Below are positions 1 to 64,000 of a stretch of 64,000 nucleotides of DNA, piece by piece (positions within the stretch are counted from its first letter, which is position 1; the number at the start of each line of letters is the position of its first letter). Origin of the DNA: Nesterenkonia pannonica (GTDB lineage: Bacteria > Actinomycetota > Actinomycetes > Actinomycetales > Micrococcaceae); the NCBI RefSeq assembly GCF_019575955.1, contig NZ_CP080575.1, positions 1,116,001-1,180,000 on the forward strand, given 5' to 3'. The notes beneath the pieces were generated by a model. The model saw only the letters and a program-made list of their open reading frames with translations. It did no database searches and was not told the DNA's origin. Made by a program: the position numbers and the translations under genes.

Positions 1-653
1 GCGAAGGCATCCTCGTCGACCGGGCCTTCCTCGACAACAGGCGGCACGAGGCGGTGGAGCTGGCAACGATGTCTGACTTCGGCGGTCTTGCTCCGAAGCA
101 TCTCGTGGAGAATGCCCTGGCAGCCGGGGCTTTGGCCCGGGCGGCCGGAGTCTCCCGGAAGCAGTGCGTGCCGGCATCCGCTCCTACGAGGCGGCGGACC
201 ACCGCATCCAGCCTGTCGCCCGTCAGAACGACATCCTGTGGATCAACGACTCCAAGGCGACAAACCCCCATGCCGCTCAGGCGTCCTGGTCTCCTTTCCC
301 GCATCGTCTGGATTGCAGGCGGTCTGCCCAAGGGCGTCGACTACGACCCGCTCGTGCAGGCCGCTGCGGACCGTCTTCAGCATGTGATTCTGCTGGGACG
401 AGATCCTTCCCCGCTTGCCGAGAGCCTTGCGCGACACGCGCCGCAGGTGCCGGTCACGTCAGGGTTCGACGGCGAAGATGGTCACGACGCAATGGAGGCG
501 GCCGTGCGTGCCGCACAGCGGATCGCCCAGCCCGGGCAGACAGTGCTGCTGAGCCCTGCTGCAGCGTCCATGGACCAGTTCGCCTCCTACATCGCACGCG
601 GAGAAGCCTTTGTGCGGGCCGTAGCGGCAGTGATCGAGCAGGACGACGACTAG
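1..653 (+). CDS. murD: UDP-N-acetylmuramoylalanine--D-glutamate ligase, C-terminal part
   Basis: This is the C-terminal half of MurD, which adds D-Glu to UDP-MurNAc-L-Ala in the cytoplasm. The gene is cut by the window edge. The recognisable motif is NDSKATNPHA, the conserved MurD segment that binds the amino acid and nucleotide. It is followed by WIAGGLPKG and VLLSPAAASMDQF, the typical C-terminal domain sequence. Reading starts at base 3. One G appears lost near 160 (CGGGAA read as CGGAA) and one C each near 285 and 300, so the protein is spread over two frames. It ends with TAG at 651-653, and ftsW follows 19 bases later, as in other actinobacterial dcw clusters. Confidence 0.9.
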   Translation, partial: EGILVDRAFLDNRRHEAVELATMSDFGGLAPKHLVENALAAGALARAAGVSRKQCVPASAPTRRRTTASSLSPVRTTSCGSTTPRRQTPMPLRRPGLLSRIVWIAGGLPKGVDYDPLVQAAADRLQHVILLGRDPSPLAESLARHAPQVPVTSGFDGEDGHDAMEAAVRAAQRIAQPGQTVLLSPAAASMDQFASYIARGEAFVRAVAAVIEQDDD

Positions 654-672
654 CCCGACAGGAGGGGCCGAG

Positions 673-2018
673 ATGAGCACCACTGCACGCCCCGGCCTCT
701 CCGTGGTCGAGGACGACGAAGACCACGTGTCCGACGGCTCCATGCCGGCCGTGCATGGCGCGCGGACAGAGACAATCGCCGCCGCGAACGGGTCCGCGGC
801 ATCTGGCAGTTCTTCGAAGGCGGGAACCCCTATACCAACTACTGGCTGGTCCTGGGGGCCACCGTCGCGCTGGCCGCCATAGGGCTGACCATGGTCCTGT
901 CCTCCACATCGGTCGACGCCGACGGCAACTCCTTCACCACCTTCACGCGGCAGGCATCATGGGCAGGGCTGGGCGTCATCGGCATGCTTCTGATGACCCT
1001 GGTGCCTACGCGGTGGCTCGGAGGCATCGGGTGGGTCATGATGATCGCCTCAGGCGTGATGCTGTGCCTGGTTGCCTTCACTCCGCTGGGCTCCACGGCC
1101 GGAGGCTCCACCAACTGGCTGGAGATCGGGCCGGTGCGAGGCCAGCCCTCAGAAGTCGCCAAGCTGGCCCTGATTCTGTGGGGCGCCTCTGTGCTCGCCA
1201 AAAGGGACGGCTCGTCGAGCGGTTCACCCACTGGATGATGCCCTTCGTGGCGCCCGGCGCGCTCACCGTGCTGGTGCTCGTGCTGGCGGGCGGCGACCTG
1301 GGCACCAGCATCGTGATCACGATGATCGTAGGCACGCTGCTCTTCGCAGCCGGGGTCAAGATGCGATACTTCCTCTTCGCATCCGGACTCGCAGCGGCAG
1401 CGGGCGCTCTCCTGATGTGGATGACTCCCTACCGCATGATGCGCGTCTACGCCTGGCTGGGCATGAACTGCGATCACCCCACAGAGCCCTGCCACCAGAC
1501 CCAGCAGGGCTTCTACGCTCTGGCCTCCGGCGGCTTCTGGGGTCGGATTGGGCCAATCGCGTCAGAAGTGGGCGTACATTCCTGAGGTGGAGAACGACTT
1601 CATCTTCACGATCATCGGTGAAGAGCTGGGCCTTCTGGGCACAGTGCTCGTCCTGGGGCTCTTCATGACCCTCGTCGTGGGAATCTTCAGAATCGCCTCA
1701 GCCTCCAAGGACCACTTCGTGCGACTGGTGTGCATCGGCATCGCCGCGTGGCTCGTCGGACAGGCGTTCGTCAATATCTCCATGGTCACCGGTCTGATCC
1801 CGGTGGTCGGGGTGCCGCTGCCCTTCATCTCCTACGGAGGCTCAGCGCTGACGATGGCGATGCTGGGAATAGGCGTCGTGCTGAACTTCGCCCGGCGGCA
1901 GCGCCTGGAGGCGATGAAGCCCCGAGGCAGAAGCCGAGGGGCCAAAAAGCTAAGGGCACTACACTGTCATCGCCGAGGGCCTGAGGCGGCTTTCGATCCC
2001 GTGCACCTCCAGACCTGA
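673..2018 (+). CDS. ftsW: Lipid II polymerase FtsW (SEDS family)
   Basis: FtsW is the septal peptidoglycan glycosyltransferase of the SEDS family, a multi-spanning membrane protein of the divisome. Seen here are successive hydrophobic segments, the conserved loop PEVENDFIFTIIGEELGLLG near 1580-1640, and FISYGGSAL before the last helix. The ATG at 673 follows AGGAGGGG. An N-terminal cytoplasmic tail of about 45 residues precedes the first helix. Frame changes occur near 760, near 1205 (AAAAA read as AAAA) and near 1545 (GGGGG read as GGGG). The C-terminal end is uncertain, 1984 in one frame or 2018 in another. The neighbours murD and murG support the call. Confidence 0.9.
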
Positions 2019-2053
2019 AACGCTGACATATTCCACAGGAGCCAGAGACACTC

Positions 2054-3179
2054 ATGCGTGATCCCTCGATCGTGCTTGCTTAAGCGGCGGGACCGCTGGG
2101 CACATCAGCCCTATGCTCGCCATTGCGGAAGCACTCGGACGCCTGGCCCCGAGTCCCGCTGCACCATCATCGGTACCCCGGACGGCCTGGAGACTCGACT
2201 GGTGCCCCGAGCCGGGTACCCGCTGCGCACCATCGACAAGGTGCCCATGCCCCGCCGTCCCGGCCGCGACGCGCTGCGGTTCCCCGGGCGATTTCGCAGG
2301 GCCGTGGAGGAGTCAAGCGCATCCTGACCGAGGAGAGCGCCGCAGCAGTCCTCGGTGTGGGCGGATACGTCTGCACCCCCGTCTACGTGGCGGCGCGGCG
2401 GCTCGGCATCCCCGTCGTCATCCACGAGGCGAACGCCCGCCCGGGCTTGGCCAACAGGGTGGGCGCACGCGGGGCGCACTTCGTCGGATCAGCCTTCGAG
2501 GACACGCCCCTGAGGTCGAGCCAGTGGGTCGGCATGCCGATGAGCCGAGAGATCTCGGAGATGGGGCGCATGGACTCCTCTCAGGCGGCGGCTGCTCGCG
2601 CTGAGGCTCGCGAAGAGCTGGGACTCGATCCGGAGCGGACCACCATGGTGGTCACCGGGGGCTCCTCCGGGGCTCTGAATCTCAACAGGGCGATCGCCTC
2701 CCGCTCTGCCGCAGCTGCTGGACACCGGGGCGCAGGTGCTTCACCTCACCGGCAGGGACAAAGCGGTGACGGACGAGGCCGGAAGGCCCCTGAGCGCGGA
2801 CGGATACGTCCAGCGCGAGTATCTCGAAGGCATGCACCGGGCCTACGCAGCGGCCGACCTGATGGTCGCCCGCGCCGGAGCCGCGACGGTGTGCGAGGCT
2901 GCCGCCGTGGGAGTGCCCGCAGTCTTCGTGCCGCTCCCCATCGGCAACGGGGAGCAGGAGCTGAACGCCCGCGGCCTCGTCGACGCAGGGGTGCTCTTCT
3001 GGTGAAGGACGAACACTTCACACAGCCGTGGATCATGCGCAACATTCGGCCGCTGCTCATCTGACCCGCGTCTGCTTCTGACGATGCGGGAGCACGCGGC
3101 CGCCAGAGGCATCACCGACGCGGACGAGCGGATGGCACAGGCTGCGCTCTCAGCTGCCGGAGCCGAGGCCCCGGCATGA
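2054..3179 (+). CDS. murG: UDP-GlcNAc:lipid I transferase MurG
   Basis: MurG makes lipid II from lipid I at the inner face of the membrane. The start ATG at 2054 opens with MRDPSIVLA and should continue into the family motif GGGTAGH. At that point the sequence has GCTTAAGC (2078-2085), which creates a false TAA. With GCCGGC the motif is restored. Later segments [30 protein letters not shown] and [12 protein letters not shown] are typical. The C-terminal nucleotide-sugar site reads [23 protein letters not shown]. Further frame changes are near 2145, 2310, 2705, 3000 and 3065. Its stop overlaps the murC start as ATGA at 3176-3179. Confidence 0.9.
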
Positions 3180-4596
3180 GTTCGCTGAGCCAGCTGGGAC
3201 GTGTTCACTTTCTGGGCATGGCAGGCGTCGGGGTATCCGCCATCGCTCGTCTGATGCTCGCCGAGGGTGTGCCGGTCTCCGGCACCGACGGCAGGACCTC
3301 CCGTGCTGAGGGAGTTCCGCGACGCCGGGGTGCCCGTTCGTGTGGGCTACGCCGAGGACAACATCCGCTCGGTGGAGGAGGAGACCGGCACCACCATCGA
3401 CACCGTTGTTGCGTCCTCGGTGGCCAAAGTAAGCCGCAACGTCGAGTACGACGCCGCAGCGGCTGCAGGCAAACGCATGCTCCACCGCTCAGAGGGCTGG
3501 CCGCGTGCATGTCCGCCAAACGCGGCATCGCCGTCGCGGGCACTCACGGCAAGACGACCACCTCGTCCATGACCGCAGTGATGCTCAGCGCAGCGGGCTG
3601 GAGCCCAGCTTCGCCATCGGAGCGACCGTCTCCGGCTTCGGGACGAACGCGCAGGCAGGGGCCGGTCAGTGGTTCGTCGCCGAGGCCGACGAGTCGGACG
3701 GAACGCTGGTCAACTACTGTCCCGAGATCGCCATCGTCACCAACGTCGAACCCGATCACCTGGACCACTACGCAAGCGCCGAGGAGTTCGAGCAGGTCTT
3801 CGTCACGTTCGTGGGAACATCCTTCCAGGGGCGCCCTGGTGCTCTGCGCGGATGACGACGGTGCCCGCAGCCTCGGACGCAAGGTCGCCGGGGACTGGAG
3901 TCGAAGGGCGGCTCCGTGCTCACCTACGGGTTCGCCGCCGATCGCCGGCCTTCGGCTGAGCGACCACAGCGACGGAGCGGACGGACAGCGATTCACCCTC
4001 AGCTGCCACGATGAGACCGCTCAGGTGGTGCTGGCCGCCCCAGGGAGGCACAACGCGCTCAACGCTGCTGCGGCAGTGGGCGCAGGCCTGTGCGCGGGCA
4101 TGGCGCTGAGCGACGCCGCAGAGGCGGTCAGCTCGTTCGTAAGCAGCTCCCGACGCTTTGAGAAGCGCGGAGAGATCGCCGGGATACGCGTCATCGACGA
4201 CTACGCCCACCATCCGACGGAGCTGGCGGCGGTCCTCTCGGCAGCCCGCAGCGCGGTCGGAGTAAGCGCGGTCCACGCGATCTTCCAGCCGCACCTGTTC
4301 ACCCGTACCGAGGCTTTTGCGAAGGAATTCGGCGAGGAGCTGCGCAGGGCGGACACCGCTGCCGTGCTGGAGATCTACCCGGCCCGCGAAGAGCCCATCG
4401 AGGAGTCACCGCGGAGCTCCTGGGACACCCCGTGCTGCAGCGGCAGGCGGCTGTCGACCAGGCGGTCAGGGCTGCGCAGCCAGGCGACATCATCCTCACG
4501 CTGGGCGCCGGTGACGTCACGGAGCTCGGAGACGACATCGTCGAGGGTCTCAGGCAGGCACGGCCTGCAGAAGGCGGAGCCGTCGATGGTCCCTGA
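3176..4596 (+). CDS. murC: UDP-N-acetylmuramate--L-alanine ligase
   Basis: MurC adds the first L-Ala to UDP-MurNAc. Visible motifs are VHFLGMAGVGVSAIARLML at the start, the ATP loop GTHGKTTTSSM near 3540, AEADESDGT near 3680, and HPTELAAV followed by FQPHLFTRT near 4210-4300. Three in-frame GTAAGC sites (3429, 4139, 4262) each give Val-Ser where Ala-Gly is expected, for example in FxGxxRRFE before the RRFEKRG motif. Single-base losses occur near 3295, 3490, 3600, 3830, 3900 and 4400. The ATG overlaps the murG stop, and the end overlaps the likely ftsQ start, so the three genes look translationally coupled. Confidence 0.9.
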
Positions 4597-5382
4597 GGAG
4601 GCACCTCCTCGGAGGACACCTTCCAGGAGCACGATGATTCGCCTCTGACCTTCCCCGAGCCCGAGAACGTAGGGCGGAGACGGCACCGGCGCCGCGCTGC
4701 GGCCGCCCTGGCCTTAGCCCTGGGACTCCTCGGGATCGCCGTGGCCGTCGTCTGGTTCTCCCCGCTGCTGGCCCTGCGCCATGTTGAGCTGGAAGGATCC
4801 GGCCTGGTCTCAGAGGCCCGCGTCGAAGAGCTTCTGTCGGACCTGCACGGCAAGCCCCTGCCTCAGATCGGAGCCGACGATGTGGCCCAGCGGCTCAGCC
4901 AGGAGAATGCAGTCGACGAGGTCCGGACGCGGGCGGAGCTGCCCGACACGCTCCATGTAGAGATCACGGAGCACCCGCCCGTCGCACAGGTGACCGGAGA
5001 CGACGGAGTGGAGCTCTACAGCGAGCACGGTGAGGTCATCCGTGGGGCCGACGACCCCGAGGCTCTCGACGACGACAGCTACGCGGTGCCGGAGATCTCC
5101 TCCCAGGCCGCGCTCCAGGACGAGCGGGTCTTCGAATCGGTGGTCCAGGTCCTGGGAGAGCTTCCCGAAAGCGCCCGCGCGGAGCTCGAGTCCGCATCGG
5201 CGGAGACCATCGATTCTGTGACCCTGGAGCTTTCCGACGGGCGCACGATCCTCTGGGGCGGCGCCGATCAGGGGCCTGCCAAGGCAGAGGTGCTCGAAGC
5301 GGTGCTGATGAGCGAGGACGAGGCTCTGACCGAGGCTGAGACGATAGACATCTCCACACCGAGCACCCCCGTGACTCGCTGA
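4586..5382 (+). CDS. ftsQ: Cell division protein FtsQ
   Basis: FtsQ is a bitopic divisome protein with a POTRA domain outside the membrane. Seen here are a basic stretch (GRRRHRRRAA), one hydrophobic segment at 4699-4755, and then the POTRA-type start LRHVELEGSGLVSEARVEELL. The extracellular beta domain follows (DTLHVEITEHPPVAQV). No ATG lies in the main frame between the murC stop and the membrane segment. I therefore place the start at ATG 4586, overlapping the murC end, with one frame change near 4610. From about 4615 to the TGA at 5382 the frame is unbroken. The low-complexity acidic tail is ordinary for the family. Confidence 0.82.
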
Positions 5383-5500
5383 GCCGCGACCAGGACACGC
5401 TAAGGTTCATGTCCGGGTGCAAAGTGGCGGTTGCCCGTAGCCTGGCAGAGAAGAAAAATGGCAGTCAGTCTGGGCTCCGAGAGATTTAAGGACGTACAAC

Positions 5501-6722
5501 GTGGCAGCACCCAACAACTACCTGGCCGTGATCAAGGTCGTCGGCATCGGCGGCGGTGGAGTCAACGCCGTTAACCGCATGATCGAGGTGGGCCTGCGCG
5601 GCGTGGAGTTCATCGCCATCAATACGGACGCTCAGGCGCTGCTGATGTCGGACGCCGACGTCAAGCTGGACGTGGGGCGCGAGCTGACCCGCGGCCTCGG
5701 CGCAGGAGCCAACCCGGATGTGGGCCGTCAGGCCGCTGAGGATCACGCTGAGGAGATCGAAGAGGTGATCCGCGGTGCGGACATGGTCTTCGTCACTGCT
5801 TAAGCGAAGGCGGCGGCACGGGCACCGGCGGAGCCCCGTCGTGGCTCGCATCGCTCGTTCCTGGGCGCCCTGACCATCGGGTGGTCACCCGACCCTTCAC
5901 CTTCGAGGGCCGTCGCCGCGCCACATCTGCCGAGACCGGCATCGAAGCGCTCCGGGACGAAGTGGACACCCTCATCGTCATTCCCAACGACCGGCTGCTC
6001 TCGATCAGCGACAAGAACGTCTCCGTTCTCGACGCGTTCCGATCAGCTGACCAGGTCCTTCTCTCCGGCGTGCAGGGGATCACCGATCTCATCACCACAC
6101 CCGGTCTGATCAACCTCGACTTCGCCGACGTGAAGTCAGTGATGCAGGGAGCCGGATCAGCGCTCATGGGCATCGGATCGGCCAATGGCGAGGACCGTGC
6201 CGTCAAGGCCGCGGAGCTCGCTATCGCATCCCCTCTGCTGGAGGCCAGCATCGATGGTGCGCACGGTGTGCTCCTCTCCATTCAGGGCGGGTCCGACCTC
6301 GGACTGTTCGAGATCAACGAAGCCGCGCGTCTGGTCCAGGAGGTCGCGCACCCTGAGGCGAACATCATCTTCGGCGCAGTCATCGACGATGCGCTCGGCG
6401 ACGAGGCGCGGGTGACCGTCATCGCGGCAGGCTTCGACCAGCCCGACGTGACGTCAAGCCTGCGGCGCCGCAGCCTGTGCACCAGTCCTCTCAGCGTTCG
6501 TCCCCGCAGTACGGCTCGCCTGTGGCGCCCGTGGCGGGTGCGACAGCCGGCGGCTACGCAGCGTCGGCAGCCTCGCAGGACACAGCGCCTACACCGCGCC
6601 CCGACGCAGCCCAGCAGCGTGGACACAAGTCCTCGGAGGAGGAGCAGCTTCCCGAGGTTCTCGAGTCCGACTACACCGGAAAGAGCGACGACGAACTCGA
6701 CGTTCCCGACTTCCTGAAGTAG
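5501..6722 (+). CDS. ftsZ: Cell division GTPase FtsZ
   Basis: FtsZ is the tubulin-like GTPase that forms the Z ring. It starts at GTG 5501, 8 bases after AAGGA. The N-terminal part has [15 protein letters not shown]. The GTP-binding signature expected as GEGGGTGTG is disrupted at 5798-5805, where GCTTAAGC replaces an Ala-Gly codon pair and adds a TAA. Bases are also missing near 5835 and 5880 and around 6465. The rest is intact: [35 protein letters not shown] and the C-terminal conserved peptide [10 protein letters not shown]. Because ftsZ is essential, these breaks are best read as sequence errors. Confidence 0.93.
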
Positions 6723-6726
6723 AAGA

Positions 6727-7415
6727 GTGTTCTACTGGCGCGGGGAGCACGAGGGCGTTCAGCTCGGCTTCACGTCGGCCGAAGTAAGCAATCTGGCTGC
6801 GCACGTCGGCTCGGCGGACGCTGCCCGTCGAAACCGAGTTGCCCTCGAGAGGGTGACAGGCTCTCTGCGCTTCCTGAATCAGACCCACTCTGCTGACGTG
6901 CACGACGCCCTGGAGCCGACGGACAGTCCGCCCTCGGGTGACGCGTGGGTGTGCGAAGACGGCAGCGTCTCGCTGGCTGTGGCTGTGGCCGACTGCCTGC
7001 CTGTGCTGCTGGTGGGCGGCGGCCCACGAGGCCCCGTCACAGCGGCGGCGCATGCCGGTCGGAGCGGCCTGATGGCAGGTGTCCTGGAGAACACGGTGCG
7101 CGCCATGCGCCAGCGCCGGGCGCAGAGCATACGAGCGTGGATCGGGCCGGGTGCCTGCGGCAGCTGCTATGAGGTGCCCCAGGAGATGGTGAACGATCTT
7201 GCCTCGCACCGACCGGGCCTTGCCTCCCTCACACGGTGGGGGACGCCCGCACTGGACCTGCGCGCGCACGCGCCGCACTCCTTGAGGAGCAGTCAGTCGA
7301 TGTGCACGATGTGGGAGGGTGCACCATCGAAGAGGCTCGACTCTTCTCCCACCGCGCCGCGCAGAGCTGGGGCGCCCCTGAGGGCAGGCTCGCCGGGGTC
7401 GTGTGGAAGCCATGA
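6727..7415 (+). CDS. pgeF: Peptidoglycan editing factor PgeF / YfiH (multicopper polyphenol oxidase-like)
   Basis: The YfiH/PgeF family is a purine nucleoside phosphorylase/polyphenol-oxidase fold linked to correcting muropeptide side chains. It is usually found beside ftsZ in actinobacteria. The metal-site motifs are visible: NQTHSADVH, a DC pair in VADCLPVLLV, AAHAGRSGL and WIGPGACGSCYEVP. It starts at GTG 6727, four bases after ftsZ. At 6784 GTAAGC gives EVSNLAAHVG where the family has a Gly before NL (GNLALHVG), which GCCGGC would supply. A frame change near 7270 otherwise fuses it to the next gene. The stop TGA 7413-7415 overlaps the yggS ATG. Confidence 0.85.
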
Positions 7416-8168
7416 GCGACCCCGCAGCCAGGAGCTCTCGAAGGGCCTCGCCGCGGTGAACCGCCGCATCGATGCGGCGGTCGCCTCAGCCGGACGCAGC
7501 GTCGCTCCCGAGCTCATCGTGGTGACCAAATACTTTCCGGCCGAGGACGCAGTGCGGCTCGTTCGGCTGGGCGCAGCGCAGCTGGGCGAGAACAAGGACC
7601 AGGAGGCGGCCGCCAAGGCGAAGCAGGTCGCTGAGCAGCTGGAGAATGAGTCGCCCAGGTGGCACTTCATCGGCCAGCTGCAGTCCAACAAGGCCAAGTC
7701 CGTGGCCCGATATGCCCATGCAGTCCACTCGGTCGACCGCGGCAAGCTGGTCGCACCGCTGAGCAGGGGTCCTGGCCGCGCTGGAGAGCGGTGAGCGGAC
7801 AGGCAGCCTTCAATGCCTCATCCAGGTCGATCTTCGCCGGTCGGCGCCGGACGACGGCCGCGGCGGCACCGCACCCGATGCTGTGCTGGGCCTCGCGGAG
7901 CCTCATCGCCGAGGCTGAGGGCCTGGAACTGGGCGGACTGATGGCTGTGGCCCCGCTCGAGGAGAGCCCGCTGCAGGCCTTTGAGAGGCTGGCCGAGCTG
8001 TCGCAGCGCCTCCAGGAGGAGCATCCGACGGCCGCTGCCATTTCGGCAGGCATGAGCCAGGACCTCGAAGAAGCGATCCAGTGCGGGGCGACACACCTGA
8101 GAATCGGCCGCGATGTGTTGGGAGAGCGTCCAGCCCCGGTAAGGTCATCTTCACCGACACGTGAATAA
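7412..8168 (+). CDS. YggS family PLP-binding protein (PLPBP, B6 homeostasis)
   Basis: This small PLP-binding barrel protein keeps vitamin B6 and amino/keto-acid pools balanced and is conserved in the actinobacterial division cluster. The pyridoxal-binding lysine lies in [39 protein letters not shown] and the C-terminal signature [25 protein letters not shown] are both clear. The ATG at 7412 overlaps the pgeF stop. Frame changes are near 7435, 7770 and 7850. The exact C-terminus is uncertain because a further frame change near 8140 would shorten it. sepF follows about 50 bases downstream. Confidence 0.85.
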
Positions 8169-8220
8169 GACACTTCGTCTGAAGACCGATGCCACTCTCA
8201 ACCTTCCCCAGGAGAACCCC

Positions 8221-8873
8221 ATGGCTGGTGCTTTCAAGAAGACCATGATCTACCTCGGCCTAGCCGACGGTGACGACTATGCTGAGGACAGCTTCGGCAG
8301 CGAGGACCGTTCCCCTCGCTCGCAGCAGTCCTCCGCCGCGGAGCGTCCCGCAGAAACCAGGCAGCCCGCCGCTGCCGCACCAGCGCCCAGCGCGGCCCAC
8401 CGTCGCGAGGCGGTGTCCGCCGAGAGCGCCCGCGACAATGTCGTCTCGCTCTCGGAGCGCCAGCCCGCTGGTCAGATGGAGCACCACACCGGCTCCTACA
8501 ACTCCACCAACCTGGCCGTGGACCCCGACTACCGTGCGCCGGTGACCCCCATCAAGCGTGCCCCCTCTTCCCGGGACGAGAGCGAACCCATGCGAAAGAT
8601 CACTACTGTTCACCCCCGCTCCTACAACGACGCGAAGGTCATCGGTGAGTCCTTCCGCGAGGACATTCCCGTGATCATGAACGTCACGGAGATGGGCGAG
8701 GCTGAGGCTAAGCGCCTGGTGGACTTCGCAGCGGGCCTCGTCTTCGGCCTGGGCGGTTCGATCGAACGGGTCACGAACAAAGTCTTCCTGCTGACTCGAA
8801 GAATGTCGAGATTCTCGCCGAGGAGCAGGCAGCGCTGGCCGAGCCGGATGCCCAGTTCTTCAACCAGTCCTGA
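8221..8873 (+). CDS. sepF: Cell division protein SepF
   Basis: SepF is the membrane-tethering partner of FtsZ in Gram-positive bacteria. The start is ATG 8221 after AGGAGAA. The N-terminal [14 protein letters not shown] is the amphipathic helix that binds membrane. A disordered Ala/Pro/Ser-rich linker follows, to about residue 120. The SepF core then begins: [38 protein letters not shown] and [21 protein letters not shown]. One base is lost near 8800, after which the reading continues as [16 protein letters not shown] and stops at TGA 8871-8873. Position between yggS and yggT is standard. Confidence 0.92.
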
Positions 8874-8909
8874 TTCGGTCCAGGGTCAAAGGCGGTAGGC
8901 TTCCCTCCG

Positions 8910-9197
8910 ATGGATCTGATACTTGCTTCGCTGTGGCTGCTGCTGGGCGTCTACCAATTGGCGCTGATTGTGCGCATCATCTTCGATATGTCGCAGCAGT
9001 TTGCTCGACAGTGGCGTCCCAAGGGCCCGTGGCTCATGCTGGCCGTCGGAACGTACGCCGTCACCGACCCGCCCATTCGCTGGCTGCGGTCGAAGATCCC
9101 GCCTCTCCAGCTCGGAGGGATCGCCCTGGACATGGCCTTCATCATCGTGTTCTTCGCGGTGATCGTCCTTCAGGGGATCCTGATCTCGTTCGCGTGA
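8910..9197 (+). CDS. YggT family membrane protein
   Basis: A 95-residue protein with an unbroken frame and two hydrophobic segments, residues about 3-25 and 70-93. The YggT-family loop between them has TDPPIRWLRSKIPP and LQLGGIALDMAF. YggT proteins sit beside sepF and divIVA and are thought to take part in envelope or division functions, but their molecular role is not known. A strong hairpin terminator overlaps the end, so the cell-division operon may pause here before divIVA. Confidence 0.88.
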   Translation: MDLILASLWLLLGVYQLALIVRIIFDMSQQFARQWRPKGPWLMLAVGTYAVTDPPIRWLRSKIPPLQLGGIALDMAFIIVFFAVIVLQGILISFA

Positions 9198-9198
9198 A

Positions 9199-9232
9199 AA
9201 AACTGCCGGTCGGCGCTCTGACCGGCAGTTTT
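9199..9232 (+). terminator. Intrinsic terminator after yggT
   Basis: A perfect 13-base inverted repeat, AAAACTGCCGGTC (9199-9211) and GACCGGCAGTTTT (9220-9232), has an 8-base loop, and the right arm ends in a T run. It lies two bases beyond the yggT stop, so it is well placed to end the upstream transcript. The A/T ends make it potentially active in both directions. Confidence 0.85.
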
Positions 9233-9378
9233 CGCGTGGCAGAGCTTCAACCTTTGAAACCCGGACTTGAAGGTTCGGGTCGAGGGCCTGACGCCGGTCT
9301 GGGTATTCTTTCGTCCAACGTGCTTTTGATGTCCCGTTCCGAAGCTCTGCCAGCCACTGATTACGAGGTGACTTGAGA

Positions 9379-10244
9379 ATGGCTCTCACTCCCGAAGATC
9401 TCCTGAACAAGGAGTTCCCGGAGACAAAATTCCGTCCCGGCTACGACAAGGACGAGGTGGATGACTTCCTTGACGAAATTGTCGTCGAGTGGCGCCGCCT
9501 GATCCAGGAGAATGAGGACCTCGCGGCGAGGAACGAGTCCCTCCAGGAGCAGCTGGACAACGATCCGCGGCACGTCGAGCCGGACAGCCTCAGCGATGCA
9601 GGCCTGTCAGGCTACGCAGGCACCGACAGCGAGATGACGGGCACCCTTCCCGCCCAGGACGAGTCGGGACCTCAGGCAGACCCCAGCGTCACGGCCTACC
9701 CGGACTACGAGCTCGGCACTCGCCCCGCTCAGGAGCGGTAGGCCCCTTCGACGCCCGTCGAGGATCAGGCGAATTCTGCGGCCGGGGTTCTCGCCATGGC
9801 GCAGAAGCTGCACGATCAGTACGTCTCCGAAGGTGAGGAGACACGCGCCGCCTACATCGCTGAGGGCGAGCAGACCCGCGATGCCTACATCGCCGAGGGC
9901 GAGAGCAAGCGGGCTGAGCTGATAAGCGACGGTGAGAGCACCAAGGAGCAGCTGGTCAGCGAGGGCACGTCGAAGCGGGACGAGCTGGTGAACGAGGGCG
10001 AAACCAGGCGCACAGAGATCCTGACTGACGCTGAGACGCGCGCTGAGAACATGATCGAGGAGGCTGAGCTCACCTCGACACGCACGCTCAATGCGTTGGA
10101 GCGGAAGAAATCTGACCTGGAGAGCCGCGTCACCGAGCTCACCGGCTTCGAGCGGGACTACCGCGCACGTCTCAGGACTACATCGAGAGTCAGCTCAATG
10201 ACCTCAACTCAAAGGGCTCCATCGAGAAGGAAGCCTCCAACTGA
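9379..10244 (+). CDS. divIVA: DivIVA/Wag31 polar growth scaffold
   Basis: DivIVA (Wag31) marks poles and septa in actinobacteria and organises apical wall growth. The N-terminal DivIVA domain is clear: MALTPEDLLNKEFPETKF, then GYDKDEVDDFLDEIVVEWRRL. The ATG at 9379 is preferred to the TTG at 9373, because family members begin MALTPEDL. An in-frame TAG at 9739 sits inside GTAGGC (9738-9743). Reading GCCGGC there gives ERPAPST and an open frame. The central coiled coil is made of seven 11-residue repeats (about 9826-10056). A frame change near 10165 leads to the tail ESQLNDLNSKGSIEKE and TGA 10242. Confidence 0.9.
9826..10056 (+). repeat. Seven 11-residue (33-base) tandem repeats in divIVA
   Basis: The encoded repeats read EGEETRAAYIA, EGEQTRDAYIA, EGESKRAELIS, DGESTKEQLVS, EGTSKRDELVN, EGETRRTEILT and DAETRAENMIE. 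The pattern is an acidic-Gly-Glu start, a basic residue at position 6 and an aliphatic residue at positions 9-10. An 11-residue (hendecad) period predicts a straight or right-handed coiled coil. The first two copies are nearly identical in DNA too, which points to recent duplication. Confidence 0.75.
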
Positions 10245-10265
10245 CGGACGCGTAGACTGGTGGAG

Positions 10266-10849
10266 ATGTCCGAGATCTCCACAGCGCCCCAGAGGCGCAG
10301 ACCGAGCAGACGGGCCGCGATCCTCCTTGCAGGAGGTATCGCGGCCCTCGCTTTGCCCTTGACCAGGCCTCCAAGCTCTGGGTCGAGCAGACCCTGGCCC
10401 TTGGTGAGCAGATTGATGTGCTGCCTCCTGTTCTCTACTTCAGGCACCACCTCAATCCCGGGGCCGCCTTCTCCATGGGCACCGACTACACATGGATCTT
10501 CACGCTCATCCAGGCCACCGTCCTGGTGCTTGCGCTGTGGTGGTTCCGTCGTCTCGGCGGCTCCTGGCTGTGGGCGCTGGCACTGGGAGGCCTGGCCGGG
10601 AGTGGTAAGCAACCTCACGGACCGGCTCTTCCGACCCATGGCGCCCGGGGACGGGGCGAGCACACATTCGGCCTCGGGGCAGTCGTCGACTTCATCAGGG
10701 TGCCGAACTTTGCGGTGTTCAACGTAGCTGACAGCTTCATCGTCTGCTCGATCATCGGTCTCTGCGCGCTGATGATCTTCGGCTGGGGGATCGACGGAAG
10801 CCGGGAGAGGGCTGAGGCCTCCGACAGGGATGAGACTCCGGCGTCATGA
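10266..10849 (+). CDS. lspA: Lipoprotein signal peptidase II
   Basis: LspA is the membrane aspartic protease that cleaves the signal peptide of prolipoproteins. Four hydrophobic segments are recoverable. Both catalytic aspartates are present, in NLTDRLF near 10611 and FNVADSF near 10728. The expected motif is G(G/A)xAGNLxDR. The sequence has GTAAGC at 10605-10610, giving Val-Ser where Ala-Gly is conserved. The N-terminal half reads ALDQASKLWVEQTLAL after restoring one T near 10355. Further frame changes are near 10600 and 10645. The TGA at 10847 overlaps the ATG of the following pseudouridine synthase. Confidence 0.88.
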
Positions 10850-11862
10850 GCGGCGAGGCGGCGCCTGGCAACGAGGCTGCAGCTGATGCGTGGAGTGCAG
10901 ACTCTGCGTCGGAGCCGATGCTCCAGCATGTCCCGGCAGAGCTGGGCGGAGCCCGAGCCGATGCGGTGGTCGCGGCGCTGCATGAGATCTCCAGGACGGA
11001 GGCTGCGCAGTGGATCTCCGAGGGTCGGGTCCTCTGGGGCCAGCACCGCAGCCAGGCAGGTGCCCAGCACTCGCGGGCAGCCGGTGCCGCCGTGAAGAAG
11101 TCGGATCGGCTGCCGGTGGATGCGCTCATCCGCGTCGATCGCCCTGTTCCCGAAGATCTGTTGAAGGTGGAGGCTGTGGAAGGTCTGAAGCTGCTTCATG
11201 AGGACGGCGACATCGTCGTCGTCGACAAGCCGACCGGAGTGGCCGCCCACCCATCTCCGGGGTGGAGAGGCCCCACGGTGGTCGGGGCTGCTCGCCCTGG
11301 GCGTGGAGATCGCCACTTCCGGCGCGCAGGAGCGTCGCGGCATCGTCCACCGACTCGATGTCGGAACCTCGGGGGTGATGGTGGTGGCGAAGACCGAACG
11401 TGCCTACAGCGCGCTCAAGGACGCTTTCCGGGATCGTACGCCGCATAAGCGCTACCACGCTCTGGTCCAGGGGCTGCCCGACCCCACTCAGGGCACCGTC
11501 GACGCGCCGATCGGAAGGCATCCCGGCCACGAGTGGCGGTTCGCTGTGGTGGAGGGCGGTCGCCCGGCCCGCACGCACTACGAGCTGATTGAGGCCTTCG
11601 GCCGCGCCTCCTGGTCGATGTTCGACTTGAGACGGGGAGGACGCACCAGATCCGCGTCCACTTCTCCGCCATGGGCAGGCCCTGCGCCGGTGACCTCACC
11701 TACGGCGCAGACCCGGCCTTGGCTGCCGAGCTCAGGCTCACCCGCCAGTGGCTTCATGCCGTTGAGCTGGGATTCGCCCACCCGGCCTCAGGCGAGTATG
11801 TGGAGTTCCGCAGCGAGTACGCGAATGACCTGTCCGAGGCCCTGGCTATTCTTGGAGACTAG
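10846..11862 (+). CDS. rluD: RluA/RluD family 23S rRNA pseudouridine synthase
   Basis: This enzyme isomerises uridines to pseudouridine in 23S rRNA. It has an S4-like N-terminal domain ([20 protein letters not shown]), then [18 protein letters not shown]. The catalytic motif is [18 protein letters not shown], containing the invariant Asp of HRLD. The tail has [17 protein letters not shown]. The gene starts at ATG 10846, overlapping the lspA stop, the usual lspA-rluD pair. Frame changes lie near 11275 and 11625. It ends 12 bases before dnaE. Which RluA subfamily member it is cannot be decided from this view, so the symbol is by gene context. Confidence 0.88.
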
Positions 11863-11874
11863 GAGGAGGCGCTG

Positions 11875-14800
11875 GTGAGTAAGGACTTTGTCCACCTGCA
11901 CAATCACACCGAGTATTCGATGCTCGACGGTGCTGCGAAGATCGGAGAGCTCTTCGAGCAGACCAAGAACCTGGGGATGAACGCGGTCGCCACCACGGAC
12001 CACGGATTCATCTTCGGGGCGTATGAGTTCTGGAAGACTGCCCAGCAGTACGACGTAAGGCCCATCATCGGGCTCGAGGCCTATCTCACGCCGGGAACTC
12101 ACCGCACGGACCGTTCGCGCGTGCGCTTCGGCGACAGGGTGGACGACGTTTCGGGTGCCGGGGCCTACACCCACATGACGATGTGGGCTGAGAGCACCAC
12201 GGGTATGCACAACCTGTTCCGTGCCAGCTCCTGGCTTCGATCGAGGGCTATTTCTACAAGCCTCGTATGGACCGCGAGATTCTCCAGACCTACGGCAAGG
12301 GGCTCATCGCCACCACCGGGTGCGTCTCCGGAGAGATTCAGACGTGGCTGCGTCAGGGCAGTATGAGCAGGCGAAGCGCGCAGCCGGGGAATTCAGGACA
12401 TCTTCGGCAAGGAGAACTTCTTCTGCGAAATCATGGACCACGGCATTGAGATCGAGCGCCGTGTGCAGAAGGAGCTCATCCAGCTGGCCCGAGAGATGAA
12501 CATGCCGCTGGTGGCGACCAACGATCTCCACTACACCCATGCGCACGACTCGAAGGCGCACGGCGCGCTGCTGTGCGTGCAGTCGAACAACACCCTGGAT
12601 GACCCCAAGCGGTTCAAGTTCGACTCGGATGAGTTCTACCTGAAGTCCCCGCTCAGATGCGCGAGCTCTTCAGGGACTTCCCGGAGGCCTGCGACAACAC
12701 CCTCGCCATCGCGGAGCGGTGCCAGGTCGAATTCCACGAGTCCAACGGCGAATACATGCCGCGCTTTCCGGTGCCGGAGGGCGAATCGGAGGAGTCCTGG
12801 TTCGTCAAAGAGGTCGAGCGGGGGCTGGCCTATCGCTATCCCTCCGGAATCCCGGACGCGGTGCGGAAGCAGGCCGAGTATGAGATCGGCGTCATCCTTC
12901 AGATGGGCTTCCCCGGCTACTTCCTGGTGGTGGCGGACTTCATCAAGTGGGCCAAGGAGAACGGGATTCGAGTCGGACCCGGGCGAGGCTCCGGCGCAGG
13001 CTCCATGGTGGCCTACGCGATGCGGATCACCGATCTGGACCCGCTGCAGCACGGTCTCATCTTTGAGCGCTTCCTCAATCCCGAGCGCGTCTCGATGCCG
13101 GACTTCGACGTCGACTTCGACGACCGCCGCCGCTCCGAAGTCATCGACTACGTCATTCGCAAATATGGGGACGAGCGGGTGGCGATGATCGTCACCTACG
13201 GCACGATCAAGTCCAAGCAGGCGCTGAAGGACGCCGCCCGCGTCATGGGCGAGCCCTTCCAGACCGGCGAGACGCTGACCAAGGCCATGCCTCCGGACGC
13301 GCAGGGCAAGCCGATGCCGCTGGGCGACATCGAGAACGACAAATCCTCCCGCTACAAAGAGGCGCAGGAGATGCGGGAGACCATCAACAGGGACCCTCGC
13401 TATCGGGAGATCTTCGACCTGGCGACGGGCCTGGAGGGGCTGAAGCGTCAGTGGGGAGTCCACGCCGCTGGCGTGATCATGTCTTCGGACCCCTGATCGA
13501 CATCATTCCGCTGATGAAGCGTGAACAGGATGGTGCGATCATCACCCAGTTCGACTACCCCACCTGTGAGACGCTCGGGCTCATCAAGATGGACTTCCTG
13601 GGCCTGCGCAACCTCACCATCCTTTCGGACGCCCTCGAGAACGTGAAGCTCAACCGAGGGGAGGACATTGACCTCGAGATGCTCGGCGTCGACGATCCCG
13701 CCTCGTACGAGCTGCTGGCGAGCGGCAAGACCCTGGGCGTCTTTCAGCTGGACGGGTCAGGGCTGCAGTCGCTGCTGAAGGCGATGAAGCCGGACAACTT
13801 CGAGGACATTTCGGCGACGATCGCGCTGTACCGGCCCGGTCCGATGGGAGCCGACTCCCACACGAACTACGCCAAGAGGAAGAACGGGGTCCAGGACGTC
13901 ACCCCGATCCACCCGGAGCTCGAGGAGTCGCTCTCCGACATTCTCGACACGACCTACGGTCTGATCATCTATCAGGAGCAGGTCATGGCCATTGCTCAGA
14001 AGGTGGCGGGGTACAGCCTGGGGCAGGCAGACATTCTGCGTCGCGCGATGGGCAAGAAGAAGAAGTCGGAGCTCGACAAGCAGCAGGTCGGCTTCTTCGA
14101 GGGCATGAAGGCCAACGGCTACTCGGAGCAGGCAGCGCAGACGCTGTGGGACATCCTTCTGCCCTTCTCCGACTACGCATTCAACAAGGCCCACTCGGCC
14201 GCCTACGGTCTCATCGCATACTGGACCGCATATATGAAGGCCAACTACCCGGCCGAGTACATGGCGGCCCTGCTGACAAGCGTCGGTGAGAACCGTGACA
14301 AGCTGGCGATCTATCTCGCAGAGTGCCGACGCATGGGCATCACGGTGACCGCACCGAGCATCAACGAGTCGGCGCTGACGTTCACGCCGGTGGGCGATGA
14401 CACCATCCGCTTCGGCATGGGCGCGGTCCGCAACGTCGGGACGAACGTCGTGGCGGGAATGGTCAGCGCCCGTCAGGAGCAGGAGCGTTCGAGAGCCTGG
14501 GCGACTTCTTCAAGAAGGTCCCCATGCAGGTCTGCAACAAGCGCACAGTGGAATCCATGATCAAAGCCGGTGCCTTCGACGAGCTGGGCCATACTCGTCG
14601 AGCTTTGGTCACCGTGCACGAGCAGGCCATTGACCAGGCGGTGAAGCAGAAGAAGGACTCGCAGCAGTATGAGACCGACATCTTCGGCGCGTTCGCCGCG
14701 GACGATGACGAGCTCAGCGGCTTCGATGCGGTGCCGGTGCCGGACCTGCCGGAGTGGGATAAGAAGGACAAGCTGGGCTTCGAGCGCGAGATGCTAGGCC

Positions 14801-15399
14801 TCTACGTCTCGGACCACCCGCTCCAAGGCTTGGAGCGAACCCTCTCCCACTACGCCGACAGGTCCGTGGCCTCAGTGGTGAGCGAAGATGGCCCTGCTGA
14901 TGGCGCGACGGTCGTCATATGCGGCATGATCACGGGTCTGCAGCGCAAGGTGGCGAAGTCCGGCAACCCCTATGCCCGGGCCGAGATCGAAGACATGGGC
15001 GCCTCGATCGAGGTGATGTTCTTCGGCAAGACCTATCAGGCGGTCTCGATGGTTCTGGCTGAGGACCTCATCGTGGCCGTGAAGGGGCAGGTGGACCGCC
15101 GTGAGGACGGGGGCGTGGTGGTCAAGGCCCAGGACGTGACAGTCCCCGAGATCACCGACGACGGCGGCTCTGGTCCGCTGGTGCTTGCGCTTCCGGTGCA
15201 GAAGGCTACGGAGAAGACCGTTACGGAGCTCGGCGATGTGCTTAAGGCTCACCGAGGGACATCGGACGTCCACGTGCGGCTGCTCACCGGAGATCGTGTG
15301 GAGATCATGCGCCTGGGTGAGGAGTACAAGGTTGATCCCTCGCCCGCGCTCTACGGCGATCTGAAGGTCCTGCTGGGCCCCGCCTGCCTCGAGGTCTGA
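11875..15399 (+). CDS. dnaE: DNA polymerase III alpha subunit DnaE
   Basis: This is the replicative polymerase catalytic subunit, about 1,175 residues after reconstruction, the normal DnaE1 length. The GTG start at 11875 follows AGGAGGAGG. The PHP domain opens with [16 protein letters not shown]. The palm has [12 protein letters not shown] with the catalytic aspartates, preceded by [18 protein letters not shown] helix-hairpin-helix region and an OB-fold ([18 protein letters not shown]) follow. Every frame change I could resolve is a lost base in a C or G run (near 12228, 12358, 12392, 12652, 13493 and 14485), so the intact gene is almost certainly present in the organism. Confidence 0.95.
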
Positions 15400-15436
15400 C
15401 CAGGGCACAAGATGTAGTTGAACCTTGCGGTGGCCG

Positions 15437-15449
15437 ACACAATATGTGG
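15437..15449 (+). promoter_or_regulatory. Possible NrdR box upstream of nrdR
   Basis: ACACAATATGTGG is near-palindromic and resembles one NrdR box (consensus close to ACACwATATATwGTGT). It lies 41 bases before the nrdR start. Only one copy is seen, whereas NrdR usually binds tandem boxes, so this is tentative. Confidence 0.3.
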
Positions 15450-15489
15450 CGCGTAGGCTCTGAACCAGGAGATGAAGGAGGCCCCGCAC

Positions 15490-15989
15490 ATGCACTGCCC
15501 GTTCTGCCGACACGATTCGTCACGAGTCGTGGACTCGCGCACCCTGGACGACGGCTCCGGCATCAGACGTCGGCGTCAGTGCCCCGTGTGCTCCAAGCGC
15601 TTCACCACGGTCGAGACGACCAGCCTGACTGTTGTGAAGCGTTCGGGGGCGGCTGAACCGTTCGACCGCTCGAAGGTCATCAACGGTGTCAGGAAGGCGT
15701 GCCAGGGAGACCCGTCTCCGCCGATGATCTTGCCGTCCTGGCCCAAGAGGTGGAGGAGGCGATCCGCGCCTCCGGCAATGCCGAGGTGGACGCCAACGAC
15801 GTCGGCCTCGCCATCCTTCGCCCGCTGCGCGCCCTCGATCTCGTCGCCTACCTGCGCTTCGCGAGCGTATACCGGGGCTTTGAGAACCTCGACGACTTCC
15901 AGGAGGCGATCGATGAGCTGCGCCGGGAGGAGCACGAGCCTTCGGGCAGCGGTGCCACCGTGGTCCAGCCCCGGTTCGGTTTCCGGTAG
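15490..15989 (+). CDS. nrdR: Transcriptional repressor NrdR
   Basis: NrdR represses ribonucleotide reductase genes in response to (d)ATP. The zinc ribbon is complete: [17 protein letters not shown] and [16 protein letters not shown]. The ATP-cone follows, ending with [16 protein letters not shown]. The start ATG 15490 is chosen because AAGGAGG lies 6-12 bases upstream. An earlier ATG at 15472 would include that ribosome binding site in the coding region. One base is lost near 15715 within [19 protein letters not shown]. It stops at TAG 15987, giving about 167 residues. Confidence 0.92.
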
Positions 15990-16265
15990 ACTCAAAGACG
16001 CAGTATGGCCGGGTTCTTCAGGGAAGGTTGGACCCGGCCGCCGGTTTCTTCGCAGGTGCGGATGCTCTGCCGAGCAGCGCATCCGCCGGGACGGCGCGCG
16101 GCGTCGGGGGATGTCACATTGAGTAGGCCTCGGGGCATCCACTTCCGCACGCATGCCGCTGCAGTTAGGGTGGCTCCGGTCGCCCATTGGCCGCACGACG
16201 GAGGCGACGGCCCTGTGAACGGGATGGTCCAGGGGAACTTTGCACAGACAAGGACGGAACAGGCG
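15990..16265. other. Intergenic region between nrdR and the first LuxR-type regulator
   Basis: I see no gene here. An 8-base inverted repeat, GCGGATGC (16058-16065) and GCATCCGC (16079-16086), could be a weak hairpin but has no T run. The promoter of the regulator is expected here but no convincing -35/-10 pair stands out. AAGGA at about 16250 could be the ribosome binding site for the ATG at 16266. Confidence 0.4.
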
Positions 16266-19214
16266 ATGGTCGCTGCTGACTACCCCTTTGTAGGTCGCCG
16301 CGACGAACTGCTCAGGATTCGCGCAGCAGGCGAACGGGTTCGGCGAGGACAGTCGCAGTTCGTGCTCCTGGAGGGGCTCGTAAGCGTGGGCAAGACAGAG
16401 CTGATGCGCCGGGCTCGGGACAGCTTCCCCGAATGGCCGGAGTACGGCGTCGTGCTCAGCCGTCACCAGAGGGCCACTCACAGTGCGGTCCTGCACGGCC
16501 TGTTGGAGGGCAGCGCAGTTGCCTGCAACGAAGCCAGCGTCGAGGAGATCGCTGCGAAGCTTCTTCGCGGCGCGCAGGAGTTCGAGGCTCCGATGATCGT
16601 CTCTGTCGGAGAGCTCCATCATGCGGATGATTTCTCCGCTGAGCTGCTGTGGCAGGTTCTGAGCACGTTGGTGGACAGCCCCGTGCTCGTCCTGATGTCC
16701 TCCGCGCCCAGTGCACGCCCTGAGATCCAGCGCCTTGCTCAGCTGGCACAGGTCAGTCCCAGGGCACGCACATCGCCCTGGCCCCCTGACGCTGGACGAT
16801 GTGAAGGACTATCTGGGCATCTGCACCGGCTTTGCCGTCAGTCGCGAGGCGGCTGCCAGGGTCCATCGGGCCACAGACGGCTATCCGCTCCTCGTCCGAT
16901 GCGTGGGGACGTGGCTGCAGTCGACTCCTATGGGCCGCCGCGGGATCGATCAGGCGATTCGGCACGCGCTGGAGCACGAGGACCTTCTTCACATCCGCAC
17001 TCAGCTCGCCATCAGCCTGGAGGGTGTCGGGGAGCCGACCGGCCGTGTGCTCGACATCCTCGCTGCGGCGGAGACACCGATCTCCGAACGGAATCTCGAG
17101 AGCATCCTCGGTGAACGGATCAGCCCGCGGGAGCTCGTTCAGACCGGGATGGTGCGTTGGGATGACGCTTCCTGCGGCTACGCGCTGAGGATGCGTGCCG
17201 CAGGCCGCGGACTCATCGGCCGCCTCAGCTGCGAGGAGCGCCGTGATCTTCATCTGGCTCTTGCCGCGGTGCTCAGCGGCCGCGAGAGCATGCATCACCA
17301 GGTGGCCGCCGCGCAGCTCGACCCGGAGGCGGTGGAAGCAGAGAGTCTCCACGAGCAGCTGGTCGAAGCTGGCCGCGAGGCGGCTGAGGCAGGTGACTGC
17401 GGCGAGGCCTTCAAGCTCGTGCGCCTCAGTGCCAGATTGCGTCCCGACGTCGAGGGCCTGACACGGCTGGGGCTGCTCGCGGTGTCGGCTGACCGCCGGA
17501 AGGACCTGGTCGAGTTCGAGCCAGCTGTGCGCGCCCTTCCGGCCTCGGCGGGCCGTTCGGCTCTTCTGGCGATGCTGAGCATCCAGCGGGCCGACCCGCA
17601 GGGTGCCCTGAAGGAGCTGGATAGGCGTACGGACCTCTCAGGGAAGAGTCAGGACTGCTTCTCTACGCTCAGACACTGTCGGATGTGTGCGGACACCTGA
17701 TTCTTCTCGGGGTGCGATCCATCCTCAGGGCACGCTGAGCCGCACTCTCGAAGCCGTGGAGCGGCACCAGGAGAGACTGCGCAGCGAACGCGCGAAGCAG
17801 CTGTCGTCGGGGCAGGACATCGAACCCGCATGGGATTTGGGGTACGCGGCCGGGCTGCACGGGATGCTGACAGTCTGGCGAACAGTGGAAGGCATCAGTC
17901 CCAAATCGGTCACGGCTGGGCTGCAGACCATCGCCGCTCATGTCGAGCTCCTGAAGAAGTTCCCGGGCACTGAGCGCCCACGGGCGATCCTGCGCAGCCT
18001 GCGCGGAACCAGGATGGCCCAGTTCTCGGAGCACCGCGAGGCGCTCGGCGAGCTGACGCCTCTGACGAATCTTGGGGAACGGACGCCTACTCGCTCCAGG
18101 CGCGCGCTCAGACGGCGCTGCTGCTCTTCAACGCGGGCAAATGGCGCGAAGCCCACGAGACGGCCGAGGCCGCCGCAGGAGAGGCGCTGCTCGACGACGA
18201 GAACGGCGCGTCGCTGCTGGCATATGCGCTCACCTGCCTGGTCCCCGCGGCCCGTGGCCAGGTGTACAAAGTTCAGCCTGTGATCCGACAGCTCGAGGAA
18301 GCTCCGCTGTCAGGTCCTCTTGTGGAGGGCGTCTTGTGCACCGTGAAAGCATGGGCGGCCATCTCAGAGGGCGCGCACAGCGAGGCTGCGCAGCACCTGC
18401 TCGCAGCGCGCAGCGCATCGAGCGGATGGTGGCTGGTCGGGCTCGAGCCGCTTCTGCTCCTGGCCCGAGAGCTGCACTGCTCCGAGTGGTCTGAGCTTCT
18501 CCCTGGGCTGATGCGGTCCGCCTCCCAAGACGTCCCGAGCCTGGTGGGCTCCCAGCTCGCAGTGCTGGAGTACCTCAAAGGGTTCGAGTCCTGGGGCCAG
18601 GGCGAGCCCGGGCGTGCCATGGAGAGCTTCGTCAGAACCCTGAAGTTCTTCGACAGGCAGCCTCCGCTGCAGGCCTCACAGGCAGCCGTCGAAGGCGGCG
18701 GGTTCCGACTGCTGCGCGCGATGCTGGGCCTCGATATGGCTGCTCTGTTCGTTGAGCACCGCGAGGCTCTCCCCGCACATCGTTCGCTCGCACTCGAGAT
18801 GGTCGTCTGGTCGGCAAGCGTCTTCCAGGCATGCGGCAGCCAGACCCTGTTCGACGCTGCCTCGGAGCTCATGGAACGGGTGCGGACCAGGCCGAACGAC
18901 GCCCCGCTCCGCGTACGAGCCCGATCCAGGCTCCGCCTGCCCAGGAAACCGCGCCCTCAGCTGCTCCGATGCCCCAGATCAGCGGGGACGGGCCGCCGCT
19001 GACCGACGTGCTGGAGCACCTCTCGTCGCGAGAGCAGGAGATCGCGTTCGCAGTCGCTGAGGGGAACACGAACCGGGAGGTCGCCGAAGACTTGGTCATC
19101 TCGGTGCGGACTGTTGAATACCACGTGGGGAACATTCTGCAGAAGCTGGACCTGGAGTCCAGGAAGGAGCTCCGCCAGCTGCTCCGAGCCGCCTCGGTGG
19201 AGCAGCGGGCGTAG
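16266..19214 (+). CDS. Large ATP-binding LuxR-family regulator (LAL type), first copy
   Basis: About 980 residues after joining frames. The N-terminus has DYPFVGRRDELLRI followed by a P-loop read as EGLVSVGKTELM. The Val-Ser comes from GTAAGC at 16380, and Ala-Gly is the usual sequence there. A Walker B-like stretch (MIVSVGELHHADD) follows. The long middle is helical, TPR/MalT-like. The C-terminus is a LuxR helix-turn-helix: LSSREQEIAFAVAEGNTNRE, then DLVISVRTVEYHVGNILQKL. Frame changes are near 16760, 17650-17700, 18075 and 18920. LAL proteins are usually activators whose signal is unknown. Position next to the flagellar genes suggests, but does not prove, a link to motility. Confidence 0.85.
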
Positions 19215-19277
19215 GGAGCTGCTTGAACTCCGCGGCAGAACGGCTCCGGGCATCGCATTGTGCTGGAAGGACGGACG

Positions 19278-22273
19278 GTGAGCTCTGTGCGTGCATTCAC
19301 CGGGCGTGAGGCAGAACTGGCGGCGATCGCCAAGCAGGCAGGCGAATGCGCCGAGACGGGGACCCCGTGTGGTGCTGATAGAAGGGCCTCCCGGGATCGG
19401 CAAGTCGGCCCTGGTGCACGAAGCCCTGCGTGTGGTCACGCCGGACTGGCAGTCCCACGAAGTTCACTTTGATCCCAGCGACGCCGACCGTCCCCTCGAC
19501 GCTGTCGTCCAGTTCTTGAGATACGACGCCAGAGCGGACGCGCCTCGTGACGTGCCCAGGCTCGTACAGATGCTTCTGGAGCAGACTCAGCGCCTCGCCG
19601 AACCGTTCGTGATGGTGGTGGAGAACCTGCACTGGGCCGACGACGGCACACGAGACGTGCTCTATCAGACGGCACGGGATGCCACGCGCTCACCTCTGCT
19701 CATCATCGCCACAGTCCAGCCGCAGCACCATGAGTCCGTGTCGCGGTTCGGGCGCCTGGCCGATGCGCATTCCACCAGTGTGCACCTGGTGCTGGAGCCG
19801 CTGGGTGCTGACGAGATCAGGCAGAGGCTGGTCGATGCCAGCGGGCTTCCGTCGGCGCGCCGGTCGCGGAGAGAGTGCTGCAGGCCACCGACGGCTTCCC
19901 AGCGTTTGTGGACCATGTGGGCCGCTGGCTGGCGAGCTCAGGTCCCGGCGGCAGCCGTCACATCGATGACGCGCTGGAATCGTTCGGCGACGGCGGCGGT
20001 CCCTCGGCGGACCTGAAAGCTAAGCCTTGCTCGTGCGCTGCTGCACTGCGACAGCGGCACCAGAGTCCTTATGGACCTGCTGGCTGCGGCTGACCGAGGG
20101 CTCTCGATCGCTGACATGAAGGCCGTGCTCGGCGTGACGCCCGTGACTGAGGGTCTTCAGGACTGTCCGCTTGTCGCCAGCAGAATGGGCCGCTTCGACC
20201 TTCGCTACGGTGTGGTCCGGGCCGCGCTGCGTCGCCTGATTCCGCCGGAGCGGCTCGCGGCGCATCACTCAGCGTTGGCAGAGATCAACGAGCCGAGCAG
20301 GAGCTTCCTGCACCTGGCGCAGGCGGCGCAGCTCAACGGCGAGGAGACGGAGGGGCTTATCCCTCAGCTGCTGGATGCGGCCGCGGACAGCGTGGCGTCG
20401 GGAGAGCGCAGAGGCGCCCTCGAGCTGACGTCTGCCACGTGCGAGATAGTGGAGTCCCCGGCGGCGCTGGAGAGCTTCGCGAGGGCTGCCCTGCGAGCCA
20501 AGCGCAGCAGGCGGCTGCGTCAGATCGCCTCCGCGGCTGACCGTCTTCCTCCGGGAGTCCTGAGATCGGCCCTTCGCGCTCGCCTGCACCTCGATGCTGG
20601 CCGCTTCGACGCCGCTCAGTTCGAGCTGAACCGGGTGACCGACTTCTCCGGCGCCTCGACCGAGGCGACCCTGCTGTTCGGCGAGGTCGTGTGCATGCTG
20701 GCCCGGGTTCAAGCCGCGCTCGGCGACTTCAGCGTCATGCACGGGCTTTTCCGGATCGTCCTCGCTCAGCTGGCTGTCACGGAGCGAGGTCTCTCGGAAG
20801 GTCGTCAGTAAGCCCACACTGCTGCTCGTGCGCGGACCGATCTCATCAACGTCCGTGCCATGCTGAAGATGTGGTCAGCTCTCGCCGGATGCGAAGGCCC
20901 GCGTCTCGCCTCGGCCCATTCCGTTGTCGGGCAGATGCTGATGGACCTGGAGCTGCAGCCGGGGACCGAGTCCGCACAGGCCATGCTCAGGACCATCAGG
21001 GGCGCAGGCCTGAGACAGATGGGCGCGCGGGCTGATGCCGTCGAGGATCTGGAGTGGGTCAGCCGTCACCACTGGCAGTACCTGGAGGACGGAGCGGTGA
21101 CGTACGCCAGGGTGCAGCTTGTGTACGCGCTCTTCGACGCAGGCCTGTGGGACGATGCCGCGGAGCTCGCCCTCGAAGCTGCCGGGTCGGTGCTGCTGGA
21201 CGGGGAGGACCCTGCCGCGATCATCGCCTATGGCGTGGTCGCCCTCGTGCCAAACCTGCAGGTCTCAGCTGTCGGAGTGGGAGCGGACTCTGCAGGCAGT
21301 CGCAGATGTCGGGGAGCGCGCGGGCCCTATGGCCCAGGCGGCCCGATTCTACGCATTGGCGTGGGATGCGATCATGCGCGCGGACCATGAGCGGGCGGTC
21401 GGTTTCCTCTTGAGAATGCACGGCGCCTACCGCTGGTGGAGGAGGGGTCACGTCCGGGATGCTGCTGGCCCGCTCGTACTTTCACGCAGGCCAGCCGAGC
21501 GCCATCCCGGCGCTGCTCCGGGATCTGGAGTCGAACTCGGCGGCGGTCGAACGCACCCGCTCCTTCGCCTCCCTCTACCTTCAGGGGCTGGGCTCACTGG
21601 GGAGGGGCGCGCTGAGGACGGTGTGACATCTCTTCTGGCGGCACTCGATGAAATGACCACGGAGCCGCCGCTTCGGCGCGGCATGCCGGAAGGCGAAGGC
21701 GGCGGCTACAGGATCTTCCGCGCGCTGCTCGCCATGGACATCGGGCAGGCTGTCTCTGAGAATCACACCGAGCTGGCCCATCACGAGGAGCGGGCCGGGA
21801 AGCTGCTCGCGTGGGCAGTGCAGGTCTGGCAGAGCTGCTCGTCCCCGAGTCTCACAGGGCAGGCCCAGGCTCTCCTCACGGCGCTGACCTGCCGCGCAGA
21901 GAAGGATCAGAAGGCGGCAGAAGCTGACCGTCCCACTATCCACGTGTACAGCGGCGCTGACGTGCCCACCGCGCCGATGCCTATCGTGCCGACCGCCGAC
22001 GCCCATCCGACCGGTTCCATGCAGCGGGTCATCTACGACCTGCCCACCTCGGTGCCCGACGAAGCCGTGCGGATGATGTCCGCTCTGACCGCGCGGGAGC
22101 GCGAAGTTGCGCTGCTGGTCGGCCAAGGGCTGACGAACAAAGACATTGCCCAGGACCTGGTGCTCTCCGTCCGCACCGTCGAGTTTCACGTGACCAACGT
22201 CCTCGGAAAGCTCAGCCTGAGATCGCGGCACGAGCTGCGCCGCATGCTGCAGCCACGAGGCCTCACCACCTGA
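19278..22273 (+). CDS. Large ATP-binding LuxR-family regulator (LAL type), second copy
   Basis: A paralogue of the preceding gene with the same plan and length (about 1,000 residues). The GTG at 19278 follows GGAAGGA. It has AFTGREAELAAIAKQ, the P-loop LIEGPPGIGKSALVHEAL and a Walker B region FVMVVENLHWADDGTRD. The C-terminal helix-turn-helix reads LTAREREVALLVGQGLTNKD, then VLSVRTVEFHVTNVLGKLSL. GCTAAGC at 20020 and GTAAGC at 20808 (which makes a false TAA) both fit GCCGGC. Other frame changes are near 19365, 19850, 21270, 21440 and 21600. The ATPase motifs are more complete here than in the first copy. Confidence 0.85.
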
Positions 22274-22345
22274 CACCCCCTGTGCCTGCCTGATGATCGG
22301 GGCTAGTATTCGCACACGCGTCGTCTCCTGATCGAAGGGGCCTCT

Positions 22346-23449
22346 GTGTCCGATGCTCTCCATGGCCTCCTGGCTCGCCACGTCGAGACTGGGACGATGC
22401 CTGGGGCCGTCGCAAGCTGGGGAAGGATCATCATCCGATCAGCGTCGGGCGTGATGCACCGGGTGGGCAGCCTCTGCGGACGGACTCGATCTTCCGCATC
22501 CAATCGATGACGAAGCCCGTCGCCGCAGTGGCGACGCTGCGCCTGGTCCAGGACGAACTGATCGGTCTGGACGATCCGATCGCCGCCTGGATGCCTGAGC
22601 TGGCCGAACCTCGCGTGCTCTCCCGCCCCGACGCCGCTCTGAGCGACTCGGAACCAGCACAGACCCCGATCACCGTGCGCCACCTGCTCACCAACCAATC
22701 AGGCTTCGGCGTCATGACCACGGACTCCCCGCTGAAGCAGGCCATGGTCGCGGCGGGAGTTGAAGCAGGTGCGGCGCCGGTGGCCCTAGGGACTCAGGAC
22801 TGGCTGAACGCACTCTCGGCCCTGCCCCTCGCCTTCGAGCCGGGCCGCGGATGGCGCTACCATCACTCCTTCGGTCTGCTGGGAATCCTGCTCGGACGTC
22901 TCGGCAGGGGCAGCACGCAGCGCGTGCTTGCTGACACGGTGTTCACTCCGGCGGGAATGGCCGACACCGGTTTCAGCGTCCCGCCCGCTCAGGCGCACCG
23001 TCTGATTGCGGCATTCCGGCACCGAGGTGAGGGGTTCGAGGAGTCTGAGCCCCGGGAGAGGGCTTCTACTGCGCCCCTCCGCCATTCGATGTCAGCCACT
23101 CCGAACTGGTCTCGACACTGTGGGATTATCACGCGTTCCTCCGAGCGCTGCTTGATGGTCGACTGCTCAGCCCCGAATTCAGGGACGAGCTGCGCAGCGA
23201 CCAGATCCCCTCTGGCTCAAAGACGGCTGAGAGCTTCTACCCGGGCTTCTGGGAGAGCACAGGCTGGGGGTTTGGGGTCTCGGTCGTGACAGGGGACCCT
23301 GCCGCGGTCGGTTCGGCTGGTCCGGCGGACTCGGCACCGACTTCTTCGTCGACCCCGACGGCAGGATCTGCATCGTCATGACCCAAGTGGAGATGAACGA
23401 GCGGGTGTTCGGCCTGCTCGCAGAGCTTCATGCGCTGGGTACGGTTTAG
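22346..23449 (+). CDS. Serine hydrolase of the beta-lactamase/transpeptidase (PF00144) family
   Basis: A class C beta-lactamase-fold serine hydrolase, about 365 residues. The nucleophile motif SxxK is SMTKPVAAVATLRLV near 22507. LTNQSGFG and the conserved YHHSFGLLGILLGR segment (the second motif, usually YxN, here YHH) follow. The start GTG 22346 lies after GAAGGGG. No signal peptide is seen, so a cytoplasmic esterase or peptidase role is as likely as drug resistance. Frame changes are near 22430, 23065, 23210 and 23310. The C-terminus IVMTQVEMNERVFGLL ends at TAG 23447. Substrate is unknown. Confidence 0.8.
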
Positions 23450-23672
23450 CGCCTGCCCTGCCGCATCCTGCGGTCTCTTGGGGCGACCACGGGGATTCCC
23501 GTGCCATGGTCCGATGGTCTCCCCGTGAAGCACCTGCATCCCCGTGATCAGTACCTGAGAGTGCCATTTTCCGGGTCAGAGCGACCATTTGGGGGCTAGC
23601 GTGATCTCTGGCGGATGAACGGGAATTCAAACGCTGGAACGTCATAAGCACTCTGATTTAGGGAACTTGGGA
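23450..23672. other. Intergenic region with lower GC before the surface-protein gene
   Basis: About 220 bases with no coding potential that I can see on either strand. The part 23560-23672 is AT-richer than the surroundings, including ACGTCATAAGCACTCTGATT, and probably holds the promoter of the surface-protein gene. No motif is convincing enough to name. Confidence 0.4.
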
Positions 23673-25352
23673 ATGGTTGAAAAGCAGGGGATCAGCGGGA
23701 CAGGGCTGCGCGGCGCAGGAACAGGCTGCGCCGCGCAGTGCTGAGCTCAGCGGCTGCGGTGACGATCACCGCAGTCAGCGCAGGTGCGGCAGCGCCAGCC
23801 ATGGCGCACGGGCCGAAATGGCTGGAGGGCGGCAAGCAAGTCAGTGCAGAGGCTAGTATTGAGATCGTAAACAACGAGATTGTTACCGGAAGTCATTGGG
23901 ATTCGAAGCGCCTCATCGGTTCAATCTTCCACCTGGATGGCAAAGGCCTGAGCAAGCAGACGAAGGCTACTCTCACCAACCGGGGAGCTCTGTTCGACAT
24001 CGAAGTGGGCGCCAAGGGGTACCGCACGGTCACTGTCAACGCTGAGGCGCAGCTGGGCCTGAAGTTCCGCTCCGGTCACTGCACCGACAAGAAGACCAAC
24101 CTCAGCCACGCGATTCGGCTTGGGGATGACGGCGCGTTCAGCTTCAAAGTGAAGAAGGGCGCCGACATCATCTGCCATCTGAAGAACCTCCCCGTCGAGA
24201 AGCCGAAGGAGGAAGAGCCGGAGCAGGAGGCACCGGAGCAGGAGAAGCCGGGCAAGGACAAGCCCGGTAAGGACAAGCCCGGTAAGGACAAGCCGGGCAA
24301 GGACAAGCCCGGTAAGGACAAGCCGGGTAAGGACAAGCCGGGCAAGGACAAGCCCGATACGGTCGAATCGGCATCCCTCGGCATCACCAAGAGCGCCTCG
24401 GTCGAGAGCACCAAGCCCGGCGAAACTTTCGCATACCAGGTCGACCTGGAGCACCTCAGCGGGGTCCCGCCTACGAGGTCGCACTCACTGACGAGCTGGA
24501 TGAGCGAATTCGCGTCGACGAGGTGATCGCTGGCAGCGACGACACGTGGCAGGCCTGCGAGGTCAGTGGGCAGGATGATGACGGCTTCGGCGGGGTCCTG
24601 ACGTGCGATCTGGATGGTTCCCTCGATGCGGGTGACGAGGTGGATCCCATTGAGCTCCACGTCAGCACCGCCTCTGACGCAGCCCCGGTCACCTCACCAG
24701 CACTGCAGAGGTGACATGGTGCAGCGAGCACGGTGAGGACTGCGACGCGGCGAGCCAATCGGTCGACGTGAGAGTCGATGCGATCGAAGAGCCCGTGGAC
24801 GACGTCGACGAAGAGCGCGATGAGGAAGAAGCTGGCGAACCCTCTGAGCCCGTTGTGACCGACGAACCCTCTGAGCCTCGGGAAGAAGCCCCCAGCCAGA
24901 GGACGAGAACTCCGAGGGTGAGGCGGTCGAAGACGAGGCGCCTCAGCCGGAGGACGAGAAGTCCGAGGACGAAGCGGTCGAAGACGAGGCGCCTCAGCCC
25001 GAGGATGAGACGTCTGGAGACGAAGCGGCGAGAAGGAAGCAGCTCAGCCGCAGCATAAGGACGGTGACGAGAACGACTCCTCCGCGGGGCTGCTCCTGCC
25101 GCCGAGGACGAGCCGAAGCCCGTCGAAGAGATCACCCCTGAGCCATCACCGGCAGGGGAGCAGGACACTCCCGGTCAGCTGACCAGTGAGTCCGCATCCG
25201 AGACGCCTCACTCGGATGACACAGAGGACGAGCTGGCGCGGACCGGAGTGAGCACCGGAGGTGCGGCATTGGGCGCTTTGGCCCTGCTGCTCTCCGGTGC
25301 GGGGACCTGGTGGGTCGCCAAATCCCCACGGCGACGCACCGAGGTCTCCTAA
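23673..25352 (+). CDS. Sortase-anchored repeat surface protein with LAxTG sorting signal
   Basis: A secreted wall protein of about 555 residues. The signal peptide has a basic start (RRNRLRRAV), a hydrophobic core (LSSAAAVTITAVSAGAAA) and a likely cut after APAMA. A globular N-terminal domain follows, then seven GKDKP repeats. Next comes a DUF11-like adhesion domain (LGITKSASVESTKPGETFAY), then a long acidic Glu/Asp/Pro region with a repeated unit. The C-terminus has LARTG, a hydrophobic helix and KSPRRRTEVS, a sorting signal of the LAxTG type used by actinobacterial sortase E. Frame changes occur near 23720, 24470, 24700, 24890, 25040 and 25085. Start ATG 23673 is inferred across one of them; GTG 23738 is an alternative. 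Confidence 0.8.
24251..24355 (+). repeat. Seven tandem 15-base repeats encoding GKDKP
   Basis: The unit GGCAAGGACAAGCCG (with GGT and CCC variants) is repeated seven times without a gap. Only third positions vary, which fits both recent expansion and selection on the protein. The Pro/Lys/Asp-rich rod probably spans the cell wall. Confidence 0.95.
24898..25031 (+). repeat. Acidic repeats in the wall-spanning region
   Basis: Two and a partial copy of a roughly 60-base unit encode GEAVEDEAPQPEDE with small changes. The segment lies between the DUF11-like domain and the sorting signal. Frame changes next to it could reflect difficulty in resolving the repeat. Confidence 0.7.
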
Positions 25353-25472
25353 CGGAGGAACGGGAACAGGAGGCCGTCGGCATAGCGGTCGGGGTCCAGG
25401 AAGGCCCGATCCGCCGCCGCATGGTCTCCGCCCCTCCGAGAAGAGAGCGAACTGATTCGCCTCAACAGATCT

Positions 25473-25514
25473 GGCGTGTGAGGACTGTACCGGGAAGGGC
25501 AGTCCTCACACGCC
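25473..25514. terminator. Strong hairpin terminator between surface-protein gene and antitoxin-like gene
   Basis: A perfect 15-base inverted repeat, GGCGTGTGAGGACTG (25473-25487) and CAGTCCTCACACGCC (25500-25514), has a 12-base loop and TTTC after it. It ends the surface-protein transcript. Confidence 0.85.
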
Positions 25515-25544
25515 TTTCACGTTCATCGAGCGGAAGGGACCCTC

Positions 25545-25762
25545 GTGGTCAAAAGCGTTGATATCGAAGAGTTTCGTGAGCGGCTGGAGATCTACCTCGC
25601 TTAAGCACCGACCCGATTGTCATTCACCGGGGCGGACAGACCCTCGGACACTGCATCCCCTCACGCAGCGTCAGGCGGCCCCCAGCCTGACCGCAACACA
25701 GAGGACACCCGCCGCCGAATCCGTGAGCGCAGGGAACGCGCCGAGATGGGCCTGTCTCTGTG
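25545..25762 (+). CDS. Small Phd/YefM antitoxin-like protein
   Basis: About 72 residues. It starts at GTG 25545 after GGAAGGGA. VKSVDIEEFRERLE, TDPIVIHRGGQTLGHCIPSR and the basic tail RRRIRERRERAEMGLSL resemble Phd/YefM-type antitoxins, which have an N-terminal DNA-binding domain and a charged C-terminal toxin-binding tail. GCTTAAGC at 25599-25606 makes a false TAA where GCCGGC would give Ala-Gly. A second frame change is near 25660. No toxin gene is visible beside it, so it may be an orphan antitoxin or a free regulator. Similarity is judged by eye only. Confidence 0.5.
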
Positions 25763-25805
25763 AACCACCACCGGTGCCCACCCGGGACTGGGCCATCGAG
25801 CCGTG

Positions 25806-26184
25806 TCATTCAGAAGGGGTGAGCACTCGCCGCACAGGAAAGTCCTGTCCCTCAAGGATGACCTGGGCCGCCTGAAGGGTATCGACGTTCACCAGCACCG
25901 GGGCCAAAAGGTTGGCAGCCTAACTCGCCCTGAGCGGTATTGACCACCACAAGCACCCGCACCTGATCTGCGGATACGGCGTCCACCTCCGAAAGATGGG
26001 CGCGAATGTCCGGAGCGTAGTCCCGGATGTGAAGGGCCGGGTCCATCAGGAAGAGCTTCAGCTCCGGCAGCTCATCCGCTTCCAACGAGTACAGGCTTAC
26101 GGCCCCCTCCACGGCCGAGAGCACGAACTGCGTCAACGGCGCCAAGCCCGGAAGCGACTGGGGAAAGCGAAGCTGGGACGTCAC
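25806..26184 (-). CDS. fliW: Flagellar assembly factor FliW
   Basis: FliW binds flagellin and antagonises CsrA, coupling flagellin export to its translation. The sequence has LRFPQSLPGLAPLTQFVLSA, then a segment expected to read GLYSLEA. GTAAGC (+ strand GCTTAC 26095-26100) gives VSLYSLEA instead of AGLYSLEA. FLMDPALHIRDYAPDI and VRVLVVVNTAQGEL are typical. One frame change near 25920 lets the reading end at TGA (25806-25808) as VRRVLTPSE. The GTG start at 26184 overlaps the flgL stop, so the two are coupled. csrA lies at the other end of the locus. Confidence 0.88.
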
Positions 26185-27061
26185 CGCAGATAATCCATCA
26201 GCGACGACTGGAGCACGCGCGCCGAGGACATCAGTGCCGCCTGGTATGCGACCTCCTGGGCCTGCAGGTCAAGAGCGGCGGACGCCAAGTCAGCGTCCTC
26301 CAGATCACTCCTGCGGGTCTCGAGCCGCACTCTGTCATCCATGAGAACTGCCTCCTGACGAAGCGTCGTCGCATGCTGGGCGCCCACCTCAGCCTGAACA
26401 GCCTGCAGGCGCGAGAACCAGCCGTCCAACTCCTCAATCGTCGGCAGCAGCGATTCGCCGGAGCGCACGCTCTCGGCTGCGCGGGCCAGCATGCCGAACA
26501 CGTTGTCCTCACGAGTGCCGAAGGCAGCAGCGCCGTCCACATCAACGCGAACAGTGGTGCCTTGCCCCACCTTTCGGGTCACCGAGGTGTCCGCCACCCC
26601 TGATGCATCCCATCCGCATCGAAGGCACGGGGCGCATCGGACGTTCCCGCGAACACGCTGCGTCCCATGAACTGGGTGTTCGCCGCGTCCAGCAGATCCT
26701 TCCTCAAGGCTTCCAGCTGCAGCGCATGCGTCTCACGGGTGCTGGGCGTCATCGTGCCCTGGTTCGCCGCAGACAGCAGGACGTCTCTGACCTGGTGGAT
26801 CGTATTGACTCCGCGCGAGATAGCCGAATCTGCGCTCGACAGCCAGGCGTTGGCATTGCTCACGTTGCGCTCATACTGGACATTCGCGCGCAGCTGAGCC
26901 CGGACCTCCATGGCCTGAGCGGTCGCAGTCGGGTTGTCGGAGGGCCGCTCGATCTCCTTCAGGGACGAGGCCTTACGAGTAGCCGCGGCGAGCCGCTGCT
27001 GGGCAGCCTGAATATTGCGATCAGCCGCCGCGACGACTGAGATGGAGCTGACGCGCTGCAT
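26181..27061 (-). CDS. flgL: Flagellar hook-associated protein 3 (FlgL)
   Basis: FlgL forms the hook-filament junction with FlgK. It has the flagellin-like N-terminus MQRVSSISVVAAADRNIQ, then PSDNPTATAQAMEVRAQL, and a C-terminal helix DLEDADLASAALDLQAQEVA with SSLMDYLR at the very end. These paired terminal helices are the family hallmark. The ATG at 27061 is preferred over upstream codons because it matches the family start. One frame change lies near 26590. Length about 293 residues. It is the third gene of a minus-strand operon flgN-flgK-flgL-fliW. Confidence 0.9.
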
Positions 27062-27075
27062 GTTCACCACCTTCC

Positions 27076-28482
27076 CTATCGCCCGACCACACCGGTGCGG
27101 TTGATCAGCGTGTCCAACATCTGGTCGATGGCCGTCATCACTCGGGCCGCCCCTGATAGGCATGCTGGTGGGTCAGCAGCGACACGTTCTCCTCTTCCAA
27201 CGAGACCCCCGCGTGCGAACGCTGCGCCTCAACTGCGCTGACATGAGCGGTCGCTGCGTTCACAGACACAGCCGACGCGTCACGCAGGGCTGTTCCCACC
27301 CGGGCCACAAAGCGCCCCACATCTCGTCCGGTCCGCCGGACGCGGTGCCGAATTCCGCGATCCGCGACGCGTTGGAGCCGTCCAGCGCGCCGCCTCCAGG
27401 GGTGCCCGCAGCAATCTGGTCCGCCTGAGACACCACAACCTTCAACGATGCTGCAGGATGGGCAGCATCCACTGAGAAGAAGTCCTCACCGCGGCCGCCC
27501 GCCACTGTGACCCCGCACCCTGAGCCCCGTTCACTCGGTAAGCGAGCTCCAGGGCGATGTCGTCCATCGCCGCAGCCGCAGCCTTCAGCGGGCCGCCGTC
27601 CTCAGGCGCAGCCAGCATGGCGATTCTGCCGGCGATCTCACCGCCGGTGAGTGAGGCCGCATCCCCGTGGCTTCCCGGTGCGACCATGTCACGCGGGGAC
27701 CTTCCGCATCGCTGATGCTCGAACCGCCCGAGACCGCGAGGCTCCTGGAGGACGAGCCCTCAACCAGTGCTGTGCCGCCGATCAGCACATCCGCCGTGCC
27801 ATTCGGGTTGTAGCGCACCTCGGCTCCGGTCAGCTCCGCAATCCGCGCCGTGAGCTGATCGCGCCTGTCCAAGAGTTCGTTGACCGACCCTCCGGCCGCC
27901 CCCTGGCTGCTGATCTGCTGGTTCAGGGCAGCTGCCGATGCGGCAGCGGAGTTGACCTCCGTGATCGCTGCGTCGAGGAGCGGCGCTCTGAGGCGTATTG
28001 GGAGGACAGCTCCTCGTGCATCCTGTTCAGCTGATCCGCAGCAGCCTTCCCGTTCGATATCAGGACAGCCGCGGGCGGCTGCTCACCCGGCGCCGCAGCG
28101 ACGTCGTCCCATGACTGCCAGAATTCGCTGAGCAGCTCCGAAAGGCCGCCCTCCCCGGTTCGCGCAGGATGCTCTCTATGCGAGAGAGACCGTCGACGCT
28201 GACCGACGTCTGCTCAGCGGCCGCCCCGGTGCTTCGCACCCGGGCATCCAGGTGCAGGCTGTTCAGCCGAGCGACGTCAGTGACTGTTACTCCTCCGGAG
28301 GAGCTGGACCCGAGGCTGAGGCGTCCCACCGTCGCAGGGGCAGCGACGGACGCGGTCTCCACGCGTTGGCGCGTGTAGCCTTCGGTGCCCACGTTCGCGA
28401 TGTTGTGGTTAGCCGTCTCGAGGCCGCGCCGGGCGGCGGCGAGGCCGCTCCAGGCTGTGCTGAGCCCGCTGAAGGTGCTCAT
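27076..28482 (-). CDS. flgK: Flagellar hook-associated protein 1 (FlgK)
   Basis: FlgK is the first hook-filament junction protein. The N-terminus is MSTFSGLSTAWSGLAAARRG followed by ETANHNIANVGTEGYTRQ, the rod/hook-family signature. The C-terminus has GVSLEEENVSLLTHQHAYQG followed by the conserved ARVMTAIDQMLDTLIN. Frame changes near 28070, 27880, 27690, 27480, 27330 and 27150 divide the gene. After joining it is about 470 residues, within the normal range. It lies four bases from flgN. Confidence 0.9.
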
Positions 28483-28485
28483 GGT

Positions 28486-28968
28486 CTACAGCTCCGTATC
28501 CAGCAGCCGAGGGGACGGGTCTGAGCCGCCCTGCCGCGGCTGGTCATATGTGTAGGTGTCGGAATCCAGGCTCGCAAGAGTCTCCTGGGTGGCGCGCTGC
28601 GCTCCGCGAAGAATGGTGGTGTTGGTGTCCTTCAGCGCCGCGATGCGCTCCGCGGTGGCACGCAGGGCGCTGAGGTGGTTCTCCAGGATGTCCCGCCAGG
28701 CCGGCTCCGTCACGGCCTGGGTGATCTGGCCCAGCGTCGAATCCCCGTCCAGGTTCAGCGATGCGGCCACCTCGGCGGACTCCACAGCTCGGGCCAGCGA
28801 CGCCGCGCTGACCTTTTCGACCACGGTGTCGATCTCCCGGGTGGCCCGGTCCAGCCACTGGGTCTTGCCTGAGACCAGCAGGAGCTGCTGCTCCTCCATC
28901 TTGAACTCCAGGAGGTCGAGGAGCTCACGCTCGCGCCACAGCAGGGCGGTGAGCGAGTTCAGCGTCAT
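28486..28968 (-). CDS. flgN: FlgN-like export chaperone
   Basis: An intact 160-residue, mostly helical protein at the head of the flgK operon, the usual place of FlgN, the chaperone for FlgK and FlgL. Features are LWRERELLDLLEFKMEEQQL, a charged middle and an ENHLSALRATAERIAALKD helix near the C-terminus. FlgN proteins diverge strongly in sequence, so the call rests on size, helical content and position. A sigma-28-type promoter lies 42-70 bases upstream. Confidence 0.75.
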   Translation of the reverse strand: MTLNSLTALLWRERELLDLLEFKMEEQQLLLVSGKTQWLDRATREIDTVVEKVSAASLARAVESAEVAASLNLDGDSTLGQITQAVTEPAWRDILENHLSALRATAERIAALKDTNTTILRGAQRATQETLASLDSDTYTYDQPRQGGSDPSPRLLDTEL

Positions 28969-29009
28969 AGCAGCTCCTTGCGCAGATCAGCGGGGTGTCT
29001 ACCCGCACA

Positions 29010-29037
29010 CTGTCGGCACGGATCCGCGCTCCGTAAG
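29010..29037 (-). promoter_or_regulatory. Sigma-28-type promoter for flgN-flgK-flgL-fliW
   Basis: On the - strand CTTAC (29037-29033) and GCCGACAG (29017-29010) are separated as in the flgB promoter: 19 bases from the second base of the -35 element to the start of the -10 element. The known FliA consensus is TAAA-N15-GCCGATAA. This is the only minus-strand copy and fits the divergent operon. Confidence 0.6.
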
Positions 29038-29152
29038 ATGAAATCTTCTCAAACGGCGTGCGTGCTGTCGACGGTTACCTCCTCTTAACTTGCAGTTAGC
29101 AATGATCTAGTTCAATGTTGAAGCAGTCAGGATGACTTAAGGACTTTTTAAG

Positions 29153-30051
29153 GTGGTTCCCAGGAATGGATGCTCGGGACCGCAACAACTGAATGAGAGC
29201 AGAGCGGCTGAGGCGGCCGCTCTGGGCTCAAGGCAATATGGGGATTGCACCTTGAACACGCATGCACGGAATCAGCTTGTGGTCGATAACCTCCCGCTCG
29301 TGGGATACCTCGTGTCAGACCTCTGCTCACGAGCGACGCACCTTTCGCGCGAGGATCTGACGTCAGTGGGATCCATCGCGCTCATCCAGGCAGCGGATGC
29401 CTTCGACCCGGAGAAGGGCGTTCCGTTCGGCGCGTACGCGCGCCGCCGCATCCTGGGGCGTTCGCCGATGAGATGCGGTCCTCTGACTGGGCGGGACGGC
29501 TCCAGCGGCAGAAGATCCGGCAGAGCCGATCCGCCGAGGACGCGCTCACAGGAGCCCTGGGACGCAGACCCTCTGTCGCTGAGGTGGCGGCCGCCATGGG
29601 AGTCGACGAGAAGACGGCCGGGGCAGCCATGAGGGACGCTCAGCTCACCGAGGTCTCCCTGGAGGACGAGATGTCCGACTATCTGGTGGCGGAGAGCTCC
29701 ACCCCGGAGCAGGAGCTGCTGGCCGCCGAACAGGCGCACGTCACGCGAGAAGCAGTCCAGGCGCTTCCTGAGAGGATGCGGCTCATCGTCACGCGGCTCT
29801 TCTTCGACGGGAGCACCGTGAAGGACGTCGCCGCTGAGCTGGGCGTGACCCATTCGGCCGTCTCTCAGCAGAGGACAGAGGCGATGCGCATGCTGCGCAC
29901 CGCGCTGAACGCCCACTACGCCATGGGCACCCCTGAACCCGCGGCGGCGAAGGGCGCAGGAGCCAAGCGGCGGGAGCAGTACTCCGCGATGTACGGCCAG
30001 CGTGTGCTCGGCGGCCTGCTGGCTGCCGGACGGCTGGCTCTCATCGCCTGA
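29153..30051 (+). CDS. fliA: Sigma-28 family flagellar sigma factor (FliA/WhiG type)
   Basis: An alternative sigma factor of group 3 for late flagellar genes. Region 2 has NLPLVGYLVSDLCSRATHLS and VGSIALIQAADAFDPEKGVP then FGAYARRRI. Region 3 has GRRPSVAEVAAAMGVDEKT. Region 4 has LPERMRLIVTRLFFDGSTV and a helix-turn-helix ELGVTHSAVSQQRTEAMRML. One frame change lies near 29465 (A-D-E-M-R context). The start is uncertain. GTG 29153 gives a 33-residue leader, and TTG 29252 begins close to region 2. The upstream bases are unusually AT-rich, consistent with a promoter. Related WhiG factors exist in actinobacteria, but the flagellar context favours FliA. Confidence 0.88.
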
Positions 30052-30090
30052 GCGGCCCTTGAGGCGGCGACAAAGTTCTTCGGCGATCTG

Positions 30091-30119
30091 CTAACGGCTG
30101 GGTGGGGCCGCGCCGATAG
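30091..30119 (+). promoter_or_regulatory. Sigma-28-type promoter for fliC
   Basis: CTAAC (30091-30095) and GCCGATAG (30112-30119), 20 bases from the second base of the first element. This is the closest match in the window to the FliA -10 consensus GCCGATAA. It lies 66 bases before the fliC start. Confidence 0.75.
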
Positions 30120-30129
30120 CGGTGGGTGA

Positions 30130-30177
30130 GGTCCATGGACGGACCCGATCATCAGCAGAAGAACTCTTCATGGAGGA
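30130..30177 (+). promoter_or_regulatory. Probable CsrA-binding leader of fliC (GGA hairpin plus Shine-Dalgarno GGA)
   Basis: GGTCC (30130-30134) and GGACC (30141-30145) can pair and present ATGGAC in a six-base loop, the classic CsrA target (GGA in a hairpin loop). A second GGA is in GGAGGA (30172-30177), the fliC ribosome binding site. The spacing of about 35 bases between the two GGA motifs fits one CsrA dimer bridging both, as known for hag of Bacillus subtilis. csrA and fliW are both in this locus. Confidence 0.6.
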
Positions 30178-30184
30178 ATGAGAT

Positions 30185-31014
30185 ATGTCTCTTCAGATCA
30201 ACACCAATGTCGCGGCCCTGAACGCACACCGCAACCTGTCCAACACGCAGAACTCCCTGTCCAGCTCGCTGGAGAAGCTGTCCTCAGGTCTGCGCATCAA
30301 CCGTGCGGCCGACGACGCTGCCTACTCTCGATCTCCGAGGGTCTGCGCAGTCAGGTCAACGGCCTGCAGGTCGCTGCTCGTAACGCTCAGGACGGTGTGT
30401 CTGTCATCCAGACGGCCGAGGGTTCCCTGAACCAGGCGCACGACCTGCTGCAGCGCGTCCGCGACCTCACCGTGCAGGCCGGAAACGATTCCAACAATGC
30501 GGAGTCGCGCGCCGCCATCATGAACGAGATCGGCGAGCTGGGGAAGGAGCTCTCCCGCATCGCCGACAACGCCAACTTCAACGGCATCGACCTGCTCAGT
30601 GATGCCGCTGGAGGAACGTCTCTGACGTTCCAGGTCGGCGCAGGCGCCGATGAATCCAACCAGATATCGGTGAACCTCTTCGACCTCTCGGCCGTGGGCG
30701 GCGAAATCGAGGGATTGACGGACATCAGTGCCGCGACCGTGGGCGACGCCCTTGACACCATCGATGCGCAGATTGCCTCTGTCTCCTCAGCCCGCGCTGA
30801 GATGGGTGCCACCCAGAACCGGCTCGAGTCGGCGATCAACTCGATCAACGTCTCCCGCGAGAACCTCTCTGCTGCTGAGTCCCGCATCCGCGATGTGGAC
30901 ATGGCCGCTGAGATGACCAACTTCACGCGCTCGAACATCCTGTCCCAGGCCTACACCGCCATGCTCGCGCAGGCGAACCAGTCCACCCAGGGTGTGCTGC
31001 AGCTCCTGGGCTGA
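30185..31014 (+). CDS. fliC: Flagellin
   Basis: The filament subunit, about 277 residues, a short flagellin with little variable domain. The N-terminal D0/D1 region reads [18 protein letters not shown], then [20 protein letters not shown]. The C-terminal D0 reads [20 protein letters not shown] followed by [15 protein letters not shown]. One break near 30325 has GCCTAC and a lost C in place of GCCGGCC, within [24 protein letters not shown] ribosome binding site lies 8 bases before ATG 30185. A sigma-28-type promoter and a CsrA-like leader precede it and a hairpin follows it, so it is probably transcribed alone. Confidence 0.95.
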
Positions 31015-31037
31015 TCCCCGGCTGACGCGGCGTAGGG

Positions 31038-31071
31038 CTGCCCCGGGACATCAGCATCTCTCCCGGGGCAG
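31038..31071 (+). terminator. Hairpin after fliC
   Basis: CTGCCCCGGGA (31038-31048) and TCCCGGGGCAG (31061-31071) form an 11-base perfect stem with a 12-base loop. There is no T tract, so it may stabilise the flagellin mRNA end or terminate only partly before fliD. Confidence 0.65.
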
Positions 31072-31113
31072 TCCTGCTCCGCACCCTCCCCATGACCTCC
31101 AGAGGAGCTTCGG

Positions 31114-32426
31114 ATGACTTCCATGTCAATGCCCGGTATCGCCACCGGCATGGACACCCGGGCCATCGTCGACCAGCTCATGGCCGTGGAGGCCATACCG
31201 CAGCAGCAGCTGAAGCGACGGGCCGCAGCCCAGAACGAGCTGGTGGACACCCTCCGTCAGCTCAACACCAGGGTCGCCGACCTCAGCACGCTTGCCCAGG
31301 AGGCAAAACGTCCTGAGGCCCTGCAGCACTACAGCGCCTCGACCAGCAGCAGCGCCGCCTCGGCTGCCGCGCGCCCCGAAGCTGCTCCCGGAACGGTCAG
31401 CTTCACCGTGGATTCCCTCGCTGCCCGGCACACCGCCGTCACCGACGCAGTCGCCGCGTGGGACACCGCCAGCTTCACCATCGTCGGAGCCGACGGCGAG
31501 GAGCACGCTGTGGAGGCCGCCTCCACTGAGCTGAGCGACGTCGTTGCCGCCATCAACCGCTCCACCGCCGGGGTGAGCGCCACTCGTGTGGCCACCGGCG
31601 AGGGGACCTATCGCCTCCAGCTCACGGCCTCCGCCACCGGGGCGGGCAGTGCGTTCAGCCTGGGCGGCACGAGCATCGGCTCGACCGTCACCGCCGAGGG
31701 CGCTGACGCCGCCGTCACCCTGTGGGCGGGCACTGCCGCCGAACAGCGGGTCACCAGCTCCAGCAGCACCTTCGCGAATCTGCTGCCCGGGGTGGATGTC
31801 TCCGTCGCCGAAGTCTCCGCCGCTCCTGTCACCCTCACCGTAGAGCAGGACACGAAGGCCGCGACCGCCTCCGCACAGGCCCTGGTCACCCGTCTCAGCT
31901 CCGTCCTCAGCTTCATATCCGGACAGTCGGCGGTGACCACCGATGGCGACGACGTCCAAGCCTCGACCCTCACCGGCGACTCCACCGCACGGGCGGCGCG
32001 GCAGAGGCTCACCGACGCCGCGATCCAGCCCATAGCCGGGGAGTCCTTGGCCTCAATCGGCATACAGATCAGCCGACGGGGCGAGATCACCTTCGACCAG
32101 GCCCGCTTCGCGCAGGCGCTTGAGAACGACCGAGAAGGCACTGAGGAGATGTTCTCCGTGCTGGCAGGCCGTGTGGCGGACACTGCATCCTCCCTCTCTG
32201 ACCGCTACAACGGCCAGATCACCTCGCGCATCACCGGCCAGGAGACCAGCATCCGTCGGACCGAGGACCAGATCCTGACCTGGGACTCCCGTCTGGCGAC
32301 CCGCCGATCCACCTTGAGCGGACCTACGCTGCGCTGGAGGTCGCCATACAGCAGATGAACTCCCAGATGGACTACCTGCAGTCCCAGCTGGCCAGCCTGC
32401 CGCAGAGCAGGCCGAAGAGCAGCTGA
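31114..32426 (+). CDS. fliD: Filament cap protein FliD
   Basis: FliD (HAP2) caps the filament and folds flagellin at the tip. The N-terminus MTSMSMPGIATGMDTRAIVD, then QLMAVEAIPQQQLKRR, is the FliD N-terminal domain. The centre is Ala/Ser/Thr-rich and probably surface exposed. The C-terminal domain has DRYNGQITSRITGQETSIRR and, after restoring one G near 32315, ALEVAIQQMNSQMDYLQSQL. The stop is TGA 32424. An AGAGGAG ribosome binding site precedes ATG 31114. About 437 residues. Confidence 0.92.
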
Positions 32427-32487
32427 CCCCAGCCATCCGCCGCACCGCCTGACCCCGTCCCAGCACCGCCGCTCACAGGAGAAGACG

Positions 32488-32925
32488 ATGAACCGATTCG
32501 GAGCCCTCACCGGCAGTCCCGAGCAGATGCGAGCCCGGATGCAGCGCGAAGCCGTGCTCTCCGCCAGTCCCGGCAAGCTGCTGACGATGCTCTATGACCG
32601 GCTGATCCTCGACCTGGACCGTGCCGAAGAGGCCCAGCACCAGCAGGAGTGGGTGCGGGCCCAGGAGCAGCTCCTCCACGCGCAGCAGATCCTCAGCGAG
32701 CTGCTCGCCACCCTCGACGTGAAGGCGTGGTCTGCAGCTGCGCAGCTGCAGAGCATCTACATCTTCTGCACCGAGCTGCTCATCACCGCGAATCTCCGGC
32801 GCAGCCCCGCCCTGACCCGCCAGGCCCGCGACCTTCTCGAACCCCTGCGGCAGACGTGGCACGAGGCCCTCGCCCAGCAGGACGGAGACTCCGCCCCGCA
32901 GAGCGGGCTCCTCGGTGTCGCCTGA
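32488..32925 (+). CDS. fliS: Flagellin export chaperone FliS
   Basis: An intact 145-residue helical protein. The FliS signature MQREAVLSASPGKLLTMLYD, then RLILDLDRAEEAQ, is plain. FliS holds flagellin unfolded before export. It follows fliD by 61 bases and overlaps the next short gene by 11 bases. Confidence 0.92.
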   Translation: MNRFGALTGSPEQMRARMQREAVLSASPGKLLTMLYDRLILDLDRAEEAQHQQEWVRAQEQLLHAQQILSELLATLDVKAWSAAAQLQSIYIFCTELLITANLRRSPALTRQARDLLEPLRQTWHEALAQQDGDSAPQSGLLGVA

Positions 32926-33237
32926 GCGGCGCGCCTCCCAGGCTCAGTGGGAGGAGTACCTGCGCCGGGTTGAGACGTGGGCCCAGCACGTCCTGAACCC
33001 GACCTTCGACCGTGATGCGCTCGACGCCTCTTCACTCGAACCGCCCGCGCAGCCGAGCGCCGCGCTTCCCCCGAGTTCGCCGAGCGGGCCCTTGATGCGT
33101 CGCTGGCCCTGGAGCGCGCCTCTCAGCAGGCGCGGGCCGCGCAGGCTGAGATCGGCAGGAGCATCACCTCACTGCGGCGGGCACCGACGCATCCGGATGA
33201 GACTGACCAGGCCCGCTACTTGGACACCAGCGGCTGA
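32915..33237 (+). CDS. Short helical protein in the FliT position
   Basis: About 107 residues once a frame change near 33070 is bridged. It begins at GTG 32915 inside the fliS end. It has VSPERRASQAQWEEYLRRVE, WAQHVLNPTFDRDALDAS and a C-terminal helix RALDASLALERASQQARAAQ. I do not recognise the family by sequence. FliT-type chaperones for FliD follow fliS in many genomes, so that role is a reasonable guess. The last part (RRAPTHPDETDQARYLDTSG) looks unstructured. Confidence 0.55.
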
Positions 33238-33276
33238 GTCGATCGCCCCGCCTGAGAAAGAAGATCCTCCACGGGG

Positions 33277-33304
33277 CTAACGCGCCTGCTCGAACTGCCG
33301 ACAG
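33277..33304 (+). promoter_or_regulatory. Sigma-28-type promoter for the flgB operon
   Basis: CTAAC (33277-33281) and GCCGACAG (33297-33304), 19 bases apart from the second base of the first element. It lies 108 bases before flgB, in the longest gap inside this part of the locus, and may drive flgB through flgE. Confidence 0.65.
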
Positions 33305-33411
33305 TGGGGACGAGCACGGATTGCTCCCAGCGAACCGGCCATGGATTGGCCGTCCACAGGTGGATACGCCGCACGTTCGTGCGCTGTCCGCACATGCATC
33401 CCCGGGGAGCA

Positions 33412-33753
33412 ATGTTCGATTCCGTGACGTCCCGCGCGCTGACCAGCGCTCTTGACGGCCTTGCCGCACGGCAGAACGCCATCGCGGACAACCTCGCCAA
33501 CATCAGCACGCCCAACTTTCACGCCCGTCGCGTTCAGTTCGAATCCGCACTTGCGGATTCGGTCCGCCGAGGAGACGGGGCGGCGGAAGCTTCGGCTGCC
33601 CGTTCGCTGGAGCCCACGCGCCTGAACGGCAACAACGTCAACACAGACACCGAGACGCTCTCCAACGCCGACACGGTCCTGCGCTACCAGTTCGCCGCCC
33701 AGTCGCTGACGTCCCAGTTCACCAACGTTCGCACCGCCCTCAGGAGCGCCTGA
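33412..33753 (+). CDS. flgB: Flagellar basal-body rod protein FlgB
   Basis: An intact 113-residue rod protein. The N-terminus has ALTSALDGLAARQNAIADNL followed by ANISTPNFHARRVQFESAL, the rod-family motif. The C-terminal helix is DTVLRYQFAAQSLTSQFTNV. The ATG at 33412 follows GGGGAG. The stop is one base before the flgC ATG. Confidence 0.93.
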   Translation: MFDSVTSRALTSALDGLAARQNAIADNLANISTPNFHARRVQFESALADSVRRGDGAAEASAARSLEPTRLNGNNVNTDTETLSNADTVLRYQFAAQSLTSQFTNVRTALRSA

Positions 33754-33754
33754 C

Positions 33755-34150
33755 CATGCCCATGGATGCCATCGGAATAGCCGGGACCTCACTGAGCACC
33801 CACCGCAATGGTTGGACGCCGTCTCGGACAACCTCGCCAACGTGAATACGGTGACCTCCACCGAGGACGCGGCCTTCCAGGCCCGATACGTCACCGCCGT
33901 CGCCAACGCGGACAACCAGGGCGTCTCTGCCGTCGGCAGCGAATGGGGCGACGCGGAAGGCCGCGTGGTGCACGAGCCCGACCATCCCTTGGCCGATGAG
34001 GAGGGATACGTCCGCTACCCCGACATCACGCTCTCGGACCAGATGGGCAGCCTCGTCATGGCCCAGCGCGGTTATCAGATGAACACCGCCGTGGTGGACC
34101 GAGCCATCGACATCTACCGGGCGGCCATCCAGATCGGAGCTCCGAAGTGA
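33755..34150 (+). CDS. flgC: Flagellar basal-body rod protein FlgC
   Basis: The partner proximal rod protein, about 131 residues. After a frame change near 33810 it reads DAVSDNLANVNTVTSTEDAA followed by FQARYVTAVANADNQGV, then HPLADEEGYVRYPDITLSDQ, a typical FlgC core, and a C-terminal helix MNTAVVDRAIDIYRAAIQIG. The stop TGA overlaps the fliE GTG. Confidence 0.92.
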   Translation, partial: HAHGCHRNSRDLTEHPPQWLDAVSDNLANVNTVTSTEDAAFQARYVTAVANADNQGVSAVGSEWGDAEGRVVHEPDHPLADEEGYVRYPDITLSDQMGSLVMAQRGYQMNTAVVDRAIDIYRAAIQIGAPK

Positions 34151-34483
34151 CCGAAGCGATCCTCTCCGCCGCGCCCACCGCCGCGACCGGATATGTGCAG
34201 CAGAATCCTCAGCTTGAGCGTGCCGCATCGCTGAGCCCCACCGCGGAGGCTCAGCCAGCAGGCTCGTCGTTCGCGTCAATCCTGGGCGGCGCGGTCGACG
34301 GCGTCTCCGGCATGGAGGCTTAGCGCTCGCCAGCTGGCTGTGGACGGCGTGACCGGAAACCTCGACGACCTCCACCAGGCCACCCTGGCCCAGCAGCGGG
34401 CATCCTTGGGCTTCGAGACCATCTCCGCTCTGCGCAACCGCGGAGTCGAGGCGTTCAACGAGATCATGCGGATGCAGGCCTGA
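34147..34483 (+). CDS. fliE: Hook-basal body junction protein FliE
   Basis: FliE joins the MS ring to the rod. The start GTG 34147 overlaps the flgC stop. The C-terminal part is diagnostic: DLHQATLAQQRASLGFETIS followed by ALRNRGVEAFNEIMRMQ. At 34318-34324 the sequence GCTTAGC gives a stop codon and a one-base shift, where GCCGGC would read GMEAGARQLAVDGV. With that repaired the protein has about 112 residues, normal for the family. Confidence 0.9.
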
Positions 34484-34486
34484 TCC

Positions 34487-36178
34487 ATGACATCACCAAC
34501 CCACGCCCCAGACTCCGGTGAGAGAAGAAGCCCCATGGACACCCTACGGGGCTACCTCTCAGGCTGGACCGCTGCCCACAAGACCCTGGCCATCCTGGCA
34601 GCGGCCATGCTCGCCCTGGGCGGGTACGCCCTCTACTACGTCATGTCCCAGCCCAGCATGGCACCGGCGTTCACCGGCCTGGCTTACGAGGACTCCGCCG
34701 AGATCGTCGAGCAGCTCCGGGCCGACGGGGTGCCCTACGAACTGGCATCCGGCGGATCCACGGTCCTCGTCCCGGAGGAGCAGGTCTACGAAGCACGCAT
34801 CCAGGCCGCCTCAGCGGGACTCCCCGCCTCATCGGGAGGCGGATACGGGCTGCTGGACGACATGGGCGTCACCTCCTCCGACTTCCAGCAGTCGGTCACC
34901 TACACCCGAGCCGTCGAGGGCGAGCTGGCGAGCACCATCGAGGCCTTCAGCGTGGTCCAGTTCGCCAAGGTCGCGCTCTCCATCCCCGAGGAGACCGTCT
35001 TCTCCGACGCCCAGGAGGACGCGACTGCCTCCATCTTCGTCAATGCGGCACCGGGCACCACCATCACAGACAGCCAGGTGCAGTCAGTGGTCCAGCTGGT
35101 CTCCGGAGCCGTCGATGGTCTCCGCCCCGAGAACGTCGCCGTCGTGGACGGGGACGGAGGCGTGCTCGGCCGTCGGGGAGGGGCGGGTAGGCGGCAGCAG
35201 CGGCGCAGCCCTGGAGTATGAGGAGCGGGTCACCGCCTCGGTGCAGACCATGCTGGACAGCGTCGTCGGACGAGGCGGCTCCACGGTGGTGGTCACCGCC
35301 GATGTGAACCCTGAATCGGCCGAACGCCTCGAGGAGACGTTCGACGCCGCCGAGGACGCCCCTGCGCTGCGCGAATCCTCCTCCACGGAGAACTACACGG
35401 GAACCGGAGGCGGCGCCGCAGGAGTGCTCGGCCCGGACAACATTGCGGTGCCCGGAGGCGGCGACGGCGAGGGCACCTACACAGCGGAGACCGAAGAGCT
35501 GGAGAACGCCATCAGCAAAGTCACCGAGACCACGACGGTTCCGCCCGGAGCGCTGAACAGCCAGTCGATCTCCGTCGCAGTGGACGAGAACGCCGCCGCC
35601 GGACTGGACATGCCCGTCCTCACGGCCATGGTCACCGATGCCGTGGGGCTCAACGAAGAGCGCGGCGACGCGCTCAACGTCTCGATCGTGCCCTTCTCCA
35701 CCGCCGACGCCGACGCCGCCGCGGAGGCGCTCGCCGAGGCGGAGGCCGAGGCCGCCGCAGAAGCGCAGCGTGAGCAGTTCCAGCAGATTCTCACCAGCGC
35801 CGTCATCGCCGGTGCCCTGCTGCTTCTGCTGCTGGCCGCCCTGCTCATCCTCCGCAGGCGCAGGAAGCAGCAGACGGAGGAGCTCGAAGACCTCGGCGAG
35901 TCATACCCCTACGAGGCGCTGGGGCGGGCCAAGCTGCGGAGGCAGCCGCTGTGGGGGCAGGTCAGCGGCCTGCCACGCTGCTTCCTCCCGATGCCGAGAC
36001 GGCGGTGCTGCCGGTGGCCCAGCCCGACGCGGCCGACGGCGGCGGTGCGGCATTCGGGGCAGACGGCGAGGAGTCTGTTCAGCGACGGGCTGAGCTCAAC
36101 GCACTGGCAGCCCAGGACCCTGAGCGGATGGCCGAGCATCTCCGAGCCCTGATGGACGAGGAGGCGTCCAAAGTATGA
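34487..36178 (+). CDS. fliF: MS-ring protein FliF
   Basis: FliF forms the MS ring and houses the export gate. There is an N-terminal membrane segment (LAILAAAMLALGGYALYYVM). Ring-building motifs follow: VPYELASGGSTVLVPEEQVY, then IQAASAGLPASSGGGYGLLD. FAKVALSIPEETVFSD and the linker region ENYTGTGGGAAGVLGPDNIA come next. The second membrane helix (VIAGALLLLLLAALLILRRR) is followed by a FliG-binding tail DPERMAEHLRALM. GCTTAC at 34682 gives Ala-Tyr where Ala-Gly is likely. Frame changes are near 35185 and 35960. ATG 34487 is taken; ATG 34535 in the same frame has a better purine-rich leader. Confidence 0.93.
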
Positions 36179-37196
36179 GTGAGGTCGCCGTCGCTCTCAC
36201 CGGCACCCAGAAGGTCGCGCTGGTGCTGATGCAGATGGACCGTCAGCAGGCATCCGAGGTCCTGCGGCACTTCAGCGAGCTCGAATCCGATGAGGTCATC
36301 GCTGAGATCGTGCGGCTGCGGCGAGTGGACCGGCACACCATCGAGAAGGTCCTGGCCGAGGTGCACGGAGCGATCCGCGCGGCTGTTCCCGCCGCACGAG
36401 GAGGCAAGGACTTCGCTGCCGCGCTGCTGCAGGACACCTTCGGCTCAGAGCGGGCCGACGTGGTCATGGGACGCCTGGCATCCTCCATGGCAGGAAAGTC
36501 CTTCGACTTCCTCGAGTCCGCCGACCCTCAGCAGATCGCCGTCCTCCTGGACGAGGAGCTGCCGCAGACCGTGGCGCTGGTGCTGGCCCACCTCAAGCCC
36601 GACGTGGCCTCGGTGGTCCTCTCCGGCGTCGACGCCGCACGGCGCACAGACGTGGCCACCTGCTTGGCCACGATGGGGCCGCCCTCGCCGGACGCCGTCC
36701 GAGTCGTCTCCGATGCTCTGAAGTCCCAGATGGGTGCCTCTGCAGCCCCGGCAGAGCCCCTGCGGCGGTGGGCGGAGTGCAGCCGCTGGTCGACATCATC
36801 AACCGTTCGTCGGTCAACGTGGAGAAGGAGCTGCTGGAGGAGCTCGCTGAGCGCGATGCGCACCTCGCCGAAGAGGTGCGCGCTCGTATGCTCACCTTCG
36901 CCGACCTGGTGCGCTTCGACCGCCGCGACGTCCAGCAGATCATGCGAGGCATTGATCCCACCGTGCTCGCACTGGCCCTCAAGGGTGCCCCTGAGAACGT
37001 CGAGCAGGTGATTCGGGCGAACATCTCCGAGCGGACCAAGGAGATTCTCGACGCCGAGGTCAGCTCACTCGGGGCGGTGCGCATGTCGCAGGTGGAGGAG
37101 GCGCGCGCGGACGTGGTGCGGCAGATCCGCGAACTGGAGAACGAAGGCATCATCACTGTCCAGCGTGTCGAAGAGGAGGACGCTCTTGTCCTCTGA
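36175..37196 (+). CDS. fliG: Flagellar motor switch protein FliG
   Basis: FliG is the switch protein that carries torque from MotA. The N-terminal part is LTGTQKVALVLMQMDRQQAS, the middle SFDFLESADPQQIAVLLDEE, and the C-terminal torque helix RMLTFADLVRFDRRDVQQIM. The charged torque residues are in AEEVRARML and FDRRDV. One frame change is near 36760. The ATG overlaps the fliF stop. The length of about 340 residues is normal. Confidence 0.93.
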
Positions 37197-37839
37197 GCAG
37201 AGCAGCATCGTTCCGCTGAGCTTCGCCACCCTCTCCGCCGCAGGCGCCAGCGCAGCCCCCTCCGTCGAGACCGACCGCGCGCAGGCGCGCACACAGGGCT
37301 ACGCCGCAGGCTACGGTGCCGGAATGCGCGCCGCCGCCGAGCAGACGCAGGCCCAGCGGGCCGAGCACGACCAGAAGCTCCGTGCACAGCGCGAGCAGGC
37401 CCATGCAGAGCAGGCGGAGGCGCTGGATGCGCTCGCCCGGGCGGCTGACGCGTTCGCGCACCGGGCGCTCGAATCGGTGCACACGCTCGACCGCTCACTG
37501 GCAGCGGCAGCCCTGCAGCTCGCCGAGGCGCTCCTCGGGGCTGAGCTGAAGGACGGTCCGCACTCAGCTCAGGCCGCACTTCTCCGTGTGCTCAGAGACG
37601 CGGAGCCCGAGTCGGTGCGCGCGGTGCGCATGAGCCCGCACGCGGCGAGCCTCATCGCAGACAAAGCCGAGCAGGCCGGGGTGCGCGTCATCTCCGATGC
37701 TTCCATGCCTGAAGGAAGCGCGGTCGCGGACCTCCGGGAAGGGTTCCTCGATGCGCGCCTGACCACCGCTGTGGCGCGGTGCCGAGAGGCGATCGATCGT
37801 GCCGGAGCCCCCTCCCCGGCGTCGGAGGCCGCCGCGTGA
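37186..37839 (+). CDS. fliH: Flagellar assembly protein FliH
   Basis: FliH regulates the export ATPase FliI. The frame is unbroken. The start is best at TTG 37186 because GAGGAGG lies about 8 bases upstream within the end of fliG. GTG 37165 is the alternative. It has the FliH-like Gly/Ala segment ARTQGYAAGYGAGMRAAAEQ, a Gln/Ala/Glu-rich coiled coil to about residue 90, and a C-terminal domain ending LREGFLDARLTTAVARCREA. About 217 residues. Confidence 0.85.
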   Translation: MSSEQSSIVPLSFATLSAAGASAAPSVETDRAQARTQGYAAGYGAGMRAAAEQTQAQRAEHDQKLRAQREQAHAEQAEALDALARAADAFAHRALESVHTLDRSLAAAALQLAEALLGAELKDGPHSAQAALLRVLRDAEPESVRAVRMSPHAASLIADKAEQAGVRVISDASMPEGSAVADLREGFLDARLTTAVARCREAIDRAGAPSPASEAAA

Positions 37840-39244
37840 CCGCCGCACCCGCCGAGGTGCACGTTCCGGCTGCGCTGCCCGCCATGCTGCGCGCCGCCCA
37901 GCCGACGGCCGCTTACGAAGTGACGAGGATCGTCGGACTCGGAGTCGAGGTGGGAGGCCTGAGGCAGGGCCGCCCCTCCGACGGCTTCTCGGCCGAGGGC
38001 GCCGAAGCGCTCAGCAGCGCATTCTCCGTACCGGTGGGCGCGGTCGTCGAGATCGGCACGGCCAGGACACCCGCAGAAGTGGTGGCCGCCGAAGGCGACC
38101 GCCTGCGCTGCATGCCGCTCTCCGGCCTCCACGGGGTGGCTGTGGGGATGAGGTCCACTCTCCGAGGGCCCGTCCCTGGTGCCGGTCGGCGAAGGGCTCA
38201 TCGGCAGGGTCATCGACGGGCTGGGTCGCCCGCTCGACGCTGAGGGCCTCGGGGTCTCGGCGCGACCCTTGGGGCCGCACCATCTTGTCGCACTGGATCA
38301 GGCCCCGCCCTCCCCGATGCGTCGCCGTCGCATCCATGAGCAGCTTCAGCTGGGAATCCGCAGCGTGGACACGATGACCTCGGTGGGACGGGGTCAACGC
38401 GTTGGGCTCTTCGCCTACTCCGGCGTCGGAAAGTCCTCTCTGCTGTCCATGGCGGCGCGCGGCACAGAGGCTCGGATCAACGTGATCGCACTGATCGGCG
38501 AGCGAGGGCGCGAGGTGCGCGAGTTCATCGAGGACGATCTCGGCCCGGAGGGTCTGGCCCGCTCCGTGGTGGTGGTGGCCACCTCGGACGAGCCGTCCCA
38601 GATGCGCGTGCGCGCAGCATTCGCAGCCACACGCATCGCAGAGTCCTTCCGCGATGCGGGCATGGATGTGCTGCTCATGATGGATTCGCTGTCGCGGGTC
38701 GCGATGGCCCAGCGGGAGATCGGACTGTCGGTGGGGAGCCGCCCGCCACACGGGGCTACCCGCCGAGCACCTTTTCGCTGCTGGCGCGGCTCGTCGAGCG
38801 CGCCGGCATGGACGAGGCAGGATCAATCACCGGGATCTATACGGTCCTCGTCGACGGCGACGACCACAATGAGCCCGTGGCCGACGCGGCCCGCTCGTTC
38901 CTCGACGGGCACCTGGTGCTGGACCGACGTTTGGCGGTGCAGGGGCACTACCCGCCTGTCAATGTGCTTGAGTCCGTCTCCCGGCTGGCGTCACGCGTCA
39001 CCACATCCGAGCACCGCAGCGCGGCCGCAGACCTGCGCCGGGTGATGGCGGCGAGGCGGGGCGCCCAGGACCTGGTCGATGTGGGGCGTACCAGCGCGGC
39101 GCCCAGCCGTTGGTGGACATCGCCCTGGAGCACAGCGACGCCGTAGAGCAGTTTCTGCAGCAGAGCCTCGAGGAGACGGCCTCGGCGGCCGACTCCTGGG
39201 CGCGGCTGCTTGAGCTGGTCGGCCGATGGAAGGACCGCATCTGA
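37836..39244 (+). CDS. fliI: Flagellum-specific ATPase FliI
   Basis: FliI is the F1-like ATPase of the export apparatus. The P-loop is FAYSGVGKSSLLSMAARG near 38415. The Walker B strand is MDVLLMMDSLSRVAMAQRE. The family motif GEPPATRGYPPSTFSLLARL is recovered after restoring one base near 38735. Other frame changes lie near 38165 and 39085. GTG 37836 overlaps the fliH stop. GCTTAC at 37911 may replace GCCGGC (AAGEVTRIVG). The end overlaps the fliJ ATG. Confidence 0.93.
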
Positions 39245-39672
39245 TGGCAGCCGCTTTCTCACTCGCAGGCCTGCTGCGTCTGCGCAGCCTCCGCGAGGCC
39301 GACGCGGCCGGGAGGCTGTTCACCGCCCATGAGAAGACTCAGCGGGCCAATCAGCGCCTGGAGAAGTTCCGCGTTCAGGCGGCGCAGAGCGAGGCGCCCC
39401 AAGGGCCGCCCGAGTCGCTCCTGGCCGTCGCCGCCGCTCGATCCTCCTCCCGAAGCATGCTCGATGAGCTCCGGGCCTATGCGGAGCAGGCCTCCTCGGA
39501 TCAGGAGCAGGCGGAATGGGACTACCGGAGCGCCCGCCAGGACGTGAAGGTGGTGGAGAAGCTGCAGGCTCGTCATGACCAGCGGCTTGCGCATGAGCGC
39601 CTCGCTGCAGAGCAGGCGGCTCTCGACGAGGCTGGGCAGCGGCGCAGCCTCCGTGAGGAGGGACCCCGATGA
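39244..39672 (+). CDS. fliJ: FliJ-like export protein
   Basis: A 142-residue protein with an unbroken frame, predicted to be almost entirely coiled coil (LLRLRSLREADAAGRLFTAH, VEKLQARHDQRLAHERLAAE). FliJ is the stalk-like protein of the export ATPase, and its sequence is poorly conserved. The call rests on position after fliI, size and coiled-coil content. ATG 39244 overlaps the fliI stop. Confidence 0.8.
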   Translation: MAAAFSLAGLLRLRSLREADAAGRLFTAHEKTQRANQRLEKFRVQAAQSEAPQGPPESLLAVAAARSSSRSMLDELRAYAEQASSDQEQAEWDYRSARQDVKVVEKLQARHDQRLAHERLAAEQAALDEAGQRRSLREEGPR

Positions 39673-40473
39673 CGTTCTCCTCAGCAATGGGTCGGATTGG
39701 TCAGATCGAATCTGCCATCGGCGCATACAGCCCCCAAGCTCCTCCTCCGGGTGCGGCCCAGAACGTGCCGCGTGCCGGGGAGCTCCGGCGCTCGCGGCGC
39801 CGGAGACCCGCGCCGTCAGCGCGGAGCCCGGCACCGCGCTGCGAGGGCCCCAGCCGCTGAGCGGCCCGGCCTCGGACTTCGAAGCGCTGATGCGCGTGCT
39901 CAGCTACGCCGAGGAGCTCGCCGCGGGTCCGCGCTCCGCAGCGCCGCGGGATGCGTCCTCTTCGGTCCCCGGCGCATCCCCAGCATCCTCTGCCTCGCCG
40001 GTTACCCCCGCAGGCAGTGCCTCATCCGGCGGGGGCAGCGGACGAGACATCGTGGCAGCCGCTCAGAAGCATCACGGAGTTCCGTACCTGTGGGGAGGAA
40101 CGGACCCGAGCAGAGGCTTGACTGCTCAGGGCTGGTGAAGAATGTGATGGCGGAGTTCGGCATCAGCGTCCCGCGGGTCGCTGCCGCGCAGGCACGCGCG
40201 GGCAAGGAAGTGCCCTCCCTCGATCAGGCGAAGCCGGGAGACCTCATCGTCACTCGTGGCGGAGGCCACATCGGCATCTATGCTTAAGCAGCGGTGAGTG
40301 GACCCATGCCCCCGTCCGGGCCGCAGCGTAGTCACCGAGCCGGTCAGCGGCACCATCATGACCATCCGACGGATGGTGGACTCCCGCAGGAGACGTCAGC
40401 ATCGCCTGCGGCCCAGACGGCCTCAGCCGACCGCGGCGCTTTCGAGGCTCGCTTGGCAGGAGCACGGACATGA
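39669..40473 (+). CDS. NlpC/P60 (C40) peptidoglycan hydrolase of the flagellar cluster
   Basis: A cell-wall endopeptidase, about 270 residues, that probably opens the wall for the rod, as FlgJ does elsewhere. An Ala/Pro/Ser-rich linker leads to the catalytic domain. That domain has GRDIVAAAQKHHGVPYLWGG, the nucleophile in DCSGLVKNVMAEFG (one G restored near 40120) and the catalytic His in GGGHIGIY. GCTTAAGC at 40282 makes a false TAA immediately after IYA; repair gives AGSGEWTHAPRPGRSV. Frame changes are near 39780, 40120, 40310 and 40375. No N-terminal signal peptide is evident, which suits export through the flagellar channel. Confidence 0.85.
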
Positions 40474-42036
40474 CCGCTCTCATCGCCCTGCTCGCCGCCC
40501 GATCGCTGACCGCTCCCACGCCCTCCGCAGCGTCAGCCCACAGGACGACGGATGCTGATGCCTCCTTCTCCCACCTGCTGGGTGCCGCGGCTCAGGACGG
40601 TGCAGCCGACGCTGAGGAGGCTCCCATCGCCCAGCGCCACGACCCATCCTCAGAGTCTGAAGCCGAGGCTTAGGCGCCCAGCAGACAGCGGACGATGTGC
40701 TTGCGAGCTCAGAGAGGGCGCTCTTCGTCTCCTCCGACCCGGCGGAGGTGAGAGCCCTCCCTCGACCTTGGAGAAGGCGCCGTCCGCGGACCGCATAGAC
40801 GCCCCGCGGGGAGCCGCCCACAGACCTCTCGCCCGCAGACACTTCGCGCATATCCGACATAGCCGGAGAGGCTCCTCGGCAGGATGCCTACTCTGATGCG
40901 GATGGGGCGCAGGTCCCGGCGCAGCACCCCGAGGGCGATGAGCGGCTTCAGGTGCCGGACTCAGCAGAGAAGCGGGCCGAGGCTCCTCCCAGTGCGGAGC
41001 TCCTGCATCCTGCGCACCGTGATGAGACGCCGGAGAGCCCAGAGGAGACTCACACCACGTCGCGCACGCCGGCTCTCCCCGACACTGCGGCTTCCTCAGA
41101 CGGGCCGCCGACGCGCGATCCCTACGTCGACACCCAGGGCCTCGCTCTGCCTGACCCACCGGCAGGAGACGCCCAGGGCGGTGAAGGCGAGCAGTCAGGC
41201 GCTGACACTGAAGCTCAGGCTACGGATGAAGGCGCGATCGATGCATCCGAGGTGATGGCTGCCACGCCCCATGAGAGCTCTGAGACGCCGGATGTGACGG
41301 CTGAGACGCTGCCCAGCACGGTCCCTGCTCAGGAGCATGACGCCGTTCCGCAGCCCAGCCCCAGGGGAGCGGATGCCTCGGCCTCCTCCCGCCGCAGAGC
41401 GGCGCCGCACCAGGGCAGAGCACTGCAGTTCAGGCCACAGCTATTCAGACCACGGTCGTGCACTCAGCCGCCTACCCGTCGGCGAGCGGGGCGGCGCCGA
41501 CCGTGGCCCAGCCGCTCAATGCCCAGCTCAGCACTCCCGTCACCCAGCCGTCACCCGCAATCGTCGCCGCAGGCGGCGGTGAGCAGGTCCTGACGATCAC
41601 GGTGGCCCCTGAGAGCCTCGGTCCGGTCACCGTGAGGGCGCATATGACGCCCGAGGGGATGAGGATCGAGCTGTTCTCCTCCCAGGAGCAGGGCCGAGAA
41701 GCGCTGCGCGGCATCGTGGCCGATCTGCGCCGAGATCTGGCAGGCCTAGGAGTGAGCACAGGCACCTCTCAGGTGAGCGTCTCGGACCAGGAGGCCCCGG
41801 CCTCTCAGCCCTCGACGCACCTGGGGCAGCACTCCCGCGCGGCCGATCAGCAGCTGCTGGACGCCCAGCAGCAGAGCCGTCAGCAGTTCGGCGAGCACGC
41901 CCGCGACGGCGCCTCCGCCGAGGCGGACACGCCCCAGGCCGGACCCGCTGCGGCGGCCGACGCGGAGCAGGGCGAGCCTCCACTGCCCGACATCCGAACC
42001 CACTACATCCCCGGCAGCCTGGATCTGCTGGCCTGA
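40470..42036 (+). CDS. fliK: Hook-length control protein FliK
   Basis: FliK measures the hook and switches export specificity. The C-terminal FliK domain is clear: VLTITVAPESLGPVTVRAHM followed by TPEGMRIELFSSQEQGREAL. The rest is low-complexity and rich in Ala, Pro, Ser, Glu and Gln, as is usual. GCTTAGGC at 40668-40675 introduces TAG where GCCGGC would read EAGAQQTADDVL. Further frame changes lie near 40745, 40900 and 41400-41460. ATG 40470 overlaps the preceding stop. About 520 residues. Confidence 0.88.
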
Positions 42037-42050
42037 GAGAAGGAGAGAAC

Positions 42051-42550
42051 ATGCCGGATGCCATTGCTCCGCCAGCCTCACCGGGCATCGACCCTGCGCT
42101 GATCGACGATGCCATGCGGGCCGGGCGCGGCTCCGCAGCGCCGCCTCGCGAGCTGAAGCAGCAGATGGACGGCGAGGTGTTCATGCATCTGCTCGTCACC
42201 CAGCTGGCCAACCAGGACCCTTCCTCTCCGATGGACACCAACGACATGATCGCGCAGACCACGCAGCTGGCCTCCATGGAGCAGCTGACCCAGATGGGCA
42301 CCACCATGAGCGGCATGGCCGAGGTTCAGCACCAGCTGCTGTCCATGGATCAGCGGGCCGCGGCCTCATCGCTGCTGGGCCAGGTCGTGACCACCGCCGA
42401 CGGGCCCGACGGCGAGGAGCCGATCACCGGCGTCGTCACCGGCATCTCGTTCGACGGAGTGGAGCCGATGGTCGCCGTCGACGCCGCGCCGTTGCCTATT
42501 CCACCATCGCAGCAGTCGCCGCACCTCCTGCTGAGGAGGACCGGACCTGA
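42051..42550 (+). CDS. flgD: Flagellar hook capping protein FlgD
   Basis: FlgD is the scaffold for hook assembly. The family motif MDGEVFMHLLVTQLANQDPS followed by SPMDTNDMIAQTTQLASMEQ is complete. After one base is restored near 42490 the protein ends AYSTIAAVAAPPAEEDRT, short for FlgD (about 167 residues), so the beta domain is reduced. AAGGAGAG precedes ATG 42051. Confidence 0.9.
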
Positions 42551-42608
42551 CGCTGATGCCCTCCTCCGCCCACACCTCTGACATCCATTCCCTCGAAAGG
42601 CTGCACCC

Positions 42609-43750
42609 ATGCTCCGCTCCATGAACTCCGGCATCTCCGGACTCCGCTCCCACCAGGCCATGCTCGACGTGACCGGCAACAACATCTCCAACGTCAACAC
42701 CACCGGCTACAAGGCTCAGTCCACCCAGTTCCAGGACACCCTCAGCCAGATCACCCAGGGCGCGGCAGGAGGCGGCGCCCAGGTGGGCGGACAGAACCCC
42801 GCGCAGATCGGCCTGGGGGTCCAGGTGGCTTAAGCACCAATACGAACTTCACCCAAGGGGCGGCGCAGCGGACCGATGTCGCCACCGACATGATGATCTC
42901 CGGCGACGGCTTCTTCGTGCTCAACAAGGGCGGCGAACAGATCCTCACCCGCTCCGGCTCCTTCAGCTTCGACAACCAGGGCCGCCTCACCAGCCCCGAC
43001 GGAGGGATCGTGCAGGGGCGAATGGCAGAGAACGGCCAGCTGCCTGCCGGAGGTGCACTGCAGGACATCGTCCTGCCGCCGAACATGGCGGTGGGCGGAA
43101 CGGCGACCACCGTCGCCCAGGTCCAGGGCAACCTCCCTCCGATGCCGCTGTGGGCGAGACCCGCACCCTGGACCGTGAGGTCTTCACCGACGACGGCACC
43201 AGCCAGAACCTCTCGCTGACCTTCACCCGCACCGCAGGCGGCTGGGACGTGGCGGGATCGCTCGGCGGAGCGAACGCTGCAGGCACCCTCGACGGCGGAC
43301 TCACTGTGGGCGGCGTGGCCGTGGATCTCACTGCCGTGACCACCTTCGCCGGCGTCGACAGCGCCTCGATCTCCTCGCAGAACGGCTCCGCCGCCGGAGT
43401 GCTGCAGTCCTACACGATGGGTCCCGACGGCACGCTCACGGGACGTTTCTCCAACGGCGCCTCCATCGACATCGCCCAGATCGTCCTGGGCCAGGTGGAC
43501 AACCCGAGGGGCTGCAGAAGGTCGGAAACTCCGGCTACGCCCTGACCGCGAACTCCGGCGGAGTCAACTTCGCAGCCCCGGCACCGGCGGGGTCGGCAGC
43601 CTGGTGGGAGGTGCGCTGGAGATGTCCAATGTGGACCTCTCGCAGGAGTTCACCAACCTGATCGTCGCCCAGCGCGGCTTCCAGGCGAACGCGCGCATCA
43701 TCACCACCTCGGACGAGGTGCTGCAGGAGCTGGCGAACATCAAACGATGA
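42609..43750 (+). CDS. flgE: Flagellar hook protein FlgE
   Basis: The hook subunit. The N-terminus is [20 protein letters not shown], then [20 protein letters not shown]. The C-terminus is [20 protein letters not shown] followed by [26 protein letters not shown] at 42828-42835 gives a false TAA after GVQVA. The expected continuation [16 protein letters not shown] follows in another frame. Other frame changes are near 43140, 43510 and 43585. About 380 residues. It is the only hook/distal-rod family gene beyond flgB and flgC in the window. Confidence 0.92.
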
Positions 43751-43766
43751 CCCCAGCGGTGCGGCG

Positions 43767-43795
43767 CTAACCGCAGGCATGGTGCGCGCCGACAG
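43767..43795 (+). promoter_or_regulatory. Sigma-28-type promoter for flbD-motA-motB
   Basis: CTAAC (43767-43771) and GCCGACAG (43788-43795), 20 bases from the second base of the first element. It sits in the gap between the flgE stop and the flbD ATG. Confidence 0.6.
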
Positions 43796-43819
43796 TGGCA
43801 CCTGAAAGGGGGCCTCACC

Positions 43820-44047
43820 ATGATCGTTGTGACTCGGCTCAACCGCAGCAGATTTGCGGTGAACCCGGACCTGGTAGAGCGCATTGAGGAGCACCCCGAC
43901 ACGGTGCTGCTGATGGTCAATGGCGAGCGGTACGTGGTGACCGAATCCATGAAGGACGTGATCCGGCTCGTCGTCGAGCACCGTGCCGCAGTGGTCGCCG
44001 CGGCCGCAGCCGTCTCCGCCGGTGCAGGTTCCGAAGGGGCCGCCTGA
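43820..44047 (+). CDS. flbD: FlbD family flagellar protein
   Basis: An intact 75-residue protein. MIVVTRLNRSRFAVNPDLVE followed by RIEEHPDTVLLMVNGERYVV is the FlbD (PF06289) family sequence, found between flgE and motA in many Gram-positive flagellar clusters. Its function is unclear. A GAAAGGGGG ribosome binding site precedes the ATG. The stop shares one base with the motA ATG. Confidence 0.9.
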   Translation: MIVVTRLNRSRFAVNPDLVERIEEHPDTVLLMVNGERYVVTESMKDVIRLVVEHRAAVVAAAAAVSAGAGSEGAA

Positions 44048-44842
44048 TGGATCCGGCGACCATCATCGGCATCATCATCGCCTTCGCCGCGATGTTCGCG
44101 ATGCTTATGCTCGAGGGCGCCAGCCCGTTCTCCATCCTGCTGCCCTCGCCGATGATCTTCGTGTTCGGCGCGACCATCGCCGTGGCCGTCGCCTCCGGCA
44201 CCATGAAGGACCTGGGCATGTGCGCCCGAGGTATCCCGAAGGCCCTGCTGGGCCGCAAGCCGTCGGTGGCCAGTCGGATCGACGCTCTGGTGGAGCTGGC
44301 AGGCGTAGCCCGCAGCGAAGGGTTCCTGGCTCTGGAGCCCTACGCCCAGGAGGAGGAGGACCGCTTCTTCTCGGCGGGGCTGCAGTCTTTGGCCGACGGC
44401 GTCGACGGCGAGGCGCTGCGCCAGCAGCTCGAGGACGACATCGACACCAAAGCCGCAGAGGACAAGGTGCTTGCGAAGTTCTACACCACTATGGGCGCCT
44501 ACGCCCCGACGATCGGCGTGATCGGCACCGTCGTCGCCCTCACCCAAGCCCTGGAGAATCTCTCAGAGCCTGAGCAGCTGGGCTCGATGATCGCCGCGGC
44601 CTTCGTGGCGACGCTGTGGGGCTGGTGTCCTCGAACCTGATGTGGCTTCCCATCGGGGCCCGCCTGGGCGGCTCTCCGAACTGGAGGTCCAGGAGATGAA
44701 CGTGACGATGGAGGGTCTGCTGGCGATCCAGGAGGGCAGCCAGCCGCTGCTGCTGGAGGAGCGGCTGAGGTCTTTGGTGCCCAGCAGCGAACTGGCGCCC
44801 AAACGGGCTGAGCGTGCGCCCGCGGAGGGAGAGCCTGCCTGA
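44047..44842 (+). CDS. motA: Flagellar motor stator protein MotA
   Basis: MotA is the proton channel and torque generator subunit. Membrane segments are seen at IIGIIIAFAAMFAMLMLEG and SPMIFVFGATIAVAVASG. A cytoplasmic charged loop follows, then MGAYAPTIGVIGTVVALTQA with the conserved proline, and a last membrane segment. One frame change near 44630 breaks the fourth helix (AAAFVATLWG then LVSSNLMWLPIG). The TGA at 44840 overlaps the motB ATG. Confidence 0.92.
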
Positions 44843-45731
44843 TGGCGGGGAGGGAAGCGCGATCCGCAGCGGAAGCCCCAAGCGGACGCGCACACGTCGC
44901 AGGGCTGAGGAGGTGCGGGACAACCCGGACCGCTGGATGGCATCGTACATGGATGTCGTCACGGTGCTGATGTGCCTGTTCATCGTCCTCTATGCCATGT
45001 CGACCGTGGACGAGGAGCGGTACGAAGCCCTGCGCCTGTCCTTGGCCACAGGATTCGGACGCGAGGAGTCCGACCTGGTGGAGGACTCCGGGCTTCTCAT
45101 CTCGGAGGAGCTCGCTTACGATCACGACACGACCATCTTCGACGACATCGAGGACTCTGACGAGTTCGAGGACGACCTCATGCTTGCGCAGCAGGAGTAC
45201 GACGATCTCATGGAGCTCAAGAGGCAGCTGCGCAGCCGACTGCTCGACGCCTACCACGAGGAGAGCGTGGAGTTCACCCTGGATGAGCAGGGCCTGCACG
45301 TGCATCTCATCGGCGCCGAGACCTTCTTCGATCCCTACGAGTCGAAGCTCAGCGCAGACGGAGCCGAGATCATGGGCATCATCGCCCCGGTCATCGCCCC
45401 CACCGAGAGGTTCTTCGAGGTGGGCGGCCATGCCGATCAGCGCCAGCCGCTGCACACCTACGCGACCAACTGGGAGCTGTCCTCCGCCCGGGCGACCTCG
45501 GCCCTGCGGGAGCTGGTGGAGGAGGGAGAGGTCAACCCCACCCGCATCGTCTCTGTGGGCTACGGACATGAGCACCCCATCAGCGACGACCTGTGGCGCA
45601 ACCGCCGCGTCGACGTCAGCATCCTCTCCGACCAGCCGGACCGTGTGCGCGAGCTGCTGCCGCAGATCCGCGACGCCGCCCAGGCCGGGGAGGAGCTGGA
45701 CCTGGGGTCTCTGCTCGAGGCGTCCAACTGA
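44842..45731 (+). CDS. motB: Flagellar motor stator protein MotB
   Basis: MotB anchors the stator to peptidoglycan. The plug/membrane region has RWMASYMDVVTVLMCLFIVL with the proton-binding Asp, the conserved D of SYMD. The C-terminal OmpA-like domain has FFEVGGHADQRQPLHTYATN then WELSSARATSALRELV. I start it at ATG 44842, overlapping motA. This needs one base restored near 44850 to reach the main frame, and GTG 44814 is the in-frame alternative. GCTTAC at 45114 gives Ala-Tyr where Ala-Gly may be true. About 296 residues. Confidence 0.92.
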
Positions 45732-45743
45732 TCGGCCGCTCCG

Positions 45744-45771
45744 CTAACGGGGCGAAGTCCGCCGCCGATGG
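45744..45771 (+). promoter_or_regulatory. Possible sigma-28-type promoter for fliM
   Basis: CTAAC (45744-45748) and GCCGATGG (45764-45771), 19 bases from the second base of the first element. The last two bases of the second element fit less well than in the other copies. It overlaps the first possible ATG of fliM, so transcription would begin at or near the GTG at 45780. Confidence 0.5.
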
Positions 45772-45779
45772 TAGCCCGT

Positions 45780-46696
45780 GTGAACTCTCCGCTCAGTGAG
45801 AAGACCGGCGCTGTGCGCAGTCCCGAGGAGGTGCAGGCCTACCGCCCTCCGGCTCTATACGACTTTCGTCGACCCACGACGCTGACCCGCGAGCACTCCA
45901 GGACCCTTGAGCTTGCCTTCGAGACGTTCGCGCGCCAATGGGGAACCCAGCTCACCGCTCGCGTGCGCGTCCTCTCATCTGTGACCCATCACGGGGTGGA
46001 GATGAAGACCTACGACGACTATGTGGCCTCTCTGCCGCCGACCACGGCGATGGTCCTCTGCGGCGTCGAGCGCTCCGACGCGAGCGCCGTGGTCCAGTTC
46101 CCTGCGGCCGGGGCGCTGAACTGGGTCTCCCACATCCTCGGCTCGCCCAGGGCCTACCGCGCCGAGGAGCGCAAGTTCACGCGCATCGAGCACACGCTCA
46201 TCAGCACCCTGGTCTCCGAGACGCTGGAGGATCTGCACTACTCCTCGGCGGACTGCTGCAGGGGCAGATCACCGTGGAGACCGTGCACTACAACGCACAG
46301 TTCGCGCAGGCCGCGGCGAAGTCGGAGCTCATGGTGACCGCAGGATTCACCGTGCAGGTCGGTGACCAGTCGGTCCAGGCCTCGCTGGCGCTGCCCGCCG
46401 AGGCGGTCCTGCCTCAGCTCTGCGACGAGTCGGAGGTCGAGCCTGAGGAGCAGGTCAGGGGGCGCATGGGCGGTCACCTCGTGCATGTGCCCATGGACCT
46501 CGCACTGGCCCTGACCGAGACGCCGGTGACCTCCGAGCAGATCCTGAACCTGGTGGAGGGCGACGTCCTCCGACTGACGCATGCCGCCCACCGGCCTCTG
46601 CACCTGACCGCCGACGGCCAGCGCGTCGGAACCGCCGCAGCTGGAAAGCAGTCGGGCCGCATCGCGGCCGTCGTGGCATCCCGAGAAGAAAGCTGA
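45780..46696 (+). CDS. fliM: Flagellar motor switch protein FliM
   Basis: FliM receives the CheY-P signal and forms the C ring. YRPPALYDFRRPTTLTREHS, then RTLELAFETFARQWGTQLTA, is the FliM N-terminal domain. The C-terminal part has RMGGHLVHVPMDLALALTET and ILNLVEGDVLRLTHAAHRPL, the SpoA-like domain. One frame change lies near 46255. The start is uncertain. ATG 45768 overlaps a likely promoter -10 element, so the in-frame GTG 45780 (VNSPLSEKTGAV) is preferred and might be leaderless. The short N-terminus lacks an obvious EIDALL-type CheY-binding motif. Confidence 0.9.
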
Positions 46697-46702
46697 CCCC
46701 GC

Positions 46703-47443
46703 ATGACCAAGTTCGACCTCCTGAACGACACCGCCTCGGCCGTCGCCCAGGCTCTGCCCACACGCTCCGGCGTGAGCGCGGAGCGGCGGCTTACTCCCGC
46801 AGCGCCGCCGAGCTCACCGGTGCAGGGTCGGTGGCCGTCACCACCCTGGTGGGGGCCGCGTCGGCCGATCTCGCAATCCACCTGGACCCGGCAGCCATCG
46901 GCGGCTCCGAGCAGCTGGACCCTCAGCTCGTCTCCCTCGACGACGTCCTGCGTCCGGCATTCGAAGCAGCCGCCGCCGTGCTGGGCACCGGAGTCCTCTC
47001 AGCCGCTGACCCTCCGCTGCACGCACTCTGCTGGAGGACGAGTCCGCTGAGCTCTTCGTGCTTCAGGACGGCAGCCGGGCGGTCGGCTGGTACGCGGTGC
47101 GGGTCAGAGACAGCGAGCGGGCTAGGCGGCGGCGAGCGCAGCCTTCCTCTGTTGGGTGGCTGGGGCCGATGTCGGCAGCGTCGGCGATGTGACCTCGCGG
47201 CTGTCCCGTCTGCACAACGTGCACATGGGGCTGACGGTGGAGATCGGCCGGACCCGGGTCTCGGTGCGCGACGTGCTGGACCTCGAGCCGGGGGCGGTCA
47301 TCGAACTGGACCGCAACGCCGGTGCCCCGGCAGACGTGCGGCTCAACGGACGCCTCATCGCACAGGGCGAGGTCGTCGTGATGGACCAGGACTACGGGGT
47401 GCGGATCACACGGATCCTCGATGCCGCGGAGGGCTCAGCCTGA
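46703..47443 (+). CDS. fliN: Flagellar motor switch protein FliN with N-terminal extension
   Basis: FliN forms the base of the C ring. The C-terminal SpoA domain is clear: VHMGLTVEIGRTRVSVRDVL followed by DLEPGAVIELDRNAGAPADV and VVVMDQDYGVRITRIL. An N-terminal extension of about 150 residues (SVAVTTLVGAASADLAIHLD and more) makes it longer than classical FliN and reminiscent of FliY-type proteins. Frame changes are near 46790, 47035 and 47125. GCTTAC at 46789 and GCTAGGC near 47120 could be altered GCCGGC sites. Confidence 0.85.
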
Positions 47444-47444
47444 G

Positions 47445-47943
47445 GTGGACGAGCTTTTCCTGTTCCTGCGCGTCACCGTTGCGCTCGGCGCTGTCCTCGC
47501 CCTGATCTGGTTCGTCGGGCGACGGTACTACCGCAGCGGACGCGGGGCAGGATCCCGGCGGCTGATCGCCGTGGTGGACCGACAGGGCCTGGCAGCCAAA
47601 GCCGCCGTTGCGGTCGTCGATGTCGGAGGAACCCGGTATGTGCTGGGAGTCTCCGAGCAGTCGGTGAGCCTGCTGGACAGCTACGCGGCCGATTCGGAGA
47701 GCACCGCTGCGCCCGAGCCCGAGGCTGCGGACCCAGGTGACCACACGGCTCCGCCGCCCAGCGCCGTCGACTTCCAGGCGGAGCTCGCCCGGGCCAACCC
47801 GCACACCGTGCTCGATCTCACCCCACCACCATCAGCTCGGCCCAGCCCCGGAGCCTGGAGCGTCGCGGCTGCACGGAAGCGTCTTCGCTCCCAGCACGTG
47901 GCGCCAGGCGGCTGAGGCCCTGCGACGGGTGCGGAGCCGTTGA
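47445..47943 (+). CDS. fliO: Flagellar biosynthesis protein FliO
   Basis: FliO helps assemble FliP in the export gate. It has a single N-terminal membrane segment (LFLFLRVTVALGAVLALIWF), then the beta-rich VVDRQGLAAKAAVAVVDVGG followed by TRYVLGVSEQSVSLL, typical of FliO. A Pro/Ala-rich linker leads to [19 protein letters not shown] after one frame change near 47880. GTG 47445 lies one base after the fliN stop. About 166 residues. Confidence 0.82.
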
Positions 47944-48654
47944 GCGCTCCCGGGCTGACTGTCAGCGTGGCGAACCTGCTGCATGGGATTCCCTGGGCGT
48001 CTCCATCGAGGTCAACGGACCTGACGGTGAGCCGAACTCCGCAGTGCTGCTGCTCATCGCTGTCACGCTGCTCTCCGTGGCACCGGCACTGCTGCTGATG
48101 ATGAGCAGCTTCACCAAGATCTTTGTGGTCCTGGCTCTCACCCGCAACGCGCTCTCGACGCCTATGATCCCGCCGAACCAGGTGCTCGCCGGGCTTGCGC
48201 TGTTCCTGTCCATGTTCATCATGGCGCCGGTGCTGACGGAGATCAATGAGGTGGCGATCGGGCCCTACACGGACGGATCCATCGACTTCCAGGAGGCGCT
48301 CGACGCCGGCGCCGAACCGCTGCGCGGATTCATGGTCGCGTTCACCCGCGAGGAGGACATCGCGCTGATGCACCGGGCCGCGGACATCGACAATCCCACC
48401 AGCCCGGAGGCCGTGCCGCTGACGACTCTGGTCCCCGCCTTCATGCTCTCCGAGCTCCGGGCGGCCTTCATCATCGGGTTCGTCATCTTCATCCCATTCC
48501 TCATCATCGACCTCGTCGTCGCCTCCGCCCTGATGTCGATGGGCATGATGATGCTTCCCCGGTGATGATCTCGCTGCCCTTCAAGATCCTGCTGTTCGTC
48601 CTGGTGGACGGATGGGGACTGATCGTGACCGCCCTCGTCGGAAGCTACACCTAG
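47940..48654 (+). CDS. fliP: Flagellar biosynthesis protein FliP
   Basis: FliP is the core of the export gate. It has [20 protein letters not shown], then [20 protein letters not shown], and the motif [20 protein letters not shown]. The C-terminus [20 protein letters not shown] is in another frame after one base lost near 48560. The start TTG 47940 overlaps the fliO stop, and one frame change near 47985 is needed. About 238 residues. No cleavable signal peptide is obvious. Confidence 0.92.
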
Positions 48655-48662
48655 GAGCCCGC

Positions 48663-48933
48663 ATGGATACCAACGCAGTGCTCGACATCGGCTTGGCCGG
48701 GCTGCTCACAGCGGCCACCGTGGCGGCGCCGGTGCTGCTGACGTCGCTGCTGGTCGGCTTCGCCATCAGTCTCTTCCAGTCGATGACCCAGATCCAGGAG
48801 GTCACTCACGTTTGTTCCAAAGGCTCTGGCCGTCGGCGTCGCCCTGCTGGTCTCCGGGCACTGGATGATCACCGAGCTCATCGAGTTCACGCACCTGCTC
48901 TTCGACCGGCTGCCCTCGCTGCTGTCGAGCTGA
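48663..48933 (+). CDS. fliQ: Flagellar biosynthesis protein FliQ
   Basis: FliQ is a two-helix gate protein, about 90 residues. The N-terminal part LLTAATVAAPVLLTSLLVGF, then AISLFQSMTQIQEVT, is diagnostic. After a frame change near 48808 it continues FVPKALAVGVALLVSGHWMI. AGGAG precedes ATG 48663. The stop TGA is at 48931. Confidence 0.9.
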
Positions 48934-48951
48934 GAGACCCGGAGGCCTGCC

Positions 48952-49709
48952 ATGGAGATCGAACTGCCCCTGCAGTGGCTGGAGGCCGCCCTGCTGGTCG
49001 CGGTGCGGATCACCGCGTTCATCGTGATCGCACCGCCCTTCAGCCACGGCAGCATCCCCATGCGCGTGCGCGGGGCAATGGGGCCACGCTGGCCCTGGCG
49101 GTCACGCCCCGTGCGATCGACGACTACGTGCCGATGCAGACGTGGCAGTACGCGGCAGCCATCGTCCAGGAGATCATCTCGGGAGCAGCGCTGGGCTTTC
49201 TGGTCTTCCTGATGTTCGCCGCGGTGCAGACTGCCGGCGGCTTCATCGACCTCATGGGCGGCTTCTCGCTGGGCATGATGTTCGACCCGGCTACGGGAGT
49301 CAACGGCGCTCAGTTCCAGCAGCTCTTCTACATCGCAGCCCTGGCGCTGATGGTCTCCTCGGAGGCGTACATGATGATCATGGCCGGGATCTTCAGGTCC
49401 TTCGACGCCCTGCCGCTGGGAGCGGCTGTGAGCTCCTCCGGGCTGGGGCAGAGCCTCGCCGTCGGGGTGGGGCAGATGTTCCTCTCCGCCCTGGAGATCG
49501 CCGGTCCTCTGCTGCTGGTCCTGTTCCTGGCCGATGCCTACCTGGGCCTGCTGACCCGTGTGGCACCGGCGCTCAATGTGCTGACGATCGGCTTCCCGCT
49601 GAAGATCTTCATCACCATCGCGCTGGCGGGCACCGTCTTCGTCGTCCTCCCCGCAGCCGTCAACAGCCTGGTGACTCAGGGCATCGACCTGTTCCGAGGA
49701 GTGATCTGA
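48952..49709 (+). CDS. fliR: Flagellar biosynthesis protein FliR
   Basis: FliR completes the FliP-Q-R gate. Several hydrophobic helices are present, with LQWLEAALLVAVRITAFIVI at the start, then AAAIVQEIISGAALGFLVFL and TGVNGAQFQQLFYIAALALM. The C-terminal region is LNVLTIGFPLKIFITIALAG. One frame change lies near 49078 (GCAATGGGG context). The stop overlaps the flhB ATG at 49709. Confidence 0.9.
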
Positions 49710-50803
49710 TGAGCGAGTAGGCAGGGGAGCGCACAGAGAAGGCCACTCCGAAGCGCCAGAAGGAGAACCGGGAGAAGGGACGCCTGTCGCGCTCCCAGGA
49801 CCTGACGGCGTGGGTGGGCATCGGTGCGGCAGCAGCGACCATGCCGCTGGTGCTGATGGCCGCGTGGGAAGCCTACCAGGTTCAGCTGGGAACGGTCGTG
49901 CAGATCACGCGCAGCCCCGAGCCGGAGATCGCCCTGACCCTTCTGGGCGAGGCGCTGCGGTCGGTGCTGCTGGTCCTGTGGCCCCTGATGCTGGCCACTC
50001 TCGTGGGGGTCTTCGCCGCCGCGGCCCTGCAGGGCGGAGTCCGCTTCAAGAAGTTCGCCCTGAAGGGGAGCACCTTCAGCCGGTCAATGGGCTCAAGCGC
50101 GTCTTCGGCATGCAGGCTGTGTGGCAGGGCGTGAAGGCTCTGCTGAAGACAGCAGCCGTGGGACTGATGATCTACGCGGTGGTGCAGACGCTCGTCCCCG
50201 AGCTGCTGACCGCCTACTCCATGTCTCTGGACTCTCTGCTGGCATCCGCCGCCGCGGGCGTCACCATGCTGCTGGGAGCCTCCATCCTGGTTGCGTGGGA
50301 CTGGCGGTCATCGACATCGTCGTGGTGCAGAAGCGCAACCGCAAGCACACCATGATGACCCGCCAGGAGGTCAAGGATGAGACCAAGAAGACGGACGGGG
50401 ACCCTTTGATCAAGCAGCAGAGGCGCTCCCGCCAGATGGACCTCAGCCGCAACCGCATGATTGCTGCCGTCGCGGACGCGGACGTGGTGCTGGCAAACCC
50501 GACCCATGTGACGGTCGCGCTGCAGTACAGGGAGGGGGAGGCCGCCCCAAGGTCGTGGCCAAGGGCGCGGACCTCCTCGCGGCCCGCATCCGAGAGGAGG
50601 CGGTCGAGCGCGGGGTTCCCATCGTCAGGGATGTGCCCCTGGCCCGTGCGCTGCACGCCGAATGCCTACTCGGGCAGGAGGTGCCGGTGGAGCACTTCAC
50701 CCAGGTGGCCCGCGTGCTGGCGTTCGTCATGGCTCTGAAGCGCCGCGGCGCCCACGCAGGAGTGCACACCATCCCCGATCCCGCGCAAGGAGGAACCCTG
50801 TGA
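49709..50803 (+). CDS. flhB: Flagellar export switch protein FlhB
   Basis: FlhB controls substrate switching by self-cleavage. The cleavage motif NPTH is present in LANPTHVTVALQYREGE near 50495. The N-terminus ERTEKATPKRQKENREKGRL followed by SRSQDLTAW is typical. Codon 4 reads TAG within GTAGGC (49717-49722). GCCGGC there gives MSEPAGERTEK. Frame changes are near 50085, 50305 and 50545. The C-terminal part has GVPIVRDVPLARALHAEC. The stop overlaps the flhA GTG. Confidence 0.92.
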
Positions 50804-52851
50804 GGCTCAGCGCCTTCCCCAAGCTTGCTGTCCCGCTGGGCGTGGTGTTCATCGCCATGCTCCTCGTCGTCCCCATACCGGCGCCCGTCCTGGACGTGCT
50901 GATCGTGATCAACATCATCGGCGCCATCCTGGTGCTGATGACCACCATGTTCGCCAAGAAGCCGCTTGACTTCTCCGTCTTTCCCTCGCTGCTGCTGGTG
51001 ATGACGCTGCTGCGCCTGGGCATCAACGTCGCCTCCACGCGCCTGGTGCTCGGCAACGGGTACGCAGGGAGGTCATCGGAGCCTTCGGGCAGATCACCGT
51101 GGGCGGCAGTCTCATCGTCGGATTCGTCATCTTCCTGATCCTCATCGTCATCCAGTTCGTCGTGGTGACCAAGGGTGCGGAGCGTGTGGCGGAGGTCGGC
51201 GCGCGATTCACCCTCGATGCCATGCCGGGCAAGCAGATGGCCATCGATGCCGACCTCAACGCCGGGCTGATCACCGACAAGGAAGCGCGCCGACGCCGTG
51301 AGGAGATCGCAGCCGAGGCGGACTTCTACGGAGCGATGGACGGCTCATCGAAGTTCGTCAAGGGCGACGCGATCGCCGGGATCGTCATCACCCTCATCAA
51401 CCTGGTCGGCGGAATCGCCATCGGCATGATCGTCAACCAGATGTCCGCCGCGGACGCCCTGAACACCTATGCGCTGCTGACAGTGGGCGACGGGCTCGCC
51501 ACGCAGATCCCCGCACTGCTGATGGCTGTCTCAACGGGAATGATCGTCACCCGTGCCAACTCCGAGAGCGACCTGGGGTCCACCGCCCACCGGCAGCTGA
51601 CCCAGTCACAGGCTGCGCTGCTTGTGGCGGGGGTGGCAGCGATGGTGATGGGGCTGATCGCAGGGATGCTTACCGCGCCGTTCATGGCCGTGGGGGCGGT
51701 CCTCATCGCAGCCGCTTGGTGGATGCGCCGCCAGGACCGGAAGGAGGCGTCGGCCGCGGCACGCGCCGCCGACGATGAGGCAGCCCTGGTGCCCGAGGAG
51801 ACCACGGCGGATCTCATCGAGCAGATGAAGGTCCACAGCCTCGAGATCCAACTGGCTCCCGATGCGGTGGACATCGTCGGCGGAGGCGGAGACGACCTCC
51901 TGGCCCGCGTGAAGGCGCTGCGCAGGCGCCTCGCGCTCGAGATGGGAATCCTGGTGCCGCCGGTCCGCACCCGCGATTCGGTGGACCTCCCGCCGTCGGG
52001 CTACGCCGTCCGGCTCGCCGGGGTGGAGGCCGGGCGGGAACCATCCCCGCGGCAAGGTGCTCGCCCTGGGCGACAACCTGGAGAGCCTGCCCGGAGAGTC
52101 GCTGATGGAGCCTGTCTTCGGGCTGCAGGGCAAATGGGTCCCCGCGGAGCTGCGCCACAACGCAGAGCGCACCGGGGCGATGACCATCGACCGCACCTCC
52201 GTGGTCGTCACACACCTGTCCACCCTGATCCAGCGTCACGCCTCGCGCCTGCTCACCCGAGAGGACGTGCGTGTGCTCACCGATGCCCTGAAGCAGACCA
52301 ACCCTGCCGCAGTGGAGGAGCTCACCCCGCAGCCCCTTTCCCTGGCCGAGATCCAGAGGGTCCTGCAGGGGCTGCTCGAGGAGCAGGTGAGCATCAACGA
52401 TCTGCAGCGCATCTATGAGGCTCTGGCACTGCAGGCGAAGTCCTCCGCCGAGCCGGAGAAGCTCATCGAAGCGGCGCGCTCCGCCCTGGGCCCGGCGATC
52501 GGGGACAGGTATTCGGAGGGCGGCAGACTGCGCGTGATCATGCTGGATCCCACGCTTGAGCAGTCGATGCTCGAGGGCCTGCGGCCCGCGGAGGGCGGAA
52601 CCCAGATCGTTCTCGATCCGTCCCGGATCGAGGCGGTGCACACCTCAGTCAGGGACACGGTGGCGCAGGTCGAGGCTCGCGGGCAGTCCGCGGTGCTGGT
52701 CTGCGCGCCTGCCCTGCGTCCCTCGGTGCGCAGACTGGTCTCACCGCAGGTAGGCGGGCTGCCCGTGCTGTCATATCAGGAGGCTTCGGCAGTGGGGGCC
52801 GACATCGAAACGGTGGGAGTGATTCGTGGAACCGAGCAGATACCGTCTTAG
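50800..52851 (+). CDS. flhA: Flagellar export gate protein FlhA
   Basis: FlhA is the large export-gate and docking protein, about 680 residues. The FHIPEP motif region LLRLGINVASTRLVLGNG is present near 51010. The proton-channel region DAMPGKQMAIDADLNAGLIT follows, and the cytoplasmic domain has LREDVRVLT-like text (LTREDVRVLTDALKQTNPAA). GCTTAC at 51668 gives GMLTAPF where the family usually has GMP; GCCGGC would give GMPAAPF. Frame changes are near 51065 and 52040. GTG 50800 overlaps the flhB stop. Confidence 0.92.
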
Positions 52852-53730
52852 GGGCCCCTCGCTCGCCCAGCTGGGCGCGGAGGCGATCCGCAAATACGGG
52901 CCCGATGCGCGGATCGTCTCATCAGCACGAATCAGTGCAGGCGGCTGGGGGCGTCTGGTGGGCCGCGTCTACTACGAGGCTGAGGTCGAGGTTGCCCAGG
53001 CGCCCGAAGCGGCGAACGAGCTGCAGGGCCCGCCGCAGAGCGTGAAGCCGTCGGCGCAGGGCAGCGCCGACACTGCTGCGGACGTCGTGCTCATCCGGCC
53101 CGAGGCCGTCGACGCCGCCCGGGACCCAGGTCTGCAGACGCCGTCCCAGCGGCTCAGAGCGCGCGGCAGACTGGAGTCGGCGGAGGCCTCGGACGAGCAT
53201 TTCAGCCGCATGATGGATGATCTGTGGAGAGCCTTGAAGGAGCCCGCCGGGACCCCGGTCCCGACGCTGGCGGTCCCCGCGGGCGCCGAAGGTGCTCCGC
53301 GACGCGGGTGCGCTCGTGGTGGTCGCGGGGATGCACGGCGACGCGGCGGCGGCGCTCCAGACTCTCGATGCCGAGGGCAGCGCCCGTGTCTGGGATCCGT
53401 CACGGCTCCGCGGCCAGCCCCTGCACGCTCAGCGGCGTGAGCTGCGCCAGGTTCGGGCTCAGGCCGTCACAGCCGACCTGCCGGTGATGGCGCTTACCGA
53501 GCTTGAGTTTCCTCGCAGGGAGTGCCCAGCCGTGCCGATGCTGCCGTGATCGAGGAGGCCGATCAGCTGTGGGCGGCCGTGGACCTTCGGCACAAGCCGG
53601 ATGATGTCAGGGTCTGGCTGGCCGTGCTGGCTGAGCACCGTACAGTCGACGGGGTCGTGCTGCTGGCCGCGGAGCAGACCCTCACCCCGAGACGGGCCGT
53701 CAACTGGGCCTGCCGGTGCATCAGCCGTGA
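52826..53730 (+). CDS. FlhF-like protein with degenerate GTPase motif
   Basis: The N-terminus RYRLRGPSLAQLGAEAIRKY followed by GPDARIVSSARISAGG resembles the FlhF B domain, and the gene follows flhA as flhF does. About 300 residues after joining frames near 53285, 53530 and 53708. The region where the SRP-type GTPase P-loop should be reads ALVVVAGMHGDAAAALQTLD, which lacks the Gly-Lys-Thr. Later text (DLRHKPDDVRVWLAVLAEHR, ending LGLPVHQP) keeps the expected overall plan. It may be a nucleotide-independent relative of FlhF, or errors may hide the loop. GTG 52826 overlaps flhA by 26 bases. Confidence 0.55.
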
Positions 53731-53806
53731 GCGCTGTGCTGAAGCCTCGAATCGCTGAAGCCGTCACAGGACGCGCAGCGGGTGCCATCGCCGATAGGGT
53801 ATTTCC

Positions 53807-54138
53807 ATGCTGGTGCTGACGCGGAAGGTGGGGAGCAGGTTGTCATCGGGGACGAGATCACCGTGACAGTCCTGGATGTGCGCAGGGACGGCATCAAGAT
53901 CGGCATCGACGCGCCCCGCCACGTCAGGGTCCAGCGGCAGGAGCTGATTCTGGCCGTGGCCGACGAGAACCTCGACTCAGCTCGCAGCAGCCCTGAGGGC
54001 GAAGCGGCGCTGATCTCGCTCCTGGGCGCCGTCGCCTCCGCAGAGTCGCACGAGGTCGGGCGCGCGGACGAGCACGAGGGCTCCCCAGACCCGGACTGTG
54101 AGATTCCCGGTGCTGACCGGGAGCCGGAGTCCAGCTAG
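53807..54138 (+). CDS. csrA: Carbon storage/translation regulator CsrA with long C-terminal tail
   Basis: CsrA binds GGA motifs in mRNA and blocks translation. After one G is restored near 53835 it reads MLVLTRKVGEQVVIGDEITV, then TVLDVRRDGIKIGIDAPRHV and RVQRQELILAVADEN. This is the full CsrA core including the RNA-contacting terminal segments. It is about 110 residues instead of 60-75, with a Glu/Ser-rich tail. Together with fliW and the fliC leader it suggests flagellin translation control. Its TAG overlaps the stop codon of the converging rpe gene. Confidence 0.88.
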
Positions 54139-54797
54139 GACGACTCCGCCGCAGACGCTGCGAGACGGCGAAGCTCTGCGATGGCTTCCTCCGGGTCCTC
54201 AGCGGAGTACACGGCAGAGCTTACCACAAAGTGTCTGCGCTACCTCCGCCGCCCGTTCGATGGTCTCGGAGCTGACCCCGCCGTCGATCTGGATCGCCAC
54301 GCGGCTGCCCAGGTCATCAGCGGCCTGCCGTGCGCGGCGGATCTTCGGGAGCATGATGTCCAGGAACTTCTGGCCCCGAACCCCGGTTCGACGGTCATCA
54401 GGAGCAGCATGTCCAGCTCGGAGAGCATGTCGAGGTAGGGCTCCACCGCCGTGGCCGGGCGCAGAGCCATCGCTGACTTGGAGCCCTGTGAGCGCAGCTG
54501 CCGGGCCAGACGGATCGGAGCCTTCGCCGCCTCGGCATGGAAGGTGACCGACTCTGCGCCGAGCTCGGCATACTGCGGAGCCCACACATCGGCGTCCTCG
54601 ATCATCAGGTGGATGTCGAGCGGCAGATCTGTGACCTTCCGAATGGCCTGAACGACGGGCAGGCCCAGCGTCAGGTTCGGCACAAAGTGGTTGTCCATGA
54701 CATCCACATGCACCGCGTCGGCGCCGCGGATGCGCCCCAGCTCGGACTCCAGGTTGGCGAAGTCCGCGGACAGGATCGAAGGATGAATAGCCGTCAT
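54135..54797 (-). CDS. rpe: Ribulose-phosphate 3-epimerase
   Basis: Rpe interconverts ribulose-5-P and xylulose-5-P in the pentose phosphate pathway. The TIM-barrel motifs are visible: [55 protein letters not shown] and [20 protein letters not shown]. The conserved end should read AGADTFVAGSAVYSA. In the sequence GTAGC and GTAAGC (+ strand GCTAC 54239 and GCTTAC 54219) disrupt both Ala-Gly pairs. Frame changes also lie near 54385 and 54230. The ATG is at 54797, and the stop overlaps the csrA stop on the other strand. Confidence 0.9.
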
Positions 54798-54944
54798 GCT
54801 CCGATCCTATGCGGATCTGAGGGTCCGGAGCGCGTTTTCCACAGGAGCGGCCCAAGGCGCTCCCCACCTCACTCATCCTCGCTAGGCTCCTCCAGGCGAG
54901 CGGCCGGGAAGCGCTGCTCACGGCCTCTGCTGAACGGAATTCTC

Positions 54945-55647
54945 ATGCGTCAGCGATCTCACGCTCACTGCGCGATCACCATCTCCCTGATTGCCGCCGC
55001 ATGGACTCACCGCGTGCTCGTACGAGTCGGCGGGCGTTCCTGACAACCTCCCGCCCCAGGGGCAGGGGTCCCCATCGGCGGCACCGGAGGACAACGGCTC
55101 CGAGGATGTGGGCACGGACCCGGAGCCGGATGATGACGAGGGGAGCACTTCAGGCAGCGACGAAGATGCGGTGTCTCTTCCGGCCGAATGGTCGATCAAC
55201 TCCGACGAGGCCGTGCCGGAGGCTGCCCTTCACTGGTTCGAGACGCTGACGCAGGCTCGCATCACCGGCGACACCGAGAAGGCCTGCCCCCTCATCCATG
55301 AGCTCTGCGAGCAGTGCACGAATGAGCTGGAGGCCATCGAGGACCTGTATGCCGACGGCGGCCTCTACGAGGGCTACGATGTGCAGCTCGTTCAGGTGCA
55401 GACGCACCGCGAAGCTGACGATCTCGTGTACCAGAAGTACTGGGCCGACGTCTCCTCGTACGTTCTCAATGGGGACGGAGAGGAGGACACCACTGCGTTC
55501 ACGAGCATCGGGCCGGAGACGGGCCTATGGATCTGGGCCTTCACGGACGAGCAATGGCGTCTGAGGGCTATGGTCCCGATGGACGTGAGCCTTATCTCGT
55601 CATATGACGATCTGCCCGCGCCGGAAGAGTTTGTCGGGGAGTGGTAG
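54945..55647 (+). CDS. Secreted lipoprotein, possibly DUF6318 family
   Basis: About 233 residues. It starts at ATG 54945 with MRQRSHAHCAITISLIAAA. After a frame change near 55000 a lipobox LTAC follows, then an acidic, Ser/Asp-rich linker and a globular domain (EAALHWFETLTQARITGDTE, then CPLIHELCEQCTNEL). The domain resembles the DUF6318 lipoproteins of Micrococcales, judged by eye. The pair of cysteines in LCEQC could form a disulfide. Function is unknown. It converges with the LCP gene on the other strand. Confidence 0.7.
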
Positions 55648-55668
55648 ATGCTCACCCTGCGGATCAGC

Positions 55669-57289
55669 CTACTTACCACATTCGTAGTTGCTGCTGGCCG
55701 CCTGCTCGAGAATCATCGTCTCGCCGCGGTCCTGGGCGTCCATGAGGTATTCGGCGGTCAGCTCCGAGCCGTCCGGCTGGGTCGGCAGGCCCGTCTCCTC
55801 CGGCTCGGAGGCGGGCTCGTCGTCGGCCACGGCCGGGTCATCGTGCTCGGGCGTAGGTCCGGGCGGTTCGCCCTCCGGGTCCGCCGCGTCCTCGGGAGAT
55901 TCCGGCTCGGTCCGATCCTCGTCCTCCTGCGCAGGCTCCTCCGCGTCGCTTTCGTCCGCATCGGCCTGCTCCTGGGCGATCAGCTCATCGACGCGGGAGT
56001 GGATGGCGTCGAAGTCAGGGTAGGTGGAGAAGAGGTCGCCGGCGCTGCCGAAGTCAGGAGCGCCCAGGGTCAGACGCTGCGGCGTGTGCTCCTGGGCGTC
56101 GGCGGCGAGGTCCACGAAGGATCCGAGCTGCGACTGGGGAACGTTGGTCTGGATCATGCTGTCGCTTACCCGCATGATGTCGGTGAACCGGGTCAGCAGT
56201 GTTTGGGGCGTGAACTGGCCCACCATGGCCTGCTGGATGCACTGCTGGCGCTGGATGCGGTTGTAGTCGGAGCTGAACTCGCGCGATCTGGCATAGGAGA
56301 GGGAGTCCTGGCCGTCGAGGGTGAGCGTCCCCGGCTCGAACCACACGTCGCCCCAGCTGCCGTCGGGGCGCTCGCCCCTGTAGGGGACGAATCCGCCGGA
56401 TTCGATCGTGATGCCGCCCATGGCATCGATCAGCTCCTCGAAGCCGTCCATATCGACCATCACGTAGCCGTGCACGCCGAGGCCCAGGGTGCCGGATACG
56501 GCGTCCATCATGGCTTGGGCGCCCGGGTCATCGGCCTCCGGATAGAGCTCCGGGTGGTCGTTGTGCACCTCGGGGTAGAGGAAGTTGATGATGCATTCGT
56601 TGCCGCAGTTGTATCCCTCGGGGTACACCGCATTCAGCGGGGAGTCCTCCGAGAACTGTGCGTTCTGGAAGTTGCGAGGGATGGAGAAGAGGATCGACTC
56701 GCCTGAGTCCTCATTGACGGAGACCACATGGATGGAGTCCGGGCGTATCGGCTGATCGCCCCGCTCCTCATCTCCGTCCGAGCCCATCAGCAGAAAGTTG
56801 TAGCGTCCGTCCTCTGCTGGCATCGCCGGGCCGCTGTCGAAGATGCCTGCCAGGGCCAGTCGCCCCTGGTGCACCATGGAGGCCCTGTAGGCCAGGCCTC
56901 CGGAGGTGAGGGCCGCCAGCAGCAGCAGCACAATGCCGACGATCCACCGAGGCCTGCTCTCCATACCTGCCAGACGGATCAGCCGCAGCGTGTCCAGCCA
57001 GAGCACCAACCACCCGGCAGCAAGTCCGGCCAGCAGAATGCTGACCGCCCAGAGCACGAACGGCTGGGTCAGAGCGCTCAGGAGGGGGCCGCGCAGGAGC
57101 AGGAGCAGCAGCACGCCCAGCAGCGCAGTGAACCAGCAGCCGATGGTGACCGCCAGTGCGGCTCGGCCCAGTGTGCGCGAGCCTGCAGTGACCTGCGCTC
57201 CGCCCGGCAGAAAGAGCGTGAGGCCGGTGAGAAGCACCGCCCGGCGCGTGCGCTCGGTCGACGAGGCGGCTCGGGATTCCGTACGACAT
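55669..57289 (-). CDS. LytR-CpsA-Psr (LCP) family wall-polymer ligase
   Basis: LCP proteins attach wall polymers to peptidoglycan outside the membrane. There are four hydrophobic segments near the N-terminus, then the LCP domain: FLLMGSDGDEERG with RPDSIHVVSVN, FSIPRNFQNA (the S-I-P-R motif), YVMVDMDGFEELIDAMGGIT and SDYNRIQRQQCIQQAM. An acidic C-terminal tail of about 100 residues ends the protein. The frame is open from 57237. I extend to ATG 57289 across one frame change near 57260, because MSYGIPSRLVDR fits a cytoplasmic start. GCTTAC at 56164 (+ strand) gives Val-Ser for probable Ala-Gly. The divergent membrane part marks it as an actinobacterial type. Confidence 0.88.
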
Positions 57290-57366
57290 CTTCGGTCCCG
57301 GAGAAGTCGTGGTAGGTGAGCGTCGGGGTCTCTGCGTGGCTGGGCCTCGGCGCGCGGGGGTCGGAC

Positions 57367-57944
57367 TCACTGCGTGGGCTCGGTCCCTGCGACGCCGTCG
57401 CGGGCTCGGTAGGCGGACAGCTCGGCAGCCTCTGCGCGCAGGGACTGGCCCTTCGCGTGGGCGGCGGCCGCCAGCTCAGTCTGGAACCTCACCAGCTTCT
57501 CGCGCAGCTGCGCTGCTGCAGGCCCCTCTCCGGCGGCCAGGGTGCGCACCGCCAGGAGGCTTGCGTTGCGCGCTCCTGCGACGGATACGGTCGCCACAGG
57601 CACTCCGGCGGGCATCTGCACGATGCTCAGCAGCGAGTCCATACCGTCCAGGTGCTTCAGCGGCACAGGAACTCCGATGACCGGCAGGGGAGTGACGGAG
57701 GCCAGCATCCCGGGCAGGTGGGCTGCTCCGCCTGCGCCGGCGATGATCACCCGCAGTCCGCGGCTGTGCGCCTGCCTGCCGTAGTCGATCATCTCGGAGG
57801 CCATGCGGTGAGCGGACACGACGTCGGCCTCGAAGGGGATGCCGAACTCGTCGAGCGCCTCAGCCGCGGCCCGCATCACGGGCCAGTCGGAGTCCGATCC
57901 CATCACGAGGCTGACCAGGGGCCGCTGTCGGCGTCCTCGCTCAT
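57367..57944 (-). CDS. purE: N5-carboxyaminoimidazole ribonucleotide mutase PurE
   Basis: PurE converts N5-CAIR to CAIR in purine synthesis. The core reads [20 protein letters not shown], then [39 protein letters not shown] and [20 protein letters not shown], all invariant PurE motifs. The likely start is ATG 57944 ([14 protein letters not shown]), reached across one C lost near 57925. Its ATG overlaps the purK stop. The C-terminus is somewhat long and Ala-rich. Confidence 0.93.
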
Positions 57945-59171
57945 GCTGGGCCCTCCACGAGTATTCCGGCCACTTCGGCAGCGGTCCTGCGGGCCCGTTC
58001 GAGCCGGGCGCGAGCTGTGTCGTAGTCCTCGTTGGGCTTGGTCGTCTGGGACAGGATGTTCACGTGACCGATCTTTCGCCCCGGCTTGGGGTCTTTGCCG
58101 TACAGGTGGATCTTCGAGTGGGGGAGCGCTGCATCGCGGCGGGAAGCGCAGCGTGGAGGCTGGGGTTCGCTCCGCCGAGCAGGTTCTTCATGACCACGTG
58201 ACCGCTGGCGCCGCCGGTCACGTCTGTCGCGCCCAGCGGCAGGCCGAGGACCGCGCGCAGGTGCTGCTCGAACTGGCTGGTGGCTGAGCCGTCCATGGTC
58301 CAGTGCCCGGAGTTGTGGGGGCGCATCGCGAGCTCGTTGACGTAGATGCCCGGCGGGGTCGCGTCGGTTCCGCCGGTCTCGGCCACTTCGAACAGCTCCA
58401 CGGCAAGCATGCCGGTGACGTCGAGCCTGTCAGCGACGGCGCGCGCGATGCGCTCCGCCTCTGCCAGGTGGGCGGGGATGTGCGCGGTGCCGGGGCCACC
58501 ACTTCGTCGCACACCCGTTGGTCTGGGTCGACTCCACGACGGGGTAGGGAGCGACGGCGCCGTCCCGCGTTCGGGCGATCTGGGCGGAGAGCTCCCTGGT
58601 GAACGGGACCTTCTGCTCCGCCAGCAGGTGGCACCCTCCCGCTGGGCCCGAGCGAACCACTCTGCGGCGTCCTGCACCGAGTCGGCGTCGCGGATGATCA
58701 TCACGCCTTTGCCGTCGTAGCCGCCGCGAGGCGTCTTCAGCACCACCGGCCAGCCGATTGCCCGGCCGAAGGACACCAGATCCTCTGCGGCGCGGACCTC
58801 GGCCCACCTCGGATTCGGCAGACCCAGATCGTCGATGGCCCGGCGCATGGCCAGCTTGTCCTGCGCGTACACCAATGCGGCGGGGGTGGGGTTGAGCGTT
58901 CGCCCCTGGTCCTCGAGAGCAGCCAGCACCTCGGCGGGCACATGCTCATGGTCGAAGGTGACGGCATCGCACCCTTCCGCAAACGCGGTCACATCGGCCA
59001 CGCTTCGGTAGTCGCCGACGGTGGTCCGGGGTATCGCCTGCGCGGCGGAGGCGGAGGCGGAGCTACCAGCAGCCGCAGCTCGATCCCAAGCTCCACTGCG
59101 GCGGGTGCCATCATCCGGGCCAGCTGGCCATCGCCGAGCACGCCCACGACGGGAACAGAAGTCTCACTCAC
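57941..59171 (-). CDS. purK: 5-(carboxyamino)imidazole ribonucleotide synthase PurK
   Basis: PurK carboxylates AIR using ATP and is the partner of PurE. The ATP-grasp text includes [74 protein letters not shown] and [20 protein letters not shown]. The start is GTG 59171. Frame changes are near 59055, 58640, 58505 and 58125. The C-terminus [20 protein letters not shown] is recovered in another frame. It ends overlapping purE. Confidence 0.92.
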
Positions 59172-59239
59172 AGTCCCCCATTATGCGCGTCGAAGGCCAA
59201 GGACCCCACACCCGCAACGCCCGTAGGATGGATGCCGAC

Positions 59240-60196
59240 ATGAGCATCATCTTTGCAGGCACCCCGCCCATTGCCGCCGACTGTCTGCGCGGCCTCCTCG
59301 CGGCCGGTCCGGAGAAGCTCGGCGGTGAGATCACTGCGGTGCTCACTCGGCCCGACGCCCCTTGGGCCGGAAGCGCACCTCACCCTCCCCGGTGGCCCAG
59401 GCCGCGGAGGAGGCCGGTCTGCCTGTCATCAAGGCAGACAGGGTCGATCAGGAGGTCGCCGGGCGGCTCAGGGAGCACAGCCCCGCCTGGGCATCGTGGT
59501 CGCATACGGGGCCCTGCTTCCGCAGCATGCGCTCGATGTGCCGGAGCGCGGGTGGGTGAACCTGCACTACTCATCCCTCCCCAAATACCGGGGTGCGGCG
59601 CCCGTGCAGCACGCGATCCTCAACGGGAGGCCGCTACCGCGGCGACCATTTTCCAGCTCGAAGCAGGCATGGACACAGGACCGGTCCACGCCGCCGCCGA
59701 GCACCCGATCGACGAGGGAGTCAGCGCAGGAGAGCTGCTCCAGGCCCTCACCGCCCTCGGCACTCAGATGCTCATCGGACTCAGCCCGCAGCTGCTGGCC
59801 GGTGCGTCCGTCCCGTCGCCGCAGCGCGGGGAGCCCAGCTTCGCCCCGAAGCTCACCCGTGACGATGCATACATCGACCCTGCCGCAGCTGCCGAGGCGG
59901 TCATGCACCGCATCAACGCCACGATCCCTGAGCCGGGAGCCTGGACCTGGCTCGGCGACCAGCGGCTCAAGCTCGGGCCCGTACGCCGCTTTCACGGCCA
60001 GCTGCCCAGCACCGCCGCGCCGGGGCAGGCGCTCTCCGCCGTCGCAGAGGGAGAAGGCCATGTGCCCGTGCTGGTCACCGGGGAGGGCGGGGTCGTGCTC
60101 ACTGCGGTGCAGCCCGCCGGGAAGAAGATGACACCTGCGGCTGACTGGCTCCGCGGCCAGCAGCAGACGCCGATACTGGGAGGCCGCCATGAGTGA
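59240..60196 (+). CDS. fmt: Methionyl-tRNA formyltransferase
   Basis: Fmt formylates initiator Met-tRNA. The N-terminus [20 protein letters not shown] and the folate/formyl-site motif [20 protein letters not shown] are diagnostic. The C-terminal domain has [21 protein letters not shown] 59240 is chosen; ATG 59228 in frame would add four residues. Frame changes are near 59370, 59485 and 59635. It overlaps the next gene by 8 bases. Confidence 0.92.
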
Positions 60197-61712
60197 GAAG
60201 TCCAATGATCAGGGCCCGCGCCGCAGCGCGTCGGGCCGACAGCGCTCCCGCGGCGCCGGAGATCAGCCCCGCCGGTACTCCAAGGCGGCGCCCTCCCAGC
60301 GCACCCGCCGCGCGGACCCCGCCCGTCTGGCCGCCTTCCGCACCGTCACCGCCGTCAGCCGCGACGACGCCTACGCCAACCTGGTGCTCCCGGAGCAGAT
60401 TCGCCGCGCCAAGCTCGACAAGCGCGACGCAGGGTTCGCCACCGAACTCACCTACGGCACACTTCGTGCCGCAGGCACATACGACCGGATCATTGGTCGC
60501 TGCATCGATCGGAAGATCGCCGACCTCGATGCACCGGTGCTCGACGCACTGCGCCTGGGAGCCCACCAGCTGCTCGCGATGCGCACCGATGACCACGCGG
60601 CAGTCAACGAGACGGTCAGCCTCGTCCGCGATCAGATCGGCGCTACCCGGCGGCTTCGCCAACGCTGTGCTGCGCCGCATCTCCCAGAAGTCCCTGGAGG
60701 GGTGGATCGCCGAGCTGACCGCGGACGCCGACCCCACCGACGCCCTCGCAGTGCGCTACGCACACCCTGCATGGGTGGTGCGGGCCCTTCGCCAGTCCCT
60801 CAGGCTCCACGGGCGCGCGGACGAGCTCGAGGCTCTCCTCGAGGCCGACAACGCCGCTCCCGAAGTCCACCTCGTGGGTCTGCCGGGCCTCGCCGACGAA
60901 GCCGGGCAGGCGGCCCTCGCCTCAGCGGTGGAGGCCTACGCCGCCCCAGCCGACTCATCGACGGCGCAGCCGTGCACCACGGCGGCGACGTCGGACGCCT
61001 CCCGGTGTGCGTGACGGGGCCCTGCGCGTCCAGGACATCGGCTCCCAGTGGATAGCTCAGGCCCTTGCCGAGCCTGCGGTGCAGATGGGGAGCGCTGGCT
61101 CGACCTCTGCGCAGGCCCCGGCGGCAAAGCGGCGCTTCTCGCCGCGCTCGCCGCCCAGTACGAGGTGACCCTGCTGGCGAACGAGCCTACCTCGCACCGA
61201 GCCGAACTGGTGGCCAAGGCGCTCGCCCCCGTCGACGAGTCCGCCTGGGAGATCCGCACCGGCGACGGCCGCACGATCAGAGAGACCGAGCAGACCTTCG
61301 ACCGCATCCTCATCGACGCCCCATGCACCGGGCTGGGAGCCCTGCGACGGCGCCCCGAGGCGCGCTGGCGACGCCAGCCCAAGGATCTCGCCGACCTGAC
61401 GGTCCTGCAGGCAGATCTCATCGACGCGGCCGTCGAGGTGCTCGAGCCGGAGGGACTGCTGGCCTACGCCACCTGCTCGCCGCACCACGCCGAGACGCTT
61501 CTGCAGGTGGAGGATGCGCTGAAGCGCCACCCCAGCTGACCCTCCTCGATGCCCAGGAGCCGATGCGCAGCGCGGCTCGCCCGGACGGTGAGCAGCTGCT
61601 CACTGCAGGCCCGTCTCTCGAGGGAACCGCCGCAAGGACCGTCCAGCTCTGGCCGCATATCCACGGAACGGACGCCATGTTCTTCGCACTGCTGCAGAAG
61701 CAGCCTGAGTGA
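60189..61712 (+). CDS. rsmB: 16S rRNA m5C967 methyltransferase RsmB (Sun family)
   Basis: RsmB has an N-terminal NusB-like domain (RLAAFRTVTAVSRDDAYANL, then DAGFATELTYGTLRAAGTYD). The Rossmann methyltransferase has RWLDLCAGPGGKAALLAALA, the catalytic DAPCTGLGALRRRPEARWRR and the second cysteine motif AYATCSPHHAETL. A basic N-terminal leader of about 40 residues precedes it. Frame changes lie near 60650, 60950-61010 and 61535. It ends FFALLQKQPE. The fmt-rsmB pair is a common translation-linked operon. Confidence 0.92.
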
Positions 61713-61786
61713 TCCCTGCCACGCTCGGGGAGATTACGGGCATTTCCCCGGACTGAGGGGCATCGGCGCTGATATGGTCTTGCGCT

Positions 61787-63045
61787 GTGTTCAGGATGAC
61801 CAATCCCTTCCGCGAGTACGCCTGGGGATCCACTGCAGCGTTCAGCCGCCTCTTCGGCTGGGATGTCGCCCCAAACCCTCAGGCCGAGATGTGGATGGGG
61901 GCGCACCCCACGGGGCATCCCTCGTCGAGATCGGCCCCGGCGAGACTCTGGCCCTCGACGCGCTCCTCGCCCAGCGCCCGGAGCTTCTGGGCGCGTCCGG
62001 GCAGCGCTACGGAGAGCTGCCGTTCCTCATGAAGGTGCTGAGCGCAGCGAAGCCCCTGTCCATTCAGGTCCATCCCACCGCGGATCAGGCCAAGGCTTGG
62101 CTTCGACGCCGAAGAGGCGGAGGGCATCCCCTGGAGAGTCGCGTCCGCTGCTACCCGGACGTCCACCACAAGCCCGAACTCATCGTGGCCCTCACCGACT
62201 TCGCCGCCCTGAGCGGCTTCCGACGGCACACGGAGGCAGCGTCTGAGCTCAGCAGCGTGCAGGCGCTCGCCGAGGAGCGGGGGCACGGCGGACCAGCCCT
62301 GCGTGAGGTGCTCAGCACGGTCCAGGACCAGCTGGAGCGTCAGGACTACGCGGCGGCTCTCGAGTACATCCTCGCCTCCGGTCAGAAGCAGTCGGCCGAG
62401 GCTGCGCGGGCTCTGCACGCCCTGGTTCAGGAGACTGAGACCGCGCCGGATCGTCTCGGGTCGGCTGCTTGGGACACGCTCACCCGGATCACCGAGCACT
62501 TCCCCGGCGATCCCGGGATCTTGCTGGCGATGCTTCTGAACAGGGTCGACCTCCGGCCGGGGAGGCCATCTTCCTTCCCGCTGGGAATCTTCACGCATAC
62601 CTGGGCGGCGCCGGTGTGGAAGTGATGGCCAACTCCGACAATGTGCTGCGCGGCGGTCTGACGTCGAAGCACATCGACGCCCGGGCCCTCATCGATGTCG
62701 CCGACACCCAGGTGCTCGATGCCCCGGCTGCGCTCCTGAGCTGGTCACCCGCGGCGAGCTCGCCTACCGGCCTCCCTTCGAGGAGTTCGCGCTGACCCGC
62801 TTCTCGGTGGAGACCCACGGAGATGTGAAGAGCCGGCGGCTCGTCGACGCGCCCGGCATCCTTCTGTGCACCGCAGGCAAGCTGACGGTGCTGGGGATCC
62901 GGCGGATGAGGGACCGGCTCATGTGACGCTGGGACCCGGTGAGTCCGTCTTCCTGGCCCCAGGTGAGGCGATCCGCTTCGGAGGCGACATCGGGACGACG
63001 GCCTATCTGGCCTCCGCACCCGACGCTGTCCAGGCTGTTCGATGA
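61787..63045 (+). CDS. manA: Mannose-6-phosphate isomerase, class I
   Basis: ManA interconverts fructose-6-P and mannose-6-P and feeds mannosyl donor synthesis. The start is GTG 61787, or ATG 61796 which gives MTNPFREYAWGS. Conserved parts are NPQAEMWMGAHPTGHPS, KPLSIQVHPTADQA (zinc site), YPDVHHKPELIVALTDFAAL and FLPAGNLHAYLGGAGVEVMA with the second zinc-site region. Frame changes are near 61915, 62110, 62570, 62745 and 62920. The tail ends YLASAPDAVQAVR, overlapping the next ATG. Confidence 0.9.
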
Positions 63046-63574
63046 GGCCGCTGCACCTGCGGGTGGGCGATCTGATCGCTCGGATCTGGCGAGAGGTCGC
63101 CAAGTTCGGGGCGGTGGGCGCCGCGGCATTCGTCATCGACACCGTCATCTTCGTGTGGCTCATCGCGGGGCCCATGGATGATTCCCATGTGAAGGCCAAG
63201 GCCATCGCTGTGGCTGTTGCGACGCTGTTCTCCTGGCTCGGAAACCGCTACTGGACCTTCCGGCACCGCAGGACCAAGACCAAGACCCGCGAACTGGTCA
63301 TGTTCGTGCTGATGAACCTCATCGGGCTGGCCATTCAATCCGGGTGCGTCGCCATCAGCTTCTACATCCTCGGACTGACCTCTCCGGAGGCTTCGTTCGT
63401 CTCGGGCTCCATCATCGGCATGGGACTGGCCATGGTCTTCAGGTTCGTGGCCTACAAGTTCTGGGTCTTCACGGGCGACGCCGATGCAGCGGAATCCGCT
63501 GCCCGGACGGGCTCCGTGGAGACGCCCCACGCCATCAGCGATGCGGACATCCTCGGCCCGACCCCGAGGACTGA
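63042..63574 (+). CDS. GtrA family membrane protein
   Basis: GtrA-family proteins are small four-helix membrane proteins, often flippase-like partners of glycosyltransferases that decorate wall polymers. It starts at ATG 63042, overlapping manA. Hydrophobic segments are VAKFGAVGAAAFVIDTVIFV, AKAIAVAVATLFSWLGNRYW with the conserved NRYWTF, LVMFVLMNLIGLAIQSGCVA and IGMGLAMVFRFVAYKFWVF. A frame change near 63560 would end it as GPDPED at TGA 63572; without it the reading runs to 63815. The link to LCP and manA genes suggests wall glycopolymer work. Confidence 0.85.
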
Positions 63575-63597
63575 CCCCGGCACAGGACCCTGCCGGA

Positions 63598-64000
63598 TCA
63601 CGCGCCGGAGAGGCCCTCCTGGCGAAGCATCTGCTGCCAGGCGTCGCCCTCTTGGCTGCCCTGGAACAGCACGACAGTCCCCCTCCGGCCAGCGTCGACA
63701 CCATAGCTTCGGCTGCGACGTCGTCCCACTGCGTGATCAGCAGCGACGAGGACGATCCTGCCGAACCGGGGCAGAGGACCGGCTCCAGAGGCTGCACCAG
63801 CTGATCGGGTGCTGACGCACCTCAGCTGAGATGTCCAGCGCCCACGCGGGCAGAGGCTCGCCGCCTACCTCCTCGAAAGAGCTGTCCAAGAGTCCGAGGG
63901 AGACCCCCGCCAGCTCGTCGAACTCTGTTCCGCCTGCGATCCAGCTCTGCGGGTCAGAGGTCACCACCAGCTGCTCCGGGTCCGCTGCCGCGTCGCAGCG
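63598..64000 (-). CDS. C-terminal part of a TIGR03089-like actinobacterial protein (partial)
   Basis: A minus-strand gene enters from the right edge. It reads VVTSDPQSWIAGGTEFDELA, then VSLGLLDSSFEEVGGEPLPA and WALDISAEVRQH. After a frame change near 63805 it reads VQPLEPVLCPGSAGSSSSLL followed by ITQWDDVAAEAMVSTL, and after another near 63675 it ends VLFQGSQEGDAWQQMLRQEG LSGA. The Gly/Ser stretch and position beside an LCP gene and GtrA suggest TIGR03089, a family with distant likeness to AMP-binding enzymes. This is tentative and only the end of the gene is present. Confidence 0.45.

Follow-up and report, generated by a model that had tools for sequence, protein, structure and literature searches.

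Probable misreading of methylated GCCGGC sites in the genome assembly of Nesterenkonia pannonica, with a NaeI-type gene pair as the likely source

The odd strings that recur along the 64,000-nucleotide stretch of Nesterenkonia pannonica DNA analyzed here (the window) are very probably consensus errors at methylated GCCGGC sites rather than mutations, with a NaeI-type gene pair located 0.94 Mb away from the window responsible for the methylation. That GCCGGC is methylated and misread was the proposal of an earlier note, made from the letters of the window, and it is now supported by the concentration of replacements at this motif, by broken reading frames, by a nanopore-like collapse of homopolymers, and by the gene pair. 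The phenomenon seems to be an artefact of a known kind that reports a real but ordinary defense system, also of a known kind.

The genome is a single contig of 2.70 Mb and is 62% complete. Motif counts were set against a genome-wide baseline of 23 congeners, with the backward word CGGCCG as the control for GCCGGC, and individual sites were compared with those of congener G013 over a 259-kb alignment of 78% DNA identity, at which a mismatch in G013 does not disprove a GCCGGC at the site. The depletion of GCCGGC suspected in the earlier note is evident at both scales. The window has 14 sites, or 28 counted on both strands versus 114 expected from its own shorter words, making this its most depleted 6-mer. 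Genome-wide there are 686, compared with ~3,000-4,000 expected from the congeners, an estimated loss of ~80% of sites, and the ratio of GCCGGC to CGGCCG is 0.25 (686 versus 2,715), whereas it is 1.10-1.46 in the 23 congeners. GCCGGC is also the 6-mer most reduced relative to G013 (0.16), and it is conserved identically at 15 of 479 G013 sites (3%), as against 8.6-31% for 12 other palindromes that served as controls in the same alignment.

Strings containing TA lie opposite 66 of 477 GCCGGC sites of G013 (13.8%), compared with 0-4.9% for the control palindromes. The genome-wide count, low for GCCGGC, is high for these replacements: GTAAGC and GCTTAC together number 1,238 versus 1,037 for the control (1.19, with a range of 0.11-0.60 in the 23 congeners), and the 165 copies of GCTTAAGC are the highest raw count among 396 phylum-wide genomes, this one included, the next being 118. 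In a reverse look-up, GCTTAC lies opposite GCCGGC of G013 in 20 of 67 cases and opposite GCTTAC in 1 of 67; the fraction opposite GCCGGC is 9 of 26 for GTAAGC and 7 of 16 for GCTTAAGC. GCCTAC, a form absent from the earlier list, is found opposite 9 of the 479 G013 sites, and the seven-base forms GCTAAGC and GCTTAGC are each enriched 8-fold. Two forms are frequently true sequence: G013 has the same letters opposite 54 of 120 aligned copies of GCTAC and 22 of 49 of GTAGGC. The summed excess of the named forms is ~280 in 460 kb versus roughly 440-700 missing GCCGGC (the lower figure being CGGCCG counts multiplied by the congener median ratio); they account for part only of the missing sites.

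Of the 27 strings listed in the earlier note, 26 lie where it placed them, and GCTAAGC starts at 20019, not 20020. The observation itself is confirmed. G013 has exactly GCCGGC at ten of the 27 places and a one-letter neighbor of it at seven; it has something else at eight, and two are unaligned (Table 1). Among the eight, GCTAC at 54239 and GTAGGC at 9738 are without support in G013 as misreads. As for the genes said to be affected, Pfam domains recovered from the window are those of GT28 (MurG-type), Mur ligase, the FtsZ C-terminus, Cu-oxidase_4 (PgeF-type), and FHIPEP (FlhA).

Table 1. Odd strings in the window, their reading, and the letters of congener G013 at the same place
Form	Positions	Strand	Reading	G013	Remark
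GCTTAAGC	2078..2085		misread	GCCGGC	two bases longer
GTAAGC	3429..3434	+	misread	GCCGGC	within Mur ligase ORF 3176-4648
GTAAGC	4139..4144	+	misread	GCCGGC	
GTAAGC	4262..4267	+	probable misread	GGCGGC	
GCTTAAGC	5798..5805		probable misread	GCCGGG (six bases)	upstream of FtsZ frame resumption; FtsZ domains start in ORF 5881-6717
GTAAGC	6784..6789	+	likely misread	unaligned	form only
GTAAGC	10605..10610	+	misread	GCCGGC	
GTAAGC	16380..16385	+	probable misread	TCCGGC	
GCTAAGC	20019..20025		possible misread	no match	seven-base form, 8-fold enriched
GTAAGC	20808..20813	+	possible misread	GCATGC	form only; poorly matching stretch
GCTTAAGC	25599..25606		misread	GCCGGC	
GCTTAC	26095..26100	-	probable misread	GCCGAC	
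GTAAGC	27538..27543	+	possible misread	CCCCGC	form only; missing from earlier list
GCTTAGC	34318..34324		possible misread	TCCAGC	form 8-fold enriched
GCTTAC	34682..34687	-	possible misread	GCCCCG	form only
GCTTAC	37911..37916	-	probable misread	GCCGGA	
GCTTAAGC	40282..40289		probable misread	GCTGGC (six bases)	
GCTTAGGC	40668..40675		likely misread	unaligned	form only
GCTTAAGC	42828..42835		misread	GCCGGC	
GCTTAC	45114..45119	-	probable misread	GCCGGG	
GCTTAC	46789..46794	-	possible misread	GAGGGT	form only
GTAGGC	49717..49722	+	misread	GCCGGC	
GCTTAC	51668..51673	-	misread	GCCGGC	within FHIPEP (FlhA) ORF
GCTTAC	53492..53497	-	possible misread	gapped	form only
GCTTAC	54219..54224	-	misread	GCCGGC	
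GCTTAC	56164..56169	-	misread	GCCGGC	

For 18 chosen forms in the plus-strand pieces of the G013 alignment, 55 replacements were compared with the ORFs: 10 shift the frame, 3 introduce stops, 39 are missense, and 3 lie outside ORFs. Errors of a general kind are also abundant in the assembly. Runs of five G or C number 345 versus 852 in G013, and runs of six are nearly absent (1 versus 96), in 460 and 400 kb, respectively. Over 262,766 alignment columns, frame-breaking indels relative to G013 occur at 8.2 per kb (2,160) and in-frame indels at 1.3 per kb (339), with deletions in excess. Homopolymer collapse and deletion-rich indels fit an unpolished nanopore consensus, and nanopore is, judging by the assembly, the most likely platform. 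Modification-mediated errors tied to short motifs, cured by amplification, are described for nanopore assemblies in the accessible portions of two reports (PMC10687267, PMC11389150), one of which traces the two alternative bases to forward and reverse reads (PMC11389150). Those portions present a likeness in the link to a short motif. They concern mismatches and base ambiguities, whereas here the motif is GCCGGC and longer merged strings occur too, and they draw on reads with short-read or hybrid references, whereas the present analysis draws on assembly and gene content. Within the partial texts covered by our literature search, no report was found of systematic nanopore errors at methylated GCCGGC.

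In the mechanism that we propose, the C5 methyltransferase of the NaeI-type pair would methylate GCCGGC on both strands, and the modified cytosines would be miscalled in the sequencing of native DNA, for which nanopores are the most likely platform. On a strand read in its own direction, CC or CCG would be called as TA or TAA, giving GTAGGC or GTAAGC, and reads of the opposite strand would give the reverse complements GCCTAC and GCTTAC. With the reads of one strand dominant, the consensus would adopt that six-base form; with both strands contributing, it would take its left half from one and its right half from the other, such that GCTTA and TAAGC, sharing TA, would become GCTTAAGC, with GCTTAGGC as the analogous merged form. 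We infer the methylation, the modified cytosine, the assignment of the forms to strands, and the rule by which they merge. In the assembly, the mirror-image forms are unequal, with a GTAAGC:GCTTAC ratio of 506:732 genome-wide (p 1.4e-10; the smallest p among the 23 congeners is 0.03), and they fall into clusters on the contig (permutation p 2e-4 for 43 bins of 20 kb; runs test over 320 kb, p 0.007). GC skew was rejected as the cause of the two orientations (Spearman 0.08, p 0.59). If the halves merge in this way, GCCTAAGC and GCCTAGGC should arise as well, yet neither is enriched (5 and 1 in 460 kb versus 4 and 1 in the 400 kb of G013). Furthermore, with 237 GCCGGC intact in 860 kb and their survival strongly dependent on the neighboring bases, the true motif may be longer or the methylation partial. 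As an explanation of the intact sites, a longer recognition motif was tried and set aside: all flank pairs except G_C retain some GCCGGC, every pair falling below the rate of G013, a pattern that we read, though it is unproven, as caller context.

The prediction that the genome would encode a NaeI- or NgoMIV-like methyltransferase was borne out. A C5 methyltransferase (PF00145, 1.6e-53, at G000:C1:174687) is arranged tail-to-tail with a homologue of the NaeI endonuclease, their aligned ends lying ~0.13 kb apart (L001 2434 and 2562). Two frame pieces of the endonuclease match PF09126 (2e-27 and 7.3e-21), with matches to the solved NaeI (PDB 1ev7/1iaw) of 1.7e-19 and 3.8e-12, and four pieces span positions 2-267 of the 288 in the NaeI profile. 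The ORFs are broken in the assembly into three frame pieces for the methyltransferase and four for the endonuclease, and these are uninformative about the living cell because of the alignment-wide rate of frame-breaking indels, to which we would attribute the breaks. They are no proof of working enzymes, and the claim is thus kept to NaeI-type homologues and a NaeI-like effect.

Likeness to the NaeI type IIE system (GCCGGC) lies in the match to most of the NaeI profile and in the adjoining C5 methyltransferase, and the NaeI loci of Glutamicibacter, Microbacterium, and Brevibacterium have the same tail-to-tail order; the difference is that both genes here are broken in the assembly, their activity and specificity being putative. 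A specificity of the methyltransferase for GCCGGC is predicted from the concentration of errors there and from its relatives, which, among 29 loci, adjoin NaeI in 6 and NgoMIV in 8 (14 of 29, both GCCGGC cutters). The latter 8 provide the likeness to the NgoMIV/NgoAIV system (GCCGGC), whose M.NgoAIV is reported, in the accessible part of the source, to methylate GCCGGC (PMC12871193). The NgoMIV endonuclease has no match in this genome, a weak negative given that control genomes also gave none. Congener G001, which has NaeI and a normal level of GCCGGC, was rejected as a control; the NaeI gene there is short and broken in frame, only residues 1-43 of the methyltransferase were located next to it, and the locus looks decayed.

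Could the sites have been lost in reality, with GCCGGC avoided by mutation under the organism's own restriction system and the odd strings being ordinary variants? GCCGGC is indeed low in some methyltransferase- or NaeI-bearing genomes, at 0.20 of control in Nocardia camponoti, 0.30 in a Streptomyces, and 0.41 and 0.55 in two Saccharopolyspora. However, the other three of five NaeI-bearing actinobacterial genomes stand at 1.15-1.70, and a NaeI system therefore need not erase its sites. Real loss, moreover, predicts single, mostly silent changes, whereas two or three adjacent bases have given way to TA forms or two bases have been added, and the frame shifts and stops among the replacements are unlike frame-preserving substitution. 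We consider real loss extremely improbable. Eight genomes that carry a NaeI or NgoMIV pair were searched, and in none of them is GTAAGC in excess (0.13-0.35 of control).

The remaining alternatives accept a misread modification and differ as to its maker or nature. A second C5 methyltransferase, at G000:C1:1761148-1761705 beside an SSB gene, matches the family at 4.1e-28 and shares 31% identity with the first across 140 residues, but it is the first that adjoins NaeI, a family matched nowhere else in the genome, and whose relatives adjoin NaeI or NgoMIV; for seven ORFs tested around the second, the Pfam matches were confined to SSB/OB-fold and the methylase. That the second enzyme made the modification is, on this evidence, highly unlikely. 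In our judgement, ~80% site loss with changes of two to three bases seems strong for plain 5-methylcytosine, which would favor some other chemistry at GCCGGC, be it N4-methylcytosine, a hypermodified cytosine, or a backbone change. Against this, the enzyme next to NaeI belongs to the C5 methylases (PF00145), and the N6/N4 methylase family PF01555, matched in 11 of 14 control genomes, is without a match in this one, leaving other chemistry a small chance. A bulkier derivative of 5-methylcytosine, added by the NaeI-linked methyltransferase or made from its product, would explain the ~80% failure, the whole-triplet changes, and the strong dependence on flanking bases; it is nevertheless very improbable.

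Misreading of methylated GCCGGC, the preferred explanation, shows how the specificity of a restriction-modification system can be read from an assembly without its reads: the signs are a motif that is depleted in comparison with congeners, a few misread forms, and matching genes elsewhere in the genome. By estimate, ~2,300-3,300 sites of this genome, besides the general indels, may hold wrong letters, and the resulting false Val-Ser pairs, stops, and frame shifts could distort gene calls, estimates of completeness, and work on motif avoidance. The k-mer comparison is applicable to other long-read-only genomes. The mirror imbalance is not unique to this genome, the GTAAGC:GCTTAC ratio of Nocardia camponoti also being unequal at 579:469.

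In the window, GCCGGC, which looked depleted to the earlier note, is the most depleted 6-mer (28 copies against 114 expected, both strands counted). The 27 odd strings which that note listed in its place are all present, 26 of them at the positions assigned to them and the other one base before its stated position. The genome is a single contig of 2,699,453 bases (stated completeness 62.49), of which the window occupies C1:1116001-1180000, and genome-wide there are 686 copies of GCCGGC against 2,715 of the backward control word CGGCCG. The ratio of the two in 23 congeners is 1.10-1.46 (median 1.28), from which 2,985-3,966 copies would be expected in N. pannonica; 77-83% are thus missing. Over the same genome GTAAGC and GCTTAC together number 1,238 against 1,037 for their control word, as compared with only 0.11-0.60 of control in the congeners (n = 23), a surplus over congener expectation of about 600-1,100. 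The longer form GCTTAAGC occurs 165 times (control word, 62), the highest raw count, uncorrected for base composition, in 396 genomes sampled across the phylum, this one among them; the runner-up has 118.

Site-by-site comparison was made with G013, the nearest congener compared, which is 80% identical across 6.7 of 8 kb tested, with the same order. The window plus 13 other stretches of the genome (320 kb) were aligned with 20 stretches of G013 (400 kb); 48 of 53 BLAST pieces were retained (259 kb, 78% identity), and a site was counted only if 14 or more of its 24 flanking columns were identical. The 479 aligned G013 GCCGGC sites face 15 GCCGGC, 20 GCTTAC, nine GTAAGC, nine GCCTAC, seven GCTTAAGC, three GTTAGC and two GTAGGC, the remainder mostly differing by an ordinary change or several. 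When the end margins are widened a little, a TA-containing string stands at 66 of 477 sites, against 0-4.9% at twelve other palindromes, and length-changed strings make up 11.9% against 2.9-8.8%. Intact and TA-containing sites together amount to 17%, close to the 10-19% identity at six other G+C-only palindromes, so that the missing sites at conserved positions are roughly accounted for. In a plain count over 460 kb, the named forms are together about 280 in excess, which falls short of the missing sites (705 by G013 density, about 440 when scaled by the genome's own CGGCCG); the rest may be spread across rarer forms.

A methyltransferase gene like that of NaeI or NgoMIV, which the earlier note had predicted, is indeed encoded: a family search for C5 methylases returned two loci, one of them paired with pieces of a NaeI endonuclease. 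These pieces match Pfam NaeI (2e-27 and 7.3e-21) and NaeI in the PDB (1.7e-19 and 3.8e-12). Set against Microbacterium proteins, the methyltransferase pieces jointly span residues 3-318 of 326 and the endonuclease pieces residues 14-288 of 321. The second methyltransferase possibly lies on a mobile element.

C5 methyltransferase loci in the N. pannonica genome
Feature	Coordinates	Neighbourhood	Basis
First C5 methyltransferase	C1:174.7-175.6 kb	tail-to-tail with NaeI endonuclease pieces	family search
Second C5 methyltransferase (L002)	C1:1761148-1761705	beside SSB gene	family search

We take the specificity of NaeI to be GCCGGC, and GCC|CCG, as printed in one review, to be a misprint. That review (PMC4081073) gives GCCGGC for NgoMIV. 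For Aeromonas hydrophila NEB724, RIMS-seq lists the third base of GCCGGC as m5C (PMC8565308).

GTAAGC and GCTTAC are mirror images on the palindromic GCCGGC. If reads of one strand gave GCTTA(C) and those of the other (G)TAAGC, a consensus keeping GC at both ends and sharing the TA would be GCTTAAGC. This form occurs 30 times in 460 kb of N. pannonica and twice in 400 kb of G013, and GCTTAGGC nine times and never. The same rule would also predict GCCTAAGC and GCCTAGGC, neither of which is enriched in those stretches (5 against 4 and 1 against 1); the first two forms fit this putative merging rule. Genome-wide, and with a background of genuine GTAAGC included, GTAAGC numbers 506 and GCTTAC 732 (p 1.4e-10; smallest p in 23 congeners, 0.03). 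Inequality by itself is weak evidence, since Nocardia camponoti has 579 and 469. Over 43 stretches of 20 kb the counts are 119:241 and unevenly distributed (permutation p 2e-4), with no relation to GC skew across these stretches; within the window, the last GTAAGC is at 27538 and the first GCTTAC at 26095. We infer that each block reflects the strand whose reads dominated the consensus there. With a clustered GTAAGC:GCTTAC ratio of about 1:2 in contig orientation over 860 kb, the strand make-up of a consensus might be readable from the assembly alone.

Intact GCCGGC numbers 237 in 860 kb, and retention relative to G013 depends on the flanks, from 0 (GGCCGGCC) and 0.02 (A_C) up to 0.44 (C_A). 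GGCCGGCC is absent from N. pannonica, against 92 table entries in G013, which are 46 sites because the table counts every self-complementary context twice. Such a graded dependence would fit the context seen by a base-caller better than a longer motif, though partial methylation may have left some sites intact.

Judged in the frame of mechanical ORFs of G013, 55 replacements (18 chosen forms, plus-strand pieces) comprise 39 missense changes, 10 frame shifts, three stops and three outside ORFs. The form at 5798 lies upstream of ORF 5881-6717, in which the window's FtsZ domains start, as expected from a frame break at 5798. Several genes in the window (1-64000), FtsZ included, are divided among frames, consistent with the frame-breaking indel rate of 8.2 per aligned kb. 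Frame-breaking indels number 2,160 against 339 in-frame, deletions exceeding insertions (alignment noise included). G or C runs of six or seven occur once against 100 times in G013, and runs of five at 0.35 of its rate. Run collapse with deletion-rich indels is the hallmark of a nanopore consensus without short-read polishing, and from this pattern the platform would be nanopore.

Motif-bound nanopore errors caused by modification are described in a study of Listeria, where they fall at GCAGC and GCTGG and are removed by amplification (PMC10687267), and in a multicentre study, where forward and reverse disagree (PMC11389150). The present case is of the same kind; the motif here is GCCGGC, and the evidence comes from the assembly and its gene content. 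The literature searches made here turned up no report of such errors at this motif. The odd strings are very probably an artefact that correctly points to the NaeI-type gene pair. We stop a little short of near certainty: the rival readings keep some probability, and two lines of support are weakened, one by the imbalance in Nocardia and the other by the merged forms that are not enriched. The biology is ordinary; the method is useful.

A scan for relatives of the methyltransferase gave 29 loci. NaeI adjoins it in six (L068, L069, L070, L073, L081 and L089; tblastn), NgoMIV in eight (L072, L074, L076, L077, L079, L080, L085 and L088), HNH ORFs in two (L078 and L083; Acidobacteria and Lentisphaerae) and a Vsr-type ORF in one (L091; Streptomyces), the last three loci being perhaps further GCCGGC systems. 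One neighbouring ORF at each of L071, L075, L082, L084, L086, L090 and L092 showed no type II endonuclease family, that of L086 having SNF2/ResIII helicase domains; the neighbour-ORF family searches left out L087, L093, L094, L095 and L096. The GCCGGC/control ratio in the six genomes with NaeI is 1.70 (Glutamicibacter), 1.15 (Microbacterium), 1.42 (Brevibacterium), 0.41 and 0.55 (Saccharopolyspora) and 1.29 (Verrucomicrobia), and in two with NgoMIV 1.14 (Nevskia) and 1.10 (Castellaniella). GTAAGC/control in these eight is 0.13-0.35, with near-equal orientations, in assemblies taken irrespective of sequencing method. Among methyltransferase bearers, Pseudarthrobacter has a GCCGGC ratio of 1.38 and a Streptomyces 0.30; the low ratios throughout this comparison may be ordinary for the groups concerned. 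Nocardia camponoti (L075) combines a ratio of 0.20 with its related methyltransferase, possibly through true site avoidance. Within the genus, the NaeI family occurs in two of 30 genomes, N. pannonica included, the other being G001, whose copy looks decayed. At L097 (G001:C7, about 29.6-30.1 kb), a frame-broken short endonuclease abuts methyltransferase residues 1-43, resembling a shrunken NaeI pair.
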